Assembly (NCBI GenBank): GCA_026388315.1
Contig: JAPLKA010000049.1
Coordinates: forward strand, 1 to 64,000
DNA length: 64,000 nt
Source: Pseudomonadota bacterium
Lineage (GTDB): Bacteria > Desulfobacterota > Syntrophorhabdia > Syntrophorhabdales > Syntrophorhabdaceae
Direction of reading: 5' to 3'
Every line of letters starts with the position of its first letter. The stretch's first letter is position 1. The notes under the pieces were generated by a model. The model saw nothing but the letters and a program-made list of their open reading frames with translations, did not search any database and was not told where the DNA came from. Both the position numbers and the translations under genes were made by a program. This document shows, in pieces, positions 1 through 64,000 of this stretch.

Positions 1-2573
1 ACCCGGTTCATCCCCGCGTCTGCGGGGAACGTGCAAACTCGTTTGGATTTGCCGAACCGGTTGTCGGTTCATCCCCGCGTCTGCGGGGAACGTAAATATA
101 ATTTATTTTATTTAACACCAAATCGCGGTTCATCCCCGCGTCTGCGGGGAACGTTAAAAAAATCCCCCAATCAGATTGATGTTGCCCGGTTCATCCCCGC
201 GTCTGCGGGGAACGTGCGGCAAGGCTGTTAAGCCCTTCGATGACTACCGGTTCATCCCCGCGTCTGCGGGGAACGTGTCTAACTGGTGTCAATAATATCA
301 ACAGGTTACGGTTCATCCCCGCGTCTGCGGGGAACGTCTTGGTGATATTCGTTGCAAACTTGCCCGTGCCGGTTCATCCCCGCGTCTGCGGGGAACGTTA
401 AGGACATCGCAGAAATATGTTCACCGCAAGCGGTTCATCCCCGCGTCTGCGGGGAACGTTTGAAATAGACCGAGAGGCCTATCACAAATTTCGGTTCATC
501 CCCGCGTCTGCGGGGAACGTAGAAATAAGCGATGATAATATGATGGTTCGGGCGGTTCATCCCCGCGTCTGCGGGGAACGTGGTAGACCCTGTTGACGGG
601 TTGTCCGTGGCAGCGGTTCATCCCCGCGTCTGCGGGGAACGTAATATATTGTGTTTTTTTAGTTGACCAGGCAACGGTTCATCCCCGCGTTTGCGGGGAA
701 CGTGCATCACAGTTTAATTTATCCCAATAGAGAGGCGGTTCATCCCCGCGTTTGCGGGGAACGTTTTCATTGCGGGGGCGGTAATGGGATTAGCGGCGGT
801 TCATCCCCGCGTTTGCGGGGAACGTTAAAACATTTATTACAAAACTGACACATTACCCGGTTCATCCCCGCGTTTGCGGGGAACGTTGCAATTCCCGCAG
901 AATATTTTAATTTCGTTCGGTTCATCCCCGCGTTTGCGGGGAACGTGTTTAATATAATATCTCCACACTGCATGAATTCGGTTCATCCCCGCGTTTGCGG
1001 GGAACGTTTCTTCGGGTACCCAGAGGCCGGAGTCGTCAAGGGTTCATCCCCGCGTTCCTGTCGAGATATCAATGCCGGCGTGCGGTTCATCCCCGCGTTT
1101 GCGGGGAACGTGGATTTTGAAATTTCAACACCGTCTTTTAGCACGGTTCATCCCCGCGTTTGCGGGGAACGTATCGGCACCATACACCCGCCGCCAGTAA
1201 CCATCGGTTCATCCCCGCGTTTGCGGGGAACGTGGTTATATGCGCCTAAACGATAAAGGGGCAGCCGGTTCATCCCCGCGTTTGCGGGGAACGTCCATTC
1301 ATTTGAGACAATCACAACATCATTTTCGGTTCATCCCCGCGTTTGCGGGGAACGTCGGAGCATGAATAACAAGAAGATTTTTACTGCCGGTTCATCCCCG
1401 CGTTTGCGGGGAACGTTTAATCCGGCAGCTTCGAAGATAATAGCAAAGCGGTTCATCCCCGCGTTTGCGGGGCGTTTAATCCGGCAGCTTCGAAGATAAT
1501 AGCAAAGGGGTTCATCCCCGCGTTTGCGGGGAACGTCGCACCATTTACGACGACCAGATGAAAAAGGCCGGTTCATCCCCGCGTTTGCGGGGAACGTGAA
1601 CATTCTCCCACTAAACAGGTTTTAAAGGACGGTTCATCCCCGCGTTTGCGGGGAACGTGTTGTTGTGGTTTTTTAACATCTATTTGTATCCGGTTCATCC
1701 CCGCGTTTGCGGGGAACGTTCCTGGGATGCAAGGTAGAGACGGTCCAGAAACGGTTCATCCCCGCGTTTGCGGGGAACGTGGGCAAATCATCCGCACGCA
1801 ACACGACAACCCCGGTTCATCCCCGCGTTTGCGGGGAACGTGAATACATAATCACGGATGCTGTCGATTATTTCGGTTCATCCCCGCGTTTGCGGGGAAC
1901 GTTCTGTCGTGTCGATCTCACCATACATCTTGATCGGTTCATCCCCGCGTTTGCGGGGAACGTTCGGTGTCAATTGCACTTGTCGTTACAATGAACGGTT
2001 CATCCCCGCGTTTGCGGGGAACGTCGTCAGGTATCTGGTCTATAATATTTCTCGCGCGGTTCATCCCCGCGTTTGCGGGGAACGTAAGTGTGAGCGGGGT
2101 TCTATACATATTACACGCGGTTCATCCCCGCGTTTGCGGGGAACGTAGCATTTTTTCAGCATTGAAAAGGTTAATCGCCGGTTCATCCCCGCGTTTGCGG
2201 GGAACGTCACGGCGGGCAGTTCAGCTTATGGATTGCTCGAGGTTCATCCCCGCGTTTGCGGGGAACGTAGCAAAAATCACATTCACAACTGACCAGGGGT
2301 CGGTTCATCCCCGCGTTTGCGGGGAACGTCAAATGGCTACCATCGGCAAGAATTGGAGTATCGGTTCATCCCCGCGTTTGCGGGGAACGTTTGCTGAAAA
2401 CAAGTCTTTATACCGCGTCAGGCGGTTCATCCCCGCGTTTGCGGGGAACGTGATGGTGTTATAGGCTATTCACCCATCGCATACGGTTCATCCCAGCGTT
2501 TGCGGGGAACGTATTCATACTATCCGTATTGCTCAACACATTACCGGTTCATCCCCGCGTTTGCGGGGAACGT
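1..2573 (-). CRISPR. Type I-E CRISPR array, 43 repeats in view, open at left edge
   Basis: Repeats of 29 bp start at 4, 65, 126, 187 and so on to 2545, with 61-bp periodicity (32-bp spacers; one of 31). On the + strand each begins CGGTTCATCC and ends GGGGAACGT; read on the minus strand it has a 6-bp stem CCCCGC/GCGGGG and ends ATGAACCG, the I-E style 5' handle. The array is therefore inferred to be transcribed leftward, with the leader next to cas2. Repeats 4-642 have loop AGAC, those from 675 onward AAAC. Irregular units: truncated repeat 1040-1056; 27-bp repeat 1449-1475 between two identical spacers; end-base variants at 1040, 1508 and 2240; an internal C-to-A change in the 2484 repeat. 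Bases 1-3 are the end of another spacer, so the array continues outside. Orientation rests on the I-E family and the cas side. Confidence 0.98.
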
Positions 2574-2636
2574 ATTTATTGGAAGCTATGAAAATTATTA
2601 TCAGTTTTCAAAGAGCAAAATTCTACCAAAAAAAAT
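2574..2636 (-). promoter_or_regulatory. CRISPR leader
   Basis: This 63-bp AT-rich stretch between the last repeat and the cas2 stop is the only room for a leader. On the minus strand it has a -10-like GATAAT (2597-2602) about 24 bp before the first repeat, with only a weak -35 (TAGAAT, 2620-2625). The + strand 9-mer TTATTATCA at 2595-2603 recurs twice in the fic-cas1 gap. I found no convincing IHF site. Confidence 0.6.
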
Positions 2637-3852
<1,216 letters not shown>

Positions 3853-3879
3853 CGATCATATCTCCTTTTTGAATATCGT

Positions 3880-3924
3880 TTATTATCACCTTTGTTATCA
3901 CATTAAACGGTTATTATCACCTTT
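3880..3924. repeat. Short direct repeats in the fic-cas1 gap
   Basis: TTATTATCACCTTT occurs exactly twice, at 3880-3893 and 3911-3924; the shared core TTATCAC is also present at 3895-3901, giving three copies at 12- and 19-bp steps. The right copy includes the fic stop codon. The arrangement could be an operator for the fic/DUF1016 pair or cas1, or the footprint of the event that placed the two genes in the operon. Confidence 0.55.
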
Positions 3925-4963
3925 TCCGCCACTTAGCCCCGCGACCTGTTCCCAAAACTTCCAGCTTCCCTTCCGCACGTAGCGCCTCAAGTATGACTCG
4001 AATCATAGGCCGGCTGACCCCTGAACAGATGCTCGCAAGGTCTCCTACGCCGAATTCTTCCGGAAGATGTTCGATTGCCTCGCGTACCCAGGCTGTTTTT
4101 GCCCCACGGCTCGAACGAATAATGCCAACACGGTTTTCAAATTCTCTGTAAGCAGCAATTAAGATCCCAAGGCTATATTCCCACCATGGAAGAATTGCAT
4201 GCCTCCTCCCCTCTTTCCAGTTTTCAGAAACACGATTCAGGACTTCATAATAGCTCTCTTTGCTTTCCTCAATCAGCCGTTCAAGACTGATATACCGGCT
4301 CACGTCATAACCGCTCTGATGGAGCAGCAGCACAGTAAGCAACCGGGATACACGCCCGTTTCCATCGGTGAAAGGGTGGATACAGAGGAAATCAAGCACG
4401 AAGGCGTGAAGCAACAGCAGGCGGTCTATCCGCCCTTCTTCCCACAGACGATTAAAGCGGGTGCACAACTCATTCATATAGAACGGTGTCTCCTGGGCTG
4501 AGACAGGCATATATCGCGTGATCCACCGTCCATCCGGGAGCCTTTCCTCAATCGTATTGTCTCGCCTTTTCCATTCACCGGCAGGAAGATCGGTTCGGCT
4601 GAGCATGTCACGATGGATTTTCAAGATCGTTTCCGGTGTTATAGAAAAACGTTCATAGGTAGTGTGAATGCGGGATAACACATCTTTATATCCCAGAACT
4701 TCAGCCTCCGACCGGTTTGCGGGGGTGGCTCCTTTTTCCAGAAGTGGCTTAAGACGTTTTTCATCAACAATGACCCCTTCGATCCGGTTCGATGATTCAA
4801 CGCTTTGAATAATGGCAACCTGCTTGAGTGTGTTCAAGACCTGGGGCATCTGTCGTGTATAGAGCTCCTGCTTTCCCCTGTATTCGCCCAATAGGCGCAT
4901 GGTCCCGGCAAATTCCAGAGGAATTGCCTGTTGTTCAAGAAACTCACGATCCAATGACTTCAT
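3917..4963 (-). CDS. Fic-domain protein (AMPylase type) with C-terminal winged helix, embedded in the cas operon
   Basis: This 348-residue protein has the full Fic core HPFTDGNGRVSR at residues 196-207, matching HxFx(D/E)GNGRxxR, so it should be able to transfer AMP or another nucleotide moiety from NTP to a target hydroxyl. An N-terminal inhibitory-helix motif, SNRIEG at 58-63, fits (S/T)xxxE(G/N), as in class II Fic proteins that are self-inhibited. The last ~70 residues look like a winged-helix DNA-binding domain. The start codon overlaps the stop of the DUF1016 gene (ATGA), so the two are translationally coupled. The target is unknown. Fic proteins of this layout are usually stand-alone; its position between cas6e and cas1 is unusual. 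Confidence 0.92.
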   Translation of the reverse strand: MKSLDREFLEQQAIPLEFAGTMRLLGEYRGKQELYTRQMPQVLNTLKQVAIIQSVESSNRIEGVIVDEKRLKPLLEKGATPANRSEAEVLGYKDVLSRIHTTYERFSITPETILKIHRDMLSRTDLPAGEWKRRDNTIEERLPDGRWITRYMPVSAQETPFYMNELCTRFNRLWEEGRIDRLLLLHAFVLDFLCIHPFTDGNGRVSRLLTVLLLHQSGYDVSRYISLERLIEESKESYYEVLNRVSENWKEGRRHAILPWWEYSLGILIAAYREFENRVGIIRSSRGAKTAWVREAIEHLPEEFGVGDLASICSGVSRPMIRVILEALRAEGKLEVLGTGRGAKWRKR

Positions 4964-6021
4964 TCTCTAACATCCTCCTGAGATAACTTTGTTTCCATTT
5001 CAAACATGGAACGTTCTCTGAGCAGCTCGGCTGTCAACTCCTCTTCGGAAGGCAAGTACAGCTTGTATCGGGAGGCAAATATCTGTTTGTTGTCTTCAGG
5101 CAGTGTATATCGGACTACCGCGTCACTCTTGTCGGAACAAAGAATGATGCCGACAGGCGGATTATCACCTTCATTCATCATCTCCCGTGTGTAATAATTG
5201 ACATACATCTGCATCTGACCCAAATCCTGGTGCATCAAAGTACCGACCTTCAGGTCAATCAGAACAAAACACTTGAGGATATAGTTGTAGAAAACGAGGT
5301 CGATATAGAAATGCCGACCGTCGAGCGTGAACCGCTTCTGCCGAGCCACAAAGGAAAATCCTTTTCCCAGTTCCAATAGGAAGTCCTGTAACTTATCTAT
5401 GAGCGCCGATTCGAGGTCCTTTTCCCGAAAACATGGGGCATCTCCGAGTTGGAGGAATTCAAGCACGTATGGATCTTTGATCAAGTCTTCGGGCGTGGGT
5501 CCGGTCTCCAGTTGGGCAATTTCTTCTCTTACCGGCTTTCTGTCACGACTGGCAAGCAGACGCTCATAGTAGAAGGAGTTAATCTGTCGCTCAAGCTGGC
5601 GAGTACTCCAATTTCCGACGATACATTCCTCCATGTAGAATTTCCGTATATCCTCGCGTTCGACCTTGAGCAGCAAGCGATAGTGAGTCCACGATAATTC
5701 TGAACGCAATGCGTTCACTTTTGGATAAGCGAGGAAGAAACTACGCATAAACCAAAGGTTACGGGAATCAAATCCTTTCCCAAATTCAATGGATAGCCTT
5801 GTCGAAAGCTCCTCAATTAAACGTGTTCCGTACACCGCCCGTTCTTCTCCTTGCTGCTCTTCTTCCACGATCAGTCTGCCGATATTCCAGTACGTCTGCA
5901 CCATTGCAATATTTACCGAACGGTATGCCTTGCTCCGTGCCTCAACAAGAACAGCCTTTATCTGATTGTAAACTCCAGAGATTCCCTTCTCAACCGCTGT
6001 ATCTTTATTGTTTTCCCTCAT
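4960..6021 (-). CDS. DUF1016 (YhcG-type) PDDEXK nuclease, embedded in the cas operon
   Basis: The 353-residue product has the two domains of the YhcG/DUF1016 family: an N-terminal helical region (WNIGRLIVEEE, then SELSWTHYRLLL) and a C-terminal PDDEXK nuclease fold, with D250 in HFYIDLVFYN and D265-x-K267 in LIDLKVG (numbering from the upstream TTG at 6048). I prefer the ATG at 6021 because a GAGG ribosome-binding site precedes it and the upstream codons start with TTG. Family members are predicted DNA nucleases found in defence and mobile contexts. It lies 61 bp after cas6e and overlaps the fic start by 4 bp, so it is probably transcribed with the cas genes. Confidence 0.88.
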   Translation of the reverse strand: MRENNKDTAVEKGISGVYNQIKAVLVEARSKAYRSVNIAMVQTYWNIGRLIVEEEQQGEERAVYGTRLIEELSTRLSIEFGKGFDSRNLWFMRSFFLAYPKVNALRSELSWTHYRLLLKVEREDIRKFYMEECIVGNWSTRQLERQINSFYYERLLASRDRKPVREEIAQLETGPTPEDLIKDPYVLEFLQLGDAPCFREKDLESALIDKLQDFLLELGKGFSFVARQKRFTLDGRHFYIDLVFYNYILKCFVLIDLKVGTLMHQDLGQMQMYVNYYTREMMNEGDNPPVGIILCSDKSDAVVRYTLPEDNKQIFASRYKLYLPSEEELTAELLRERSMFEMETKLSQEDVRE

Positions 6022-6082
6022 ATCCGCCTCACAAGCATCAAGCCGCAACCGAAGGCCTTGGCAGGACCGATGCCATAAACCT

Positions 6083-6757
6083 TCATCCTATTGGCACCAC
6101 CGACAGGAGTCCAAGTCCCATGACTTTTCCATGGCCGATGCCGTTTTGCAGCGCATCCCTGAATTTCACCGGGTCGGTAACCGTGAGAATTCCGTCGTAG
6201 AGTACCGAAAAAATCCGAAGCGCATTACCGGAACGCTGGTTGCCTCGGAGCATCTGCTCCTGTGATATCCGCACATCGCTCCGCTCCCCTGTTGTTTCTA
6301 AAAAATCGAAAGATGCAAGTTTCGGTAGCGAGAATCCATGCTGCACCCCTTTGCGCTCCAACCATGTTTCCTGCTCCTCCAACCGTAGTAACCCCAGACG
6401 CTTGCCATTGCGTGTTACGCAGGGGTTAGCACGCACCCTGTAACGAAAACGTTGCCCGGCCGTAAGTAAATCGAGTTTGAGCCGGTCTTTCAGGTTAATG
6501 GCTGGGTCAACCTTTGCCAACCATCGTTCGATCCCAATGCCAGTCCAGTCTGGGATGGACCTGCTTTGTACCAGAATGCGTGGGAGTCCAGTGGGGTCAG
6601 CCTCCGGCTCAAGCCTCCACAGAAACTCGCCTTCAGGGCATTTTCTATCCGGCATACTGAAAGCTCGGCACAAGGTGGAGTGAAGCTGGTAGTGATCGGA
6701 CAGGTCGCGCCTGGCCTCCCTGCAACGTAGATCAAGATGAATTCTATGCAGGAACAT
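6083..6757 (-). CDS. cas6e: Cas6e pre-crRNA endoribonuclease (Cse3/CasE)
   Basis: A 224-residue Cas6e. The glycine-rich RNA-binding loop GIGHGKVMGLGLLSV is at the C-terminus, and the N-terminal segment DHYQLHSTLCRAF contains the histidine that is catalytic in this family. It cuts the array transcript at the base of each repeat hairpin and remains bound in Cascade. It overlaps cas5e by 14 bp. It is the last effector gene before the DUF1016/fic insertion, which separates the effector from the adaptation genes. Confidence 0.95.
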   Translation of the reverse strand: MFLHRIHLDLRCREARRDLSDHYQLHSTLCRAFSMPDRKCPEGEFLWRLEPEADPTGLPRILVQSRSIPDWTGIGIERWLAKVDPAINLKDRLKLDLLTAGQRFRYRVRANPCVTRNGKRLGLLRLEEQETWLERKGVQHGFSLPKLASFDFLETTGERSDVRISQEQMLRGNQRSGNALRIFSVLYDGILTVTDPVKFRDALQNGIGHGKVMGLGLLSVVPIG

Positions 6758-7439
6758 AGCTCACCTCCTTATGGAAGGGAATCCATTCGGAGCGCACAAA
6801 ACGTGCCCCGAAGCGTCTTTCGGCAAATGACGACAGTGGCTGGTCCATCTTGAGTACGCCCGATTCGTCCTTTGACTCAAATGAGACCAGGAGTTTCTCG
6901 GGAATCTCTTCCCATCTCCGCTGAGTCGCAATCCATGGCCACCGCGCCAAAACTTCTCGCAGCGAAGCATCCTGTAGACCATTGTCAATCCAGATTGGTT
7001 CGGAGGGCACATAGGATTTGCGTCCCAAGGCGAGCGGCCAAGTCGGGTTCATCAGCTTGACATGTGCTTCTTCAAGAAGCGCATGTTCATCGCCTTCAAG
7101 CCCTACCAGAAAAGCCGCATCAGCAAGGTAGTGACGCTGGGAAACAACGCCATCCCTGGAAGGGCTTCCGTCCGCCTTAATGATTGTGTCGGTTGAAGCG
7201 CATCCCGCTGTTTGATAATCCCGCTTGGGTACCCCTGGCCGATCATGACGCACCCCCATCGATAGACGTGTTAGTGGTTCCAAATCCAACCAGTTCTCGC
7301 GGTCTATACCGAGGGCGGCAGCCAAAAGCCCGATAACACCGGACTTGCTCGGTTCCTTCCCTGTATCGCGTTGGTCAAAACGGCTGGTGGTTCCCCATGA
7401 TTGCAAAGGCCCCACCAAGCGAAGCAATAGGGTGGGCAT
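6744..7439 (-). CDS. cas5e: Cascade subunit Cas5e (CasD)
   Basis: The 231-residue product has the Cas5e N-terminal signature (LLRLVGPLQSWGTTSRFDQR) followed by PSKSGVIGLLAAALG. In Cascade it grips the 5' handle of the crRNA next to Cse1. The length is normal. It starts 3 bp after cas7e and overlaps cas6e, consistent with one polycistronic mRNA. Confidence 0.95.
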   Translation of the reverse strand: MPTLLLRLVGPLQSWGTTSRFDQRDTGKEPSKSGVIGLLAAALGIDRENWLDLEPLTRLSMGVRHDRPGVPKRDYQTAGCASTDTIIKADGSPSRDGVVSQRHYLADAAFLVGLEGDEHALLEEAHVKLMNPTWPLALGRKSYVPSEPIWIDNGLQDASLREVLARWPWIATQRRWEEIPEKLLVSFESKDESGVLKMDQPLSSFAERRFGARFVRSEWIPFHKEVSYVPA

Positions 7440-7442
7440 AGG

Positions 7443-8606
7443 TCACTCCTTTACGGCCAGAATGGCCTTTTCTAAAAGGGTCTTCAATGTTGTCTCAACA
7501 GTTCCGAAACCTTCCAATTTGGCATTGACAAGATTCAAAATAAATGTATCATCCTGGCCACCAAAAGCAGATTGGAGGGCAGTTGCCTTCTTCGCGAGTT
7601 CCTCTGCTGACTTCCTGGTCAATGACTCATCCTTTCTCACACGAATAGGGATTTCAAAGGCGTTGGCCAGGTTTCTGGGTGAGGTGTTTCGCCGCACAGA
7701 AACGACGACAAACTCTGGCGGATTATGGGCAGCGAAGGAATTCTGCATGCCGGTAGGCTCGGCTACTACAAAGCCTTCCAAGAAGGCATGTAGCCCCTTG
7801 CTGGCCAGTTCCGTGTCTTGTTGGAGATTCGCCACGAGTTTCTCCCAATCAATCACAGCGTAGCGGTAAAAACAGGCTGAATTGAACTCCACGGTTCCCA
7901 TCATGTCGGCACCGGCAGTATCCTCCGGCTTGAGGTCGTCCACGGCGGTGTAGAAGTCGAATTCCCGCTCGACAGCATGGGTCGAAATAGCGTGTGCCAC
8001 CTGGCAGGCAGCGTTCTGGTTTTTCTCAGGCATATCGGCCAGCATGCGCCCGAAGAGCGCCACATCCAGGGCCTTGCCGCCGTTAAAAATCTTTTCGAGG
8101 GCCTTCTTTAATTCCGGATCGGCGCTCTGGGCGGCCTGTTTCTTAGCCTTGCCAGGCTTCTTGCCTTCAGCAGGCGCGGTTGTCTCGGATGGGGCAATGG
8201 AGTCCCATCTACCATGGATGATATCTGCAATGCTGGAAATTTCGCGCTGCCCAAGAAAAAGGAGATATTCGCTCTTCCCGTCGTCTTTCACTGAGAGCTC
8301 GATGGCTGCCAGTGCCAAGCGCGCCTTTTCAGTAGCTTCAGTCTCGCCCCTTCCTTTTTCGATCAAGGCACTGGAGATGGCATCCAAGACACGCTTGGTA
8401 CGGACAGCGATATCATCCTTTTTTAGAGCCTGTTGTTCCACCAGTCCCAGGAAATGCTGACGGATCGAACGTTTGAGACATTGGCTGGACACGCGCGCGC
8501 GACGAGCACCTCCGAAGAGGGCATCCTTAGGGGCTCCGGTGTCGTCCCGGTTCAGGTTTGACGGGACAAAGTTCTGCAGGGCATGAATTTCGATCAGAGT
8601 TTTCAT
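7443..8606 (-). CDS. cas7e: Cascade backbone subunit Cas7e (Cse4/CasC)
   Basis: A 387-residue Cas7e with the hallmark N-terminus (IEIHALQNFVPSNLNRDDTG then KDALFGG and RVSSQCLKRSIRQHF). Six copies normally coat the crRNA spacer in Cascade. There is a short lysine/alanine-rich insertion (about residues 145-165, GKKPGKAKKQAAQ) compared with the compact E. coli protein, probably a surface loop. It overlaps cse2 by 4 bp (ATGA). Confidence 0.95.
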   Translation of the reverse strand: MKTLIEIHALQNFVPSNLNRDDTGAPKDALFGGARRARVSSQCLKRSIRQHFLGLVEQQALKKDDIAVRTKRVLDAISSALIEKGRGETEATEKARLALAAIELSVKDDGKSEYLLFLGQREISSIADIIHGRWDSIAPSETTAPAEGKKPGKAKKQAAQSADPELKKALEKIFNGGKALDVALFGRMLADMPEKNQNAACQVAHAISTHAVEREFDFYTAVDDLKPEDTAGADMMGTVEFNSACFYRYAVIDWEKLVANLQQDTELASKGLHAFLEGFVVAEPTGMQNSFAAHNPPEFVVVSVRRNTSPRNLANAFEIPIRVRKDESLTRKSAEELAKKATALQSAFGGQDDTFILNLVNAKLEGFGTVETTLKTLLEKAILAVKE

Positions 8607-9121
8607 TTGTTTTCTTCCTCCTTTATAGTGGGTTCTGTTTCGTTCTCATGTTTAATATTTCGGTAGAAGTCTCGTGCCCAAGAGTTCTGGGTACGCTTCT
8701 GGTCGTCGTTCCAATACAGGAGTCCCTTCAATAAGGCGTCGAAGTCTATGGAATGTTCCTTGAGAAGGGCGATCGTTTGACGCAGGCGGTGCGTCAATTG
8801 GTCGGGATCGGCATCGAGCAGGTTGATGAAGCGGTTCTCGGTATTCGTGGAACCACTTGCCATCTGGTAAGTCGCGCACGCCTGTCCGAGCGACGTGGGC
8901 TTTCCTTTCTGGCCTTCGCGCCAGTGCATGGCCCAGAGGCCAGCCACCAGATAGTGCATCTCCCGTCGCCAAGGGTTGTCTTCATCCTTCACAAAAGGTT
9001 CGACATAAGGATAAGCAGGCACATATGTGCCAGGATCGAAGGCAAGACTACGTCGCAAGACAGCCCTCACCTTGGTGTCTTTTTCATTCAGGCCTTCCAG
9101 CCATTTGATGAATCCGTTCAT
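8603..9121 (-). CDS. cse2: Cascade small subunit Cse2 (CasB)
   Basis: At 172 residues this is the size expected of Cse2. The conserved central part is recognisable (RREMHYLVAGLWAMHW, then NTENRFINLLDADPDQL) and is followed by the C-terminal helices. Two copies normally line the belly of Cascade and stabilise the R-loop. It begins 11 bp after cse1 and is coupled to cas7e. Confidence 0.92.
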   Translation of the reverse strand: MNGFIKWLEGLNEKDTKVRAVLRRSLAFDPGTYVPAYPYVEPFVKDEDNPWRREMHYLVAGLWAMHWREGQKGKPTSLGQACATYQMASGSTNTENRFINLLDADPDQLTHRLRQTIALLKEHSIDFDALLKGLLYWNDDQKRTQNSWARDFYRNIKHENETEPTIKEEENK

Positions 9122-9132
9122 GATTCCTCCTT

Positions 9133-10659
9133 CTACGTTTCGAGTTTCTTTATCTCGTCATTTAGCTCCTTCAGTTTGCGCAGTACCGGCCCTTCAGCTT
9201 TCACGAGGGCACGGATGGCCCAGGCATCGCCTGTGGATACCGACGCGCTGTGCTGTCTCCATGCAGACTTCAAAGTGTCGCGGACCGCCTTCAACCATTG
9301 GTAGCGAATGGCATCGGAATCCCGGTCGAGAGTGTATTCACGCAGGATATCGTGAAAGTTGGATTCCAGGGTGGACCAGTACCATGAGTTCGCGGGCATC
9401 TGTTCCATAAAACTACTGATATCCTTGCCAGTTGGTTTTCGATCCCCCCGACTCAAGAGATCACGCGCAAAGGAACGGCAGGCCATCCAGAGGGATTTCT
9501 GGACATCCTCGGCATCCTCGAGGAGTTGTTTTATCTCTGTTCGGATGAAACGTTCTCCTGCCAGCGCCTCCGGCAGGGCGAAACACTCCATCCGCCAGTA
9601 CTCAATCTTGGCCTTGTTGTTTGACTGACCAAGTACGATTACCGATCGCGGGAACCGCTCACGCTCCGAGCGGGTTAATGTTGTGGCATGTTCGATCACT
9701 TGGGGCGCAAGATGCGACTCATCGGGGAGCAACGAATCAAAATCCCGCCAGAGTCCTCGATCACGGAACTGGATTGGTAGTTTTCCTCTTTTATCATCAA
9801 TTCTGTAGGCAAACATAGGATCAACGTGATTCTGAGATGAACACGCTACACCTGATGCGAAAAGCAATTCACCAACTGTCAATCCATCCGCATGGAGGTT
9901 GAATCGGATAGATCGCGTTCTCCATGAATACAGGTCAGCCAATCCATTGATGGCTCTTTCCGCACCTTGTTGAAGTAATGTTATAGAGTCTGGTTCTCTC
10001 TCCCAGACAGGGATATCAACTTGTAATACTTCTCTATTTTCTGGGATTAGCGAAAAAACGAGTGTATCGAGAAGGGTCATTCCCAATGGCACGATCATTA
10101 CCGAGGTTGCAGATGGTCCACTCTTGGTGTAGTTGAAATCGCTGTTTCCTCCGCCAAGGGCGAAAGTTTGACAAGCTATCAAAAACCGTACTGCCTTGCT
10201 CGAAGGGATTAAGCCTGCCCCAGTAATCTCAATATGATCAAAGAGAACTTTGGCATTATCTGCATTATGCTCTGCGGCCATTGCTATCCATGGTCGCCAC
10301 TTCTTTTTACCTTTTTCTTCTTTTGGCTCATATCCAGGCACCTGATAGAATGGATACTTCTCATCAAATAGCCAGAACCGATTCCGCCACTTTTCCAAGT
10401 AGCCAGTGATCTTCTCGCCCGGTAGACCATCCCTGAACAGAACCTTCGCCTGCTCAATGTCCATCGGTCCTTCAAGGGCTCGGTACAGGACCGCGAGCAG
10501 AAAGCGATGCAAGGCTGCCACGACCAGCGGGGACGGGTCCTCGATGGCTGCTATTTCACGGGACCGTAGCAGGGTGTCGCGGATGCCCAGTTCGTCGCGG
10601 GTTCCATCAGGGAATCTCACCGGAATCCATTTCTCTTCAATCAGGTTGAATCGCCTCAT
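9133..10659 (-). CDS. cse1: Cascade large subunit Cse1 (CasA, Cas8e)
   Basis: The 508-residue product starts RFNLIEEKWIPVRFPDG, the standard Cse1 opening, and keeps the internal region FDEKYPFYQVPGYEP. Cse1 recognises the PAM, opens the target and recruits Cas3. The C-terminal four-helix bundle is present (to KELNDEIKKLET). The start overlaps the cas3 stop by 4 bp. Confidence 0.95.
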   Translation of the reverse strand: MRRFNLIEEKWIPVRFPDGTRDELGIRDTLLRSREIAAIEDPSPLVVAALHRFLLAVLYRALEGPMDIEQAKVLFRDGLPGEKITGYLEKWRNRFWLFDEKYPFYQVPGYEPKEEKGKKKWRPWIAMAAEHNADNAKVLFDHIEITGAGLIPSSKAVRFLIACQTFALGGGNSDFNYTKSGPSATSVMIVPLGMTLLDTLVFSLIPENREVLQVDIPVWEREPDSITLLQQGAERAINGLADLYSWRTRSIRFNLHADGLTVGELLFASGVACSSQNHVDPMFAYRIDDKRGKLPIQFRDRGLWRDFDSLLPDESHLAPQVIEHATTLTRSERERFPRSVIVLGQSNNKAKIEYWRMECFALPEALAGERFIRTEIKQLLEDAEDVQKSLWMACRSFARDLLSRGDRKPTGKDISSFMEQMPANSWYWSTLESNFHDILREYTLDRDSDAIRYQWLKAVRDTLKSAWRQHSASVSTGDAWAIRALVKAEGPVLRKLKELNDEIKKLET

Positions 10660-13310
10660 TTGGCCTCCTTTGTCTCGTACACCAGTCCTAAGTCGTCATC
10701 CAGCCTCACGGTCGCATCCTCCAACCAGTATCCCTCCGCGTTCAACATCAGCGGGAAACAGTTCCGCAACAGCGGGGACTTCTTCCACCCTTCAGGTACC
10801 CCCGACGCCTTAAGTTCCTTGACCACGCCCTTGCGCGACAGGCTCACGGCCCGGAGAAACCAGCCTCTTGCCTGAAAGAAGTCCGGTATCTCTTCGGCTC
10901 GGAATCCGTCTTCCAAAAATAACGGGATAGCTATAATTGATTCTTCACCAAGCCTGGTTCGAGCCATGAGGGTTCGATGCACACCAAGTTCGTCTTCGTC
11001 GTACAGAACAAATCTCTCCGGCTGGTTCCATGATGCATCATCGGGGAAGCCAATGATAGCCTGGTTTGCCTGACCATGCTTGAGAACAGCTTCGCCCTCG
11101 CCTTTCATCAAGGATTTCTCCAGTCTCTCCCACAGAGATTCAGGCAGCTTCGCCTGCTCTTCGTACACAGCCTGCACCAATGTATCGATCTCGTCCGGCA
11201 AGGTCAAACCTTGTCGCTCTCGGAGTAGACTCCACGTGCGCAACAGCACATCTTCACGATAGACAGCACCCCACCACAAAGGCTTTCCGAATGATGGTGG
11301 TTCGTCACCGGAAAGTCCCGCCACAAGGAGGGTCGGTTCGGAAACTGGCCTGGAGGCACGCGCGTGCCGCCACAAGCGTCCCGCTCGTTGAAGTACAAGG
11401 TCTATGGGCGCAAGGTCAGTCATGATCAGGTCGAAGTCCAGGTCGAGGCTCTGCTCGGCTACCTGCGTGGCAATGAGGATTTTACGGCCAGTACGAGTTC
11501 CGTGTTCTCCAAAAATCCCCAGGACCTGGTCTTCGCGTTTCTGACGCTGGTCTGCCGGAAACCGAGCATGGAAAAGGAATACCTCCGTGCCGTCAGACAG
11601 GCGTTTACCCACTTGCTGTCCTTCGCGCACCAGTGGTTCCCCCACAGGGAACAGTCTGTAAAGATCCTGCGCGCGCTGTACCGTATTGACCAGTACCAGT
11701 CCCATGCCGCCACTGGCAAGGTGCTCTTCCAATGAAGCGTACATACTGGGCAAATCCGGGGGAATCCGCAGGAGACGCAGAGTCTTACGACGTGCAGGAT
11801 CAGCCTCGAAATGTTTCTGTGCAACTTCGCCTGAGCGAAATATGGAAAGGCGTGGGTATGGCTTCTCTTGTTCTGGAAAGTCAGCACCTACCACATCAGC
11901 CAACTTGCGGCGAATAGATGGCGGTAAAGTTGCAGAGAGAAGCACCACCGATGAGCCAAGTGCAAGGAGCCAGCGCAACAGATGAACCAGAAGTGTTCCC
12001 GTGTAAGCGTCATAAGCATGGATCTCGTCGAAAACAACCACACGATTTGCCAAGCCCCACATACGAACAAAGTTGTGTCGCACAGGCAAAATGGGCAGGA
12101 GTGCCTGATCCACTGTACCCACGCCATATTCCGATAGAAGCGCTCGCTTCTTGTTTGTGAACCATTCTCCAGCACGGATCTCACCGCCCGTTTCGGGATC
12201 GTGGATGCCTGAAAACCGCAGATTCTGGAAGGTGTCGTTAAGTAGAGTCGCTCCGTGCAGCAATTGCAGGTCGAGCTTTCGGTCTATTTCTTGGTGCCAC
12301 AAGAATTTCAAGGTTCGCTTGAACATGGCATTTCCGGTGGCTTTAGTCGGCAAAGCGACATACAAGCCACGGTGCCCAAAGCGTCGCTGCAACTCCAGAT
12401 GTGCAAAAAAGGCTGCCTCGGTTTTGCCCTCGCCCATGGGGGCTTCAATCAACAGAATCGCGGGGTTATTCATATCAGCTAATGCATCAGCAACAGCCTT
12501 CTGCAATGGGCGAGGAGCGAAGCCAAAGACCTGCTCGAAGGACTTTAGCTCCAAGGAAAGCGGGGTTCTGGGTTCCCATCCGATTGTGTCCAAGGCCTTA
12601 TCGGCACGGGCTCTGCGCTTATTGAACCATCCCTGCAAGGCCCCACAGTCCGCGATGGTGCCAAAGGGGAACCAATCTTCGTTAGAACCAATCCAGTCAG
12701 CAAAGCTCGTGAGTCCCGACAAAAGCATAAAATCTGGACCGGACAGAGACTCTTTTGAGGGTACTCTGTCGGGGTGAAAAACCTCTTGGATGGATTTAAA
12801 GAGGCCATGACGAGCGTCCACCCATTCTGGGTTGCCCAGTGCCCTACGGTTTCCTTCCAAGCTATACAAGGTTGTCGGATTAGCCCTCTCTCCGTGGTGA
12901 CATCCTACCGCATCGGCCACCAACCCAGCCAACTCATAAGGCCAGCCCCTCTCGTAAAGCAACTCCGTCAGGACGATCTGGCTTACAAAAGCGTGATTAA
13001 TCTTGGTATCAGGACTTCGAGGGAGTTGCAAACCCGTCATGGGGGCCTCCGGCCACTTATACTGGAAACCAGGACAGGCCTTTCCTATATCATGACAGGC
13101 CACTATGAGCAATAACCACGCTCTTGCATCCTCCCACTCCAAGCCCAGGATTGCTGCCATCCTTTTGCGAGTCGATTCCGGCTCACGCGCCAGGATGGCA
13201 TCCACGCTGGCGGCCACATCAAGCATATGAAAAACCAGAGGGTGCCACCTTCCGTTGCCATCCCTGTCCGTTTTCGCCCAAAGATTTGCTATTGCTTTAT
13301 AAATATCCAT
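10656..13310 (-). CDS. cas3: Cas3 nuclease-helicase (type I-E)
   Basis: About 884 residues, HD nuclease then SF2 helicase. HD motifs: WHPLVFHMLDVAAS near residue 23, CHDIGK near 73, CHHGE near 142. Helicase motifs: EAPMGEGKTEAAF near 290, VVFDEIHAYD near 430, and QRAGRLWRH in motif VI. Cas3 is recruited by target-bound Cascade, nicks and unwinds 3'-5'. I chose the ATG at 13308-13310 because AGGTG sits just upstream; a GTG two codons earlier (13316) is also possible. A 42-codon gene ends 11 bp before it. Confidence 0.95.
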   Translation of the reverse strand: MDIYKAIANLWAKTDRDGNGRWHPLVFHMLDVAASVDAILAREPESTRKRMAAILGLEWEDARAWLLLIVACHDIGKACPGFQYKWPEAPMTGLQLPRSPDTKINHAFVSQIVLTELLYERGWPYELAGLVADAVGCHHGERANPTTLYSLEGNRRALGNPEWVDARHGLFKSIQEVFHPDRVPSKESLSGPDFMLLSGLTSFADWIGSNEDWFPFGTIADCGALQGWFNKRRARADKALDTIGWEPRTPLSLELKSFEQVFGFAPRPLQKAVADALADMNNPAILLIEAPMGEGKTEAAFFAHLELQRRFGHRGLYVALPTKATGNAMFKRTLKFLWHQEIDRKLDLQLLHGATLLNDTFQNLRFSGIHDPETGGEIRAGEWFTNKKRALLSEYGVGTVDQALLPILPVRHNFVRMWGLANRVVVFDEIHAYDAYTGTLLVHLLRWLLALGSSVVLLSATLPPSIRRKLADVVGADFPEQEKPYPRLSIFRSGEVAQKHFEADPARRKTLRLLRIPPDLPSMYASLEEHLASGGMGLVLVNTVQRAQDLYRLFPVGEPLVREGQQVGKRLSDGTEVFLFHARFPADQRQKREDQVLGIFGEHGTRTGRKILIATQVAEQSLDLDFDLIMTDLAPIDLVLQRAGRLWRHARASRPVSEPTLLVAGLSGDEPPSFGKPLWWGAVYREDVLLRTWSLLRERQGLTLPDEIDTLVQAVYEEQAKLPESLWERLEKSLMKGEGEAVLKHGQANQAIIGFPDDASWNQPERFVLYDEDELGVHRTLMARTRLGEESIIAIPLFLEDGFRAEEIPDFFQARGWFLRAVSLSRKGVVKELKASGVPEGWKKSPLLRNCFPLMLNAEGYWLEDATVRLDDDLGLVYETKEAK

Positions 13311-13321
13311 GTACACCTACA

Positions 13322-13450
13322 TTACTGTTTGTTTCCTGCAACCGTCGTAACGCACAGACGCTGATGCATCGGCGGCTGGCAGTCATGCTCCCCCGGACAA
13401 TCGGGGCCACCTTTACCCCAGTATCGGAAATAGTCAGGCAGTTCGTTCAT
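13322..13450 (-). CDS. 42-residue small protein between the exonuclease gene and cas3
   Basis: The ATG overlaps the stop of the DEDDh exonuclease gene (ATGA) and the TAA lies 11 bp before the cas3 ATG, so coupling on both sides suggests a real gene. The product begins MNELPDYFRYWGKGGPDC and contains a C-x5-C pair (CPGEHDC) and several histidines. The YWGK-x(n)-H pattern recalls the first ~30 residues of many Cas3 HD domains, so it could be a leftover of a previous cas3 5' end rather than a functional peptide. I know no family for it. Confidence 0.55.
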   Translation of the reverse strand: MNELPDYFRYWGKGGPDCPGEHDCQPPMHQRLCVTTVAGNKQ

Positions 13451-13995
13451 TTTCTCCTCATCTCCATCCAAACCTGCGCTGTAAGGCGGGCATCGTCAAG
13501 AGCGCGGTGGCGCCCCTGCATATTCACCAGTATGCCCAGGTGTCGTGCGACCGTTTCCAATCTGTAGTTCGGCAATCCCGGATAGAGTTTCCTGCTCATC
13601 TTTAAGGTGCACTTATGAGGATTGATCAGTGTATGGCCCAAACGCCAGTATTCATACCTGAGAAACCAAACATCAAAAACAGCATTATGGGCCACCAGCG
13701 TGCTGCTTCCGATGAAATACCGAAATGCCGCCAGAGCCTCCTCCGGTTTAGGTTGCCCGGCAAGCATGTCCGTCGTGATGCCGTGCACCTTCTGCGCCTT
13801 TTTTGTGATTGGTTTATCTGTAAAAATAAGACTGCTGAATTCTTCCCCCATAACACCCCCGTTTACTGCAACCGCCCCGATCTCAATAATCCTGTGGCCC
13901 TGCTCAACAAACAACCCTGTGGTTTCCACATCGAAGACAACATACCTCTTCCCTCGTTTATTATCGCAGTCGTTAATTCCTGTCCGCTCCTTCAT
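13447..13995 (-). CDS. DEDDh 3'-5' exonuclease (DnaQ/epsilon-like), first gene upstream of cas3
   Basis: A 182-residue exonuclease with all three Exo motifs: VVFDVETTGLF near 20-30 (D22, E24), HNAVFDVWFL near 100 and HRALDDARLTAQVW near 163-176 (H and D). GGAG lies just before the ATG. Such proteins trim single-stranded 3' ends. DnaQ-like domains are known to be fused to Cas2 in some I-E systems and to process prespacers, so linkage to cas3 by coupled small gene and short gaps is suggestive. It could equally be an independent repair nuclease. Confidence 0.85.
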   Translation of the reverse strand: MKERTGINDCDNKRGKRYVVFDVETTGLFVEQGHRIIEIGAVAVNGGVMGEEFSSLIFTDKPITKKAQKVHGITTDMLAGQPKPEEALAAFRYFIGSSTLVAHNAVFDVWFLRYEYWRLGHTLINPHKCTLKMSRKLYPGLPNYRLETVARHLGILVNMQGRHRALDDARLTAQVWMEMRRK

Positions 13996-14070
13996 GGTAC
14001 TCCAACCTTCAGCAATCCGGTCTAAAACCTATAATATTCCCCCATTTTTCTCAGTCTCTTCTCATCTTTT

Positions 14071-14099
14071 ATCATACATGGGTGACAACAGTATGTCAC
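14071..14099 (-). promoter_or_regulatory. Sigma-70-like promoter with operator-like palindrome before the exonuclease-cas3 transcript
   Basis: On the minus strand -35 GTGACA (14094-14099) and -10 TATGAT (14071-14076) are separated by exactly 17 bp, each matching 5 of 6 consensus bases. The -35 box is one arm of the inverted repeat GTGACA-N6-TGTCAC (14082-14099), so a repressor bound there would block RNA polymerase. It lies about 75 bp before the exonuclease start. Confidence 0.6.
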
Positions 14100-14130
14100 T
14101 CCATATTCTGTTTGCGAAAAAAATAAAAAA
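14078..14130. repeat. 53-bp direct repeat, copy 1
   Basis: Begins ATGGGTGACAAC and continues through TATTCTGTTTGCGAAAA to an A-rich end; nearly identical to 16466-16520. Both copies precede leftward genes and contain the same GTGACA/TGTCA inverted repeat. Confidence 0.8.
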
Positions 14131-14433
14131 GATTTGGCGCCCATTTAATGTTTTTCCAACATTTCAAATCCTTTAGCGAGACTGCCACGGCTTCGCCTCG
14201 CAGTGACAGAAGTAAATGTTTGCCTCGCAGCGACAACCTCAAATTCAAAATTCAAAATTTCAACTTCCAAGCTCTACCCTCTATTCTTAGCTTTTTCACC
14301 TTTCACTTTTTACCTTTTTCACCTTTTTCACCTTTCACCCTTCCACTATCCACTGCCTTTATCCGCTCCTTTCCTTGCCTTCATCGCCGTTCCGCCGATA
14401 CGCCGTCTCGCCGGTTCGGTTCTTCCCTCCTGC
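14131..14433. other. Non-coding stretch with short-word tandem repeats
   Basis: No credible gene. Contains AAATTCAAAATTC-type repeats (14233-14262) and a pyrimidine-rich tract of repeated TTTTTCACC words (14285-14340), plus two related CTTCGCCTCGCAG/GTTTGCCTCGCAG words. Looks like accessory intergenic DNA downstream of the ParB-like gene. Confidence 0.6.
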
Positions 14434-15375
14434 TCACACCATGGGTTTTTTCTTAACCGGCTTCTCCGGCACCGGTTCCGGGGCAATCGGTATCCGCAGT
14501 TCCACTAAGGCACAGAAAACATGCAGCTCATCAAGAAGCGTTACAAGATCGGGCCGTGTGTATTTTGCGAAGCCTGTCTCAATGCTTGACTCTACGGATC
14601 GCAAGTTGGCAATCTGCTTTGTCATAGGTATGAGCTTCGTTTTGCCCGGCTCCGACTTGACCTTCTTATATGCTGTAAGTAGATTGTTCAGGGTGGCATT
14701 AGTTACAGGTGTCTTCATGATGTTGGTAAATATCTGCATGCGGTCGGGACATTCGAGGTTGGCAGCGAAGAGATATCCCTGGGAAACGGAGAGATTTCCT
14801 TGCCGGATAGCAGCCTGAATCTCATCAGGCAATTTTAAGAGCGATAGCCCGTTAAACAGCGTATTTATTGACTTTCCGGTGATTTCAACAATTGCCCCAA
14901 CTGTTGGGGCAATTTTATCAGACAGATCCTCGGGTCTTCGTTTGTAACTTACCAAGTCATTCATCACTCCATCCACATCATAGGTTTTATCAGGTAATTT
15001 TGCCTGAATAAATGCCAATACCCCTTTTGCTTGGTCAATCGGGTTGAGGTCTTCTCTCTGAAGGTTCTCCGTCAGTTGGAAGGCAAGTATTTCATCTTTC
15101 TGAGTGATCTCATCAAGTATGCGCGCCGGTATTGTTGGGAGCCCCAGTTTCAGCGCAGCAAGATAACGGCGTTCTCCGCAGAGGAGCAAGTATTTGCCGT
15201 CTTTAGGTGTCACAAGGACAGGCTCTAAGACGCCCCGGTCTTTAATGGACTCCATAAGGGACTTAAAGGACTCACTCTCCGTATCGATGCTTGACCTGAT
15301 CTGTTCTTCAATAATAATATCCCCTAAGGACAGATACAGGAACTCTGGATTCTCAACTGTTTTCTTTGTTGCCAT
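14434..15375 (-). CDS. ParB/RepB/Spo0J-family DNA-binding protein
   Basis: The 313-residue product has the ParB N-terminal domain with LLCGERRYLAALKLG (box II type) and LTENLQREDLNPIDQAKG (box III), then a helix-turn-helix region around residues 165-190 (EITGKSINTLFNGLSLLKLP). Family members bind parS-like palindromes and many are CTP-dependent clamps. No parA neighbour exists, so this is an orphan ParB, probably of mobile-element origin. AAGGAGG precedes the ATG. The C-terminal tail is proline/lysine rich. A frameshifted relative lies at 41542-41795, and a 25-bp palindrome is embedded just before the HTH. Confidence 0.9.
   Translation of the reverse strand: MATKKTVENPEFLYLSLGDIIIEEQIRSSIDTESESFKSLMESIKDRGVLEPVLVTPKDGKYLLLCGERRYLAALKLGLPTIPARILDEITQKDEILAFQLTENLQREDLNPIDQAKGVLAFIQAKLPDKTYDVDGVMNDLVSYKRRPEDLSDKIAPTVGAIVEITGKSINTLFNGLSLLKLPDEIQAAIRQGNLSVSQGYLFAANLECPDRMQIFTNIMKTPVTNATLNNLLTAYKKVKSEPGKTKLIPMTKQIANLRSVESSIETGFAKYTRPDLVTLLDELHVFCALVELRIPIAPEPVPEKPVKKKPMV
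14890..14914. repeat. 25-bp perfect palindrome inside the ParB-like gene
   Basis: The 5' arm is AATTGCCCCAAC, the centre T, and the right arm is its exact complement. It encodes part of KIAPTVGAIVE just ahead of the helix-turn-helix. The corresponding site in the pseudogene copy (41686-41710) is also a perfect 12-bp-arm palindrome with different inner bases. Confidence 0.9.
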
Positions 15376-15498
15376 ATTATTCCTCCTTATTTAGTGAATA
15401 GTGAATAGTCGATAGTGAATAGTTAAAGACATTTTATTAACCTCATTGAAACATTACTGCCTTACACTCGCCCATTCCCAGGTGACTTAAACGTTGTT
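15376..15498. other. Bro-ParB gap with tandem words
   Basis: The 123-bp gap holds tandem AGTGAATAGTGAATAGT words (15388-15422) belonging to the dispersed short-word repeats seen at many gene borders in this window. No promoter or terminator is evident besides the parB ribosome-binding site. Confidence 0.5.
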
Positions 15499-16323
15499 TC
15501 ACTTCGGGAACCTTTTTTTCTCTTTCTGGGTTATCGCCAGATAATTTTCCGATGTAACAACCTTCTTCTTCGTTTCCTTCTCCAATTCTTGACGGGCGTC
15601 TCCGGCAATCCGGCCGCCTTTTCGGGCAGCGGTGCGATTCTTATCAAAACCCTGGGCGTCTTGTGTCCGGGTAATCTCCGTCGTGGCTGCTTCTCCCAGC
15701 ATAGAAAAGATCAATTCGAGATCGGTCATGTGATCCCTGAGGTTTTCACGCTCCAAACCCTTCAGGTCTTTGTACTCAGAAGGGGTTAGTCCGAACGTTG
15801 CCTTTGAGATTTCGGCGGTCAGTATAGCATATTCTCGTTCAGCACCCACTTCCCGGTTTTTCCATTCGTCGGTCAATTCGGCACGAACGGCTATACCACG
15901 CATTCTTTTCTCTATCCAGTCATCGGAATATCCCTTGGCCTTATAGAGCGCACGGGTCCTCTTTGTTCCCAGTTCAGGATCTTCGATCTCCTGCACCCGT
16001 TCATAGCCGACCTTTGCCAGCCAGCGTTTGAATGGCTCTGCCTTGGGGGAAGGAACGGATTGAATGATGCGGAAGAGGCCTTCGGTGTTGGCGCAAAGCA
16101 TGTTCTGAGCCCCGCCGAACGTTTCGATGGGAAGGGTATGTACAATTTGTACCCACCCTTTGCCAAGTTCGGGGTCGCGCTGCTTCATGCGCTGGATGTA
16201 CTGTTTTGGATCTCTGGAGTCGATCAGAGCCAATACAACATCTTCGACAACAAACCACCATTCATTGTTGTAAATCGTCTTCCTGATTCCTTTGCCTCTG
16301 AAAACCGCTATGTGAGATTCCAA
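15499..16323 (-). CDS. Bro-N domain protein (phage antirepressor-like)
   Basis: In this 274-residue protein the first ~110 residues form a Bro-N domain (IRKTIYNNEWWFVVEDVVLAL, then NTEGLFRIIQSVPSPKAEPFKRWLA), the DNA-binding module of phage antirepressors and baculovirus Bro proteins. The C-terminal half is helical and charged (EREYAILTAEISKATFGLTP, DLELIFSMLGEAATTEITR, then KNRTAARKGGRIAGDARQELE), a layout seen in bacterial chromosomal Bro proteins of unknown role. It is probably co-transcribed with the ParB-like gene, 123 bp downstream. There are no other phage genes nearby. Confidence 0.88.
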   Translation of the reverse strand: MESHIAVFRGKGIRKTIYNNEWWFVVEDVVLALIDSRDPKQYIQRMKQRDPELGKGWVQIVHTLPIETFGGAQNMLCANTEGLFRIIQSVPSPKAEPFKRWLAKVGYERVQEIEDPELGTKRTRALYKAKGYSDDWIEKRMRGIAVRAELTDEWKNREVGAEREYAILTAEISKATFGLTPSEYKDLKGLERENLRDHMTDLELIFSMLGEAATTEITRTQDAQGFDKNRTAARKGGRIAGDARQELEKETKKKVVTSENYLAITQKEKKRFPK

Positions 16324-16465
16324 ATTACCCCCTTTTTATCGTTTGTTTTTACTTTTGCAATACGCAATTGAACTTTCGCGATTCCCATCTTAATTCCCCC
16401 TGCAGTTCAATGTCATGGTATCCCTCCGTATAAAAAAATACAATCATAAAATCGTTGTAACACAG

Positions 16466-16520
16466 ATGGGTGACAACTGTATGTCAGTCTATATCCTGTT
16501 TGCGAAAAAAAAATAAAAAA
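16466..16520. repeat. 55-bp direct repeat, copy 2
   Basis: Matches 14078-14130 with only a few substitutions and two extra A residues in the A tract. It lies 143 bp upstream of the Bro-N gene. The inverted repeat TGACA-N8-TGTCA is kept and a -35-like CTGACA is retained on the minus strand, but the -10 position (TGTGTT) is poor, so promoter function is less clear than for copy 1. Confidence 0.75.
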
Positions 16521-16977
16521 AGTGGTCTTCCGGGAAGGCTATGGACGTAATATTCGGGCATTAAATAAACGTAACAGGGACGTCGTGATGCTTGATTGGT
16601 AACATAATGCAATTTTGAGTGTTGAATTTTGAATTTTGAGTTGAAAACATTATAAAAAATCCTAACTCTTTGAAATAAAAAATACAACCATATAAAAAAG
16701 ATTATGGTGATGAAGCAACCGCTTTCAAGATTCATGGCTACCCGGGTTGTGATGGATCGAAAATCATGACCGGGGTCGGCACTCCGGGAGAGATTTTCCG
16801 CCACATTGTCGGAAACTACTGAAATCTCCGGAAAGTCAATGCAGAAGCTGTTTTACAAGATTTTACTTTTTCAGAGAAACTGGCTGGGGTCAAATCTTTA
16901 TCCTTGACTTTGGCAAACAGCAATCTAACCAGCGAGCAGTGCGAGCTTGAGGGGGTGGCTCTGCCAGCTTTGCTGGT

Positions 16978-17029
16978 GGAGGGGGCGACCCCCTTACGGG
17001 GACAGGCGCAAGCCGCTGTAATAGAGGGT
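16978..17029. repeat. Hairpin repeat, copy A
   Basis: Contains GGGGG-CGA-CCCCC followed by TTACGGGGACAGG and ends TGTAATAG; a run of 29 bases is identical to copy B at 41915-41962. The flanking CCAGC-TTT-GCTGG also folds. The second copy lies beside the ParB pseudogene, linking both to one accessory unit. Confidence 0.75.
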
Positions 17030-17232
17030 GGCTTATTTAAGGACGGATCTGCTTGTTGATATAAGGGGCGGAGACAATGTCACAATGAGATTAGGCGCTC
17101 CTGAAAACAGGATATTGTCCTGACGCCCCGGCAAAATAATCTCTACACCGGTATTTGGACTGGTGATCATGGTTCCGCCCGTTACATGATTTCATTTTGT
17201 CGATAATTTGTCAACTAATACCTGTAATTTTC

Positions 17233-17592
17233 TCAGAGATTGTATTTCTTTCGGAAAAACTCGTACGCTTCCATGATTGCTTTAGTTTTTCTCTCTGCCA
17301 TTTCTTGAAATTCTATTCCCAGATGCTGCACCTTATCGGGGTGATATTTCGCGAGGAGCTCTTTATATTTCTTTTTGATGGTTGCCAGCCTGTCTTCGGC
17401 TGTGACCCCTAAAACCTGTCGATACTCCTCTTCTGTACTTGCATGTTCCCAGTTCTGGTACTGATAGCCGCCCCTTTCACTTCTTTGATACATCACTTCT
17501 TTGAGCATTTTTATTAAGTAACGAAAGATGAGGTAGCCCGCTACGATGAAAATGATGATTGTCACAAAACGCATCATTGACCTTTTCCCCAA
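17233..17592 (-). CDS. Membrane-anchored DnaJ-domain protein
   Basis: A 119-residue protein with one N-terminal membrane segment (FVTIIIFIVAGYLIFRYLI) and a C-terminal J-domain: YRQVLGVTAEDRLATIKKKY, the HPD motif in KYHPDKV, and the final helix. This DjlA-like layout would place the J-domain in the cytoplasm to recruit DnaK to the membrane. No zinc or substrate-binding domain is present. The neighbours suggest no specific partner. Confidence 0.88.
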   Translation of the reverse strand: MGKRSMMRFVTIIIFIVAGYLIFRYLIKMLKEVMYQRSERGGYQYQNWEHASTEEEYRQVLGVTAEDRLATIKKKYKELLAKYHPDKVQHLGIEFQEMAERKTKAIMEAYEFFRKKYNL

Positions 17593-17631
17593 ACTGTTAC
17601 GATATATACCCCCTGCTGTTAGACACTATCC

Positions 17632-18231
17632 TCACGTTATTATTATAATTTTTAGAAATATAAAATCAGAGCGGGCAAACTCTTCTCCGTCCAGTAAAAT
17701 ACTGCGATTTACAGCCTTTCCATCAAAAATAATGTCACTGCACCCGACCCGGAAGGTTTCCGGCTGTCTTTTTAAAAACTGTATGATCTCATCCGCTTTT
17801 ACCATTATGCCTCTCTGGAGGAAAACCGGCCCCAGCTCATCAATAAGGAGGTTAAACAGCTTTACTCTGATGATCCCTTCCGTGTCGTCCCGGTATACAT
17901 CGTCTTTTTCCTCATAGGTAATGGAACTCCTCAGAGTCGCATATACGCTGTCCCGTCTCAGGGTAGCCCCCGCAAGGCCTGGCATGGCAGAGGAAAGAGC
18001 CAGGGTTGACCCTTCTTTGATAACTGCCCTTTCGATATTGTCAACACAACTGCCATCGAGAAAAACGGTTGTGATTCTTTCGTTTACATACCGAGGATTC
18101 AGCCCAAGCCCTCCGGAAAGCAACGCGTTGATGCTTATGCCTGTACGGCATTTTACAAAGAATCCGCTTTGCAGGATCTCATAAAATCTATGCATCAATG
18201 AAGGTTGTATGCTTAAACAGAGATTTTTCAT
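17632..18231 (-). CDS. Conserved hypothetical protein downstream of the aldehyde oxidoreductase
   Basis: The 199-residue product is not recognised. Visible features: GISINALLSGGLGLNPRYVN, FLDGSCVDNIERAVIKEG and LALSSAMPGLAGATLRRDS resemble a beta-strand-rich fold in which a metal or small-molecule cofactor could be handled, and no signal peptide or membrane helix is seen. It follows the AOR gene on the same strand, but a terminator-like hairpin (18241-18272) separates them. A role with the tungsten enzyme is only a guess from position. Confidence 0.65.
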   Translation of the reverse strand: MKNLCLSIQPSLMHRFYEILQSGFFVKCRTGISINALLSGGLGLNPRYVNERITTVFLDGSCVDNIERAVIKEGSTLALSSAMPGLAGATLRRDSVYATLRSSITYEEKDDVYRDDTEGIIRVKLFNLLIDELGPVFLQRGIMVKADEIIQFLKRQPETFRVGCSDIIFDGKAVNRSILLDGEEFARSDFIFLKIIIIT

Positions 18232-18240
18232 AGTATGAAG

Positions 18241-18272
18241 AAAAGAAAGAGGCCCCTTGCCGAACCTCTTTC
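18241..18272 (-). terminator. Rho-independent terminator after the AOR gene
   Basis: On the minus strand AAGAAAGAGG and CCTCTTTCTT form a 10-bp stem around a 12-base loop, followed by a T-rich run (TTCTTC). It lies 26 bp after the AOR stop. Confidence 0.7.
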
Positions 18273-18297
18273 TTGAGCTACATCGTTCTTTATTGGT

Positions 18298-20034
18298 TTA
18301 CCAATCAAATACCGAATCGTGTTCCTCATCAGGAACATCGAATACAACATTGTGCGGAGGAAGAGGTTCTGTTCTGAAGAATCCCGGTAACCTGTCATGC
18401 TCTTTCGAGAAGCCTGCACGCATGTTGAAGTCCCTCTCCGTCTTCAGGACACTTTTACCTAACGCAACAACATCATCGGCCGTTAAGCTGAGTCCGTAGA
18501 AGGCGTTAAGCATATCGATTAAAGCCTGGAAAGTCTCAGGTTGATCCATAATTGCAAAGGCGATAAAGAGACACATGCCTGTAGAGTCAATGGCAGCGGT
18601 TGCAATCTGAAGGTTCCTGGAAAGCTCTATCTGTCCTTCGGCTTTCAACGGGTCAACATATCCTCCCACCTTCAGGATATTCGTTGCCGTTGCATAACCC
18701 GCGGTATGGTCTGCACCCATCGTGCTTGTAGCATACGTTACACCAAGCCCTTTCACTGCCCTGGGGTCATAGGCCGGCATTGCCTGACCTTTTACAACAG
18801 GCACCCTTTCAACGCCAAAAACCCTGCCTGTAATTGCTGCGCCGCTCCCGATAATACGTCCAAGAGGGGAGCCCTTGCCGACTTCCTTTAAAAGATTGAT
18901 AGCCCCGTCGGCATCGCCGAACTTTAACAGACCACCGTCCATAGCCACCCCGATGGCTACCCCCACTTCTATCGTATCAAGTCCTGTATCGTCGTCAATA
19001 AAGTCCATCAGGGCTATTTTATCAAGATCATCAATTCCACAGTGTGCGCCATGGGCCCAGACTGTTTCATACTCCGGTTGTTTGGTTACATAATGCCCGT
19101 CTTTATCATTGTAAATTCCGGAACAACGTATGACACACCCGCTATGACACCCATGAGTAGCCAATCCACCGCGCTCTGTCTCTAATGCCGCCTCTGTCTC
19201 TCCACTTATCTTTGAAGCCTCCGCAAATGTTCCCTCTTTGAAGTTATAGGCAGGGTACCCACCTGCCTCGTTAAGAATGTTGGTAAGGACATTTGTGCCA
19301 TACGCAGGCAGGGCTTCGCCTGTGACCCCGTGTTTCCGGAGCCCTTCAACAAAAATCTTGTTCGCTTCCCGAAATTTTTCAGGGTCTTTCGGCGGACGCA
19401 TGTGCAAGCCTGCATCGTCGAGCACAATAACCTTAACACCTTTCGAGCCCATGACAGCGCCCACACCACCGCGCCCTGCATGACGGGTTGGCCTCAGCTC
19501 CATGTCAGTACATGCAATCGAGGCTGCACTCAGCTTCATTTCCCCGGCCTGGCCTATAGAGATGCAGGCAATCTTATCGCCATACTCATTTTTCATCTTT
19601 TCTACCACAGCATAATTACCGAGCATTTTCAGGCTATTATCGACAGAGATATTGATTCCATCCTTATTGATAAAAATCTTGTAGAGATCGTCGCCTTCTG
19701 GTTTCCCCTCCAGTACAATCGCTGCATACCCGAGTCTTGCAAGCACCTGCGACGGTTGTCCTCCTGCGTTGGCCTCCTTGATGCCGCCTGTCAGAGGACT
19801 TTTGCATCCAATGGAGATCCTCCCTGTCATGGCGCCCACCGTGCCGCTTAACATGCCCGGGGCAATAACAAGCTTATTCTCTGCACTTAATGGATGGCAA
19901 ACAGGTAAAACTTCTTTTGAGATGAGAGCGGATGTAAATGCCCGTCCACCCAAACCTGCATATCCGCCGAGCGGGCCTTCAGAGATTCTTGGACCACCTT
20001 CGGCCCCCATATCTATCCTGACTATCTTGTCCAT
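18298..20034 (-). CDS. Aldehyde:ferredoxin oxidoreductase family protein (tungstopterin)
   Basis: A 578-residue AOR-family enzyme. The N-terminal pterin-binding region reads GGYAGLGGRAFTSALISKEV; the [4Fe-4S] cysteines are visible as CHSGCVIRC with a distal cysteine in TGMCLFIAF. RHAGRGGVGAVMGSKGVKVI is also typical. It interconverts aldehydes and carboxylates with ferredoxin as the electron carrier, a role common in anaerobes that ferment amino or aromatic acids. Slightly shorter than the classic ~605-residue enzymes. The real substrate cannot be read from sequence; with iorAB nearby, amino-acid-derived aldehydes are plausible. Confidence 0.92.
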   Translation of the reverse strand: MDKIVRIDMGAEGGPRISEGPLGGYAGLGGRAFTSALISKEVLPVCHPLSAENKLVIAPGMLSGTVGAMTGRISIGCKSPLTGGIKEANAGGQPSQVLARLGYAAIVLEGKPEGDDLYKIFINKDGINISVDNSLKMLGNYAVVEKMKNEYGDKIACISIGQAGEMKLSAASIACTDMELRPTRHAGRGGVGAVMGSKGVKVIVLDDAGLHMRPPKDPEKFREANKIFVEGLRKHGVTGEALPAYGTNVLTNILNEAGGYPAYNFKEGTFAEASKISGETEAALETERGGLATHGCHSGCVIRCSGIYNDKDGHYVTKQPEYETVWAHGAHCGIDDLDKIALMDFIDDDTGLDTIEVGVAIGVAMDGGLLKFGDADGAINLLKEVGKGSPLGRIIGSGAAITGRVFGVERVPVVKGQAMPAYDPRAVKGLGVTYATSTMGADHTAGYATATNILKVGGYVDPLKAEGQIELSRNLQIATAAIDSTGMCLFIAFAIMDQPETFQALIDMLNAFYGLSLTADDVVALGKSVLKTERDFNMRAGFSKEHDRLPGFFRTEPLPPHNVVFDVPDEEHDSVFDW

Positions 20035-20148
20035 GGTTTCACCTCTCTGTAAAGATTTTGAATATTACATCATTTTGCAATTTTACACCATATACATCCT
20101 TTTGCAACAGAAAATACAGCGCTTCACCCTTTTCGTGTCAGACAGGCA

Positions 20149-20568
20149 TCAATATTCTTCCGAATCCGGCTTGTAAGTGCGTGCCTGTTTCCTGGCAGAT
20201 TGTATGTGCTTCAGTTGAAGGACCTTCTCCTTTGCCCTTTTCGAGCGTTTCCTTTTTTGTCTCCTTATCTTCTCGATCTGCTGCTGTTTCTCGCTCTCCT
20301 CACCGAGAACCATACTCTCGATCTTTTCTACTAATATACGGCGTGCTAAAAAACGGTTCAACGATTGTGATCGCTCCTGCTGGCATTTCACTTCAATGCC
20401 GGTAGGTAGATGCTTTAAGTACACGCATGTAGATGTCTTATTCACCTTTTGACCACCATGCCCCTGAGAACGGACAAATCGCTCAAGGATATCCGATTCT
20501 CTTATCCCCAATTGCTCCATCCTTCCCTGGAGTGCACCCACTTTTTCCGGACTGACAATATATTTCAT
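20149..20568 (-). CDS. GGQ-domain peptide chain release factor-like protein
   Basis: A 139-residue protein with the release-factor catalytic signature: RSQGHGGQKVNKTSTCVYL contains GGQ. It lacks the codon-recognition domain of RF1/RF2 and ends in a long basic helix (QKRKRSKRAKEKVLQLKH), as in ribosome-rescue hydrolases (ArfB-like) and related RF-H-type proteins. It should hydrolyse peptidyl-tRNA on stalled or drop-off ribosomes. I set the start at MKYIVSPEKV because the upstream codons are not typical of the family. Confidence 0.85.
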   Translation of the reverse strand: MKYIVSPEKVGALQGRMEQLGIRESDILERFVRSQGHGGQKVNKTSTCVYLKHLPTGIEVKCQQERSQSLNRFLARRILVEKIESMVLGEESEKQQQIEKIRRQKRKRSKRAKEKVLQLKHIQSARKQARTYKPDSEEY

Positions 20569-20647
20569 AATTCCCCGCATAGAGCATAGCACATAGCGTT
20601 TTTTAATTCTTTTACGCCGTGTACTCTGTGTTGTCGTTGCCTACCGC

Positions 20648-21394
20648 TCACCGCTCACCGCTTAGCCCAGTTATAAACTTTAAAATTGCCTTATTCACTT
20701 CTTCCGGTTTTTCCAGCATTACCATGTGGCCGGCGTCTTTAATGAGAACAAGTTCTGACCCTTGTATGCTTTCATGGAGGTATCGGGAATATTTCGGCGG
20801 AGTGAGGACATCGTCTGTTCCGCAGATAATAAGGGTCGGAACATTGATCGAGCCTATGGTCTTCATAATGTTAAACCTGTCGCAGGCATAAAAATCATTA
20901 TAAACCACTTCAGGCCTGCACTTCATCATTTCATCGAAGCAATCCTTTTTTAATGAGTCCGGCGCGTTTTTTGAAATGGCAAATTCTATAATACTGCGGA
21001 GCGTTTTTTCCTTGTCTTTCATGATCCCTTCAAGTATCTCAGGAAAAACCCTCAGCCTTGCCCCTGTACCCACAAGCATGATACCTTTTACAATATCAGG
21101 GAAAGATAACGCACAGGACATGGCTATAGCGCCACCCATGGAATGACCCACCATGTAGCACCTGTCAATACCTGATAATTTTAACGCCCTGTAAACACTA
21201 TCTCTGTACTCATCTATTGCGTCGCACCCATCGCTATCTCCTGCTCTGCCGTGCCCGGGAAGGTCAATAAGCATAACCCCAACGGATGTTTTCAGATATT
21301 CCATCTGATAAAACCATGCCTTTGCACTCCCTCCGGCGCCGTGGATGAACAGAACATTTTCACCTGTCCCGTATCTCTCTAATTCAGTCTCCAC
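20648..21394 (-). CDS. Alpha/beta hydrolase
   Basis: A 248-residue alpha/beta-hydrolase with an oxyanion region FIHGAGGSAKAW, the nucleophile elbow GHSMGGAIAMS, the acid in CGTDDVLTPP and the catalytic histidine in DAGHMVMLEKPEEV. No signal peptide, so it is cytoplasmic. The substrate is unknown; C-C bond hydrolases and esterases share this pattern. The last residues (GLSGER) are encoded by a CCGCTCACCGCTCACCG tandem-word repeat, so the stop position has been set by the repeat. Confidence 0.9.
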   Translation of the reverse strand: METELERYGTGENVLFIHGAGGSAKAWFYQMEYLKTSVGVMLIDLPGHGRAGDSDGCDAIDEYRDSVYRALKLSGIDRCYMVGHSMGGAIAMSCALSFPDIVKGIMLVGTGARLRVFPEILEGIMKDKEKTLRSIIEFAISKNAPDSLKKDCFDEMMKCRPEVVYNDFYACDRFNIMKTIGSINVPTLIICGTDDVLTPPKYSRYLHESIQGSELVLIKDAGHMVMLEKPEEVNKAILKFITGLSGER

Positions 21395-21449
21395 ACAAAC
21401 CTCCAGAATTCTGTTGAAATGCGTAAATGATTAATTATATTATGACGAC

Positions 21450-21725
21450 ATGAGGTTTTTTACAATATTTCTGTGCCTGTTTTTTCTTTTCTCTTGCAAT
21501 AAGGCCACCGAAGTAACGACAACAAAACAAAAACCGGCCGAAGAGCAGACCTCTGATACAAATTATAAGAAAGAAATAGATGAGATAAGGAAAAACCTGA
21601 AAAGCGAAGTGAAGATTAAGTTGAAAAAGGATGTAAAGGGCGGTTATGGCTGGGAAATAGCAGGTAAGGACGCCCAGGAAATACTCAAGACAAACGACAC
21701 ATTAAGAAAAAAACTCGATAATTAG
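21450..21725 (+). CDS. Small lipoprotein of unknown function
   Basis: 91 residues. It has a signal peptide with lipobox (LFFLFSC; lipidated Cys near residue 16) and then a charged, lysine-rich segment (KKEIDEIRKNLKSEVKIKLKKD). No domain recognised. It diverges from the hydrolase gene and is followed on the same strand by a DUF4177-like gene. Confidence 0.75.
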   Translation: MRFFTIFLCLFFLFSCNKATEVTTTKQKPAEEQTSDTNYKKEIDEIRKNLKSEVKIKLKKDVKGGYGWEIAGKDAQEILKTNDTLRKKLDN

Positions 21726-21798
21726 GACTACGGGTTTAAAAATCCAGAATGATGAATTAATATATAAGAAAGACTGAAAAAACACGAGGTAATATAGT

Positions 21799-22059
21799 AT
21801 GGCATATGAATACACCATAAAGATTTTTTCAATGGATGATCTTGAAAAGGAAAGCATTGTGGTAGACGCTGAAAAGAATATCGTGTATGCATGCAGACCC
21901 GCCGGAGAGTGTGAGATTCACGACGTGGGCATGGAACAACTTGAAAATCTCTCAAAATTGTTTAACAAAATGGGGGTCGAGGGATGGGAGTTGGTACAAC
22001 TTTTTTTCCGACCCATGGGTATTGTAAGCTTCTGGAAACGACATTCGCCGCCAGCTTAG
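21799..22059 (+). CDS. DUF4177-like small protein
   Basis: 86 residues, cytoplasmic. The C-terminal part (LSKLFNKMGVEGWELVQLF) has the GWELV pattern typical of DUF4177 and related small alpha/beta proteins; function unknown. GAGGTAATAT precedes the ATG. Confidence 0.7.
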   Translation: MAYEYTIKIFSMDDLEKESIVVDAEKNIVYACRPAGECEIHDVGMEQLENLSKLFNKMGVEGWELVQLFFRPMGIVSFWKRHSPPA

Positions 22060-22142
22060 TAATTTACAAAACCTGTAATGATGATTATATTTAGAAGAAT
22101 CCCGTAAGGGGCGTAAAAATACCGGAGGTAATGGAGGTAATA

Positions 22143-22361
22143 ATGAGAGAAAAGGTTGAAGAGTCAATCGGAAAAATAAGGCCGTTTTTGCAGAGGGATG
22201 GCGGCGATATCGAGCTTATTGACATTGTTGATGGGGTAGTAAAGGTGAAACTTCATGGCGCCTGTGGGAGTTGCCCCATGAGTTTGATGACCCTCAAGAT
22301 GGGCGTTGAGAAACAATTAAAGCAGGATATACCTGAAATTAAAGAAGTAGTTGCAGTTTAA
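22143..22361 (+). CDS. NifU C-terminal domain [Fe-S] scaffold protein
   Basis: A 72-residue NfuA/NifU-C domain: VEESIGKIRPFLQRDGGDIE, then CGSCPMSLMTLKMGVE with the CxxC that holds a transient [4Fe-4S] cluster for transfer to apoproteins. I chose the ATG at 22143 (GGAGG six bases upstream) over the one at 22131. The neighbouring tiny lysine-rich gene may share the transcript. Many clients (ferredoxin-type enzymes, AOR, IOR) are encoded nearby. Confidence 0.92.
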   Translation: MREKVEESIGKIRPFLQRDGGDIELIDIVDGVVKVKLHGACGSCPMSLMTLKMGVEKQLKQDIPEIKEVVAV

Positions 22362-22417
22362 TTATTGACAAAAAGTCCCATTTTCAATAATATTGATAAA
22401 AAATAGGAGGTGGGTTT

Positions 22418-22501
22418 ATGGCGAAGTGCGGCACATCAAAAAAAGACACAAAAAAGGCAACTGCAAAAACCACAGCAAAAAAGGACAAAAAGTCCAAATA
22501 G
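22418..22501 (+). CDS. 27-residue lysine-rich small protein
   Basis: A strong ribosome-binding site (AGGAGGTGGGTTT) precedes ATG; the peptide starts MAKCGTSKKDTKK and is rich in K, T and A with a single cysteine at position 4. A hairpin follows directly. The good ribosome-binding site and terminator argue for a real gene. Such short basic tails bind nucleic acid in other proteins, but no function is known here. Confidence 0.6.
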   Translation: MAKCGTSKKDTKKATAKTTAKKDKKSK

Positions 22502-22505
22502 CGCG

Positions 22506-22526
22506 AGAGGGGATATAATCCCCTCT
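22506..22526 (+). terminator. Hairpin terminator after the small basic gene
   Basis: AGAGGGGAT-ATA-ATCCCCTCT, a perfect 9-bp stem with a 3-base loop, 5 bp after the stop. It lacks a long T run. Confidence 0.6.
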
Positions 22527-22641
22527 GCTCACACCTCAAGGCGTCTCACAGCAGCAACAATTTCTTACTTACACGGATAATAAAAATGTGTTAACAATCA
22601 ACTATAATATTATGAAAATACATTAAGAAAGGATACATGTG

Positions 22642-23952
22642 ATGGAACTCGACCATGCAGTGGAACTTCTCAGAGAATTTATACGAATCGATACGACAAA
22701 CCCCCCGGGGCACGAGGAAAAGGCCATCCTTTTTCTTGAAGGCATTTTAAAAAAGGAAGGTATACAATCAGAGGTTTTTCAGCCTGTTGCAGAGAGGGCA
22801 AACATCCTTGCCAGAATAAAAGGAAAGAAAAAGGGTAAGCCCGTGGTTTTGCTCGGCCATGTGGATGTTGTACCTGCTAATGCAGATGACTGGGATGTAG
22901 ACCCTTTCGGCGGCGAACTCAGGGATGGGTATATTTACGGGAGGGGAGCGGTAGATATGAAGGCGCAAACGATTTGCCAGCTCCTCGCCTTCATCCAACT
23001 CCACAGGGCCGGGGTAGTGCCTGAAAGGGATATGATTTTTCTTGCCACCTGTGATGAGGAGGTAGGGGGACAGAACGGCGTGGAATACATGCTGAATGAG
23101 GTTGAGGAACTGAAAAGCGCTTCATTTGTATTAAGCGAAGGCGGCTGCATTATTGAAGAAAACGGTCACCTTCACGCACAGGTTGCTGTAGTTGAAAAAA
23201 AGTTGAGCCAGTTTATGATAAAGGCGACCGGAATTGGCGGGCACGGGTCCATGCCTCATAAAGACAATGCAAATGAAAAGATTGTACGGGCATCGCAGGC
23301 AATACTGTCCTATGAGTGGCCGTTTAAGTCTACCAATATTGTAAACACCTACCTGAACGGTCTTCTGAAAGGGAAAAAGGTAAACGGGTTCACATTCAAG
23401 GGACTGAAAGAGTCTCTGAATGATAAAAGGTTTAAGGATTTTATCGAAAACAACCCCGTATATAACGCATTACTGCGGAATACCGTAACGCTTACCGTTC
23501 TCAAGGGCGGCGAAAAGGTTAACGTGATACCGAGTGAATCTTTTGCATACTTCGATGCAAGGCTTCTGCCAACAGAAAAACATGAACATTTTTTTAAAAA
23601 AATAAACTCCCTGGGGGGAAAGGACATACAGATCATAAGGATCGGAAGCGGAATAAGCGAGCCCGCACCTTCAGGATATAATACACCCTTTTTTAAAGGC
23701 ATTAAAGGGGCAGTCAAAAAGACGAAAGGCACAATACCGGTACTCCCCTTCATTACAACAGGGGCAACGGACCTCCGTTATTTCAGAAACCTTGGCATTA
23801 CCGCCTACGGATTTTTTCCTGCAACAATTGCAGTAGAAGATATCCTCAGAATGCATGGCAAAAACGAGAGGATTTCCATTGAAAGTCTTCAAGAGGGCTT
23901 GGATGGTACATATGAGATTGTGAAGTTTTTATCTACGGTAACCAGCCGTTAG
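22642..23952 (+). CDS. M20-family metallopeptidase
   Basis: A 436-residue M20 (ArgE/DapE/carboxypeptidase G2-type) hydrolase. Metal ligands and catalytic residues are seen in LLGHVDVVPAN, GRGAVDMKAQT and ATCDEEVGGQNG, with a dimerisation lid domain in the middle and the last ligand region ILRMHGKNERI. It would remove an acyl or amino-acid group from a small substrate using two zinc ions. Specificity cannot be told from sequence. A GTG codon lies directly before the chosen ATG. Confidence 0.92.
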   Translation: MELDHAVELLREFIRIDTTNPPGHEEKAILFLEGILKKEGIQSEVFQPVAERANILARIKGKKKGKPVVLLGHVDVVPANADDWDVDPFGGELRDGYIYGRGAVDMKAQTICQLLAFIQLHRAGVVPERDMIFLATCDEEVGGQNGVEYMLNEVEELKSASFVLSEGGCIIEENGHLHAQVAVVEKKLSQFMIKATGIGGHGSMPHKDNANEKIVRASQAILSYEWPFKSTNIVNTYLNGLLKGKKVNGFTFKGLKESLNDKRFKDFIENNPVYNALLRNTVTLTVLKGGEKVNVIPSESFAYFDARLLPTEKHEHFFKKINSLGGKDIQIIRIGSGISEPAPSGYNTPFFKGIKGAVKKTKGTIPVLPFITTGATDLRYFRNLGITAYGFFPATIAVEDILRMHGKNERISIESLQEGLDGTYEIVKFLSTVTSR

Positions 23953-24049
23953 CTTTTAATTACAGGCATGATAGTTTTTTTAAAGCATTACAGCATCTTA
24001 GCTAATCGCTAAAGACTTACAACTGATATGCTAAAATTCACTAAATTTC

Positions 24050-24077
24050 TTGACAATGGTTCTTTTTTCTGTAGAAA
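24050..24077 (+). promoter_or_regulatory. Probable sigma-70 promoter of iorAB
   Basis: A perfect -35 TTGACA (24050-24055), 16-bp spacer and -10-like TAGAAA (24072-24077), about 110 bp before iorA. The leader contains an unexplained 17-codon ORF (24113) and a small GTTTAA/TTAAAC hairpin. Confidence 0.5.
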
Positions 24078-24195
24078 ATAATAAGTGAATTTATTAACAA
24101 GCGATAAAAGAATGGTATGCGGAAATTCAAAAGAAGGAGGTGAAAGGCAGGCTTTTGTAGTTTAAAAACTTAAACCTAATGCCCATGGGGGAAAC

Positions 24196-26004
24196 ATGAA
24201 AGAGATAATGCAAGGAAACAGCGCAATTGTAAGAGGTGCCTGGGAAGCCGGCGTGAAAGTAGCCGCCGCATATCCCGGAACACCAAGCAGTGAAATCTTG
24301 AAGGATGTCGCAGATAATTATCCCGAGGTTTATGCAGAATGGGCTCCCAATGAAATGGTCGCTCTTCAGGTTGCAAGCGGGGCTGCCATAGCAGGCGCAA
24401 GATCCATGGCCGCCATGAAACACGTTGGAATGAACGTTGCTGCAGACGCATTGATGACCCTCGCATATACCGGGATCAAGGGTGGTCTGATGGTTGTCAT
24501 CGCCGATGACCCATTTGTTCACAGCTCACAGAATGAACAGGACAGCCGGAACTGGGCCCGCTTCGCCAAGATTCCTTTATTGGAACCCGGTGATGCCCAG
24601 GAATGTTATGACTTTGCAAAAATTTCCTTTGATATCAGCGAAAAATTTGATACGCCTGTTATCTTAAGGACAGAGACAAGGGTTGCACACTCCGACTCCC
24701 TGGTAGAACCGGGAAAGAGAGTGGAGTCAAAGATACCGCTCGGACTCGATCCGAAAGAAGCGCCGAAATACGTTATGGTACCGGCACATGTGCGCGTGAG
24801 AAGAAAAATAATCGAAGAGAGAATGAGAAAACTTGAAGAGTATGCCGACACATTCAAGTACAATGTGATGGAGATAAACGACCCGAGCGTGGGCGTTATA
24901 ACAAGCGGCGTATCCTACATGTACACAAAAGACGTTTTTCCTGAATGGTCCTATCTGAAGCTCGGCATGGTATGGCCGCTTCCCAAGAAAATGATCGCTG
25001 AGTTCTTTAAAAAGGTGAAAAAGGTCATTATCGTAGAAGAACTGGATCCATTTATTGAAACAGAAATAAAGGCAATGGGTTACAAGATATGGCATGGGAA
25101 AGACCTTATTCCTAACATGTATGAGCTCACCCCTGAGATTGTGGAAAAATGCCTCAAGGGAAAGAAATACAAAGAACCTAAGATAAAAGTAAAACCGGAA
25201 GATCTCCCGAGGAGACCGCCGAACCTCTGTGCCGGCTGTTCCCACAGGCCGCTCTTTTATGCATTGAAGAAACTCGGCGCCTTTGTGTTCGGAGATATCG
25301 GTTGTTACACACTTGCTGTTGCACCACCCCTTCAGGCGCTTCACACCTGCATCTGCATGGGCGCCGGTGGCGGCATGGCACACGGTGCAATGAAGGCCTT
25401 GGGAAAAGAAGGGCTCGGAAAGGTCGTAGCAGTGCTTGGCGATTCCACCTTTCTCCATTCCGGTATTGCCCCGCTGATGAATGCCGTATACAACAAAGGC
25501 AATTCAACAACGATCGTTCTCGATAACAGGATTACCGGCATGACAGGACACCAGGAACATGCGGGAACAGGCTTTACCGTACGTCAAGAGCCAACAAACA
25601 TGGTTGACTACATGGAGATTGGCAAGGCGTTGGGCGTAAAAAGCATAAGATATCTCGACCCTTACAACATAAAGGAATGTATGGAGATCATCAAGGAAGA
25701 GATGAGCAAGAATGTGCCATCCCTTCTGCTCTGTAAGGACAGCCCATGCATGCTGCTCCGCAGGGCAAAACCGCTTGAAAAGTTTAAAAATCCGTTGTAC
25801 ATGATTAACACTGATAAGTGCAGGGGATGTAAGGTATGCCTCGAGATCAACTGTCCCGCCATTAGTTGGCGTGAAAGCGCAGGCCAGACAAAAGATGGTC
25901 ACAAGAGGAAAGGAACTGTCTATATAAATCCGGATCAGTGCGTTGGCTGTGAGGTTTGTGTTCAGGTATGTAAATTCGAAGCCATTGTACCAGGCAAGAA
26001 GTGA
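24196..26004 (+). CDS. iorA: Indolepyruvate:ferredoxin oxidoreductase, alpha subunit
   Basis: A 602-residue IorA. The N-terminal pyrimidine-binding part includes AAAYPGTPSSEIL; the thiamine-diphosphate domain has CAGCSHRPLFYALKK and VLGDSTFLHSGIAPLMNAVY; the C-terminus has two [4Fe-4S] ferredoxin motifs, CRGCKVCLEINCP and CVGCEVCVQVCKF. With IorB it oxidatively decarboxylates aryl-pyruvates (from Trp, Phe, Tyr) to aryl-acetyl-CoA and reduces ferredoxin. Cytoplasmic. iorB follows after 10 bp. Confidence 0.96.
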   Translation: MKEIMQGNSAIVRGAWEAGVKVAAAYPGTPSSEILKDVADNYPEVYAEWAPNEMVALQVASGAAIAGARSMAAMKHVGMNVAADALMTLAYTGIKGGLMVVIADDPFVHSSQNEQDSRNWARFAKIPLLEPGDAQECYDFAKISFDISEKFDTPVILRTETRVAHSDSLVEPGKRVESKIPLGLDPKEAPKYVMVPAHVRVRRKIIEERMRKLEEYADTFKYNVMEINDPSVGVITSGVSYMYTKDVFPEWSYLKLGMVWPLPKKMIAEFFKKVKKVIIVEELDPFIETEIKAMGYKIWHGKDLIPNMYELTPEIVEKCLKGKKYKEPKIKVKPEDLPRRPPNLCAGCSHRPLFYALKKLGAFVFGDIGCYTLAVAPPLQALHTCICMGAGGGMAHGAMKALGKEGLGKVVAVLGDSTFLHSGIAPLMNAVYNKGNSTTIVLDNRITGMTGHQEHAGTGFTVRQEPTNMVDYMEIGKALGVKSIRYLDPYNIKECMEIIKEEMSKNVPSLLLCKDSPCMLLRRAKPLEKFKNPLYMINTDKCRGCKVCLEINCPAISWRESAGQTKDGHKRKGTVYINPDQCVGCEVCVQVCKFEAIVPGKK

Positions 26005-26014
26005 GGAGGCAGGT

Positions 26015-26608
26015 ATGAAAGATAACGGAAAAGTCACAAATATATTCCTTTCCGGAGTTGGCGGACAGGGTGCAATCCTTGCGAGCAACATCCTTGGTGA
26101 GGTGTTCATCAAGGCCGGGTACGATGTGAAAAAGGCAGAGGTCCACGGAATGGCACAGAGAGGCGGAGACGTTACCACACATTTCAGGTTCGGGAAGAAG
26201 GTTTATTCTCCCCTTATCAAATACGGTGATGTGGATTACCTTCTCTCTTTTGAGCTCCTTGAGGCAATCCGATACATCAATTGGGTTAAGCCTGAAGGCA
26301 AAATTGTTATCAACAAGTCGGAGATTTTTCCGCCTGCTGTAAATCTTGGGCAGATGGAATACCCGAAGGGTGTTGAGAAGACATTCAAAAAGTATTTCAA
26401 AGAAAACGTATGGATGGTAGACGGACAGGGCATCGCGAAAAAACTCGGGAACGCCCAGGCTGCAAATGTGGTGCTCGTTGGTGCATTTTCCAATTTCTTC
26501 CCGGAAGTGAAGGATGCGCAGTGGATTGAGGCAATCAAGGCCCTTCTCGCACCAAAGCTCCACGATCTGAACGTAAAAGCATTTCATGAAGGAAAAAAGG
26601 CCCTCTAA
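26015..26608 (+). CDS. iorB: Indolepyruvate:ferredoxin oxidoreductase, beta subunit
   Basis: A 197-residue IorB with the gamma-type 2-oxoacid oxidoreductase pattern SGVGGQGAILASNILGEV and VHGMAQRGGDVTTHFRFG. It completes the enzyme encoded by iorA. I set the start at MKDNGKV, preceded by GAGGAGGCAGG. The stop lies inside a hairpin that also contains the start of the next gene. Confidence 0.95.
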   Translation: MKDNGKVTNIFLSGVGGQGAILASNILGEVFIKAGYDVKKAEVHGMAQRGGDVTTHFRFGKKVYSPLIKYGDVDYLLSFELLEAIRYINWVKPEGKIVINKSEIFPPAVNLGQMEYPKGVEKTFKKYFKENVWMVDGQGIAKKLGNAQAANVVLVGAFSNFFPEVKDAQWIEAIKALLAPKLHDLNVKAFHEGKKAL

Positions 26609-29189
26609 AGGGGGGCCTTTCCCCCTTTCCCTTGCTCTTGTTTTTGCCCTTTTAATTTTCCAAATTTTGTTCCTATACAGGACGGTGTACGCCATGGAAG
26701 TATTATCCCTTGATAACGGTCTTCAGTATATCTTTCAGCAACGGAAAGGTACGGGTGTTGTTGCCCTTCAGGTATGGGTTAAGGCGGGGAGCAAATACGA
26801 AGAACCGAAGATTGCCGGAATTACCCATTTTATTGAACATCTCATTTTTAAAGGAACCGAAAAGGTCAAAGCCAATGAGATGGCCTCACGCATAGAATCG
26901 CTGGGTGGCGTTATAAATGCCTATACCTCCTATGACAATACCGTATACCATATTGTGATACCCGCGAAGGCCTTTGAGGAAGGCTTTGAGCTACTTGTGG
27001 ACGCAGTGAAGAACCCTGCCTTTCCTGAAGAGGAAGTTAATAAGGAAAAGAAGGTGGTGCTCGAAGAGATTAAGATGGGGGAGGACGATCCCCAGAGAAA
27101 GCTTTTTAAAGAATTGTTCTCGACAAGCTATGATGCACATCCTTACGGCAGGCCTATTATCGGTTACGAAGATACCGTAAAAAATATACAACGGGATGAG
27201 ATACTGAATTACTTCAGAAAGTACTATACACCGGATAATATGGCAGTTGTCGTTGTCGGCGACTTCGATGCAAAGACCGCTGATGCATTAATAAAAAAAC
27301 ATTTTTCCGAGAAAAAAATACCATTGCATCTCACTTCTAAAAAGGAAGGTTTGGATAGCCCACCTCCGGCAAAAGAGGACAAAGGAGATTCTCAGAAGCA
27401 GGGTGAAGTGAAAGAAAAGATCATAGAGAAGAATGTCAGGGAAAGTTATCTCGCCATTGCATACCGAATACCATCTATGGTCCACGAAGATACACCCGCA
27501 CTGGAAGTGCTTGGCACAATTCTGGGTGAAGGAGAAAGCTCTCGTCTCCAGGAACAGTTGAAATACAAAAAAGGCATCGTTACAAATAGTACGACATACC
27601 TGTTTACCCCTAAAGAGGACGGCCTCTTTGTCATTTTTTCTACCCTTAAGGGGAAGGACTATCAGTCAATAGCAAAAGCGATAAACGATGAACTGGCACG
27701 CTTACTGAAGGAAGGGACAAATGAATGGGAGATGACAAAAGCAAAAAACATGATCAAAGCCTCTTATGTGTATTCTTTGGAGACGGTTCAGGGAACGGCG
27801 AGGCAGTTAGGAAATTTTCAGACCCTGACCGGTGACCCGCTTTTTGTGGAAAGATATTTAAAGAACGTCGACAGGGTTACAAAAGACGATATCAAAAGGG
27901 TACTTCAAAAATATATCCTGGGCAAAGACAAAACACTTGTTGCGCTTTTGCCTAAGGCAGTTTCCAACCCCCACACTTTCCGTCTGGAAAATGGCCTCAC
28001 CATGCTTGTAAACAAAAACCAGGCATCACCAAGCTTTGCCTTTAGAATAGGCTTCGCGGGAGGTCTCAAAGAAGAGCCTCCAGGGAAAAATGGCGCCTTC
28101 AACATCCTCTCCAAAATGCTGCTCAGAGGCACAAAGGATAAGAATGCGGGCATGATTGCCAGAGAGATTGACATGCTTGCGGGAGATATGGGCGCCTTCA
28201 ACGGAAAAAATATTTTCGGGCTGTCCGGTAAGTTCCTGAGCAAGGACATTAAAGAGGTGCTGGGCCTCCTCAAAGAAGTGCTTACTTCAACTGTTTTCAA
28301 GGAAGAAGAGCTGAAAACCGTTAAAGGCGAAGTCCTCTCAGAAATAAGGCAGCGGGATGATGACCCTATCCGTAATATCTTTATGCGTTTCAATGAAACT
28401 CTTTTTGAAGGCCACCCATACAGCAGAGATCCGGTTGGCCGTGAGAGTGACATAGAAAATACAAAACCTGGTGATATTGAAGAATTCTATAAAAAATATG
28501 TAAGCCCCTCAAATGCGGTTCTCGCTATTTCCGGAGATGTGGATGAAAAAGAACTCAAGACATTATTTGAGAACCTCTTTTCTGAATGGAAAGGCAAAAC
28601 AAACCCGCTGAAGAAGTTAATGCCTGCTCCTTCTCCTGGAAAAGCCATCATGATTGAAAAAGATATGATGCAGACACACCTCATTTTCGGTTTCACGGGA
28701 CCCGGGCTTTTGGATGAAGACAGATATGCAACAGAAGTCATGGACGCCATCCTTTCCGGTATGGGCGGTAGGATACACAAGGTTCTGAGAGAGGAACGAC
28801 CTTATGCATACGCCCTTACATTCTTTAATCAGATGGTTTTTGAAACTGGTGGAATGGGTATATATATTGGAACTGATAAAAAACTCGTAAAAGAAGTTGA
28901 GAAGATTTCACGAGCTGAAATAGAAAAGATTGTTAAAGAGGGGTTTACTGACACTGAGGTTGAAAACGCAAAAAATCACCTTACAGGCACACATTACATC
29001 CGGATGCAGCCCAATAACGCTATATCCACAAGTATGTGCCTTGATGTCATGTACGGTTTAAAACCCGACTACTTCAAAACATGGCCTAAACACATCGAAA
29101 AGGTAACAAAAGAGGATGTAAACAGGGTAGCACGGAAGTACCTGCTGCTGGATAAGATGGTACAGATAACAGTGGGCAGTAGGCAGTAG
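26586..29189 (+). CDS. M16-family zinc peptidase, secreted, two-domain
   Basis: An 867-residue insulinase-type protein. A signal peptide (basic start, LALVFALLIFQILFLY, cut after VYA near 36) sends it to the periplasm. The first M16 half has the inverted zinc motif HFIEH (residues ~80-84) plus the downstream glutamate in KKVVLEEIKMGEDD; the second half (from ~465) is an inactive-looking M16 repeat without HxxEH. Such paired M16 proteins degrade peptides or process envelope proteins. The start overlaps iorB by 23 bp; the last residues (VGSRQ) are encoded by a GGCAGTAGGCAGTAGG tandem repeat. Confidence 0.9.
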   Translation: MKEKRPSKGGPFPLSLALVFALLIFQILFLYRTVYAMEVLSLDNGLQYIFQQRKGTGVVALQVWVKAGSKYEEPKIAGITHFIEHLIFKGTEKVKANEMASRIESLGGVINAYTSYDNTVYHIVIPAKAFEEGFELLVDAVKNPAFPEEEVNKEKKVVLEEIKMGEDDPQRKLFKELFSTSYDAHPYGRPIIGYEDTVKNIQRDEILNYFRKYYTPDNMAVVVVGDFDAKTADALIKKHFSEKKIPLHLTSKKEGLDSPPPAKEDKGDSQKQGEVKEKIIEKNVRESYLAIAYRIPSMVHEDTPALEVLGTILGEGESSRLQEQLKYKKGIVTNSTTYLFTPKEDGLFVIFSTLKGKDYQSIAKAINDELARLLKEGTNEWEMTKAKNMIKASYVYSLETVQGTARQLGNFQTLTGDPLFVERYLKNVDRVTKDDIKRVLQKYILGKDKTLVALLPKAVSNPHTFRLENGLTMLVNKNQASPSFAFRIGFAGGLKEEPPGKNGAFNILSKMLLRGTKDKNAGMIAREIDMLAGDMGAFNGKNIFGLSGKFLSKDIKEVLGLLKEVLTSTVFKEEELKTVKGEVLSEIRQRDDDPIRNIFMRFNETLFEGHPYSRDPVGRESDIENTKPGDIEEFYKKYVSPSNAVLAISGDVDEKELKTLFENLFSEWKGKTNPLKKLMPAPSPGKAIMIEKDMMQTHLIFGFTGPGLLDEDRYATEVMDAILSGMGGRIHKVLREERPYAYALTFFNQMVFETGGMGIYIGTDKKLVKEVEKISRAEIEKIVKEGFTDTEVENAKNHLTGTHYIRMQPNNAISTSMCLDVMYGLKPDYFKTWPKHIEKVTKEDVNRVARKYLLLDKMVQITVGSRQ
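26596..26620 (+). terminator. Hairpin across the iorB stop and M16 start
   Basis: AAAGGCCC pairs with GGGCCTTT (8 bp, 9-base loop), followed by a pyrimidine run. It could terminate or attenuate iorAB transcription while lying in the first codons of the M16 gene. Confidence 0.5.
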
Positions 29190-29223
29190 GTACTGTAGAA
29201 ACAAAAGAAACGATTCAGAAAAT

Positions 29224-30132
29224 TTATTCGAACAGGGCTTTTGAAAAATCCTTTGCACTGAAAGGAATCAAGTCGTCGAATTGTTCTCCTACACCTACAT
29301 ATCTTATCGGTATCTTTAAGAGATGGGCGATAGGAAGGATAAAACCACCCTTTGCCGTTCCATCGAGCTTAGTTATGACAATACCCGTAATATCCAGCGC
29401 TTCATTGAACGTCCTGGCCTGGGCAATGACATTCTGCCCGTTCGTTGCATCTACGATGAGCAGGGTTTCGTGGGGTGCACCGTCCATCTCCTTCCCCACA
29501 ACACGCTTTATCTTTTTCATTTCCTCCATAAGATTGGCTTTCGTATGCAGTCTGCCGGCAGTATCGAGGATGAGCACATCTACCCCTCTCGCCTTTGCAG
29601 CCTTTGTGGCATCATAGGCAACTGCAGCGGGGTCTGAACCCTCTTTGTGTTTTACAACATCGATGCTGAGCCTCATTGCCCATTCCTCAAGCTGTTCTAT
29701 CGCTGCAGCCCTGAAAGTATCGCAGGCGCCCAGCAAAACGCTTTTCCCGGATTCCTTATATGCTCTCGCAATCTTTGCAATAGTTGTTGTTTTACCGACA
29801 CCATTGACGCCGAGGGCAAGCAAGACGAAGGGTTTGTGTTTATTTATCAGCATGGGCGCTTCAACAGGCATGAGAAGGTTCCCAACCTCTTCGATCATAA
29901 AACTCTTTATATCATCAGTGGTCTTTATCTGTCCCCTTTTCCATCTTTCCTTCAAAGCGCCTACGAGGATTTCCGTTGTTTCAATGCCCGCATCGGAGAG
30001 AATCAAGGCCTCTTCTATTTCATCAAAGGCATCTTCATCGACAGGTTGCCCCTTCACAGCCCATTCTATCTTCGTTGCCAATTGGTCCCGTGTACGGGCT
30101 AAACCGTTTTTTATCTTATCAAATATACCCAT
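29224..30132 (-). CDS. ftsY: Signal recognition particle receptor FtsY
   Basis: A 302-residue FtsY NG-domain without the long acidic A-domain of E. coli. GTPase motifs: GVNGVGKTTTIAKIA (G1), DTFRAAAIEQL, DTAGRLHTK (G3), TKLDGTAKGG (G4/G5). It receives ribosome-SRP complexes at the inner membrane. The gene is convergent with the M16 gene, 34 bp apart. Confidence 0.96.
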   Translation of the reverse strand: MGIFDKIKNGLARTRDQLATKIEWAVKGQPVDEDAFDEIEEALILSDAGIETTEILVGALKERWKRGQIKTTDDIKSFMIEEVGNLLMPVEAPMLINKHKPFVLLALGVNGVGKTTTIAKIARAYKESGKSVLLGACDTFRAAAIEQLEEWAMRLSIDVVKHKEGSDPAAVAYDATKAAKARGVDVLILDTAGRLHTKANLMEEMKKIKRVVGKEMDGAPHETLLIVDATNGQNVIAQARTFNEALDITGIVITKLDGTAKGGFILPIAHLLKIPIRYVGVGEQFDDLIPFSAKDFSKALFE

Positions 30133-30167
30133 TTTTTACCTGGAAGAAATATTTTTTGGCCACACGT

Positions 30168-30746
30168 TTAACGCATGTCGCCGCTGCCTGAGTGACGGTC
30201 GTAAAAACCTATTTTTAAATTGATAAACATGTCCATATCCTGTTCATAATCTTTTATCTGTTCCTCTATCAGTTTGTCTAACCGTTCAATATCTACCTCC
30301 TGTCTACTGTACATCATTTTTACTTCTTCTATGCTTTCGAGGGGATAAAGGTATCCATAGAGGGTTATATAGTCTCCGAGGGCTTTTAAGCCTCCCGGAT
30401 CGTTTTTCTTGAGAAGAATGAGGGCCTTATAACCGAGAATCCGCAAGGAATTAACACTATTCCCGTCAACCTTTTCTGCCTCTAAAACAAACTTCTCGGC
30501 ATTATCAAGGTCATTCAGTTTATAGCATGTCACTGCGAGACACACAAGGGCGGTTGAATCCTTTTCTCCCTTAAGCGCCCCGGCAAAGTATTCCTGTGCC
30601 TGCTTGTACTCCCCTTCCTTCATTAGTTTTTTTCCGAGGAAAAGGTTGTTTGAATATACTGAATAGCTTTTCAGGGAAGTGCATGAGGCAACAAACGACA
30701 AAACGATTATTGCTGTTACGGTTCCGGCACATATGGTTTTCCACAT
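30168..30746 (-). CDS. TPR-type lipoprotein
   Basis: 192 residues from the ATG at 30746: signal peptide with lipobox (LSFVASC), then helical TPR-like repeats (LMKEGEYKQAQEYFAGALKG; LAVTCYKLNDLDNAEKFVLEA). Probably a periplasm-facing lipoprotein scaffold. The start overlaps the zinc-ribbon gene by 31 bp. Its C-terminal 70 residues are not recognised. Confidence 0.8.
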   Translation of the reverse strand: MWKTICAGTVTAIIVLSFVASCTSLKSYSVYSNNLFLGKKLMKEGEYKQAQEYFAGALKGEKDSTALVCLAVTCYKLNDLDNAEKFVLEAEKVDGNSVNSLRILGYKALILLKKNDPGGLKALGDYITLYGYLYPLESIEEVKMMYSRQEVDIERLDKLIEEQIKDYEQDMDMFINLKIGFYDRHSGSGDMR

Positions 30747-30985
30747 ATCTTGCACACCCCTTTTTCTACGATACCTATGCAGGTGCCATCGCTGCAAAGA
30801 ATCCTCTCCGTAAAATCAATCTCTTCGCCGGTTTCTTCTTTCTGATCGACATTTTCCATTTCACTGTCAATCGTTTTTCCACAGGCATAGCAGTATGTGC
30901 CCAATCTTAAGATGGACTGGCCGCAATGCACACATACAATACTCTCACACTCTTGTCCACATTTCTCACATATCATAAGTCTCAC
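30716..30985 (-). CDS. Small zinc-ribbon protein
   Basis: 89 residues with four CxxC-type pairs: CEKCGQEC, CVHCG, CYACG and CKICGKPY, enough for two rubredoxin-like zinc ribbons. No other domain. Start overlaps the stop of the BamE-like gene by 4 bp, so it belongs to the same small operon as the two lipoproteins. Confidence 0.78.
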   Translation of the reverse strand: MRLMICEKCGQECESIVCVHCGQSILRLGTYCYACGKTIDSEMENVDQKEETGEEIDFTERILCSDGTCIGIVEKGVCKICGKPYVPEP

Positions 30986-31281
30986 CTTGCTTTAATGATT
31001 TTTACAACCTTACCATCTTCAAATTCAACGTAGATAGTGTTCTTATTGTCGGGCAGGATTTTCCATGATGGCACGTATGTCCAGATAATCTTATTTTCCG
31101 GTGTTTTGCTTACCATGTCAGGTTCTCCAAGTTTTTTTCTCACTTCATCTTCAGTCATTGAAATGACAGCATTATCCAGGGCAGGATGTCCTTTTTTTGC
31201 ATTTTTGGATGAACTGCAGGAGAAGAGGAGCGCTACACATAACAAAACAAAAAATGCTTTTAAAAATAAAGGTTTTTTCAT
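30982..31281 (-). CDS. BamE/SmpA-like small lipoprotein
   Basis: 99 residues from the ATG at 31281: lipobox ALLFSC followed by a SmpA/OmlA-type fold (MTEDEVRKKLGEPDMVSKT, IIWTYVPSW, IYVEFEDGKVVKI). The pattern of a helix with LGEPD then WTY matches BamE-like domains of outer-membrane lipoproteins, but it is not next to bam genes, so it may be only a fold relative. The frame remains open to 31425 without a convincing start. Confidence 0.78.
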   Translation of the reverse strand: MKKPLFLKAFFVLLCVALLFSCSSSKNAKKGHPALDNAVISMTEDEVRKKLGEPDMVSKTPENKIIWTYVPSWKILPDNKNTIYVEFEDGKVVKIIKAR

Positions 31282-31483
31282 AGTTTTCCACAATTTCTGT
31301 GGATAAGTTGTGTATAAGTTGTAGGCTTCATCTTCTAACATATTGATAACGTTTAGTAAATAGTTATTCTGCCGAGAAACGTTGCGATAAAAATCTCTAA
31401 TGTTTTCAAGCATTCTCTGTATCAACCCCCTTTTAAATATACCCTTTTCACAACCATTAAGTTACCATGAATAACCTAAATTA

Positions 31484-32458
31484 TCAACGGGTTGTATGCG
31501 TGTATTTTTTAGATGCCTTCCTGAGCCTGTCCATCATGGCTTTGCCGAGACCCACCTCCGGCACCTTTTCGGCGTAAATTATTTCAACACCTTCATGATC
31601 CAATTCGATAAGGAATGAAAAAAAGTTCGCCGCTGCCTCCCGCATGTCCCCTTTTTCGGAAAGCACTTTGATAAACTTTGATTTTGGCTTCACCCGGGGC
31701 ATCTGAAAGGCAAGGAACGATGACTGCTCGCAAACAATTTCATCAATTGCATTAATAATCTTCAGGGGTTTCGCAGGTGCATAGTGATATGGCAGCTCTC
31801 CGGGAGATTCGCATATCCCGTCTTCCCCCTTCTCATGTATAGGCACGGCTATCTTATAAAGGTCTTCAACGCTGATCGCCCCGTGTCTGTGGATATAAAT
31901 CCCGTCAGCCCTTATTGAGATTATTGTGGATTCTATCCCGAAAACACTATTCCCGCCATCTAAAATGAGTGGCAACCTGTCTCCCAGCATCTTTACGACA
32001 TGGCTTGCCTTTGTGGGGCTCACATACCCAAAAGGATTGGCGCTCGGTGCAGCGATTGGTCTTTTAAACTCACGGAGCAGGTTCAATGCAACCGGGTGGG
32101 ATGGCATTCTTATACCTACAGTCTGAAGACCCGCAGTCACTATATCGGGCACAATATCCTTCTTTTTCAGAATGATTGTCAGGGGGCCCGGCCAGAAGGC
32201 ATCAATCAGCCTTTTGGCCTCTGGCGGAACATACTCAGCCAGGTCAGAAAGCCAATCCTTTTCGCCTATGTGTACAATAAGCGGGTCAAACCTCGGGCGC
32301 TTTTTTGCCTCAAAGATCTTTGCAACCGCATAGGGATTAAAGACATCCGCACCAAGGCCATACACCGTTTCCGTGGGAAATGCAACAATATCGCCATTTC
32401 TTAAAAGCTGAATGGCCTTTTTTATGGCTGAGGATTCATGACCGTTGAGTAACTGCAT
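31484..32458 (-). CDS. L-threonylcarbamoyladenylate synthase (Sua5/YrdC/TsaC family)
   Basis: A 324-residue Sua5-type protein: YrdC domain (AIQLLRNGDIVAFPTETVYGLGADVFN, KKRPRFDPLIVHI, AAPSANPFGYVSPTKASHV) then a C-terminal Sua5 domain (SPGELPYHYAPAKPL). It makes threonylcarbamoyl-AMP from threonine, bicarbonate and ATP for the t6A37 modification of ANN-decoding tRNAs. Start at 32458 is favoured because upstream codons do not match the family. Divergent from the cytochrome cluster. Confidence 0.94.
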   Translation of the reverse strand: MQLLNGHESSAIKKAIQLLRNGDIVAFPTETVYGLGADVFNPYAVAKIFEAKKRPRFDPLIVHIGEKDWLSDLAEYVPPEAKRLIDAFWPGPLTIILKKKDIVPDIVTAGLQTVGIRMPSHPVALNLLREFKRPIAAPSANPFGYVSPTKASHVVKMLGDRLPLILDGGNSVFGIESTIISIRADGIYIHRHGAISVEDLYKIAVPIHEKGEDGICESPGELPYHYAPAKPLKIINAIDEIVCEQSSFLAFQMPRVKPKSKFIKVLSEKGDMREAAANFFSFLIELDHEGVEIIYAEKVPEVGLGKAMMDRLRKASKKYTHTTR

Positions 32459-32559
32459 GGCAATAACTTTAAAACAAGCTATCACCATTATATGTAATAG
32501 TCAACGCTTACGGCTTGTTTCTATTTACAATTATTTGCTTTGTTAGTACCATTAACCCG

Positions 32560-33708
32560 ATGATCGCCATTCTTATCCTTGTGCTTCTTTTCCCTTTGAC
32601 TCTACACGGGACAATAACGTCAGATGAATGTCTCGGGTGCCACGATAAATACAAGGAGTACAAACACGGGAAAGCTGCATGTGTTGATTGCCACAGCAAT
32701 ATAAGCACCATCCCGCACGAAGAAAAACTTGAGAAACCGTCATGCAACAGGTGTCATAGTAAAACCGCCGGGCGTTATTCCAAAAGCGTACACTCAAAGA
32801 AGAATGTTGCATGCAAGGATTGTCACAATACACATTTTATAACAGCCGGCAGGGGAACGTGTGTCTCCTGCCATGAAGATTTGTATAGAGTGTATAAGGA
32901 AACCTCTCATGCAAAAAAAGGTGCGGCAAAATGCGCTGATTGCCATAATCCTCACAGCCTTACGCCTTACAAAGAGCTCAGTTCACAGGAGCGGATGGCC
33001 GTTTGCTCGCGTTGTCACAAGGACTATCTCGCGAAACATAGCTGGCTGCCCAACACCTTGCTCCATTTCAATCACCTCGAATGTTCCACCTGCCACAGTC
33101 CTGATTCAACAAAGAGCATGGTTTTTTATTTTAAAACAAAAGGAGGTAACAAAAATCCTGAGCTCACATACGGTGATATCGAAAAAGCTCTCGGGAGTAA
33201 AAAAGAAATCGTATCCATAATCGACAGGGACGGTGACGGCATTGTCTCCTGCAAGGAATTGACCGGTTTCTTTACCGGTCTTTCAAAAAGAATCCAAAAA
33301 GACATTTTTCTCGATAGCTCTATCGTTGTCACCAAAGTCCATCATGTCTATTCGGAAAAAAGCCGCAAACAGAGGGTTTGCGCTTCCTGCCACTCAGAGA
33401 ATGCCCCATTTTATGAATCCATGTACCTTGCAATCCCCGGAAAGGACAGTCATACCTATATTCCGGTTAAGGGAACAGTATTGTCAGCGCTTCCTACATC
33501 GCTGTTTATCGACATGTGCCTGTTAGGTGAAAAAAAGATAAAGGTAAAAGATATTAAGGAATTTTTCAAAACAACACAGGGGAAAAGAGGAGATATCATT
33601 AATGAACTCGGGTTTAAGTTGCTTGACCTCATCGGGCTTCTGGTTTCTGCAGCAATACTGGCTGGCATTGTCATTCATGGAATATTGAGGATTATGGTAA
33701 GGAAATGA
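32560..33708 (+). CDS. Nine-haem c-type cytochrome with EF-hand loop and C-terminal membrane anchor
   Basis: About 382 residues: signal peptide (MIAILILVLLFPLTLHG), nine CXXCH motifs (CLGCH, CVDCH, CNRCH, CKDCH, CVSCH, CADCH, CSRCH, CSTCH, CASCH) and a C-terminal membrane helix (LLDLIGLLVSAAILAGIVI). Between haems 8 and 9 is a canonical calcium-binding EF-hand loop, DRDGDGIVSCKE, near residue 222. A TTG start at 32515 is an alternative. The stop overlaps the next gene (cytochrome b) by 4 bp, so the two probably form a membrane quinol-to-periplasm electron module. Confidence 0.9.
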   Translation: MIAILILVLLFPLTLHGTITSDECLGCHDKYKEYKHGKAACVDCHSNISTIPHEEKLEKPSCNRCHSKTAGRYSKSVHSKKNVACKDCHNTHFITAGRGTCVSCHEDLYRVYKETSHAKKGAAKCADCHNPHSLTPYKELSSQERMAVCSRCHKDYLAKHSWLPNTLLHFNHLECSTCHSPDSTKSMVFYFKTKGGNKNPELTYGDIEKALGSKKEIVSIIDRDGDGIVSCKELTGFFTGLSKRIQKDIFLDSSIVVTKVHHVYSEKSRKQRVCASCHSENAPFYESMYLAIPGKDSHTYIPVKGTVLSALPTSLFIDMCLLGEKKIKVKDIKEFFKTTQGKRGDIINELGFKLLDLIGLLVSAAILAGIVIHGILRIMVRK

Positions 33709-34310
33709 GTAACATATACCTTCATCCGCTCCCGTTGAGGGTATGGCACTGGATTAATGCCTCCATCGTCTTCGTGCTCATCGTGACCGGTATCCAGTTA
33801 AGAATCCCTGATATCCACATTTTTGAGAGTTATAGCATTGTGGTCCTGATTCATAAGTGTTTTGGCTTTGCTCTGGCAGGGTCCTTTCTTTTCTGGCTCT
33901 TCTATTACATATTCACCGGCGGGTTTAAAAAACATTACCGTTTCAATCTGAACGACATCAGAAATATGCCACAGCAGGCCCTCTACTACTCGTTTTCGAT
34001 CTTCAAGGGAGGGAAAAACCCCTTTCAACCTACACCTGAAAACAAATTTAATGCCTTACAGAAAATTGCCTACCTCTCCGTCATGTTTTTATGTGTTCCT
34101 GTCATTACAATTACAGGTATTCTCTTCAGCGATATCCTCTATTTCTTTTCGTGGATCAGGGCCATCGGGGGTGTACGGATTCTCGATACAATCCACGTTG
34201 CAGCAGCTTACGTGTTTGTCTTCTATCTTCTCGTACACCTTTACATGGCAACCCTGGGACCAAAGGTTCACTCCCATATAAAGGGTATGATAACGGGATA
34301 TGAGGAATAA
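33705..34310 (+). CDS. Cytochrome b561-type membrane subunit
   Basis: A 201-residue protein with four membrane segments and haem-b histidines in HPLPLRVWHWINA (helix 1), HKCFGFALAG (helix 2) and HVAAAYVFVFYLLVHLY (helix 4). It resembles cytochrome b subunits of Ni/Fe hydrogenases and formate dehydrogenases, which accept electrons from or give them to quinone. No hydrogenase or dehydrogenase is encoded here; the partner is presumably the nine-haem protein whose gene it overlaps. Confidence 0.88.
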   Translation: MSNIYLHPLPLRVWHWINASIVFVLIVTGIQLRIPDIHIFESYSIVVLIHKCFGFALAGSFLFWLFYYIFTGGFKKHYRFNLNDIRNMPQQALYYSFSIFKGGKNPFQPTPENKFNALQKIAYLSVMFLCVPVITITGILFSDILYFFSWIRAIGGVRILDTIHVAAAYVFVFYLLVHLYMATLGPKVHSHIKGMITGYEE

Positions 34311-34392
34311 GCAGGCGCAAAAGCATTGATACAGTTTTCGCTATGATTTCTTGACACAAGTTGCCTTATCTGCTATCTAAAGGTTTATATTC

Positions 34393-35637
34393 ATGAAATT
34401 CACTTACTTCCTTATGTTTATCATGCTTTTTGCAGCATATTCCGCTGCGGGAAATAACGAAAGCTGCATTCAGTGCCACACAGATGAATCGATCATGAAA
34501 TCACTTGTAGAGATACCCATTACTAAAGGAAATACCGGTTCAAACGCTGCTATCGGTCCGGCCGGACCACCCCCTTTAATCAGGTCTGAAACTTACTATA
34601 AGAGGTACTACATCGACAAGGTTGTACTCGATAAAGACCCGCATTTTGGAAACGGGTGCACCACCTGCCATAAGGGTGATGAGAAATCGACTGACCAGGA
34701 AAAAGCACACAAAGGTATTGTAAAGAGACCTTCTGCCGATTTAAAGGTGTGCGGCGACTGTCACGATGACATTGCCAAAACCTATCAGAGCTCATTGCAT
34801 TATACAGCTCAGGGGCTACTCAGCAAGATATCCAGAAGGTTCTCAAAAAAAGAGGAGAAGGTTTTTACAGAAAAGGCCTTCGGGCAATCCTGCAAGAGCT
34901 GCCACGCCTCGTGCGGTGATTGCCATGTCAGCTCACCGGCCATCGACGGAATACGGAACAGTTTTTTAAGCGGACACAGGTTTGTGAAAAAGGATGAAGG
35001 GAAGACCTGTGCCGTCTGCCATGGCGGAAGCATCTACCCGGAATATACCGGTAAATACAACGGGAGTCCCGATGTTCACTACCAAAAAGGACTAATGTGC
35101 ACAGACTGCCACAAAAAAGGACATCTCCACGGCGACGGCAATGTATACGCAAACAAGGACGATGTGAAGAACCGCCCAAAGTGCAAAGATTGTCACAAAA
35201 TAGGAGCAGAGAAAAAAACCACAGCAAGATTAGCCCATTCAAAGCATGATGGAAAGGTAAGTTGTTACGGATGTCATGCCCAGGATGAATACCGTAACTG
35301 CTCCGGTTGTCACGAAGGAAAGACTTCTTCTTCGAAGACCGGTTTTATCCTCGGCGCTGATCCGGGAAATAATAAGCTCCTTACCACCTTACGGTTGATA
35401 CCCATCTCACGGGAGACCTTCCTGAAGGCAGGCATAAGGATGGAGCAATTTGATGCGGTCACAGATTACAGGGCCACCCCTGTTCACAACATAAAAAAGA
35501 TAACCGGGAGAACCCGCTCATGCGATGTGTGTCATGTAAATAAAAAGGGATTTCTCACAAAGGAGTCGCTTATAAAAAACGGCTCGAAGGCCAATGAAAG
35601 TCTGATTTTCAGGATGCCTCCTTTGGATATCAACTGA
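34393..35637 (+). CDS. Eleven-haem periplasmic c-type cytochrome
   Basis: A 414-residue protein with a signal peptide (YFLMFIMLFAAYSAAG) and eleven CXXCH motifs spread along the chain: CIQCH, CTTCH, CGDCH, CKSCH, CGDCH, CAVCH, CTDCH, CKDCH, CYGCH, CSGCH and CDVCH. Extra lone histidines between them can serve as sixth ligands. No membrane anchor, so it is likely a soluble periplasmic electron shuttle or reductase. It does not resemble a named reductase family that I can confirm. 82 bp follow the previous stop; the rhodanese gene follows at once. Confidence 0.9.
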   Translation: MKFTYFLMFIMLFAAYSAAGNNESCIQCHTDESIMKSLVEIPITKGNTGSNAAIGPAGPPPLIRSETYYKRYYIDKVVLDKDPHFGNGCTTCHKGDEKSTDQEKAHKGIVKRPSADLKVCGDCHDDIAKTYQSSLHYTAQGLLSKISRRFSKKEEKVFTEKAFGQSCKSCHASCGDCHVSSPAIDGIRNSFLSGHRFVKKDEGKTCAVCHGGSIYPEYTGKYNGSPDVHYQKGLMCTDCHKKGHLHGDGNVYANKDDVKNRPKCKDCHKIGAEKKTTARLAHSKHDGKVSCYGCHAQDEYRNCSGCHEGKTSSSKTGFILGADPGNNKLLTTLRLIPISRETFLKAGIRMEQFDAVTDYRATPVHNIKKITGRTRSCDVCHVNKKGFLTKESLIKNGSKANESLIFRMPPLDIN

Positions 35638-35651
35638 ATAAGGGAAAAGTG

Positions 35652-36410
35652 ATGACAAGCGAACTCCACAATTTCAGAAAAATAGCGAACATTGTAATCA
35701 ACATTGCTATCCTGTTTTTCTTTCTTTCCTGTACTGCCACCCCTCCCCGGACGAGTGAACAAAAATACATAAACCCGGAAAAAGTTATCTCTCTGATAAA
35801 AGAAAAGAAGGCTGTGGTTGTTGATACGATGAGTTATCTCGAATGCATGGATCACAGGATACCGGGTTCTCTCTGCATAGCCCTTGAAGAGTTTGAAAAC
35901 AAATCACCTGCGTTGCTCAAGGACAAGAAGCAGACCACAATCTTTTACTGCGAATCAGAAGAATGTCCAAGGGCAGGCTTGACATATGAGAAGGCCAAAA
36001 CTGCCGGCTATGAAGACATATACATCCTTGAAGGTGGGCTGTCGGCATGGAAAAGAACGGGCTATGAGGTGGAAACAGTTGAGCGGATTAAAAGAGCGCC
36101 TGTAGTGTCCATCAAACCCCGTGTGCTAAAGGCTCTGGCAATGGAAAAGAAAGGCCTGTTCGTCCTTGATATCCGTTCTGAGGATGCATTCAAGGCAGGT
36201 CACATAGATGGTGCGATCAATATCCCCCTCTACACATTACATAAAAAACTCAAAGAAATACCGAAAAACCGGCCTGTCATTGTCGTTGATGAGAGCGGGA
36301 AAAGGTCCTTTCTCGCATGTTGTTATCTCATCAATAACGGTTTTAAGGATGTGGTAAGGCTCTATGGGGGGATGAAACACGAAGAACCCCGGAAGGGGAA
36401 AAAGGGATAG
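35652..36410 (+). CDS. Tandem-rhodanese lipoprotein
   Basis: A 252-residue protein with lipobox (FFFLSC) and two rhodanese domains. The first has cysteines in the active-loop region (FYCESEECPRAGLTYEKA); the second has the fold landmarks (VLDIRSEDAFKAGHIDGAINIP; VVDESGKRS) but no cysteine in the loop, so it is probably inactive. A periplasm-facing sulfur-transfer or sulfide-binding protein within a haem cluster suggests either sulfur chemistry or help in keeping haem cysteines free. It sits 3 bp before the next gene. Confidence 0.86.
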   Translation: MTSELHNFRKIANIVINIAILFFFLSCTATPPRTSEQKYINPEKVISLIKEKKAVVVDTMSYLECMDHRIPGSLCIALEEFENKSPALLKDKKQTTIFYCESEECPRAGLTYEKAKTAGYEDIYILEGGLSAWKRTGYEVETVERIKRAPVVSIKPRVLKALAMEKKGLFVLDIRSEDAFKAGHIDGAINIPLYTLHKKLKEIPKNRPVIVVDESGKRSFLACCYLINNGFKDVVRLYGGMKHEEPRKGKKG

Positions 36411-36413
36411 TAT

Positions 36414-38270
36414 ATGACAGATAAAAGCTGGACTATAGCCCTTTTGCTCTCTGTTTTTCTTTTAATGCTTTCCGGCCACGCCTACCCCTCCAACGTAAAG
36501 ATAAACTGTACAGACTGCCATGACAACAATAAATTCAAGACCCACTACAAAGGATCGGTACATGGAAATATCGGGTGCACAGGCTGTCATACAAGCTTCG
36601 AGAGTTTAGACAGACATGTCATTTTAAAAGAAAAACCTCTTCTGGTCTCCTGCGGAAAATGTCATAGTGAGGTTGAAAAGGCATACAAAAACAACTTCCA
36701 TTACCTCTATGAGGATTTTCGTTGCTATGACTGTCACTACGAAATCCACTCACTAAAACCGGAAAAAGACAACTTCAAGATCGCCGTAACGAAAAACTGC
36801 ACAAAATGTCACGCCAACAATGAGTATGTTCTATCAGGTCATGGCGCTGCAGTCATGAAAGGGAATAAAGATTCAGCAACATGCAGTGACTGTCACGGTT
36901 TGCACGATACAAAGGCTTACCATACGTCCAGCGAGAAGTATGCCCTGGAGGCGCGGGAATTTTACAACAGGACGTGTAAGTCCTGCCACTCTGACAGGGA
37001 AATGATGAAACGGAATAACCTTTCCCCTGATACCGTCAAATACTATGAAGAAACATATCACGGCAAGGTACAGGATTTGGGATACCCCACAAGCGTTGCC
37101 GGGTGCGCGGACTGCCATACCACACACAATATCCTTGCAAAAGACCATCCTGACTCGTCAATAAACCCGAAGAACCTGACAAAGAACTGTGAAAAGTGCC
37201 ACCATGGAATACATCCACGCTTTGCCGAATACAAGGCACATCCCGATTACAAAGACAGGAAAAGATACCCATTGTTGTACCTAAGTTTTATCACCATGGT
37301 AGCACTCCTCCTGACAACATTCGGTTTCTACTGGACCCACACCCTCCTCTGGTGGAGAAAAGTTTACTGGGAAAAACATAGACTGGAAGAACTCGGTATA
37401 AAGCCTGAAAGCCCATTTACCCATGAAGAAGGTATTCAGGAAATCAGGCGGTTTTCAATAAAAGACCGCGTGATGCACCTCCTTCTGATTCTTTCCTTCT
37501 TCGGTCTCGTCATAACCGGTTTTCCCATAAAATACCACAGTACGCCCTGGGCAAAAGTCCTCATTCAGGTTATGGGTGGAGCCCATAACGCAGGCTTGTA
37601 CCACAGGGCGGCAGCAATCGTTCTTATCGGGCTGTTTTTTATTGCCCTGTGGAGATGTCTCCATTTTATCTTTCCGAAGGGTTTCGGCAGAGAAGGGAGG
37701 AAAGGATGGATGGAGAGGCTCTTCGGACCTGATTCCCTTATGCCTAATATCCATGACTGGCAGCAGTTCAAGGGTATGGTAAAATGGTTTTTCAACAAAG
37801 GTGAATACCCGAAGTTCGATAGATGGACCTACTGGGAAAAATTTGACTTTCTTGCCATCTTCTGGGGTATGGTTATCATCGGTGGTTCAGGGATCACCCT
37901 GTGGGCCCCGGAAACGGCATCGTATATATATCCCGGATGGGTCTTTAATATTGCAAGTATCTTTCATTCTGAAGAAGCGCTCCTGGCGGCCATCTTCATA
38001 TTCACGGTCCATTTTTTTAATACACACCTTATTCCTACGAAATTTCCCATGGACCCTATCATCTTTACGGGCAGTTATAAACTCGAGGAATTATGGAGAT
38101 TCAGAACCCTTGAATATGAAAGGTTGGTGAGGGAGAAGAAACTTGATGACCTGAAGATCAAACACCCGGGCATATCGTTGAAGCTTATCTCGTCCATGTT
38201 CGGCCACGCGAGCCTGTGGATTGGCCTTCTTTTTACCCTTATTCTCCTGTGGACCTTCTTCTTTGCCTAA
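36414..38270 (+). CDS. Nine-haem cytochrome c fused to b-type cytochrome (CbcL-like quinol oxidoreductase)
   Basis: 618 residues: signal peptide, nine CXXCH motifs in residues ~25-265 (CTDCH, CTGCH, CGKCH, CYDCH, CTKCH, CSDCH, CKSCH, CADCH, CEKCH), then six or so membrane helices with b-haem histidines (DRVMHLLLILSFFGLVITGF; AGLYHRAAAIVLIGLFF; FHSEEALLAAIFIFTVHFFN). The same architecture is known in CbcL of Geobacter, an inner-membrane menaquinol oxidoreductase of extracellular electron transfer. It is the last gene of this cluster and shares its direction and tight spacing. Confidence 0.9.
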   Translation: MTDKSWTIALLLSVFLLMLSGHAYPSNVKINCTDCHDNNKFKTHYKGSVHGNIGCTGCHTSFESLDRHVILKEKPLLVSCGKCHSEVEKAYKNNFHYLYEDFRCYDCHYEIHSLKPEKDNFKIAVTKNCTKCHANNEYVLSGHGAAVMKGNKDSATCSDCHGLHDTKAYHTSSEKYALEAREFYNRTCKSCHSDREMMKRNNLSPDTVKYYEETYHGKVQDLGYPTSVAGCADCHTTHNILAKDHPDSSINPKNLTKNCEKCHHGIHPRFAEYKAHPDYKDRKRYPLLYLSFITMVALLLTTFGFYWTHTLLWWRKVYWEKHRLEELGIKPESPFTHEEGIQEIRRFSIKDRVMHLLLILSFFGLVITGFPIKYHSTPWAKVLIQVMGGAHNAGLYHRAAAIVLIGLFFIALWRCLHFIFPKGFGREGRKGWMERLFGPDSLMPNIHDWQQFKGMVKWFFNKGEYPKFDRWTYWEKFDFLAIFWGMVIIGGSGITLWAPETASYIYPGWVFNIASIFHSEEALLAAIFIFTVHFFNTHLIPTKFPMDPIIFTGSYKLEELWRFRTLEYERLVREKKLDDLKIKHPGISLKLISSMFGHASLWIGLLFTLILLWTFFFA

Positions 38271-38588
38271 CCAGCCCATAAATTCAAAACGGCTTGTTAC
38301 CTTCCTGTCTTTGTTGTCTGTATTCCCTGGCCTGCTTTAAGACCTTTGCACGGTAAAACAACTTTACAGGAAGGAGTGTGTGCCTGCGAGTTAGCACCTA
38401 CCGTTGATGTTTGAAAACCCTCAGATATAGATTGTTACCATGAGAAAGAGAGAACACAAAGATTAACGGGGGCTGCAAGACGTCCGCTGGATTTTTTTGT
38501 CAGGCGATAATTTTTTTCTCATTGCCCCTCTGTCCCCATAATCATAATCATCCAAAGATTAGCCCCTCATCTACCGTCCCCTCTTTCT
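38271..38588. other. Intergenic stretch without identified gene
   Basis: 318 bp between the CbcL-like gene and the FlgM-like fragment. I see no coding sequence, terminator or strong promoter; T-rich runs occur at 38492-38520. Confidence 0.5.
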
Positions 38589-38696
38589 ATGGTGGATAGC
38601 ATCAAGGAAGCGATACAAAACGGCACCTATAACGTAAAAGGCGAACTGGTAGCAAGGGGTATCCTCAAGAACAGCCTCCTGGATGAGATACTCTAA
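38589..38696 (+). pseudogene. FlgM-like C-terminal fragment
   Basis: A 35-codon reading frame, MVDSIKEAIQNGTYNVKGEL followed by a helix, matches the anti-sigma-28 core pattern of FlgM (IKxAIxxGTYxV..). A full FlgM has ~90 residues, and no upstream part is visible, so I treat it as a remnant. It converges on and overlaps the end of the acetolactate synthase gene by 4 bp. No flagellar gene is in view. Confidence 0.45.
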
Positions 38697-40369
38697 TTCC
38701 CCACTTCCTCATTCACGGCTGCACAAAGACTCTGATTGCCGCTATAGTCAATGGGAATATCAACAATCACGGGCCCGGTCAGATTAAGGGCCCTTGAAAG
38801 GACAGTGGCAATCTCGCCGGCACTGTTGATCCGCAACCCCGTTGCACCGAAGGATTCAGCAAATTTCACAATGTCCACGTTTCCAAACTCTACACCAAAG
38901 GAGCGGCCATACTTGAGCTGCTGCTGTATTTTTACCATATCATAGCTCCCGTCCCGCCATACGAGATGGACAAAATTACACTTTTCGCGTACCGCTGTTT
39001 CCAGCTCCATTGCCGAGAACAGGAACCCTCCGTCCCCTGACATGGAGATTACCTTTTCTCCCGGACGCGCAAAGGTAGTTGCAATTGCCCAGGGGAGAGC
39101 TACCCCTAATGTTTGCTGTCCGTTGCTGAATAGCAACCGGTGTGGTTCATAGCTGACAAAATATCTGGCCATCCATACATATATTGAGCCGATATCGCAG
39201 ACCACAGTGACATCGTCACCTATGAGATTTCTCAGTTCGTAGATGAGCCGCAGGGGGTGTACGGGGAACCCTGATTGTCTTGCGCCCAGCGCCTTTGTTT
39301 CAAGGAGGGCATCCTGAACCTCCATTACCAAGGGGTTTGCCGTGGGGTCATCAGCGCGTGGTTTGAGATACCTGGCAAGTTCGTTAATATTTGTCGCGAT
39401 ATCACCAAGCAGTTCCATTTCGGGCTGATAGTGCCTGTCAATAACAGGGATGTGTTCATCTATGCTGATAATAGTCCCGTCTCTGCCTTTGTTCCATGTT
39501 TCGGGGTCGTATTCAACGGGGTCAAATCCAACGGTGATTACCACATCAGCCCTTTTTAAGAGCCTATCGCCCGGCTGGTTCTGGAATATTCCGAGACTGC
39601 CGGCATAACAGTTAAAGAGTTCCCTGGGAAGTACACCGGATGCCTGGTAGGTATTAACAAGCGGCATGGGATATTCGTTCAGCAGCCCTCTTAATGCCTG
39701 TGCTACTTCACGCCTGCTCGCAAAAACCCCCGCAAAAACAACAGGCGTTTTTGCAGCATTGATGATCGCGGCAGCCTTTTTCACATCGTTCACATTGAAG
39801 GTGCCTCCTCCGCCCGCCCGCGCGGCTTTGATCGGAACGGCATCGACAGCTCCCATAAGGATATCCTGGGGAAGGCTGATGAATGAAGCGCCTAACGGCG
39901 GCAAGGTACTCTGACGGAAGGCGTTCACCACAACCTCGGGGATGCTGTTACCGTCATAGACCTCAACGGCATATTTGGTAACGGGCTGCATGACCGCAAT
40001 ATTATCAAGGCATTGATGTGTTTTTATATGTCGCATCCCGCGCCGGACGTTTCCTCCCAGGGCAACGAGGGGGTATCCGTCACATGTGGCAGTTGAGAGG
40101 CCCGTGGTAAGATTGGTCACACCCGGACCCGATGTGGCAAGGCATACCCCCGGCGTGCCCGTTAAAAGGCCGAACATCCCTGCCATAAATGCCGCATTTT
40201 GTTCATGACGGCACAATATTAAACGCGGACCATGGTCTGCAAGCACATCGAATATGGTGTCTACCTTTGCGCCTGGAATGCCGAAAATATATTGAACACC
40301 CTGTCCTTCAAGGCATTGTACCAGTAATTCTGCCCCGTTCCTTGCCTTAGAAGTGTTTTTACTATTCAT
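38693..40369 (-). CDS. alsS: Acetolactate synthase, catabolic (AlsS-like)
   Basis: A 558-residue thiamine-diphosphate enzyme: FGIPGAKVDTIFD, the catalytic glutamate in CRHEQNAAFMAG, the TPP/Mg motif MSGDGGFLFSAMELETA and KYGRSFGVEFGNVD. It condenses two pyruvates to 2-acetolactate. The neighbouring decarboxylase gene points to the acetoin route rather than valine synthesis, although 2-acetolactate feeds both. Alternative: another pyruvate-family TPP enzyme. Preceded by GGAGGGTATCC; 49 bp after the decarboxylase gene. Confidence 0.9.
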   Translation of the reverse strand: MNSKNTSKARNGAELLVQCLEGQGVQYIFGIPGAKVDTIFDVLADHGPRLILCRHEQNAAFMAGMFGLLTGTPGVCLATSGPGVTNLTTGLSTATCDGYPLVALGGNVRRGMRHIKTHQCLDNIAVMQPVTKYAVEVYDGNSIPEVVVNAFRQSTLPPLGASFISLPQDILMGAVDAVPIKAARAGGGGTFNVNDVKKAAAIINAAKTPVVFAGVFASRREVAQALRGLLNEYPMPLVNTYQASGVLPRELFNCYAGSLGIFQNQPGDRLLKRADVVITVGFDPVEYDPETWNKGRDGTIISIDEHIPVIDRHYQPEMELLGDIATNINELARYLKPRADDPTANPLVMEVQDALLETKALGARQSGFPVHPLRLIYELRNLIGDDVTVVCDIGSIYVWMARYFVSYEPHRLLFSNGQQTLGVALPWAIATTFARPGEKVISMSGDGGFLFSAMELETAVREKCNFVHLVWRDGSYDMVKIQQQLKYGRSFGVEFGNVDIVKFAESFGATGLRINSAGEIATVLSRALNLTGPVIVDIPIDYSGNQSLCAAVNEEVGN

Positions 40370-40418
40370 GGATACCCTCCTTTTTAGCGGGTAAATCTCT
40401 TTCCGTTCGGGGATGCGG

Positions 40419-41267
40419 TCATTTTTCTGCTTTATCTAAATCCTTACCGATGTCCCGTGTCAGATCAGCGGTGAGATAGTCAAGTGTGACAGGCAAGCCT
40501 ACATCGAGTTTCGGTACATGCTGAACGCCTATGCGCGCCTTTTTCAACGAACATTCAATTAAATGGCCGCCGTGCCGACGGTCTTCCGTGAGGAAGTGCA
40601 GGTGATAACCCGGCGCATTGAGCGATTCCATAAAGCGGGGGGTATAGAATCCGGCAAGGCAGCCCTGAACATCATAGAAATCAAAAACGGGCTGGTTCTT
40701 TGTCGCCTCAACGAGCGGCTTATAATTTTCCGACCGTGGAACCGCCCTGGTTCTGACATGGCTGAATGTACCATCAATCCGAATTGCATAAAGCATATTT
40801 TCTGAAGGAATGAGTGTGTTAAGGAGGTCATAAAATCCCTTGGAGCTGTGGTTTTCCTCAATGTCATCAAAGGTGTCGGGGTTAAAGAAGGTGACACAGG
40901 CAAAGGGCGACCCTTCATCATCTTTCACATCGTAAACATTACCATCAGACCTTATCTGGTAGACAATTCCATCAAGAATAACCATCTCCCCATCAAGGTA
41001 ATTGAACGTTCCCAGGCCAAAGTCGCCATGTTCCTTTATAAGGGCCATGGTGGTGTTCGCTACATAAAGACCCTCAACGAGCGCATTGATGGGCGCGGAG
41101 AGAAACACGGCATTAGCTCTCTGTTCATCGGAAAGGAATCTTCTAAGTGCCTGTTCGGTCAGGACAGCTGCCGAAAACCCCGTACGTTCCGCTGAAATCG
41201 TGAGCTGCTTCAGCAGATCGTCCGGTAAAAAAACCTCAAGTTTTGAAAGGGCTGGGTTGTCAATCAT
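40419..41267 (-). CDS. Alpha-acetolactate decarboxylase with N-terminal ribbon-helix-helix-like domain
   Basis: 282 residues. From ~50 on it is an acetolactate decarboxylase: LVEGLYVANTTMALIKEHGDFGLGTF, FSHVRTRAVPRSENYKPL, and the zinc ligands in GYHLHFLTEDRRHGGHL. It converts 2-acetolactate to (R)-acetoin. The first ~45 residues, KLEVFLPDDLLKQLTISAER plus a second helix, have the strand-helix-helix pattern of CopG/Arc-type DNA-binding proteins, not part of the usual enzyme (about 235-260 residues). A palindrome (41321-41330) upstream may be its operator. Confidence 0.88.
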   Translation of the reverse strand: MIDNPALSKLEVFLPDDLLKQLTISAERTGFSAAVLTEQALRRFLSDEQRANAVFLSAPINALVEGLYVANTTMALIKEHGDFGLGTFNYLDGEMVILDGIVYQIRSDGNVYDVKDDEGSPFACVTFFNPDTFDDIEENHSSKGFYDLLNTLIPSENMLYAIRIDGTFSHVRTRAVPRSENYKPLVEATKNQPVFDFYDVQGCLAGFYTPRFMESLNAPGYHLHFLTEDRRHGGHLIECSLKKARIGVQHVPKLDVGLPVTLDYLTADLTRDIGKDLDKAEK

Positions 41268-41320
41268 AGTTTTCCTGGAACTTTCTCAATTTTTATGTCC
41301 AAAAGGGTACTTATTGTATA

Positions 41321-41330
41321 ACTATATAGT
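41321..41330 (-). promoter_or_regulatory. Palindrome upstream of the decarboxylase gene
   Basis: ACTATATAGT, a perfect 10-bp palindrome, 54 bp before the start and containing -10-like TATAGT. A possible operator for the RHH-like domain; short enough to be chance. Confidence 0.35.
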
Positions 41331-41541
41331 CGTGTAGAAATTTGCTTTTCAGCTTGCGATATGAATAACACAAGAAAGGCAAACTATCAATACGAACGTA
41401 CCGAGTTTTATGGTCAAAAACTCAATAATATCTACCCGTGTGTTGATTGCCAATTATAATGTTGTTACGTATAGCAGTTAATAATTACCAATTCAAAAAC
41501 TGGATATTCTACGAAAATCAAAAGCTGTTTAGTACAGGAAG
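41331..41541. other. Non-coding AT-rich gap
   Basis: No gene, promoter or repeat that I can support between the palindrome and the ParB remnant. Confidence 0.5.
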
Positions 41542-41795
41542 GGACAATCGAGGGAGGCGGCGAAGAGATACCCCTGTGAAATGGGGAGATTTCCCTGCTG
41601 AATTGCCGCCTGAATCTCATCAGGAAGTTTTAATAGCGATAACGTGCAAAACAAGGTGGGATAAGACTTTTTCGGAGACTTCAATAATTGCTTTCACTGT
41701 GAAAGCAATTTCCTCCGATATGTCTTCTGGCCTCCGTTCGTAAGCCACCAACTCGCTCATAAGGCTGTCCACACTGTACCCCTTACTCTGCCTGT
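41542..41795 (-). pseudogene. ParB-like gene remnant
   Basis: Minus-strand translation reads SVDSLMSELVAYERRPEDIS and EEIAFTVKAIIEV, then after a one-base frameshift near 41660-41670 LSLLKLPDEIQAAIQQGN and ISQGYLFAA. This matches residues ~125-215 of the ParB-like protein at 14434-15375 (VDGVMNDLVSYKRRPEDLS, LSLLKLPDEIQAAIRQGN). Both ends are missing. It marks a second, decayed copy of the accessory unit. Confidence 0.88.
41686..41710. repeat. 25-bp perfect palindrome inside the ParB remnant
   Basis: Arms AATTGCTTTCAC and its exact complement around a central T. The core TTTCAC-T-GTGAAA is the classical parS half-site pair (TTTCAC/GTGAAA) with one extra central base. It lies at the position homologous to 14890-14914. 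Confidence 0.9.
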
Positions 41796-41914
41796 GGCCT
41801 GGGTTGCGGCACCTGTCTGCGGTGGACACGCACAGGCATAATATGCTTTACTTGGCGAGTTCACGAACGAGAGGGGGAGGCCGGGTACCTGCTTGCGGGT
41901 GGGGCTTGGCTACC

Positions 41915-41962
41915 GGAGGGGGCGACCCCCTTACGGGGACAGGTACAAGCCCCTGTAATAGA
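41915..41962. repeat. Hairpin repeat, copy B
   Basis: Same GGGGG-CGA-CCCCC hairpin and TTACGGGGACAGG as copy A (16978-17029), ending TGTAATAG; the second hairpin is ACAGG/CCTGT here. It lies just past the 3' end of the aminotransferase gene. Confidence 0.75.
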
Positions 41963-41969
41963 ACGGTTT

Positions 41970-43166
41970 TCATTTCAGGGTGTTGAGCCAAGCATCTAAT
42001 CGCTCGCATCCGAGTTTTAGCATATCCAGGCTGTTTGCATAGGAAAAACGGACATGAGAACCGGCTTTGTAGAATCCGAAGTCATAACCAGGCGTTAAGG
42101 CAACCTTTGACTCCATCAATGCCCTCTCTACAAATTCCATGCTGTCTATGCCCCATTTTCCTATACCGGCATAGACATAGAAGGCTCCTTCAGGGTCTAT
42201 TGGAATGTGAAAACCCATATCCTTGAGCCTCGGAAGCATAAAGTCCCGCCTTTCCTGATAGGTCCTTCTCATCTTTTCCAGGTCATCTTCAACATGGAAG
42301 GCCTGCAGGGCTGCATACTGAGATATAGACGGAGCTGATATAAACACGTTCTGGGCAACCTTCTGTACGGACCTCACGAGCTCAGGGGGTACCACCATCC
42401 ACCCGAGCCTCCACCCTGTCATAGCGTGAGTCTTGGAGAAGCCGTTGATTACTACTATGTCATCCGAGATGGTGAGCGCTGTTTTCGGTCTTTCTTTATA
42501 ATAAAGTCCGTTATACAGTTCATCAACAATGAGGATTTTACCTTTTGAGGCAATATATTGGTAGAGATTGGCCATTGTTTCTTCCCTGTATATGTTTCCT
42601 GTAGGGTTTGAAGGGGTCGAAATGAGAAGGACATGGGGCAGCTTCTTTAAACCTCGAAGGTGATCAATCGTAACCTCGAAGAAGGTTTCTTCGGTGATGG
42701 GTATGGGAAGTATTTTTGAACCAACGACAAGTGCAAAGTTTTTATAACAGGGGTAGCCGGGGTCTGAAACTGCCAGCGTTCTCACACTGTCAAGCAGGAT
42801 TGCTGACAGCAGCAAAAATGCGCCCGATGCCCCGTTTGTAATAATAATCCTCTCGGGGGGCACGTTCACCTTGTCTGTTTTTGCATAATATTCTGATATT
42901 GCCTCCCTCAGTTCGGGTATTCCAAGGCTGTGGGTGTAGAATGTCCGGTTTTCCCGGATTGCTCTGATTGCCTCTTCTTTTACGTTGAGAGGGGTTGCAA
43001 AATCAGGCTCTCCCACTTCCATGTGGACAACATGTTCGCCCTTCCTCTCAAGTTCTTTTGCCTTTTCAAGGAGTTCCATCACATAAAAGGGGGTGATTTT
43101 ACCGGCCCGGCTGACAGTGGTAATGGGTTTTCTGATGCTGGATTTTTCGTTTCTATGGTTAGTCAT
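41970..43166 (-). CDS. PLP-dependent aminotransferase, class I/II
   Basis: A 398-residue fold-type I aminotransferase: N-terminal HVVHMEVGEPDFATP, STPSNPTGNIY, VDELYNGLYY, and the Schiff-base lysine in GFSKTHAMTGWRLGWMV; the carboxylate-binding arginine is in GSHVRFSYANS. It belongs to the AspAT-like group that includes alanine, aspartate and aromatic aminotransferases; substrate unclear. If it acts on aromatic amino acids it would supply the aryl-pyruvates used by IorAB, but that is inference. Confidence 0.92.
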   Translation of the reverse strand: MTNHRNEKSSIRKPITTVSRAGKITPFYVMELLEKAKELERKGEHVVHMEVGEPDFATPLNVKEEAIRAIRENRTFYTHSLGIPELREAISEYYAKTDKVNVPPERIIITNGASGAFLLLSAILLDSVRTLAVSDPGYPCYKNFALVVGSKILPIPITEETFFEVTIDHLRGLKKLPHVLLISTPSNPTGNIYREETMANLYQYIASKGKILIVDELYNGLYYKERPKTALTISDDIVVINGFSKTHAMTGWRLGWMVVPPELVRSVQKVAQNVFISAPSISQYAALQAFHVEDDLEKMRRTYQERRDFMLPRLKDMGFHIPIDPEGAFYVYAGIGKWGIDSMEFVERALMESKVALTPGYDFGFYKAGSHVRFSYANSLDMLKLGCERLDAWLNTLK

Positions 43167-43316
43167 AAAGGCAATTTAGCAAAATATCGTGTGTCATGTC
43201 AAAGGGAGAATATACAATATACACTAAGCAGTATGCACTAAGGACTAAGCACCAACACTTCACTTAGCAGAAAGACTTTCGCGCTCTCCTCTTTTCTGTT
43301 ATTATTAAGGTTATAC

Positions 43317-44228
43317 ATGAAAATTGTTGATATCCATACCCACGGCATCGGCGGCTATGATACCGGGGACAGCACTTCAGAAGCTATTCTGAAAATGGCT
43401 GAAATCCATGGTATTCATGGTGTCGATGTGATTATTCCTACCATCTATTCCGCACCGGTTCATGTGATGCGGGAAAATATGGCAGCAGTCAAGAAAGCGA
43501 TGGAACGGCAGGGAGCGGACAACTCAAAACTCAACACTCAAAACTCAACACTGCCTTCCCTTATTTTTGGCGTCCACCTTGAGGGTCCTTTTCTGAACCC
43601 ATCCCGCTGCGGAGCACTTGATGTCTCATCATTTCTGAGGCCGGATGAAGCCGTGCTGAAAGAGCTCACTGAAGGCTTCGAGGACATGGTAAAAATCATT
43701 ACCATTGCCCCTGAGTTGGAGGGTTCGTTAAAACTTATAAAACAGGCAAGGGGCATGGGGATCAATGTCGGCATGGGCCATTCCGATGCCACGTTTAATG
43801 AGGCAGAAGAGGGATTCAATAGAGGGGCAAAGAGCATAACACACATTTTCAATGCCATGCGCAGTATCCATCACCGCGAACCAGGCATTGCTGGATTTGG
43901 TTTGTCCAACCGGGATGTCTTTATAGAACTTATTGCCGATCCGTTCCACCTCCATTCTGAAATGATAAGAATAATATTTGCCATTAAAAATCCTGACAAA
44001 ATAATCCTCATCTCTGACTCCGTGAAAGACACTCCCGAACCTTCACCCTCCACTCATAACCGGTTTGAGGTCAACACTGTTTTTCCCGATCCTGCAGCCA
44101 CCCTCCGTGGCGGCGTCATGACTGTCACGGAATCAGCACATCGGCTTATTGATATGGGTTTTGATGAAGAAATTGTAATGCGGTGCATGAGCAAGAACCC
44201 GGAATCGTATCTGGAAGTTAGCTATTAG
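43317..44228 (+). CDS. N-acetylglucosamine-6-phosphate deacetylase-like protein
   Basis: 303 residues, shorter than usual NagA (~380). Metal-ligand and active-site regions are seen: VDIHTHGIGGYDTGD, GVHLEGPFLNPSRCGAL, VGMGHSDATFNEAEEG, ITHIFNAMRSIHHREPG, ILISDSV. The N-terminal beta-sandwich strands are missing because the protein begins at the barrel. An in-frame tandem repeat (43519-43551, ACTCAA words) encodes NSKLNTQNSTL in a surface loop, and the last residues (EVSY) derive from a TTAGCTATTAGCTA repeat. Function as sugar-phosphate deacetylase is likely but unproven. Confidence 0.85.
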   Translation: MKIVDIHTHGIGGYDTGDSTSEAILKMAEIHGIHGVDVIIPTIYSAPVHVMRENMAAVKKAMERQGADNSKLNTQNSTLPSLIFGVHLEGPFLNPSRCGALDVSSFLRPDEAVLKELTEGFEDMVKIITIAPELEGSLKLIKQARGMGINVGMGHSDATFNEAEEGFNRGAKSITHIFNAMRSIHHREPGIAGFGLSNRDVFIELIADPFHLHSEMIRIIFAIKNPDKIILISDSVKDTPEPSPSTHNRFEVNTVFPDPAATLRGGVMTVTESAHRLIDMGFDEEIVMRCMSKNPESYLEVSY

Positions 44229-44253
44229 CTATGGAAGAGAAGATATTAGCTTT

Positions 44254-44661
44254 ATGAACAAAGAAAGACCACAGTGCGGGTTGATTCTGGAAAATAGTGA
44301 AGGAAAAATCCTGCTTCAATTGCGGGACAATAAGCCTGGCCTCCCTTATCCCGGTTGCTGGGGAACGTTTGGAGGGCAGATAGAAGAAGGCGAGACGTCC
44401 GAAGAGGCAATCAGGCGGGAGATTAAAGAAGAATTAAATTATGAACTGCGAAACCCTGAATATTTCAGCAATTTTCCTTTTGATGGCTATGACATCTATA
44501 TGTTCAGGAAGAGAGATGCCGGTATCACAATCCAGGACCTCACTGTCAGGGAGGGCCAGAAAGGTGAATTCCTCACCCTTGCAGAGGTTATTCAATCCCC
44601 TTGTGCATTCAATTGTAAGGAAATAGTCATCGCCTATTTTGAAATGTTTCATGAGAGGTAA
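44254..44661 (+). CDS. Nudix hydrolase
   Basis: A 135-residue Nudix protein. The box GGQIEEGETSEEAIRREIKE continues ELNY; it fits GX5EX7REUXEEXGU except that the late glycine is N. It should hydrolyse a nucleoside-diphosphate compound. The substrate is not deducible; neighbours (NagA-like, queuosine genes) do not decide it. Confidence 0.92.
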   Translation: MNKERPQCGLILENSEGKILLQLRDNKPGLPYPGCWGTFGGQIEEGETSEEAIRREIKEELNYELRNPEYFSNFPFDGYDIYMFRKRDAGITIQDLTVREGQKGEFLTLAEVIQSPCAFNCKEIVIAYFEMFHER

Positions 44662-44710
44662 TGGAATTTACATTTGAATTACCGCCTATATTGCGCTAAG
44701 TTAAATACTC

Positions 44711-45406
44711 ATGAGCGACCAGCCAACCAATAACGCAAAATACACCCCCTGGTTTGTATGCATCGTTGCCCTGTTCACAACATGCCTCATCACATCGAAT
44801 ATTACCGCCGTAAAATTAATCAGTATATTCGGGCTGATTGTTCCTGCCGGCATTATAATATTCCCTCTAAGTTATATATTTGGCGATGTGCTGACCGAAG
44901 TGTACGGCTACCGCAGGGCCCGCTCCGTCATCTGGCTCGGGTTTTTCTGCAACCTCATGACGGTCATCGCAATTTGGCTTGGGCAGATACTCCCTGCAGC
45001 ATCATTCTGGGATGGACAACCAGCTTACGAGCGCATATTGGGGTATACTCCCCGCTTGCTGGTGGCTTCATTTGCAGCATATCTTGCAGGCGAATTTGCC
45101 AATTCCTTTGTCCTTGCAAAAATGAAAGTGGCAACCAAAGGAAGGTTCTTATGGGCACGCACCATAGGTTCCACTCTGGTGGGACAGGGGCTTGATTCAT
45201 TCGTCTTTATGCTCATAGCCTTCATCGGGGTAATCCCTCCCAACGCCCTTGCGAATGCAATCATTACACAGTGGCTCGTAAAATCAGCCTATGAGGCAAT
45301 ACTCACACCCCTGACTTACCGGATCGTAACCTTCCTCAAACGTCGTGAAGGGATCGACGTATACGATCACACCACGCGGTTTAACCCTTTCCTCATTATG
45401 GAGTAA
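44711..45406 (+). CDS. Queuosine precursor transporter (YhhQ/VUT family)
   Basis: A 231-residue membrane protein with six or so helices. Family marks: [54 protein letters not shown] and [15 protein letters not shown]. The family imports preQ0/preQ1 or related bases. queC follows after 5 bp, which supports a queuosine role. Confidence 0.92.
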
Positions 45407-45411
45407 TATTC

Positions 45412-46101
45412 ATGAAAAAGGCTATCGTTCTCTGCAGCGGGGGTATTGACTCCACCACTGCCATGGCTATTGCAAAACAGCAAGGTTATTCAATTTACAG
45501 CCTTAGCTTCGATTACGGCCAGAGACATCGTATTGAACTTGAATCGGCCAGCAGAATTGCTGCAATAATGGGGGCAGAGAAACACCTTGTCATGGACATC
45601 AATTTAAGGAGAATCGGAGGCTCAGCGCTTACAGACTCTATAAAAGTACCAAAAGGAAGGGTGGCAGAAGAAATCGAAAAAACCATCCCCGTGACCTATG
45701 TACCTGCACGCAATACAATTTTTCTCTCCTACGCGCTCGCATGGGCAGAGGTGCTGAATGCGCCGGACCTGTTCATCGGTGTCACTGCGGTCGATTATTC
45801 CGGATATCCTGATTGCCGCCCTCAATATATAAGCGCCTTTGAGGCCATGGCAAATCTTTCCATTAAAGCAGCCGTGGAAGGCAAGATAAAAATCACCATC
45901 CACACACCGCTCATCAACATGACAAAGTCAGAGATTATCCGCAAGGGTACAGAACTCGGCGTAAACTACAGCCTTACCCATAGCTGCTACGACCCTTCAC
46001 CGGACGGCAGGGCCTGCGGTTTATGTGATAGCTGTTTTCTGAGAAAAAAGGGGTTCAGAGAAGCAGGTATCCCCGACCCCACCCCGTATACAGACTGCTG
46101 A
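45412..46101 (+). CDS. queC: 7-cyano-7-deazaguanine synthase QueC
   Basis: A 229-residue QueC: PP-loop [44 protein letters not shown], and the zinc site C-x7-8-CGLCDSC ([20 protein letters not shown]). It converts 7-carboxy-7-deazaguanine to preQ0 using ATP and ammonia. It is co-transcribed with the precursor transporter; queD/queE are not in view. Confidence 0.96.
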
Positions 46102-46133
46102 AGGCCTACTGAAAGTTTATACGTCGGACGACA

Positions 46134-46634
46134 TTATATCGCTGAAGGTTTTCCCCATTCTTTCCAGTTCAAACCTGTTTTCTTTTCCCAATCTGACTCG
46201 AATTTTTCGGTGAAGAACCCGTGCAATTTTTCAAAAAGCAGTTTCCAGCCGGACTCGAACTCGTAATTGAGCACATCTTCAAGGAACGGGACGATTTCGC
46301 CAAGCTTTTCCTTGGGGAGGTATGCCCGTGCACCCATTTCATGTGAGCGTTTCAGGGCTTCAGCGCTTAATGCATGGGCAGTAAGCATGGCAACCTTCAT
46401 GCCCTTCTTCACAGCAAGTTCCAGGAGGTCAAAACCACGTACCCCCATAATATCGAGTATTACCACATCGTAGTTACTGGATTCCAGCTTCTTTACTGCA
46501 CTCTCATATGTGGTAGCCTTGTCAAAGGTACACTTTGGACAGGCCTCAATTATCTCTTCTTCTAAGACTGTCAAAACATCAGGTTCATCATCCACTGCTA
46601 AAATCTTTTTTCCGTCTAAAATAGACTCCTTCAT
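46134..46634 (-). CDS. Response regulator receiver protein
   Basis: A 166-residue single receiver domain: acidic pair in ILAVDDEPDVL, phospho-acceptor in VVILDIMGVRGFDLLE, T in MLTAHA, conserved lysine in AYLPKEK. No DNA-binding domain; the tail (VLNYEFESGWKLLFEKLHGF) is helical. It follows the histidine kinase gene by 22 bp, so they form a pair. Confidence 0.9.
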   Translation of the reverse strand: MKESILDGKKILAVDDEPDVLTVLEEEIIEACPKCTFDKATTYESAVKKLESSNYDVVILDIMGVRGFDLLELAVKKGMKVAMLTAHALSAEALKRSHEMGARAYLPKEKLGEIVPFLEDVLNYEFESGWKLLFEKLHGFFTEKFESDWEKKTGLNWKEWGKPSAI

Positions 46635-46656
46635 GACGCTCTCCTCCTTTATATTT

Positions 46657-47451
46657 TTAAATTTGAAGGGGCGGAATCCGGACTGTAAAACATGTCCCCT
46701 TTCCTTCCCCGCTTGTCAGGGTAATCTTGCCATTAATCGTATCAATGAGGGTTTTCACACAGGAAAGACCGAAACCAAGCCCCCTTTCATCGCCTTTTGG
46801 TTTGTCTTTCGCACAGAGGAACCGCTTAAAAATATAATCCTGTTTCTCCGGTGGTATACCGGACCCATCATCTTCAACCATTACAACAAGATCTTCATCA
46901 CCGCTGATGGATATATTGACACGCTGCCTGCGATATTTCAACGCATTTGTAATGAGATTCCGGATGATCTGCTGAAGCTTTTTCTGGTCATGGATAAATG
47001 GGGATGCACTGTATTTTCCTTCAATATGTATAAAAACCCCGTTATCCTTAAGAAGTTCAAAAAAATCCTCATAAAGGTCTACTGAAGATAATTTTTCTAC
47101 CATACCCGGGTCAATGATCTCCATGGCCTCAGAAAGCGAATCCCTGAGGATATATGGAATCGAACACTGTTCCTTCCTGAACAACCCCTCTTCAGAGCGG
47201 TAAACCTCTATCATCTCATGGAGAAAGGACTGTGCCTTATTCGCATTCCGTAAAATCATATTGAGGGCCTTCCGCTGACGGTCATTTAATGGACCGTATC
47301 TGTCTTCTTTATTTAGAAGGTTGTTAATGCTTGTAGATGCTATCGATAAAGGCCCTGTAAGATCATGTATCAACAGGTCAATCAAAGAATCTCTCTCGTT
47401 CATGTTGTTTTCCGTCTCCTGCCTCTGAAAAACTTGACGTATATTCTGCAT
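46657..47451 (-). CDS. Cytoplasmic sensor histidine kinase
   Basis: 264 residues without membrane segments: the dimerisation/phosphoacceptor helix has DLLIHDLTGPLSIASTS (H near 34), then the ATPase domain with N-box LITNALKYR, G1 VEDDGSGIPPE and G2 GERGLGFGLS. No input domain, so it probably senses via a partner. It precedes the single receiver gene and follows the mla operon on the same strand. A start at MNERDS (47403) is possible. Confidence 0.9.
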   Translation of the reverse strand: MQNIRQVFQRQETENNMNERDSLIDLLIHDLTGPLSIASTSINNLLNKEDRYGPLNDRQRKALNMILRNANKAQSFLHEMIEVYRSEEGLFRKEQCSIPYILRDSLSEAMEIIDPGMVEKLSSVDLYEDFFELLKDNGVFIHIEGKYSASPFIHDQKKLQQIIRNLITNALKYRRQRVNISISGDEDLVVMVEDDGSGIPPEKQDYIFKRFLCAKDKPKGDERGLGFGLSCVKTLIDTINGKITLTSGEGKGTCFTVRIPPLQI

Positions 47452-47498
47452 GTTTTATAACATTTTTTAACGTATCGGGAAAGGACACAATGGCGTTA

Positions 47499-48137
47499 TT
47501 AATTCTTTCCGGCAACTCCATGAATATCCTTTATTAACTGTTCGGAGAAGTGGAGCATATTCACACTCATACCGCGGGCAAACTCATCAGGTGAATGTTC
47601 TTTAAGGGATTCCTCAAAATGATAACGCTTTTGAAATACTACCCTTTTGGTGAGTTCCTTCTGGCTTCCATCGATAAATGACACATTTGTCTTAAGAACT
47701 GCCTTCCGGTTATCCTGTGCCATCATCTCCAAAAATTCCTCGACACCACCCTCAATAATAAACCTTGTACCCTCTATGTCACGATATGAAAAAACCACCG
47801 GAAAAACATTCGCCGCCCTCAAATCGCGGATCAGGTAATCAGTCACCATATCGCCGGGGTTTACCCTCCAGCGGTTATAATTGTAAGCAGCAAGTTTATA
47901 TGGCTGCGCCCTGTATAACATTGCCTGGGAATTGAATGATTGGTACACAGAGAATCGCTCAACTTTTATCGGTTCGCACATGCGGCCAAGGGACTCAACA
48001 GTGGGCGGGGTATATTCCAGAGAGTACTGCTCAACGAGATGAGGCGCCTTCGATCGTCCAAAACAACCGGCAGCAATAAATACGATCACGATGATAAAGC
48101 TCATTTTTACAAAGTTAACGGTTTTTCCCCTTTTCAT
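47499..48137 (-). CDS. ABC-transport auxiliary lipoprotein of the Mla operon
   Basis: 212 residues from the ATG at 48137: lipobox IAAGCFGR, then an ABC-type auxiliary domain (EYTPPTVESLGRMCEPIKVERFS, AAYNYNRWRVNPGDMVTDYLIRDLR). This domain (PqiC/MlaX-like) accompanies MCE transporters. It is the last gene of the mlaEFD set. Confidence 0.82.
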   Translation of the reverse strand: MKRGKTVNFVKMSFIIVIVFIAAGCFGRSKAPHLVEQYSLEYTPPTVESLGRMCEPIKVERFSVYQSFNSQAMLYRAQPYKLAAYNYNRWRVNPGDMVTDYLIRDLRAANVFPVVFSYRDIEGTRFIIEGGVEEFLEMMAQDNRKAVLKTNVSFIDGSQKELTKRVVFQKRYHFEESLKEHSPDEFARGMSVNMLHFSEQLIKDIHGVAGKN

Positions 48138-48190
48138 CCTATCCCCCATTCTGTTTCCCTGGTTTGTTCAGTCTCTCAGGTTTCTCCCCG

Positions 48191-49114
48191 TCATTTCCCT
48201 GTCGGCGGTTCGCTGAAAATAATATCAGACGGGTCAGCGTTGAGTCTGTTCAACAGGTTTTCAAGGGTCTCCGATGCTCGTCTCAAATTCTCGCTCGTTA
48301 TTTGAATTTCAGTAGCTACAACCTGGGTCCTCCTTGCCGCATGATCCACGAGACGGTTTGCCTTATCCGCTGTATCTGCAATATTTAAGGCGCTAATCTC
48401 CTTATTTACATTCTCAACAACCTTTTTTGCACCGGCAATAACATCCCGTGCATCCTTGAGCATATCCTCAACCACACCTTCCTTTTCCAGCATTGTGTTT
48501 ATTTTATTCGACATGTTTTCGAGGTTGGCTGCCGCATTTGCTAAACTTGCTACCATGCCCTTCATTTTAGAATCGCCTATAAAGGTTTCGATTGTTTTTG
48601 TCGTAGATTTTATCTGATCTGATATGCCCTTAAAATCAATCTGGTTTGCCTTCTCAACTACACTATATATACCTGAAAAAATTTTCTGCATATCTGACGG
48701 AATGGACGGTATGACGGGATCGTTTGTGGGAAAATGTATTTTTGGTGTGAGTTTTGCATAAGAAGGTTTCATCTGTTCGAGTCCCACAAAGACAAGGCCG
48801 GTTATACCTGCCATTTCAAGTCTTGCCACAATAGTGTTAGACATATCACCCTGTAAATTCATCTTCATCGTTACTTCCACGAGCCTGTTGTCCGGTGCCA
48901 GGCCGATCTTTGTAACCCACCCCACATCAACACCCTGATATTTTACCCTTGAATCCACCTGTAACCCCTGAACAGATTCTTCGAAATAGGTAACAAACGT
49001 ATCGCCTTTTTGAAAATATTTGGAGGCGCCTATCCAGATGACGATACCTACTCCGATTAAGGTGCCTATTACCACGAACAGGCCGACAGTAAACAACGGC
49101 TTTTTTCTGGACAT
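48191..49114 (-). CDS. mlaD: MCE-domain substrate-binding protein MlaD
   Basis: A 307-residue protein: one N-terminal membrane segment (LFTVGLFVVIGTLIGVGIVIW), an MCE domain (FEESVQGLQVDSRVKYQGVDVGWVTKIGL) and a long C-terminal helical region with coiled-coil character that could extend a tunnel through the periplasm. MlaD hexamers receive phospholipid at the inner-membrane complex. Longer than E. coli MlaD (183), as in PqiB/Mce-like homologues. Confidence 0.93.
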   Translation of the reverse strand: MSRKKPLFTVGLFVVIGTLIGVGIVIWIGASKYFQKGDTFVTYFEESVQGLQVDSRVKYQGVDVGWVTKIGLAPDNRLVEVTMKMNLQGDMSNTIVARLEMAGITGLVFVGLEQMKPSYAKLTPKIHFPTNDPVIPSIPSDMQKIFSGIYSVVEKANQIDFKGISDQIKSTTKTIETFIGDSKMKGMVASLANAAANLENMSNKINTMLEKEGVVEDMLKDARDVIAGAKKVVENVNKEISALNIADTADKANRLVDHAARRTQVVATEIQITSENLRRASETLENLLNRLNADPSDIIFSEPPTGK

Positions 49115-49136
49115 TTATATTTCCTTTTTGCGTCTG

Positions 49137-49964
49137 TTAATGTGTTGCCTTCCTGTTAAAAAAGTTGGTTACCCGGGGATTCTCCGAATGCTCTTTTAAT
49201 TCCCGGGGATCGCCTTCTGCTATTATACCCTTTTTACTCTTATCGAGCATAATTATTCTATGGGCAACATTAAAAATTGACTCAAGCTCATGGGTCACTA
49301 TGACCATTGTAGTACCGATGCCTTTGTTGAGGTTTCTTATAAGCATGTCAAGTTCAGCAGATGTTACAGGGTCAAGGCCTGCCGAGGGTTCATCAAAAAA
49401 GAGCACCGTAGGATCCAGCGCTATAGCCCTCGCAATGCCTGCCCTCTTCTTCATACCACCGGATAATTCAGAGGGAAGGTGGTTTTCATACCCTGAGAGG
49501 CCCACCATGCCGAGCTTAGTTTTTACTATAGGATCGATGATTTTTGAAGGGAGACGGGTAAATTCCATGAGAGGAAGCGCCACATTTTCGTATAATGTCA
49601 TTGAGCCAAAAAGTGCGCTCGATTGAAAAAGCATCCCCATACCTCTCCTCAGTTTTCCCATCTCGTCATCATCTGCGCTCGTAATATCAATACCGTTAAT
49701 AGTTACCCTGCCCGAGGCAAGCTCATACAACCCGATCATGTGCTTCAGGAGTGTCGATTTCCCGCACCCGCTCCCGCCGAGAATGATAAAAATTTCGCCC
49801 CTGTATACTTCAAAACTCACGTTCTCAAGGACAGTGTCATCCCCAAAACGGGCCGTAAGGTTCTCAACAACGATTATCGGGTCAGTGCTTAACGCACCGG
49901 TTTCGGAGTTCGGTTCCCCGATAGAAGCATTCGTGGACATGGTTCGGGGTTCGGAGTTATTCAT
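49137..49964 (-). CDS. mlaF: ABC transporter ATP-binding protein MlaF
   Basis: A 275-residue ATPase: Walker A ILGGSGCGKSTLLKHM, signature LSGGMKKRAGIARA, Walker B VLFFDEPSAGLDPVTSAE, and the switch histidine in VIVTHELES. The N-terminal ~25 residues are a low-complexity extension. It powers the MlaE permease and overlaps mlaE by 4 bp. Confidence 0.95.
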   Translation of the reverse strand: MNNSEPRTMSTNASIGEPNSETGALSTDPIIVVENLTARFGDDTVLENVSFEVYRGEIFIILGGSGCGKSTLLKHMIGLYELASGRVTINGIDITSADDDEMGKLRRGMGMLFQSSALFGSMTLYENVALPLMEFTRLPSKIIDPIVKTKLGMVGLSGYENHLPSELSGGMKKRAGIARAIALDPTVLFFDEPSAGLDPVTSAELDMLIRNLNKGIGTTMVIVTHELESIFNVAHRIIMLDKSKKGIIAEGDPRELKEHSENPRVTNFFNRKATH

Positions 49965-51091
49965 ATATAATTCAACAAGATCGCAAAAATCGAATCAACA
50001 ACTATAATGAGGAACAGGGCTGCCACTACAGCCGAGGTCGTTGCGTTACCCACATCCTGCGCACCACCCCTTACCATGAACCCCCTCTGACATCCAATCC
50101 CTGCGATGAGTATTGCAAGGACTACCGATTTTATCATGCTTGTCACAATGTTAAATATGGTTATCGCCTTTATTGACTGCTGGACGTAGGTGTACACCGT
50201 TAAGTCGAGAAAAAAGACACCTATCGCTAATCCGCCGATAATAGCAAAAAGGTCGGCAAATAACGTGAGGAGAGGAACGACCATAATCGCAGCAAAGACT
50301 TTTGGTATTGCAAGAAATCTGATAGGATTAAACCCCATTGTAATTAATGCATCCACTTCCTCGTTTACCTTCATGGTGCCAATCTCTGCTGCAAAGGCTG
50401 AACCGGAACGGCCTGCCACAAGAATCGCTGCCATGATCGGGCCCAACTCCCTTACCATGGCCAGGCTCAAAAGCGATGGAACATATATATTTGCACCAAA
50501 TTGTTTAAGCTGCAATGAAGACATGAATGCAAGGATGAGACCCAACAAAAAGGTGATGAGTCCAACGATCGGAAGCCCGTCCACACCCACCTTTTTCATG
50601 TAGACGATCACATCGGTCCACCTCACCGAGCGGAGATGGAACAGAGAATATATGATTTCTAAAGTAAGCTCTCCACCAAAGGAAATAACCTCTAAAATGT
50701 CATCATAAAAACCGATGCTTGCCTCACCTATCCGCTCAAAAAATCCTATTGTCCTTTTTTCCGGTATGATAGGGTTTGTACTGAGTGCGTCCCGGTCAAG
50801 GAGGGTCATTATCCCCTTCACCTTATCGGACATATTCAGGTATGCGAATGGTATGGACTTTCTTTTTGCTTCATTTTCCAACTGGATGAGCAACAGCGCA
50901 CCTGCGCTATCCAGGTACTCAACGTTTCCAAGATCAGTGGTAAGTTTCGAAGGGTGCTTCTCTTCAAGAAGCGTTTTTATCTCAGGCAGCATCAGGCTTA
51001 TAGTATCCAGCGACGCACTGCCTGAGATGGAGAGGATAATGTTACCGCCCTTCTCTCCCGAAACCAAAAGGGCATATTGATCATGTGGCAT
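49961..51091 (-). CDS. mlaE: MlaE permease with N-terminal STAS domain
   Basis: 376 residues. Residues 1-110 are a STAS domain (TTDLGNVEYLDSAGALLLIQ), which in other organisms is the separate MlaB protein; residues ~130-376 form the MlaE permease (GLPIVGLITFLLGLILAFMS, RELGPIMAAILVAGRSGSAF, GAQDVGNATTSAVV). The fusion keeps MlaB and MlaE stoichiometry fixed. With MlaF and MlaD it moves phospholipid between the membranes. Confidence 0.94.
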   Translation of the reverse strand: MPHDQYALLVSGEKGGNIILSISGSASLDTISLMLPEIKTLLEEKHPSKLTTDLGNVEYLDSAGALLLIQLENEAKRKSIPFAYLNMSDKVKGIMTLLDRDALSTNPIIPEKRTIGFFERIGEASIGFYDDILEVISFGGELTLEIIYSLFHLRSVRWTDVIVYMKKVGVDGLPIVGLITFLLGLILAFMSSLQLKQFGANIYVPSLLSLAMVRELGPIMAAILVAGRSGSAFAAEIGTMKVNEEVDALITMGFNPIRFLAIPKVFAAIMVVPLLTLFADLFAIIGGLAIGVFFLDLTVYTYVQQSIKAITIFNIVTSMIKSVVLAILIAGIGCQRGFMVRGGAQDVGNATTSAVVAALFLIIVVDSIFAILLNYI

Positions 51092-51145
51092 ATGTTATTT
51101 ATATCACAACGATGTATAAATATGAATAGTTTAAAGTGATTCGCT

Positions 51146-51194
51146 ATATGGCATAAAAGCTCATAGTTGTTAGCTATGAGCTTTTATGCCATAT
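51146..51194 (-). terminator. Perfect 21-bp inverted repeat at the 3' end of the NtrC-type gene
   Basis: The arm ATATGGCATAAAAGC-TCATAG (51146-51166) is exactly complementary to 51174-51194, with a 7-base loop. One arm encodes the last residues of the regulator and its stop; the other is in the gap before mlaE. It would fold very stably in RNA and should stop or protect the upstream transcript. Confidence 0.65.
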
Positions 51195-52522
51195 TTCTTT
51201 ATTTTATAGCGCAGCATACGCTCGCTGATGCCGATCGCAGATGCTGCCTTTGTCTGTACACAGTCTGCCTTGATGAGGGCCTCCATTATCATCTTCTTTT
51301 CCATGGACTCAACCACATCTTTTATACCCTCTCCAGCAGGGGCTTGATCCGCTGCAGAGAAGAAAGGCAGGTCCTCTTTCGATATATATTCACCCCTGGT
51401 GAGCACCACAGCCCTTTCTATAATATTTTCAAGCTGACGCACATTTCCCGGATAATCGTTCTTAATAAGGATGTCTCTTGCCTCATTTGTGAACCCCTTT
51501 ATTATCTTTCTGTGCCTGTCGTTATAACGCTTCAGGAAGAAATCCATGAAAACCGGTATGTCTTCCCGCCTCTCCTGTAAAGGGGGGATACGGATTGTCA
51601 CCACATTAAGCCTGTAATAAAGGTCATCCCGGAATGTGCCTTTCTTTACCTCTTCTTCGAGGTTCCTGTTTGTGGCTGTAATGATTCGTACATCTATTCC
51701 GATTGGATGCAGTCCTCCCAGCCTTTCCACCTCTCTCGCCTGAATCACCCTGAGCAGCTTCGATTGCAACAGGAGTGGCATATCGCCTATTTCATCAAGG
51801 AAAAGCGTCCCCTTGTTCGCCAGCTCAAACTTACCGATCTTTCTCTGGAATGCGCCGGTAAATGCACCTTTTTCATATCCGAAGAGTTCACTCTCGAGGA
51901 GGTTGTCCGGGATGGCTGCACAGTTGACCTTCACAAGCGGCTGGTCCTTTCGCTCACTTAGTTCGTGAATGAGGTCTACAACGAGTTCCTTGCCTACACC
52001 ACTCTCCCCCTCAATAACGCAAGTAGAGTCGGTTTTTGCAATCCGCACGATAAGGCTTACGACTTCATTCATCTTGTCGCTGATATAGATAAAATTTGCC
52101 GTTTTAAGCCTGCCCTGAAGCACTTCCTTTAGCACCTTATTCTCATGAACAAGGTGCCTCTTTTCTTCGATTTTTTTGATCCTGAACAGAAGGTCTTCAA
52201 GATCAATGGGTTTTGTCAGATATTCTGATGCGCCTGATTTGAGCGCATCTACAGCATTTTCAATACTCCCGTAGGCTGTAATCATTATTATTTCAGCTTC
52301 CGGGTTCATCCCTTTGAACTGCTTAAGGAGCGTCAGCCCGTCGGTATCGGGAAGCTTAAAGTCAAGCAGCACAATGTCAATGGGTCGTTCTTTGAATACC
52401 AGAAGTGCATCTGCGCCATTTCCGGCCCCGGCCGCACCGAAGCCCTCCTTCCTGAGAAGATCCTCAAGAAGTGACCTCTGTACATCCTCATCTTCGACAA
52501 TTAAAATGTTGGCATGTTCCAT
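51170..52522 (-). CDS. Sigma-54-dependent response regulator (NtrC/ZraR type)
   Basis: 450 residues in three domains: receiver (IVEDEDVQRSLL; phospho-D in VLLDFKLPDTDG), AAA+ activator (GESGVGKELVVDLIHELSER, the sigma-54 contact loop ESELFGYEKGAFTGA, LFLDEIGDMP), and a Fis-type HTH (AASAIGISERMLRYKIKKYG). It needs RNA polymerase with sigma-54, and an exact -24/-12 promoter precedes this gene set at 55670-55685. The cognate kinase is the gene before it. Confidence 0.95.
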   Translation of the reverse strand: MEHANILIVEDEDVQRSLLEDLLRKEGFGAAGAGNGADALLVFKERPIDIVLLDFKLPDTDGLTLLKQFKGMNPEAEIIMITAYGSIENAVDALKSGASEYLTKPIDLEDLLFRIKKIEEKRHLVHENKVLKEVLQGRLKTANFIYISDKMNEVVSLIVRIAKTDSTCVIEGESGVGKELVVDLIHELSERKDQPLVKVNCAAIPDNLLESELFGYEKGAFTGAFQRKIGKFELANKGTLFLDEIGDMPLLLQSKLLRVIQAREVERLGGLHPIGIDVRIITATNRNLEEEVKKGTFRDDLYYRLNVVTIRIPPLQERREDIPVFMDFFLKRYNDRHRKIIKGFTNEARDILIKNDYPGNVRQLENIIERAVVLTRGEYISKEDLPFFSAADQAPAGEGIKDVVESMEKKMIMEALIKADCVQTKAASAIGISERMLRYKIKKYGIKAHS

Positions 52523-52630
52523 TATTAATACCTCTGCGATTTAGCTCATGGCGGTTAGCGATTAGCTAAATGAAAATGAAAAGTTAAGAATTAAGAATTA
52601 TAACGGCTTTTAATTCTACATTCTACATTT

Positions 52631-54217
52631 TTAATTCTTAATTTCTCTACGCTCTACCTTCTGCTTAACCGGTAGGGTTAAGCAGAAGGTCGTCCCCTTC
52701 CCTGTCCCGCTCGTTACCTTTATATCGCCGCCATGGTCCCTGATAATCATGTATGAAATGGGCAACCCGAGTCCCATGCCCTTGTCCTTGGTTGTATAAT
52801 AATACTCAAATATTTTCCCCGTGTCCTCTTCCTTAATACCTTGGCCCGTGTCTTTTATAGAAATTTCGACCATGTCTCCGGCTGTTTTAGTTGACACTTC
52901 TATATACCCGCCGTTATGAATGGACTCTATCCCGTTTAAAACTATATTATAAAAGGCCTGCTTCAGTCTCTCTTTTTGAGTCTCCATAAAAATTCCCCGG
53001 TCAATATCATTGATTAATTCGACTCCGCTCGTACTCGCCTTCTCCCTGATAATGATCAGTACTTCATCAACTATAGCATAAAGATTCTCATTCAGGAATG
53101 GCGCCTGCGACTTCGTTGAAAGGAGAAATTCCTCAACAATTCTGTTAATCCGGGAAAGCTCGTCTCTCATAATATCGATAAACCTGTCATATTCCTGCTT
53201 CTTTCCCCCCTCCGGGGTAAATTCTCGCTTGAGCCGCTGTACAGACATACTCACGGCATTCAGCGGGTTCCGAATTTCATGTGCCATGCCCGAAGCAAGT
53301 TTACCCAGCGATACAAGCCGTTCCTTCAGGGCCAACTCCTTTTCCATCGTCCTCATCCGCTCAGAATAACGCCTTTCCAGGTAAAATATGATGTAAGTGC
53401 TGAGGGCGCCCGATACAACGAGAAACACCAGGATAAAGATAAAGTTAACTGTCGTCCTCCGTAAGATATCCTTTGCGAGGTCTTTTGAAAGGAGAACTTC
53501 CACAGAAAACCCGGGGAGAAACCTCGATTCAAGGGGCTTATTGAGGACAAAACGCGACGCAGAAGCTTCCCCTTCAAGTGATGACGCATATTGCACTCCT
53601 TTTTCATCATAGATATTTATACCGGCAATATTGAGTCTTTTTTCCTCCCTGTCAAGTATCTCTTTTACGATATGTCTTGTTCTGAGGGTTTCCAGTTCTT
53701 TTTCATCCAGCCAGAAAAACACAAAACGTTCCGATACCTTGATACCCATCAAGAGAGATTTATTAGTCCCATTGGGCATTTTCACAAATACTTCTTCTTT
53801 TCCGGACATAAGCCTTTTTATATATGAAGGTTGGATTTGCATGGTACCTTTTTTCAGCACCACCGCACCTCCGTGGTCCAATACCACAATATTTGCAACG
53901 GGGATTTTCTGGATTGCGTCTATTGATGCGGTCTTAAAAAAGGCATAAAGGTCTTCGATAATTTCTTCATCGTACACCAGAACATTGAGGAAATTCGGGG
54001 TGATGATAGAGGGTGATACGTCGAGAAGACTCAGGTATTCGAGATTTACGTCTATTTCTCTTCTGATGTGATTGACGATTATCTCGGCTTCGCTCTTCAG
54101 TAATGCTTCTATGTTTTTCTGGATAACCCTGAACTGAACAAATCCGGTTATAGCAATGAGGACAAAAAAAATGACGAATAGCAGGGATGGGAATATATAA
54201 GTCTTTTTATCTCCCAT
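52631..54217 (-). CDS. Membrane sensor histidine kinase (ZraS/NtrB type)
   Basis: 528 residues: membrane helix at ~10-30, a ~225-residue periplasmic sensor domain with no recognised family, second helix at ~255-277 (FIFILVFLVVSGALSTYIIF), H-box MAHEIRNPLNAVSMSVQRLK, and the ATPase motifs (N-box IVLNGIESIHNGG, DTGQGIKEED, GMGLGLPISYMI). It probably senses an envelope signal and phosphorylates the NtrC-type regulator 108 bp downstream. The start overlaps the Spy-like gene by 11 bp. Confidence 0.93.
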   Translation of the reverse strand: MGDKKTYIFPSLLFVIFFVLIAITGFVQFRVIQKNIEALLKSEAEIIVNHIRREIDVNLEYLSLLDVSPSIITPNFLNVLVYDEEIIEDLYAFFKTASIDAIQKIPVANIVVLDHGGAVVLKKGTMQIQPSYIKRLMSGKEEVFVKMPNGTNKSLLMGIKVSERFVFFWLDEKELETLRTRHIVKEILDREEKRLNIAGINIYDEKGVQYASSLEGEASASRFVLNKPLESRFLPGFSVEVLLSKDLAKDILRRTTVNFIFILVFLVVSGALSTYIIFYLERRYSERMRTMEKELALKERLVSLGKLASGMAHEIRNPLNAVSMSVQRLKREFTPEGGKKQEYDRFIDIMRDELSRINRIVEEFLLSTKSQAPFLNENLYAIVDEVLIIIREKASTSGVELINDIDRGIFMETQKERLKQAFYNIVLNGIESIHNGGYIEVSTKTAGDMVEISIKDTGQGIKEEDTGKIFEYYYTTKDKGMGLGLPISYMIIRDHGGDIKVTSGTGKGTTFCLTLPVKQKVERREIKN

Positions 54218-54623
54218 ACCCTCTCATTCCCAGTGGACGCATCATCCTGCGCCTCTCTGAAGTGCAAAAGTTATTATATTTTTCCCTTTGTTCATTGTTC
54301 AGTGTTCTTGATACTTCTCCCCTGTACTGGTTATAGAGGTTTTCCCGCGTTCTTTCAATATCTGAAATCTCGTTCTGGAGCTTTTCAATCCTTTCCGTAT
54401 TGCCCGGCTGGTTCCTGGAAAGCTCTTTCAATTCCAGCCTTTTTCTGACGGCTTCCTGCTTCGTTGAACGCCAATCATTTATATATTTCTCCTTTATCTC
54501 TTTCACCTTCATCTTCTGGGAATCAGTAAGCTGAAGCCCCCTCTCGAAGTCAGCATATGAATCCTGTGCAAAGAGAGGGGGCACAAAAAGGAGGAAGAGG
54601 AGAAGGGCAACTATATATCTCAT
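54207..54623 (-). CDS. Spy/CpxP-like periplasmic protein
   Basis: 138 residues from the ATG at 54623, which overlaps the stop of the previous gene (ATGA). Signal peptide (MRYIVALLLFLLFVPPLFAQ) then a helical, charged domain with LTDSQKMKVKEIKEKY, the LTxxQ-type motif of Spy/CpxP/ZraP proteins. It may be a periplasmic chaperone or metal-stress protein; position in a kinase operon suggests it tunes the sensor. Confidence 0.82.
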   Translation of the reverse strand: MRYIVALLLFLLFVPPLFAQDSYADFERGLQLTDSQKMKVKEIKEKYINDWRSTKQEAVRKRLELKELSRNQPGNTERIEKLQNEISDIERTRENLYNQYRGEVSRTLNNEQREKYNNFCTSERRRMMRPLGMRGYGR

Positions 54624-55000
54624 GGATTTACCGGCACCCATACCTTATGTGATGGAACCCATTTCCCGCCAATCCACTGGCCCTGGACATCGACCCATTG
54701 ACCCGGTGGCTGCTGAACATTTTCCGGTGCAGCATAAGTACGTTGTTGCTGGGCGTTTTGTACGTTCTTCTGTTTCTGGTAATCCATCTCATGTCCCACG
54801 ATAGCACCGCCAAGAGCACCGCCAGCTGCACCGATGAGGGTTCCTGCTGTGTTGTTTCCAATAACCTGGCCGGCAATTGCGCCAAGCCCGGCGCCCACAG
54901 CAGCGCCTTTCGAAGTATCGCTCATACCCTCAATGGAAGCACAGGAGAAGGTAAAAAATCCTACAACAATCATCAAGATAAATACATTATTTTTTTTCAT
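54620..55000 (-). CDS. Glycine-zipper lipoprotein
   Basis: 126 residues from the ATG at 55000 (GGGAG upstream): lipobox FFTFSC, a glycine-zipper membrane segment (GAAVGAGLGAIAGQVIGNNT, then AGTLIGAAGGALGGAIVG), and a C-terminal WVDVQGQWIGGKWVPSHKVW. The zipper type is seen in outer-membrane proteins of the SlyB/YMGG group. Upstream codons in frame contain AACGTTGAACCTTGAACG words and are not translated in my view. Confidence 0.82.
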   Translation of the reverse strand: MKKNNVFILMIVVGFFTFSCASIEGMSDTSKGAAVGAGLGAIAGQVIGNNTAGTLIGAAGGALGGAIVGHEMDYQKQKNVQNAQQQRTYAAPENVQQPPGQWVDVQGQWIGGKWVPSHKVWVPVNP

Positions 55001-55128
55001 CTTAAATCTCCCCTCAATTAACCTTACAATAAAATCGTTCAAAGTCCGACGTTTTGAATAAAGGCCCTTACTTATTTTATGAACCTTGAACGTTGAACCT
55101 TGAACGTTGAACATGTGTAATACCTCAG

Positions 55129-55626
55129 TTACTGCACACAGGGACCGGCACCTGTACCGGCGCCCGGGCCCATACCTCTGCCCATACCCTTACCCATACC
55201 GGGACCATAGCCTGATTCACCGATTTTCTTGATCTGTTCAGGGGTAAGTATCTTTCTCTGGGCAAGCTTAAACTGAACCATCTTGTCCTGCATGGTCTGC
55301 TTTAATGCATTCATCTCTTTCTGCTTTGCAAGGATTGCAGCATCACTCGAATTCGGATCGGCATAGAGGTTCTTCAATTCCGCTCTCTTTTTAAACATCT
55401 CATACCGGGCCGCTGAAGTATCATTTCTGAATTTTTCCCGTGCCTGCCACATCTTATCCTGCTGCTCCTGGGTAAGATTCAGGTTTGCGTACATGCCTGC
55501 GCCATAACCCATTCCCATACCCGGACCACCACAACCAAAGCCTGCGCCTTTCGGCCCGTAAGCAAAAACCGTTGCTGCAAATGCCACAAAGAGCACCACC
55601 ATAATTCCTGCATACCGTTTTTTCAT
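55129..55626 (-). CDS. ZraP/CpxP-like periplasmic metal-sensor protein
   Basis: 165 residues: signal peptide (IMVVLFVAFAATVFA), glycine-methionine stretch GGPGMGMGYGAGM, an LTQEQQDKMWQAREKF motif and long helix (heavy-metal-sensor domain), and a repetitive MGKGMGRGMGPGAG tail ending with a cysteine. The Gly-Met-rich ends and single Cys residues could bind copper, zinc or silver. It is the first gene after the sigma-54 promoter, as zraP is in enterobacteria. Confidence 0.85.
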   Translation of the reverse strand: MKKRYAGIMVVLFVAFAATVFAYGPKGAGFGCGGPGMGMGYGAGMYANLNLTQEQQDKMWQAREKFRNDTSAARYEMFKKRAELKNLYADPNSSDAAILAKQKEMNALKQTMQDKMVQFKLAQRKILTPEQIKKIGESGYGPGMGKGMGRGMGPGAGTGAGPCVQ

Positions 55627-55669
55627 TTTATCCTCCTGTTAAAAAATTTTATTTACTGCCCTATTATAG

Positions 55670-55685
55670 AGCAATACCTGTGCCA
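55670..55685 (-). promoter_or_regulatory. Sigma-54 promoter (-24/-12) of the ZraP-like operon
   Basis: On the minus strand TGGCAC-AGGTA-TTGCT, an exact match to TGGCAC-N5-TTGCW, 44-59 bp before the ATG. The regulator of the same operon is a sigma-54 activator, so autoregulation is likely. Confidence 0.85.
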
Positions 55686-55761
55686 CAATATCATCTGCCT
55701 CTAATTAATCGTAATTTACTGTAATTGTTAATAATTTATTGTACAGGGATAAAACGCCTTT

Positions 55762-55808
55762 GTGTCGTTGAGGCAATGAATGTCGAAGTGGATTGCATTG
55801 CTCGACAC
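55762..55808 (+). promoter_or_regulatory. Imperfect long hairpin upstream of thiD
   Basis: GTGTCG pairs with CGACAC, and AG-CAATG with CATTG-CT, with a 17-base loop; ATGTCGAAG in the loop recurs at 55810-55818. It lies 76 bp before the thiD start and does not match a TPP riboswitch (no CUGAGA box). Confidence 0.45.
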
Positions 55809-55884
55809 ATATGTCGAAGGTGCTTTTTGTTACCTCTCACCTGGAAAATATGATATATTCTAACTTCTCAAAAAGGTATTATCC

Positions 55885-56760
55885 GTGAAGAATATCCTCA
55901 CCATAGCAGGCTTTGACCCCTCGTCCGGGGCAGGCATCACAAAAGACCTTGATGTGTTCTTCTCCCTCGGAATACACGGCATTTCTGTGCCAACCTGCAT
56001 CGTGAATCAGGGTCCAAAGGGGGTTACAGGTATTTACCCCATTCCGCCTGACCAGTTCTCGTACATGCTCGAAGCAGTAACAAGTGGGGCAAGGATAGAT
56101 GGCGTAAAAATTGGCGTTATGTGGGACGAGGCACATGTTGAAGTCCTATCGGAATTCATCAAGGCAATAATTGAAAATAATCCCCCCCAATTCCCCCCTT
56201 TATACCTGTCCTCGCGAAGCGGGGAAAAGGAGGGCGAGGGGGTATTTATTCCCGTTGTCCTTGATCCCGTCATATCTGCAAAAAACAACACCCGCCTCAT
56301 CACGGACAGAGGGCTGAAAAAACTCGTCGATTCAATGCTTCCCCTGACAACCGTTATTACCCCCAATATCGACGAAGTACACCTCATCACGGGAACAAAG
56401 ATCGAATGTCTCAACGACATGAAGGCATGTGCAGAGAAAATCCTGAACATGGGCCCAAAATCCGTTGTCATAAAAGGGGGGCACCTTGAAGGCGAACCTA
56501 TTGATCTCCTCTATGACGGCAACGAGTTTACGACATGGCAGAAAAAACGGATAGACAGGGAAGTTCACGGCACAGGATGTACATTTTCCTCATTACTCAT
56601 TTCTTTCCTTGTGCATGGCTATCATCTGAAGGATGCATTCATTATGTCTGAGCAATACATGCAGGATTTGCTGAAAGAAAGTTACAGGATTGCAGATAAC
56701 GGGTATTTTTATATGTCCTCTGCAATCGCATCATCAGGCTTTAAGCGGAAAATTCCTTAA
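55885..56760 (+). CDS. thiD: Hydroxymethylpyrimidine/phosphomethylpyrimidine kinase ThiD
   Basis: 291 residues: TIAGFDPSSGAGITKDLDVF, KIGVMWDEAHV, VVLDPVISAKNNTRLI, TPNIDEVHLITG, KSVVIKGGH and the catalytic HGTGCTFSS. It phosphorylates HMP-P to HMP-PP for thiamine. The start is GTG. A loop of ~20 residues (PPQFPPLYLSSRSGEKEGEG, from 56186 on) is an in-frame copy of an intergenic-type repeat, absent from usual ThiD. Confidence 0.93.
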   Translation: MKNILTIAGFDPSSGAGITKDLDVFFSLGIHGISVPTCIVNQGPKGVTGIYPIPPDQFSYMLEAVTSGARIDGVKIGVMWDEAHVEVLSEFIKAIIENNPPQFPPLYLSSRSGEKEGEGVFIPVVLDPVISAKNNTRLITDRGLKKLVDSMLPLTTVITPNIDEVHLITGTKIECLNDMKACAEKILNMGPKSVVIKGGHLEGEPIDLLYDGNEFTTWQKKRIDREVHGTGCTFSSLLISFLVHGYHLKDAFIMSEQYMQDLLKESYRIADNGYFYMSSAIASSGFKRKIP

Positions 56761-56791
56761 AACTCATAAAAAAGATGGAGATGATACGATC

Positions 56792-58075
56792 ATGAAAAAC
56801 CAACTTACGGCAGCACGCGAGGGGAAAATCACCCCGGCAATGGAAAAGGTTGCGCAGGATGAAGGCGTCGACAAAGAACAACTACGGCAATACATTGCCG
56901 AGGGAAAAGCGACAATCCTCGCAAATAATAGGCACAAAAATTTCACCCCCAAGGGCGTGGGAAAAGGCTTAAGTGTCAAAGTGAACGCCAACCTCGGGAC
57001 ATCCTCCGAGCGGATCGATATCGATGCAGAGCTCGAAAAGCTCGATATGGCCACAAAGGCCGGCGCTGATACGGTCATGGACCTGAGCACCGGCGGCAAC
57101 CTCGACGAAATCCGTAAAATCATCATGGACAAAGCAAGCATACCCATCGGCACCGTACCTATCTATCAGGCAGCCGTAGAAGCAGTGAAAAAGAGAAAGT
57201 CCATTACCAAACTTGATCCTGACGAGTTCTTTGATGTGATAGAGAAACACGGGATGGATGGTGTTGACTTCATTACCGTCCACTGCGGTGTCACAAAGAG
57301 GTCCATTGAGAGGCTGAAAAAACAGGGGAGGATTACCGGCATCGTAAGCAGGGGTGGTGCGTTCCTCACTGAGTGGATCATCGTGAACAACAAGGAAAAC
57401 CCCCTCTATGAACAGTATGACAGGCTCATCAGGATTGCAAAAAAATATGACATGACCCTGAGCCTTGGCGATGGCCTGAGACCAGGGTGTATTGCCGATG
57501 CTACAGACAGGGGGCAGATCGAAGAGCTTATCATCCTCGGTGAACTCTGCGCTGAAGCACTAAAAAACGGTGTGCAGGTCATGATCGAAGGCCCCGGACA
57601 CGTGCCCATCAACCAGATTGAAACGAACATAATTCTCCAGAAAAAGCTCTGCAACGATGCCCCTTTTTACGTGCTGGGCCCCATTGTCACCGATATAGCG
57701 CCGGGCTATGACCATATCACCTCTGCCATCGGAGGCGCACTCGCGGCCTTCTATGGTGCGGATTTCCTATGTTATGTAACCCCGTCTGAACACCTGGGAC
57801 TTCCCACACCGAAGGATGTGCGTGATGGCGTCATGGTCACAAGGATCGCAGCCCATGCGGCAGACCTCGCACGTGGCAATGAAAAGGCGTTCCAGCGTGA
57901 CAAGGCCATGTCCGTATACCGGAAGGCCCTGGATTGGGAGGGGCAGATCAAATGTGCGATCGATCCGGAAAAGATAACGGACTTCAGGAAGGGGCGCAAC
58001 CTACATGATGACGTGTGCAGCATGTGCGGCGAATTCTGCGCAATGAAGATTGTGAAGGATTATTTTAAGAAATAG
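56792..58075 (+). CDS. thiC: Phosphomethylpyrimidine synthase ThiC
   Basis: A 427-residue ThiC: NRHKNFTPKGVGKGLSVKVN, DLSTGGNLDEIR, VTKRSIERLKKQGR, EGPGHVPINQIETN, GPIVTDIAPGYDHI and the radical-SAM type cluster site CSMCGEFCA at the end. It makes HMP-P from aminoimidazole ribotide. The cysteine spacing (CxxCxxxC) is the short form common in anaerobes rather than CxxCx4C. Its paralogue BzaF (benzimidazole synthesis) is an alternative, but the preceding thiD favours thiamine. No TPP riboswitch was found. Confidence 0.93.
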   Translation: MKNQLTAAREGKITPAMEKVAQDEGVDKEQLRQYIAEGKATILANNRHKNFTPKGVGKGLSVKVNANLGTSSERIDIDAELEKLDMATKAGADTVMDLSTGGNLDEIRKIIMDKASIPIGTVPIYQAAVEAVKKRKSITKLDPDEFFDVIEKHGMDGVDFITVHCGVTKRSIERLKKQGRITGIVSRGGAFLTEWIIVNNKENPLYEQYDRLIRIAKKYDMTLSLGDGLRPGCIADATDRGQIEELIILGELCAEALKNGVQVMIEGPGHVPINQIETNIILQKKLCNDAPFYVLGPIVTDIAPGYDHITSAIGGALAAFYGADFLCYVTPSEHLGLPTPKDVRDGVMVTRIAAHAADLARGNEKAFQRDKAMSVYRKALDWEGQIKCAIDPEKITDFRKGRNLHDDVCSMCGEFCAMKIVKDYFKK

Positions 58076-58110
58076 CGGTTAGTGCCTACTGCTTAGCGCT
58101 TAGCGAATCC

Positions 58111-59301
58111 ATGTTGCCAATCCAAATATACACAGTCTCTGACCTTACCGCCGGCATAAAACGCGTTATCAACTCCCAATTCCGCGATATACTCGTGGAA
58201 GGTGAGATTTCCAACCTGAAACTCTACCCTTCCGGGCATCTCTATTTTACCCTCAAAGATGACAATGCCATGATCAAGGCTGTGGTCTTCAACTTTTACA
58301 ATAAATATCCAACAGAAATGGTACAGGACGGTATAGCGGTCATTTGCAAGGGACGGGTTGATGTCTATGAGAAGCGGGGTGAATACAGGCTTCTTGTTGA
58401 TATGATAGAGGTAAGGGGGCTGGGGCTTTTCCAGTTGAAATTTCAGATGCTGAAGGAGAAGCTGTATAAGGAAGGATTATTTGCTGCAGAGAAAAAGAAA
58501 CCGCTTCCGATACTCCCGCAGAGGATCGGCATCGTCACATCTCCGGCAGGCGCCGCAATCAGGGATATGCTGAAGATTATCTTCGGGAAATACGGAAATA
58601 TGGCAGTTGAAATTTATCCGGTGAAGGTACAGGGCGATGATGCCTGTTATGAGATTGCAGAGGGGATTGAATACTTCAATAAAACCGGAGAAGTTGATGT
58701 AATTATTGTGGGAAGAGGAGGAGGCTCTCTTGAAGACCTTGCCCCGTTTAATGAGGAGATGGTGGCAAGGGCAATCTATGCTTCTCATATCCCGGTCGTC
58801 TCCGGCGTGGGCCACGAGATAGACTTTACGATAGCCGATTTTGTGTCTGATGTGCGGGCGCCAACGCCTACTGCTGCTGCAGATATGGCTGTGCAAAGCA
58901 AAAATGAGCTTTCAGAGGCTCTCCTTAACACAAAAAATGCCCTGGAACAAGGCATCAGAAAGAAGATTGAAAAATCGAAGTTTATGCTTTATGAGAATAC
59001 GATGGAACTAAGGGAAAAGAAAGACATCTTCACATCTTACAGGATGTATCTGGATGAACTCCTCAATAACCTCCTTCACGGTTTTTCGAACTATTTCAGG
59101 GATCAGAAGACCCGTCTTGATGCTATGGCCCAACGGCTTACCGACCTCAACCCCAAAAGCATCCTTAAAAGGGGATACAGCATCACCATGAAGAAAGACA
59201 CCCGCGAAGTCGTCATTGATTCCAATCAGGTTGCCGGCGGCGAGGAATTGTCAATCACCCTCCATAAAGGCACAATCAATGTAATTGCAGGCGGTGAATA
59301 A
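58111..59301 (+). CDS. xseA: Exodeoxyribonuclease VII large subunit XseA
   Basis: 396 residues: OB-fold (ILVEGEISNLKLYPSGHLYFTL, LKDDNAMIKAVVFN), then the catalytic domain with RIGIVTSPAGAAIRDML, VDVIIVGRGGGSLEDLAPFN and SGVGHEIDFTIADFV. It degrades single-stranded DNA with XseB, which is not visible here. A TTAGCGCTTAGCG tandem-word repeat precedes it. Confidence 0.96.
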   Translation: MLPIQIYTVSDLTAGIKRVINSQFRDILVEGEISNLKLYPSGHLYFTLKDDNAMIKAVVFNFYNKYPTEMVQDGIAVICKGRVDVYEKRGEYRLLVDMIEVRGLGLFQLKFQMLKEKLYKEGLFAAEKKKPLPILPQRIGIVTSPAGAAIRDMLKIIFGKYGNMAVEIYPVKVQGDDACYEIAEGIEYFNKTGEVDVIIVGRGGGSLEDLAPFNEEMVARAIYASHIPVVSGVGHEIDFTIADFVSDVRAPTPTAAADMAVQSKNELSEALLNTKNALEQGIRKKIEKSKFMLYENTMELREKKDIFTSYRMYLDELLNNLLHGFSNYFRDQKTRLDAMAQRLTDLNPKSILKRGYSITMKKDTREVVIDSNQVAGGEELSITLHKGTINVIAGGE

Positions 59302-59352
59302 TCCGGCTGTCAGCAATCAGCTAATCCGGTTCCGGTATCCAGCATCTCGCTA

Positions 59353-61275
59353 TCAGCCATGCGCTGCTTTTATGGCTTCTCTCAGCGCCTTATACACCAT
59401 CTCAATCTCCTCCACTTTCATATTCGTATAAAAAGGAAGGGCCAGGATTGATTCCCCCGCAGCTTCAGACTCAGGAAAGTCTCCGGGCTTAAAACCAAAC
59501 TGCTCCCGATAGAAAGGCTGGAGATGGATGGGGCTGAAATATGGCCTTGCCGGGATGCCGCGCTCAGCCAGAAGAATAATTATCTTATCCCTGCTGATCC
59601 CGGGGGCTAAACGCACCACATAGACAAACCAACTCATACGTGTCGTTGTGGGGGCAATCTTTAAAGGACTGACGCTTTCAAGGCGGGACAGGATTCTGTT
59701 GTATTCCTGTGCCACGTTGTCCCGTTTGCGTAACAATTCGTCGAGACGCCTTATCTGAACAACACCGACGGCAGCATTCAATTCAGACATGCGGTAGTTG
59801 TATCCAAGACGGCTATGGTTCAACCACCCGTCAAACTTGTCCCTCCCCTGATTTCTCAGGCTTCGGAAAAGGTTCGCCCAGTCTTCGTCGTTGGTCACTA
59901 ATACAGCGCCTTCGCCGCTCGTCATCTGTTTATTGGGATAAAAGGCATACGTGCCGGCCCTGCCTATTACCCCTACCCTGCGGCCTTTATATTCTGCCCC
60001 GATTGCCTCGCATGCATCCTCGATCACGATAAGATTATGTCTTTCAGCAATCTCCATAATCGGGTCAATGTCTGCCGGTTGGCCGAAAACATGCACCACG
60101 ATGATTGCCCGTGTCCGTTCCGTAATCGCTGTCTCTATCCTGCCGGCATCCATATTCAATGTCACTGGATCAATATCCACGAATACCGGTTTAGCCCGCT
60201 CAAAAAGTATACAGTTTGCCGATGCTATAAAACTGAACGGCGACGTAATGACCTCATCGCCTGGTTTAATATGTGCTGCCACCATACAGAGATGGAGCGC
60301 TGAAGTGCCATTTATAACCGCTATCGCATGGCCGGCCCTTGCCTCTCCGGCAGCTAACCCCTCGAATGTTACTGTTTGGGAACCAATACTCAGGTTACGG
60401 GATTGCATGACCCGTAAGACCGCCTGAATCTCCTCAGATGTAATATCCGGCATTGCCATTGGCACCTTCAAGGATGATGATGGCACTGCCCCCTGCTCAT
60501 CCGCCTGATCTATGAGGCTGCTGAAAGAAGACACCATGGAAAAAGGAATCGGAATACCCTGACAGAAAGATTTAATGTTTTCAACTGTCTGGGTTGGTGC
60601 GCTGGGCATAGCAACAATCACTTCATCAATGCGTTTCTCTTTCACTATTTCAACTAACCTGATCAAAGGGCCGGATACCGTCAGGCCCTGTATTTTCATA
60701 CCTATTTTTTTGGGATCATCATCAAGAAAAGCCACGGGCTGCAATCCCAACTGCGGATTAGTCAGCAATTCCCGTGAGATATTGACTCCTGTATGACCGG
60801 CGCCGGCAATCAACACCCGCCGGTTAGGGCTTATTCCCGTCATTTTCCAATCAATGTCGCCAGGGTAACGTTCCATCATTTTCAGGATCACCCGAAAACC
60901 GCCCAGTAAAAACAGGCTCATTATACCTTCAAGAATGAGCAGTGAACGCGGGAAAACCCCTCGCATCCAAAACGGGTTAAGAATAAACAGTGAAATTACA
61001 GAGAGAATGATTGAGCCGATCAAGACCGACACAGTCAGAGACATAAAGTCTTTCGTATAGGCATAGCGCCATATACGCCTGTATATGCCTGAAAAATAGA
61101 AAACTGTCGGGCGAAGTATCATGGCAAAGACGATAAATGGCCAGATTATCCGTAAATAATAGCTGAATAATAGTTTGTCGGGATAGACTGCCTCCAGCCT
61201 GAGCATCATGGCAAAAATGATGGCAACGGATGTCAGCAGTGCATCAGCAATAATCATGTACCAGTAGCGTTTCAT
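59353..61275 (-). CDS. Fusion: membrane sugar-epimerase-type N-half plus DegT/DnrJ/EryC1 aminotransferase
   Basis: 640 residues. N-half: four membrane segments (residues ~5-145) and a Rossmann domain (RRVLIAGAGHTGVNISRELL, PVAFLDDDPKKIGMKIQG), as in the N-terminus of FlaA1/CapD-type nucleotide-sugar epimerases. From ~270 to the end: a complete DegT-type PLP aminotransferase (INGTSALHLCMVAAHIKPGD, EDACEAIGAEYKGR, lysine in YAFYPNKQMTSGEGA, and AERGIPARPYFSPIHLQPFY). The epimerase's catalytic SDR half is missing, replaced by the aminotransferase. It probably makes an amino sugar nucleotide at the membrane for surface glycans. Confidence 0.88.
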   Translation of the reverse strand: MKRYWYMIIADALLTSVAIIFAMMLRLEAVYPDKLLFSYYLRIIWPFIVFAMILRPTVFYFSGIYRRIWRYAYTKDFMSLTVSVLIGSIILSVISLFILNPFWMRGVFPRSLLILEGIMSLFLLGGFRVILKMMERYPGDIDWKMTGISPNRRVLIAGAGHTGVNISRELLTNPQLGLQPVAFLDDDPKKIGMKIQGLTVSGPLIRLVEIVKEKRIDEVIVAMPSAPTQTVENIKSFCQGIPIPFSMVSSFSSLIDQADEQGAVPSSSLKVPMAMPDITSEEIQAVLRVMQSRNLSIGSQTVTFEGLAAGEARAGHAIAVINGTSALHLCMVAAHIKPGDEVITSPFSFIASANCILFERAKPVFVDIDPVTLNMDAGRIETAITERTRAIIVVHVFGQPADIDPIMEIAERHNLIVIEDACEAIGAEYKGRRVGVIGRAGTYAFYPNKQMTSGEGAVLVTNDEDWANLFRSLRNQGRDKFDGWLNHSRLGYNYRMSELNAAVGVVQIRRLDELLRKRDNVAQEYNRILSRLESVSPLKIAPTTTRMSWFVYVVRLAPGISRDKIIILLAERGIPARPYFSPIHLQPFYREQFGFKPGDFPESEAAGESILALPFYTNMKVEEIEMVYKALREAIKAAHG

Positions 61276-61351
61276 GGTTTGTGTATTGTAACAGTTTTAA
61301 CGAGAAAGTAAAAGATTCAATACGCAGTTTAAATCACAGTTTGTATTTATC

Positions 61352-61582
61352 TCATGCTTTGTATAAGAATTTCGCACTTTTAACAATATTCCCGGTATCA
61401 ACTATAGGGATGTCGAAAAGGGAAAAATCGATGGTGCGGTATTCGTCATGAGGCGTAGCGATGAGCAGGAGGTTATAATCATCTGAGATTTCTACCGATT
61501 TTCTACCGGCAAACCGGGGAAATTCACGAGTGTGTCTGATAACGGGTAGATACGGGTCATTGTAGCTGTCGGAACTATTGTA
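61352..61582 (-). pseudogene. C-terminal remnant of a nucleotide-sugar dehydrogenase
   Basis: Minus-strand translation gives YNDPYLPVIRHTREFPRFAG, KSVEISDDYNLLLIATPHDE, and IPIVDTGNIVKSA, a good match to the C-terminal domain of UDP-GlcNAc/UDP-Glc-type dehydrogenases (WbpA/Ugd). No NAD-binding or catalytic-cysteine domain is present and no start codon is credible. Remnant of a lost polysaccharide gene next to the fusion gene. Confidence 0.8.
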
Positions 61583-61804
61583 ATGAATAGAGCTATTATT
61601 ATGTAGAAAAAGGAAAGGTAATTTGCAGTAATTTATGAATATTTATAGATATTTTTTGCATTTGTAGTTAATTACCCGGTTACTATAAATTAGAATAGTT
61701 CTGAACTGTAGCTTCCGCCGGAGTGACAGTGCTTTGGTAAGCAATCAGCTAAGGAAATTGGGTTTTCCCAAGCTGATTGCTTTATTTTTAAAGAATACTT
61801 GCTT
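61583..61804. other. Intergenic stretch with terminator-like hairpin
   Basis: No gene seen. It holds an AT-rich part (61590-61700) and the hairpin 61739-61782. Confidence 0.5.
61739..61789. terminator. Terminator-like inverted repeat
   Basis: AAGCAATCAGCT (61739-61750) pairs with AGCTGATTGCTT (61771-61782); TTTATTTTT follows on the + strand. It lies just beyond the FecR gene stop on the minus strand, so the poly-T is on the unexpected side; it may work in both directions. Confidence 0.5.
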
Positions 61805-62617
61805 TCAGTGACATACAGATGTGTGTGTGGTGGTAGTGCTGCTGCTGCCGGAAGAAGCGCCTACGACTGCAAGCCCTGCTGCAACTACCGCTGCACCAAG
61901 TGCGATTGTTCCTACACCAACACCTGCACCTACTGCTGCACCTGCGCTAGCGCCTGCGGCACCCGCGCCTGCTGCACCTGTGGGCATTACAGCGCCGACC
62001 TCACCCATGATACCCTGTATTACCGCTGGTGCAAAGGCCGCCGGTAGTGTCGGTGCAAGACCTGCCACTACCGTTGTGAACTGTCCGGCTACAACAGTCA
62101 CGACCTGTGTCGGCAGCGCCGGATTAAAAACAGTAATAGCATTCTGAAGGGCATAGAATGTTGTCCCAGGGTTCTCTGAGATAACGGTCAACCACTCGGT
62201 TCCCCTTGCTCCTGCAACGGCAGTAGGGGTGTGGACTTCAAATTTGGAATCCGGATCAAGAAATTTTTCAACTTTGGCATGCATAGCACCGGCTTTTAAC
62301 GAAACAATACTGCTCCTCTTGTTTTTATCAAGCAAATACTCCGTAACTTCAAGGTTTGACTTCTGGCCGACACTGAGCAGGGTATCGTCGGTTAACAACA
62401 GCTTTGCCCTTGCTTTATCGGCTGTTGCTACAACGTCCTTTGTCTGGACAGCATCGCCAACCTTTGGTGTGGCGGTTACCTTTGCTCTCAACAGGGAAAC
62501 ATCGCCACGAATTTCATTAAATTTTCCTACAACATCGGCAAGGAGCGGGGCAGGAAATAAAATCTGCAGGGCTAACAAAACAACAAAAAAACTGTAAAAC
62601 ACCTTTTTCGAATTCAT
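61805..62617 (-). CDS. FecR-domain secreted protein with alanine/glycine-rich tail
   Basis: 270 residues: signal peptide (FFVVLLALQILFPAPLLA), FecR domain (GDAVQTKDVVATADKARAKL, SVGQKSNLEVTEYLLD, SIVSLKAGAMHAKVEKF, HTPTAVAGARGTEWLT), then a ~100-residue low-complexity A/G/V-rich tail with polar end (SSGSSSTTTTHTS). Unlike sigma-factor regulators of iron uptake it has no membrane helix or anti-sigma domain; proteins of this kind are surface or periplasmic with unknown role. Confidence 0.85.
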   Translation of the reverse strand: MNSKKVFYSFFVVLLALQILFPAPLLADVVGKFNEIRGDVSLLRAKVTATPKVGDAVQTKDVVATADKARAKLLLTDDTLLSVGQKSNLEVTEYLLDKNKRSSIVSLKAGAMHAKVEKFLDPDSKFEVHTPTAVAGARGTEWLTVISENPGTTFYALQNAITVFNPALPTQVVTVVAGQFTTVVAGLAPTLPAAFAPAVIQGIMGEVGAVMPTGAAGAGAAGASAGAAVGAGVGVGTIALGAAVVAAGLAVVGASSGSSSTTTTHTSVCH

Positions 62618-62740
62618 AATACGCCTCCCTTACTGTTTATTAAAACTAAAATGTTGATTCTTTGAAAAAATATTACATTGGGGTATTAATTCTGTCAAGA
62701 GAAAACACAACTGAAACCTAAATTTCTCTTGAAAAATAGG

Positions 62741-62770
62741 GCTCGCGTGTGATATTCATCACATGCGAGC
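62741..62770 (-). promoter_or_regulatory. CRP/FNR-type palindrome upstream of the FecR gene
   Basis: TGTGA-TATTCA-TCACA (62748-62763) fits TGTGA-N6-TCACA exactly; the symmetry extends to GCTCGC/GCGAGC. It lies ~125 bp before the FecR start. It may instead be a terminator hairpin. Confidence 0.5.
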
Positions 62771-62873
62771 GGGGGAATCAATCTGTTATAATTGAATTCA
62801 AAAATACGTCATTGTAGCTCGTCACAATATGCTTAATTCATTTATTATTTTAAGATGTTACGATACATCCAAC

Positions 62874-62885
62874 GGCGGTAGCTTG
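62874..62885 (+). promoter_or_regulatory. ops-like element 1
   Basis: GGCGGTAGCTTG matches the ops core GGCGGTAG-N2-T, where RfaH or other NusG paralogues are loaded on paused RNA polymerase. It lies 286 bp before the EPS-type MarR gene. Confidence 0.6.
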
Positions 62886-63038
62886 TTTATAATAAGGTAA
62901 AAGGCGAAGCGGAGATGCTGGATACTTGATGCTGGATGGCCCTGAACCGTGAACTGTGAACAGCTTTTTATTCCATGAGCCATGAGCTATCTTTGAGGTC
63001 AATAAGGAAAATGGAAATTACTACAATACAAGTTTTTA

Positions 63039-63089
63039 TTGACTTCCCTGTATTTAACAATATAAAATCAATATGTTCAATGTTTGAAC
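63039..63089 (+). promoter_or_regulatory. Promoter with operator palindrome of the EPS MarR operon
   Basis: -35 TTGACT (63039-63044), 16-bp spacer, -10 TATAAA (63061-63066); at the expected +1 lies the palindrome GTTCAA-TGT-TTGAAC (63075-63089). The MarR-type gene 70 bp downstream may repress itself through it. Confidence 0.6.
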
Positions 63090-63134
63090 GAGCCGCAAAA
63101 TCCTGTTTTACAACATTCTGCAAACATTGTAGAC

Positions 63135-63146
63135 GGCGGTAGCCTA
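63135..63146 (+). promoter_or_regulatory. ops-like element 2
   Basis: GGCGGTAGCCTA matches GGCGGTAG-N2-T, in the 5' leader of the MarR-type gene, ending 13 bp before its start and ~62 bp after the predicted +1: the usual position for ops. Confidence 0.7.
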
Positions 63147-63159
63147 TCATGGTGAAGTT

Positions 63160-63480
63160 GTGAAAGAATCACAGTTCAAGGCATTACTCGAAATATCAAC
63201 AGAAAATGAAATGACCCAGCGTGTGCTTTCAAGCAGGCTCGGCTTGAGCCTCGGCAGCGTAAATTATATTATTAAGGCATTAATCCAGAAGGGATATGTC
63301 AAGGCAAAAAGGTTCAAAAATTCCAGCAACAAGATTGGTTACATGTACATCCTCACCCCTGAAGGCATGAAAGAGAAGATAAACCAGACAGAGACATTCA
63401 TGCAACGAAAGAGGGAAGAATATGAAAGGCTTAAGGCAGAAATGGATACGCTCAATGGTTTTGTTGATCCCCATGATTAG
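63160..63480 (+). CDS. MarR-family EPS-associated transcriptional regulator
   Basis: 106 residues: winged-helix fold (FKALLEISTENEMTQRVLSS, GSVNYIIKALIQKGYVKAKR) and a coiled-coil tail. It resembles the short MarR-type regulators at the start of exopolysaccharide operons. The start is GTG. An ops element and operator palindrome lie in its leader, fitting control of a long polysaccharide operon that would continue to the right of the window. Confidence 0.85.
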   Translation: MKESQFKALLEISTENEMTQRVLSSRLGLSLGSVNYIIKALIQKGYVKAKRFKNSSNKIGYMYILTPEGMKEKINQTETFMQRKREEYERLKAEMDTLNGFVDPHD

Positions 63481-63901
63481 CGAGCGTCTTTACAATTTGG
63501 TGGAGGTTGAACGACAGGGGTTCCGTGACCGTATAACAGAGATTCTAAATAAGCGCCACGAGATTCTCTTCGCCTATTTATATGGTTCTTTTATTGAAGA
63601 ACCCGACCTGCCATTTCACGACATAGATATTGGTGTCTACGTATCGGGTCTGCCAGAGGCGAAATCGGTGCCTTATATGCTTGACCTGGCTCAGATGATA
63701 AGTGAAACACTGGGTATGCCCGTCGATGCACGTGTCCTCAATTTTACCCCTGTAAGCTATTTGTACCACGTGATCCAAGGCGACCTTCTTGTTGATAGGG
63801 ACGACGACTTCCGCTCCACTTTTGTAGAACGAGTCATCGCAAAGTACCTCGATATTAAACCAAGGATCTACTCTGCCATGAAAGAGGTGTTTGCTACATG
63901 A
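63473..63901 (+). CDS. MNT-type nucleotidyltransferase, antitoxin of a HEPN/MNT pair
   Basis: 142 residues. The nucleotidyltransferase motif YGSFIEEPDLPFHDIDIGVY has G-S then D-x-D; a third acidic residue is in VDARVL. I set the start at 63473 (overlap of 8 bp with the MarR gene). In MntA/HepT pairs the MNT protein AMPylates the HEPN toxin. The following HEPN gene overlaps its stop by 4 bp. Confidence 0.85.
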   Translation: MISERLYNLVEVERQGFRDRITEILNKRHEILFAYLYGSFIEEPDLPFHDIDIGVYVSGLPEAKSVPYMLDLAQMISETLGMPVDARVLNFTPVSYLYHVIQGDLLVDRDDDFRSTFVERVIAKYLDIKPRIYSAMKEVFAT

Positions 63902-64000
63902 TTCTTAACCGTGAACTTATTATGAGTAAATGCCGGGAGATTGAGGAATGCATAGAACGGTTGGAGCGCGTCACAGAAAAGTCAAAAGACGATTTTCTAA
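63898..64000 (+). CDS. HEPN-domain (DUF86/HepT) toxin, 5' part
   Basis: Truncated by the window edge; the visible 34 codons start MILNRELIMSKCREIEECIE. The sequence pattern of DUF86 proteins (short N-terminal helix with repeated acidic residues) fits, and the MNT gene overlap supports HepT. The catalytic RX4-6H motif lies outside the window. Confidence 0.7.
   Translation, partial: MILNRELIMSKCREIEECIERLERVTEKSKDDFL

Follow-up and report, generated by a model that had tools for sequence, protein, structure and literature searches.

A recurrent site for candidate defense genes at the effector/adaptation seam of type I-E and I-C CRISPR-Cas operons

Why would a nuclease gene and a Fic gene lie inside a cas operon, exactly where the effector genes end and the adaptation genes begin? 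The question is raised by a 64,000-nucleotide stretch of DNA from a member of the Syntrophorhabdaceae (contig JAPLKA010000049.1 of GenBank assembly GCA_026388315.1, positions 1 to 64,000), here called the window. A preliminary description of its sequence had proposed that the two genes act either as a second line of defense or as an addiction module guarding Cascade. We used profile searches, structure models, phylogenetic trees and comparisons of gene order to evaluate these possibilities.

Two extra genes in a complete type I-E operon

The window carries cas3, cas8e, cse2, cas7e, cas5e, cas6e, cas1e and cas2e with an adjacent array, and so encodes a type I-E system. The features considered here are as follows.

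1..2573, plus strand: CRISPR array, repeat CGGTTCATCCCCGCGTTTGCGGGGAACGT, 61-bp period
2945-2637, minus strand: cas2e (TIGR01873, 127 bits)
3852-2926, minus strand: cas1e (TIGR03638, 378 bits; cut-off 215.6)
3853..3916, minus strand: Fic-cas1 intergenic region of 64 bp with the ribosome-binding-like AAAAAGGAGA inside
4963-3917, minus strand: class-II Fic AMP-transferase-like gene, 348 aa (Pfam, PADLOC, motifs, structure model)
6021-4960, minus strand: DUF1016/YhcG PD-(D/E)XK nuclease gene, 353 aa (Pfam, PADLOC PDC-S02)
6018..6074, minus strand: remnant 3' end of a second cas6e, GIGPAKAFGCGLMLVRRI plus stop (16 of 18 residues as in the NaphS2 cas6e end)
6757-6083, minus strand: resident cas6e of the GHGKVMGLGLLSVVP type (profile matches)
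6744..13316, minus strand: cas3-cas8e-cse2-cas7e-cas5e (Pfam and PADLOC matches), comprising the next five genes
7439-6744, minus strand: cas5e
8606-7443, minus strand: cas7e
9121-8603, minus strand: cse2
10659-9133, minus strand: cas8e
13316-10656, minus strand: cas3
13447..13995, minus strand: DnaQ-like 3'-5' exonuclease gene, 5' of cas3 (Pfam RNase_T, 138 bits)
15499..16323, minus strand: Bro-N gene of the PDC-S13 family (Pfam Bro-N)

The preliminary description of the locus was confirmed, with one correction. The DUF1016 and Fic genes are both intact and lie between cas6e and cas1 of the complete operon, and remeasured coordinates reproduced the tight spacing from cas3 to cas6e (gaps of -4, +11, -4, +3 and -14 bp), the wider borders of the pair (61 bp on the cas6e side and 64 bp on the cas1 side) and the ATGA overlap that joins the DUF1016 stop to the Fic start. 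The lengths of the two border gaps thus stood; the 61-bp gap is more than spacer and encodes the tail of another cas6e.

The assignment of the pair as a nuclease and a self-inhibited Fic protein was also borne out. The DUF1016 protein scores 203 bits against Pfam YhcG_C and 158 bits against DUF1016_N (cut-offs of ∼33), and 495 bits against PADLOC PDC-S02. It also matches the PADLOC PD_DExK “CAS associated” profile (E = 5e-45), which means that DUF1016-type nucleases have been flagged as CRISPR-linked before. Its PD-(D/E)XK signature is intact and residues D241, D256, K258 and Q269 are invariant in an alignment of 39 sequences, which together with the two domain matches places it in the DUF1016/YhcG nuclease family. 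A PDB sequence search with this protein returned no match, and its structure model (pTM 0.47) gave generic PD-(D/E)XK matches only, such as EndoMS, Can2 and Card1.

The Fic protein scores 63 bits against Pfam Fic, above the curated cut-off, and 128 bits against the PADLOC SoFic model. Class-II Fic AMP-transferases were recognized by an HPFx[D/E]GNGRxxR catalytic motif and an N-terminal [S/T]xxxE[G/N] inhibitory helix; the window protein has both intact (HPFTDGNGRVSR and SNRIEG), and AMPylation activity is predicted. Its structure model (pLDDT 89) contains a helix at 40-62 and a predicted C-terminal winged-helix-like domain. With SoFic it shares membership in class II, the N-terminal inhibitory helix and a similar fold (3eqx and 3zcn are among the top fold matches). 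It scores far below the SoFic equivalog cut-off (NF046030, 48 bits versus 550) and, unlike SoFic, sits in a cas operon; the closest solved relative and fold is the Bordetella bronchiseptica Fic protein, 8uqu.

At least nine related I-E loci also have the DnaQ-like exonuclease gene in this position next to cas3 (tblastn; L119, L120, L125-L127, L129, L131, L209 and L212). DnaQ-type exonucleases trim prespacers in other systems, and the window enzyme may for this reason be part of adaptation.

Assembly of the junction from another operon

The 61-bp gap 5' of DUF1016 encodes the last codons of a cas6e different from the resident one (KVYGIGPAKAFGCGLMLVRRI plus stop), and the stop of this remnant overlaps the DUF1016 ATG. 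The matching cas6e directly precedes DUF1016 in NaphS2, and a similar cas6e-tail scar precedes DUF1016 in a further genome (G285). The slot block thus travels with cas1-cas2 and leaves a cas6e-tail scar behind. Based on the tail in the gap, we conclude that the DUF1016-(Fic)-cas1-cas2 block of the window originated in an operon with another cas6e and was grafted onto the present Cascade.

The Fic gene looks like a later, gene-sized insertion: nucleotide homology between the window and a same-genus genome (G286) begins at the Fic ATG and ends 37 bp beyond the Fic stop. The flanks of Fic in G286 match both sides of the window Bro-N gene (a 72-bp upstream match on one side and ParB on the other), as though the two genes were cassettes that can replace each other. 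A ParB-like gene adjoins Bro-N in the window (14434-16323, minus strand), and at L210:1807-5811, from a same-genus genome, Fic stands in the place of Bro-N between matching flanks. This arrangement suggests cassette exchange at a second site, the ParB/Bro-N locus. The window Bro-N is 68 to 75% identical to copies in the slot of L117, L118, L127, L134 and L348.

Two other loci, L345 (G513, 6842-8660) and L347 (G455, 5650-7963), have Fic with cas4 fragments on one or both sides, and these flanks resemble a recombination scar like the window cas6e tail. Across loci, cas1e-cas2e modules of ∼80% identity are joined to several different Cascades (L120, L129 and L134 versus L119, L126 and L127 versus the window), which we told apart by cas6e C-terminal motifs. 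Cas1 remains ∼80% identical between loci whose cas6e drops to ∼25%, a pattern indicative of widespread exchange of effector modules around cas1e-cas2e.

Such exchange would also be expected if the seam were simply a recombination breakpoint at which neutral cassettes hitch-hike, persisting without benefit or any link to CRISPR. The joining of one adaptation block to several Cascade types, the cas6e-tail scars and, in L287 and L289, the fragments of cas4 next to Fic all fit this explanation, as do cargo that is diverse and frequently missing and signs of decay (Bro-N is a remnant in L010, and the DUF1016 of G207 has lost its catalytic stretch). We nonetheless consider it unlikely, given features of the cargo that neutral persistence would not predict. 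The repertoire is narrow and drawn from defense-candidate families; catalytic motifs are intact in nearly all copies and all slot genes are co-oriented; the Fic genes of G207 and G425 are under purifying selection (dN/dS of ∼0.13); and dedicated clades are maintained across genera and subtypes, as described below.

A recurrent position across genera and subtypes

To place these features in context, open reading frames were called mechanically in genomes of which many are draft assemblies or MAGs, and gene contexts were judged within ∼1.5 kb unless longer sequence was fetched. A cas1e search of 395 genomes from the phylum of the window found matches in 42. The census of I-E loci comprised 19 with cas1e genes ∼78 to 83% identical, leaving out the window and three loci obtained with DUF1016. 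In 10 of these, one or more extra genes lie between the effector genes and cas1; the junction is empty in the other 9. The cargo of the 10 occupied slots consists of Bro-N (4 loci), DUF1016, Fic, RhuM-Fic, a 23S-IVP protein, an HI1420-type antitoxin-like gene and a DUF433/DUF5615 pair. Inserts were found at none of the 21 slots of more distant cas1e loci (<70% identity; Fisher p ∼1e-4 between the cas1e clades) and at none of 84 effector-internal junctions of the 19 loci (p ∼6e-9 for slot versus internal junctions, computed on 80 junctions). Internal gaps of ≥300 bp were ruled out as insertions, as every one holds an uncalled cse2, cas5e or cas6e. The slot is also empty in the closest named plasmid I-E locus examined, from Ideonella.

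The same position is used in type I-C. In G182, a type I-C operon has a Fic 86% identical to that of the window, placed between its cas4 and cas1 genes, and a Fic search of the class of this genome (155 genomes, picked because it contained a match) revealed the order cas7-Fic-cas4-cas1 in several genera. Based on a cas1c search of the same class, 19 of 30 I-C loci have Fic, Bro-N, RhuM-Fic or DUF1016 beside cas4/cas1 according to HMM labels, with some copies partial at locus ends; the slot is empty in the other 11. One locus (L348, from G490, 1221-12433) reads cas7-Fic-cas4-RhuMFic-BroN-cas1-cas2 and has more RhuM-Fic and Bro-N genes 5' of cas3. The slot position thus recurs in both subtypes and among unrelated genera, and its genes invariably share the strand of cas1 (66 of 66 counted slot genes, some loci being counted more than once). 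The families involved match PADLOC models (PDC-S02 for DUF1016, S13 for Bro-N, S23/S05 for RhuM-Fic and SoFic for Fic); these loci conform to the pattern of embedded defense genes, in which candidate defense genes are recurrently nested in a multi-gene immune operon.

We scanned the DUF1016 protein against 84,980 GTDB genomes and listed the best 80 loci. Among these, DUF1016 lies immediately 5' of cas1e, at a distance of a few base pairs or overlapping, in NaphS2 (L003), a Desulfobacterales MAG (L004) and another MAG (L010), which rank 1, 2 and 8; a fourth case, in G285, came from the cas1e search. L004 has a broken cas1, and its DUF1016 overlaps a different Fic gene on the other side. This locus (147-9962) is a defense-island remnant with two RhuM genes, TIR-like and large ATPase-like genes, Fic, DUF1016 and the broken cas1.

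In the DUF1016 tree, the seven cas-linked copies split into two clades made up of such copies alone (SH-aLRT 97 and 95), and a single cas-linked clade was rejected (p-AU 0.0001). Another family member in the window's own genome (L002) lies between methylase-like and HsdS-like genes of a type I restriction-modification operon, a placement likewise amid defense-operon genes; the cas-linked clades are separate from this copy. The DUF1016 nearest to that of the window (71 to 74% identity, depending on the alignment) is found in G425 upstream of cas3, in a locus where a 78%-identical Fic lies 2 bp before cas1. The layout in G207 is the same, with DUF1016 and Fic at opposite ends of the cas operon in both. 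The two genes thus also associate with this kind of locus in other genera, but apart from each other. The cas-linked DUF1016 of G207 (L212, 6726-7643) has lost its catalytic stretch in frame, and the neighboring Fic is intact.

Of 66 Fic homologues placed in a tree, 18 are embedded in cas operons at the effector/adaptation junction. These belong to two clades (SH-aLRT 100 each) in which 6 of 7 and 12 of 15 members are cas-embedded (18 of 22 jointly) and each of which contains both I-E and I-C members; outside these clades, no Fic (0 of 44) adjoins cas genes. The cas-embedded Fics of the tree retain the active-site and inhibitory motifs. In an unselected draw from the phylum, 40 Fic places outside the window reached E of 1e-70 or better, and 5 of them were beside cas genes, compared with a chance expectation of ∼0.2 if cas loci make up 0.5% of a genome. 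CRISPR-dedicated clades therefore exist for both Fic and DUF1016.

A viral origin of the cassettes was rejected: none of 49 Fic homologues in viral contigs has a cas gene in the available flanks. In the phylum of a Planctomycetia MAG (G400), 0 of 24 Fic loci are beside cas genes, which for now confines the CRISPR association to certain lineages. In this second phylum, Fics ∼60% identical to an I-C-type Fic adjoin type III restriction-like genes (L355-L361); the Fic of L355 has a DNA methylase on one side and a type III res helicase on the other, and other loci have similar neighbors.

These counts bear on two checks named in the preliminary description. A chance insertion in one strain is refuted by DUF1016 genes 5' of cas1e in four other loci and by the 18 of 66 cas-embedded Fics. 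Recurrence beside I-E cas genes, the other check, was seen for the slot and for the single genes and not for the adjacent DUF1016-Fic pair as a conserved unit. Fic and DUF1016 are usually single in the slot, which does not fit a conserved toxin-antitoxin pair, and the window order DUF1016-Fic was seen nowhere else among the loci examined. The recurring unit is the slot, and the tight pair is rare.

Possible roles of the slot genes

With a probability of roughly 0.55, we conclude that in this phylum the effector/adaptation seam of I-E and I-C operons acts as a capture slot, taking up mobile single-gene defense cassettes, which are expressed with the cas genes and probably serve as second-line growth-arrest effectors. 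Two such cassettes, the DUF1016 nuclease and the class-II Fic, would be stacked in the window slot. Judging from the spacing, the slot genes would be expressed from the cas operon. The Fic protein may be restrained by its inhibitory helix and freed during infection, whereupon, by homology, it would AMPylate a host target and arrest growth; DUF1016 may cleave invader or host nucleic acid. Both could then act as a back-up when CRISPR immunity is slow or blocked. Second-line defense is plausible by analogy to SoFic, a class-II Fic that is a toxic abortive-infection protein (PMC12249575), and to the proposal of Makarova et al. (2012) that immunity loci carry suicide or dormancy genes restrained by immune proteins (PMC3506569).

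Empty slots in 9 of 19 I-E and 11 of 30 I-C loci indicate that the cargo is dispensable for CRISPR, and the rotation of unrelated families through the slot argues against one specific partnership. The presence of the same Fic family in other defense contexts, for example beside restriction genes, likewise speaks against such a partnership.

In a rival explanation, the slot genes would be adaptation cofactors, with Fic AMPylating Cas1, Cas2, Cas4 or a host factor and DUF1016 acting as a prespacer-processing nuclease. The genes do adjoin cas1/cas4 regardless of effector type and travel with cas1-cas2. DUF1016, like Cas4, is a PD-(D/E)XK nuclease, type I-E systems are without Cas4, and a DnaQ exonuclease is likewise recurrent in these loci. 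However, Bro-N, RhuM-Fic and toxin-antitoxin pairs occupy the same slot, Fic is also found in I-C loci that possess cas4, many adaptation modules have no slot gene, and the same families occur in restriction systems, which have no adaptation step. We therefore regard such a role as distinctly doubtful. A bolder version, in which CRISPR-dedicated, auto-inhibited Fics are post-translational regulators that sense infection and AMPylate Cas1, Cas4 or a host DNA-repair factor to switch acquisition or to pause the cell for as long as acquisition proceeds, with DUF1016, Bro-N and RhuM-Fic as equivalent modules, is speculative and, in our estimate, a long shot.

The addiction module of the preliminary description was not supported. 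As in CreTA, Cascade would restrain a toxin of the operon, and loss of Cascade would kill the cell. Toxin-like genes do occur within the cas operon without a recognizable antitoxin gene, and CreTA is an established precedent (PMC10097628, PMC8501985) in which a toxin-like element likewise lies amid cas genes. In CreTA, however, the toxin is an RNA and the guide RNA derives from a repeat, whereas the putative slot toxins are proteins, not small RNAs, and no such repeats were found at the window locus. In a search for an ectopic degenerate repeat that could encode CreA, the best match outside the array (18 of 29 positions) equaled those in shuffled sequence (maxima of 16 to 19). Furthermore, 9 of the 19 sister I-E loci are without a slot gene, and a 95%-identical Fic survives in G286, a genome in which no cas1e match was found. 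We consider a module guarding Cascade very improbable.

Returning to the capture slot, genetically embedded defense genes are a published theme (Payne et al., 2024; bioRxiv 10.1101/2024.01.29.577857), as represented in articles that cite it (PMC11411939, PMC12255303, PMC12137116). The loci described here share with this theme, as so represented, the nesting of candidate defense genes in a multi-gene immune system. They differ from it in that the hosts are I-E and I-C CRISPR-Cas systems, the position is one fixed seam and the dedicated clades cross subtypes. They also resemble CRISPR ancillary genes, which are likewise non-core genes linked to cas loci (PMC12669027); Fic, DUF1016 and RhuM are absent from the main text of that 2025 classification. 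In the titles, abstracts and terms of the literature searched, DUF1016 and CRISPR co-occurred as incidental mentions, and we found no description of Fic or DUF1016 at the I-E or I-C effector/adaptation junction. Within that scope, embedding is a known theme, and no account of a slot at the CRISPR seam was found.

The place where effector genes give way to adaptation genes is a defined site at which I-E and I-C operons acquire defense genes, and CRISPR-dedicated Fic and DUF1016 clades can now be named. The grafting scar provides direct sequence evidence that adaptation modules are swapped between operons along with their cargo. With a specific auto-inhibited enzyme beside cas1, the coupling proposed in 2012 (PMC3506569) becomes testable. 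Overall, these loci suggest that a second line of defense is often built into the same package as adaptive immunity.

Follow-up and report, generated by a model that had tools for sequence, protein, structure and literature searches.

The window analysed here is the whole 64,000-nt stretch of DNA. At 14434-15375 on its minus strand lies an open ParB-like gene, P0001, whose predicted product of 313 amino acids carries a ParB_N domain (Pfam 1.6e-13; 51 bits, cut-off 26.3) with the CTPase-type motifs GERR and ENLQRE, followed by an HTH_ParB domain (6.3e-8; 33.1 bits, cut-off 22.6). It also scores above the cut-off of TIGR00180 (92.6 versus 58.45 bits), and its relatives in the PDB are Spo0J, ParB, Noc and KorB (8qa8). 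Residues G67-E68-R69-R70, E103-N104 and Q106-R107 are invariant in a ten-row alignment (A2); we take GERR and ENxQR to be CTP-binding motifs, although there are no data on CTP binding by P0001. With both domains and these motifs present, the predicted protein meets the criteria of the ParB/Spo0J superfamily, and it falls below the NCBIfam cut-off for Noc (nucleoid_noc, 87.5 versus 315 bits). The Pfam search of P0001 returned these two domains only, with no recombinase, nuclease, transposase or integrase family, and the sole PADLOC match was a weak MTase_II over the ParB domain. The AlphaFold model is weak (pLDDT 68.6, pTM 0.42). Upstream of P0001 is a Bro-N gene (15499-16323, minus strand; Pfam Bro-N 6.9e-13), which also adjoins a related gene in another genome (G005:C61; 80% identity, query positions 1562-3435, both genes covered); because no neighbour is conserved across the family described below, it is a neighbour of P0001 and not part of the repeated unit.

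P0001 contains a 25-bp palindrome at 14890-14914 (AATTGCCCCAAC T GTTGGGGCAATT), read on the minus strand from the last base of codon 154 through codon 162, and a second lies at 41686-41710 on the same strand (AATTGCTTTCAC T GTGAAAGCAATT); in each, perfect 12-bp arms flank one central base. No other 12/12 palindrome of this form occurs in the window, against a chance expectation of 0.0033 per window (300 block shuffles). The minus-strand codons of the two are identical in place (IAPTVGAI and IAFTVKAI). The first-pass annotation of the window had reported just this: two perfect palindromes with a central T at the same codons. It had also assigned them to two ParB-like gene copies, which holds for the open P0001 but not for the second, a decayed fragment of about 245 bp with a broken frame (41541-41785, minus strand; 70-78% identical in DNA to family copies across most of query 1142-1386). 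Beside the orthologous aminotransferase gene in genome G002 this fragment is absent: a 93% match covers the aminotransferase side only, and none was found in the adjoining 1.5 kb. The placement of the palindrome ahead of the HTH has to be revised, as both the alignment and the low-confidence structure model, in which the first HTH helix comprises residues 156-166, suggest that the stretch encodes that helix. A third, imperfect palindrome (16793-16817, plus strand; covariance model R1, E 0.05) lies with the start of a recognition-helix remnant in another remnant of the gene, and has 7 of 8 core pairs.

The family to which P0001 belongs is dispersed as single genes, with 19-24 ORF copies apiece in four genomes, that of the window and those of three relatives, and was found in 6 of 395 sampled genomes of the phylum (E 1e-25), all one family. 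Whole-genome searches score a limited number of candidates, so counts of family and site matches are lower bounds; for genome G000, sites were counted in extracted loci alongside these searches. Our set of 89 ORFs includes cut and broken copies, 68 being at least 290 aa long. The repeated unit is one gene: across 89 oriented loci, DNA comparison out to about 1 kb shows no conserved neighbour. The best explanation is a lineage-restricted set of dispersed single-gene elements. Among genomes without the family, no sites were found in G001, G003, G004 and G032, and two strand-matches in G006 (best 150 candidates per genome). Phage and plasmid records gave 96 and 1986 matches, respectively, all below 60% identity and at most 31.8% among the ten listed for each, and none of 29 pattern stretches in IMG/VR was confirmed as a locus. 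The family is under purifying selection, with a median dN/dS of 0.12 in the N domain; in that analysis the row labelled palindrome codons 155-162 was in fact computed on residues 153-178.

Two familiar kinds of element do not fit the unit. A ParABS partition system fails on both partner and site criteria: the sites are not of the conserved 16-bp parS type, there is no ParA partner among conserved neighbours, and of 17 CbiA/ParA-type matches in G000 just one (C44:20438) is closer than 3 kb to an ORF copy, as part of a separate ParA-ParB pair. A transposable element with its own recombinase was likewise rejected, there being no transposase, integrase or nuclease domain and no further gene in the unit.

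The first-pass annotation had inferred selection on the pairing of the arms and proposed collecting homologues. When this was done, 89 of 90 sampled ORFs were found to carry the 25-bp palindrome at the same HTH codons, the outlier (L203) being only 33% identical; none of seven canonical ParBs examined has it. In 75 distinct sites, 595 of the 600 cells at arm positions 4-11 form Watson-Crick pairs, even though the arm cores of family sites comprise 59 different sequences. The arm covariation score is 0.716; shuffled arms give 0.175 ± 0.013, and slid partners never exceed 0.172. Base 7 of the arm and the base opposite it are both third codon positions; they pair in 75 of 75 sites, and all four pair types are represented. 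Pairing has consistent limits, positions 3-11 being almost always paired and positions 1-2 and 12 often not; limits are similar at sites outside ORFs, although there positions 4-11 are paired by the site filter. (Among the 85 sites counted outside ORF copies are some in partial copies or copies cut by a contig end, and a few, such as C93:11227, that probably match by chance.) The inferred selection is thus supported by strongly covarying arms, and homologues with randomly unpaired arms, which would have refuted it, were not seen within the family.

A palindromic element inserted in the gene, of the Rickettsia RPE type, was considered and rejected, as most palindrome codons align without gaps to the first HTH helix of three canonical ParBs (A2). 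An Rfam search with one site cluster (L228) returned no families. No second such palindrome occurs between -840 and +600 in any of 89 units, as far as the loci reach, and the 9-nt arm of a gene had no matches in its own promoter or flanks (3.0 in shuffled sequence). One palindrome-bearing remnant lies just outside this range, upstream of locus L189.

Single arm bases track single residues in or near the HTH. At base 10, A occurs with Asn175 in 45 of 46 cases and C with Arg175 in 41 of 42, and the single G with Ser. The sole A-Arg row is that of L095, a copy interrupted by stops. Outside the palindrome codons, the best residue is 171 for bases 8 and 9, 175 for base 10, 145 for base 7, 143 for base 6, 150 or 147 for base 5 and 147 for base 4; residue 170 also covaries with bases 8-9. 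Most neighbouring variable residues follow the arm bases much less. Residue 176 also tracks base 10 (74% of its entropy), and the code is therefore not strictly one residue per base. On the tree of the remaining protein, contrasts gave 12/12, 11/11 and about 9/9, and are not fully independent because modules move. The covarying residues fall in two segments on the minus strand: codons 143-150 (14926-14949), with residues 143, 145, 147 and 150, just upstream of the palindrome codons and missing from the three canonical ParBs aligned, and recognition-helix codons 170-175 (14851-14868). In Caulobacter ParB, R173 and N178 contact parS (PMC7383237); with numbers transferred through the GKS motif, residues 170 and 175 of the predicted P0001 protein correspond to these two. 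That the sites are self-encoded, with a specificity matched to the protein, had been proposed from the window alone, and the base-to-residue associations support it in the absence of binding data.

The residues inferred to read the outer bases, the palindrome and the recognition helix together occupy codons 140-178, about 115 bp (14842-14958, minus strand). Over 2485 pairs, identity in this putative specificity module is uncorrelated with identity in the N part (r 0.03) and the C part (r 0.02) of the protein. These comparisons show that the proposed site and its presumed reading residues sit in one module, whose variation is independent of that in the remainder of these mosaic genes. Mosaicism is not special to the module, since the N and C parts show little correlation with each other (0.16). 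Orthogonality of sites within genomes was not shown: 15 of 853 pairs of copies within genomes have the same core (32 of 3063 between genomes), so sharing is not avoided inside a genome, which counts against strict orthogonality.

Outside intact genes the association is looser. Where the helix of a broken or partial copy is readable, the base-10 rule is met in only 26 of 52 cases (shuffled mean 21.6, maximum 32), from which we infer selection on intact genes to keep protein and site matched. The rule for bases 8-9 loses strength too, at 25 of 52, but stays above the shuffled mean (15.2, maximum 27). We also applied a lenient rule to copies outside ORFs, counting as a match any residue that accompanies the base in at least one ORF copy. 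Matches (shuffled values in parentheses) were 28/28 for base 4 with residue 147 (24.3), 28/28 for 5 with 147 (25.7), 26/28 for 5 with 150 (21.3), 22/28 for 6 with 143 (21.8), 20/28 for 7 with 145 (15.8), 28/53 for 8 with 171 (19.0), 27/53 for 9 with 171 (24.2) and 42/53 for 10 with 175 (39.1). The link is thus partly kept outside ORFs, absent for base 6 and weak for bases 9 and 10.

Short gene fragments are concentrated on the site, 31 of 37 overlapping the palindrome codons where 10.6 would be expected (maximum 22 in 20,000 placements). Of the 44 places first listed as remnants, L077 and L089 are coding copies and two palindromes had been entered twice; by hand count, 35 of the 40 distinct remnants have all 8 core pairs, with the palindrome at or within 60 bp of its expected place, four have 7 and one has 5. 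A MITE-like element with fixed ends does not account for the remnants, as coverage declines gradually on both sides. Nor is there clear enrichment of remnants as cognate sites of resident proteins (21 of 85 for the own genome, versus 16, 15 and 19 for three others). Orthologous remnants of G000 and G002 have flanks 91-95% identical, with the intergenic part rearranged and differing palindromes, and give no clean measure of decay.

We consider it very probable that the ParB-like proteins bind their own in-gene site and co-evolve with it, an inference made without binding, CTPase or expression data. Each gene would encode an orphan ParB-type CTPase clamp and, within its own HTH codons, a two-fold symmetric site to which a dimer of the protein would bind. 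Each half-site would be read by the recognition helix (170, 171, 175) and the extra segment 143-150, and CTP would then close the clamp on the gene itself. A site within the segment that codes for its reader would let recombination between copies change both together. The loaded clamp may block or limit transcription of its own gene; such private self-control is the most likely use of self-binding, and we propose it far more tentatively than the binding, as nothing shows autorepression. Against self-binding and co-evolution stands the survival of palindromes in broken copies with a dead or mismatched reader, for which binding to the same gene offers no explanation; in addition, the association could partly reflect inheritance of whole modules.

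Some features of this arrangement are known from other systems. Chromosomal ParB-parS (Spo0J, Caulobacter ParB) and Noc-NBS likewise combine ParB_N with CTPase-type motifs, HTH_ParB and a palindromic site, whereas the ParB-like family has no conserved ParA, an extra segment before the HTH, about 20 ORF copies per genome and 59 site cores. The parS consensus is a 16-bp site containing the half-sites TTTCAC and GTGAAA. These had been equated with the palindrome arms, which is correct for six inner bases and for those only: the family site is 25 bp long and has an extra base between its halves. KorB of plasmid RK2, a ParB-family HTH protein and transcriptional repressor, has as its operator a palindrome with a central base; there one protein serves many like operators, mostly near promoters, whereas here many proteins each have a site inside their own gene. 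In Caulobacter ParB, R173 and N178 face the DNA at the same helix positions as family residues 170 and 175 (PMC7383237). One parS of Bacillus subtilis lies within parB (PMC4442127), and parS inside the repB coding sequence is reported for repABC plasmids, where ParB-family proteins with plasmid-specific sites share one cell (PMC4492784); those are plasmid operons with repA and repC, whereas the family has no conserved operon and a covarying site fixed in the HTH codons. Kaljevic et al. 2025 (PMC12704722) link ParB-fold proteins outside parAB operons, orphans like those studied here, to mobile elements and rapid diversification; the accessible portion of that article makes no mention of self-encoded sites or a dispersed multicopy family. 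We found no description of such a family with self-encoded covarying sites in the open-access literature, searched largely as titles and abstracts. With 89 protein-site pairs, 59 distinct cores and the site inside the gene, sequence alone suffices to read each protein along with its target. The family thereby yields a recognition code for ParB HTHs that can be tested base by residue. It also offers an approach to the unresolved question of how a protein and its site can evolve jointly without passing through a non-functional step, and could supply distinct ParB-site pairs for DNA labelling.

Of the alternatives, selfish dispersal survives best; it is compatible with self-binding and competes only over its use. 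The clamp would use the palindrome as a mark to spread or keep the gene, for instance through host recombination or condensin, with palindrome-centred pieces copied or retained. The high copy number in four genomes, the many remnants, the restriction to a few sampled genomes, the one-gene unit and the concentration of fragments and intact core pairs on the palindrome all favour it. Against it, the protein has no recombinase, nuclease or transposase family, fragment ends are gradual without fixed termini, and no mechanism has been shown. Dispersal remains possible, at rather less than even chances. At the same modest level of confidence we can picture a selfish, self-addressed gene: a lone clamp whose sole local loading site would be the DNA encoding its own reading head, recombination issuing a new matched address and the remnants being site-bearing pieces scattered or kept by the family. 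If dispersal is true, a single gene would here have a novel means of marking and multiplying itself.

Template switching at quasi-palindromes could copy arm onto arm and yield symmetry without selection, and broken copies do keep symmetric palindromes; this is very unlikely, given that symmetry ends at constant places and that such copying cannot yield a base-to-residue code. Also very unlikely is linkage alone, in which arms and recognition helix, 30-60 bp apart, are co-inherited without functional matching. The module does vary and move as a block, and the association partly survives in broken copies (base 8/9; bases 4 and 5), but separate arm bases track separate residues, most neighbouring variable residues follow far less closely, and the base-10 match is near chance in broken copies of equal spacing. 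So too is an RNA hairpin, in which a need for the transcript to fold would account for the covarying arms. Such covariation is likewise seen between inverted repeats in RNA helices, and G-T pairs occur at positions 1-3 (15 of 225 cells), but the hairpin would have a loop of one to three bases, the arm bases track residues inferred to read DNA, palindromes persist in decayed intergenic pieces, and, because only 2 of 600 core cells are G-T pairs, the pairing pattern leads us to favour a putative DNA dimer site over RNA.

The ParB-like gene of the window is a minus-strand ORF (14434-15375) encoding a 313-aa protein (P0001, whose residue numbers we use) with ParB_N and HTH_ParB domains, the nearest solved structures being Spo0J, ParB, Noc and KorB. 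Its codons 154-162 contain a 25-bp palindrome of two 12-bp arms and one central base (14890-14914, minus strand); a second such palindrome (41686-41710, minus strand) lies inside a decayed fragment, about 245 bp long, of a gene of the same family. No other perfect palindrome of this form occurs in the window, where 300 shuffles lead one to expect 0.0033. An 11/12 palindrome at 7061-7085, CATGTGCTTCTTCAAGAAGCGCATG, has a centre unlike that of the family and is probably due to chance (0.15 palindromes with at least 11 pairs are expected). Genes for Cse1 and Cas3 of a CRISPR system (9133-13316) adjoin the ParB-like gene, with an exonuclease gene between. Two short dispersed repeats (41335-41436 and 41864-41926) stand on either side of the decayed fragment and recur across many genomes of the family and order, some without the ParB-like family.

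The window's genome (G000, a 3.8-Mb draft in 131 contigs) has 83 matches to P0001, four of which were set aside as other ParB proteins. Among 99 relatives, G002, G005 and G016 each have at least 23 to 25 matches, G010 has 15 and G011 seven; the rest have between 0 and 5 weaker ones, and on identity and span we read most of these as ordinary ParB. At E 1e-25 the family was found in six of the 395 genomes sampled from the phylum, G000 among them, all six from one taxonomic family; the assembly titles of two named relatives (LacPavin SED1, Alinen sediments) suggest lake sediment. Phages, plasmids and viral contigs yielded no close relatives of P0001. What is repeated is a single gene: about half of the copies can still be aligned as far as roughly 130 bp upstream of the start codon and 60 bp downstream of the stop codon, very few align past about 430 bp upstream or 300 bp downstream, and no conserved neighbour gene accompanies the copies. 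The family is under purifying selection (median dN/dS of the N domain 0.12; 344 usable of 500 sampled pairs). Many members are flanked by heptad repeats (CTATTCACTATTCAC before the gene, GTGAATAGTGAATAG after it) and by similar low-complexity runs in inverted orientation; similar runs also occur in relatives without the family.

The first-pass annotation had proposed that the arms of these palindromes covary, and the homologues we collected bear this out. From 107 fetched loci, 90 of 112 matching ORFs were retained as spanning the region (24 from G000, 21 from G002, 20 from G016, 19 from G005, four from G010, one from G011, and L203 from G032). The palindrome occupies the same codons in 89 of the 90 and is paired at 8 to 12 of its 12 positions; 68 of these 89 ORFs are at least 290 aa long. 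The sole exception, L203 (33% identical to P0001), has three pairs of 12. The alignment of the 75 distinct 25-mers needs no gaps, and at arm positions 4-11, the core, 597 of 600 cells are paired, 595 of them Watson-Crick. The covariation score over all 12 pairs is 0.716, compared with 0.175 ± 0.013 in shuffles and no more than 0.172 when partners are slid; two other covariation measures, pairs in which both sides changed and additional pair types, showed no excess over shuffles. At arm base 7 both members of the pair fall on codon third positions; they match in 75 of 75 sites and take all four pair types, a pattern for which protein constraint does not account. G-T pairs, usual in RNA helices, account for two of the 600 core cells and 15 of the 225 cells at positions 1-3. 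None of the genes of seven canonical ParBs from other bacteria contains a palindrome of this kind.

For the 89 rows we calculated the mutual information of each arm base with each protein residue, taking leading residues outside the palindrome codons. Base 10 is led by residue 175 (88% of base entropy), then 176 (74%); bases 8 and 9 by 171 (77% and 59%); base 7 by 145 (50%); base 6 by 143 (71%); base 5 by 150 (46%) and 147 (42%); and base 4 by 147 (34%). Classical pairings join Asn to A and Arg to C (guanine on the opposite strand). At base 10, A occurs with Asn175 in 45 of 46 rows and C accompanies Arg175 in 41 of 42, while the only G is paired with Ser; the single A-with-Arg row is a copy broken by stops (L095). 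At bases 8-9, CC goes with Asn, Thr or Ser at residue 171, CT with Gln, AA or AT with Met, GA with Arg (one Lys), GC with Lys or Arg, TT with Pro and TC with Thr; AC, GT and TG are single cases. Base 5 T has Tyr150 in 16 of 16. Residues 170 and 175 are, via the GKS motif, counterparts of Caulobacter ParB R173 and N178, which contact parS (PMC7383237). Residues 143-150 fall within a segment missing from the aligned canonical ParBs, in line with a longer half-site. Residues 157 and 160, encoded by variable arm bases, rank second and third in variability among the 313. In one ORF of G016 (L211) the recognition-helix stretch TGKSINTLFNGLSLLKL is doubled in tandem, in frame.

Linkage alone could produce such an association if the palindrome and its reading residues travelled together, and they do appear to form a module (residues 140-178). 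Among 71 full-length rows (2485 pairs), module identity is uncorrelated with the identity of the preceding (r = 0.03) and of the following (r = 0.02) protein; even between the N and C parts the correlation is weak (0.16), and the genes are thus mosaic throughout. One pair (L145 and L084) has modules 41% identical within flanking protein 93% and 91% identical; another (L179 and L200) has C parts 39% identical and modules 97%. At matching G002 and G000 loci palindromes differ while flanks agree. The G005 partner of the window gene (L153), which shares its Bro-N neighbour, differs by one base per arm (CCC to CGC) and, among other changes, by Asn171 to Lys and Lys145 to Asp. When contrasts were drawn on a tree built from the protein outside the module, they agreed in 12 of 12 cases for base 10, in 11 of 11 for base 8, in roughly 9 of 9 for base 5, and less completely for base 6 (6.3 of 8), base 4 (9.5 of 14) and base 7 (5.1 of 8); they are not fully independent, because modules move between backbones. 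As a better control we used 52 distinct copies outside the ORF set with a readable helix, from 112 sites (85 in the fetched G000 loci, of which a few are likely chance, and 27 in G002). The base-10 rule held in 26 of the 52 (shuffled mean 21.6, maximum 32), compared with 86 of 88 ORF rows having A or C, so the match is kept up where the protein itself is maintained. The base-8/9 rule was weakened but above chance (25 of 52; shuffled 15.2, maximum 27). Since control sites were picked for palindromes, they are uninformative on palindrome loss. As far as sequences can tell, the association reflects selection and not linkage alone.

Palindromes also persist in broken copies. A covariance model gave at least 134 strand-matches across G000 at E 1 (best 150 candidates scored) and, at E 0.1, at least two in G006; at E 0.1 no site was found among the best 150 candidates per genome in G001, G003, G004 or G032. 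Protein search alone yielded 37 short fragments, and 31 of these (10.6 expected) overlap the palindrome codons, although residues 141-160 rank among the most variable, and 35 of 40 distinct remnants spanning these codons keep 8/8 core pairs (hand count). Use as sites, recent origin and conversion by other copies all remain open as explanations; remnant cores showed no clear enrichment for cognates of resident proteins. In G016, a remnant bearing a palindrome and its own helix stretch lies upstream of the family ORF at L189.

CTP-driven clamp closure is established for the ParB family. By inference, a protein dimer would bind the palindrome of its own gene, the helix reading bases 8-10 and the extra segment bases 4-7, and CTP would then close the clamp there, as in ParB. 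A second such palindrome in the repeated unit was found in none of 89 copies. The likeliest use of the self-encoded site is self-control of the gene, a reading we put forward tentatively; the boldest still open, a self-addressed dispersal system, is possible rather than probable. B. subtilis parB contains parS-359 (PMC4442127), a parS is reported within the repB coding sequence (PMC4492784), and divergence of ParB specificity is already known (PMC7383237). What differs here is a dispersed family in which each copy has its own covarying site in the HTH codons, for which our search found no precedent in the portions of the literature available.

At one G000 locus (L213 on contig C56, 11176-13600), paired palindromes with a spacing of about 65-90 bp are found repeatedly between small genes which by eye resemble toxin-antitoxin parts (nucleotidyltransferase-like, BrnT/BrnA-like), as though genes had entered between repeats carrying the sites. 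At another (L084 on contig C44, about 4436-6147), the sequence upstream of a family member contains a different ParA-ParB pair, which is absent at the matching G002 place (L143), a difference of 1712 bp between flanks that are 87-96% identical.
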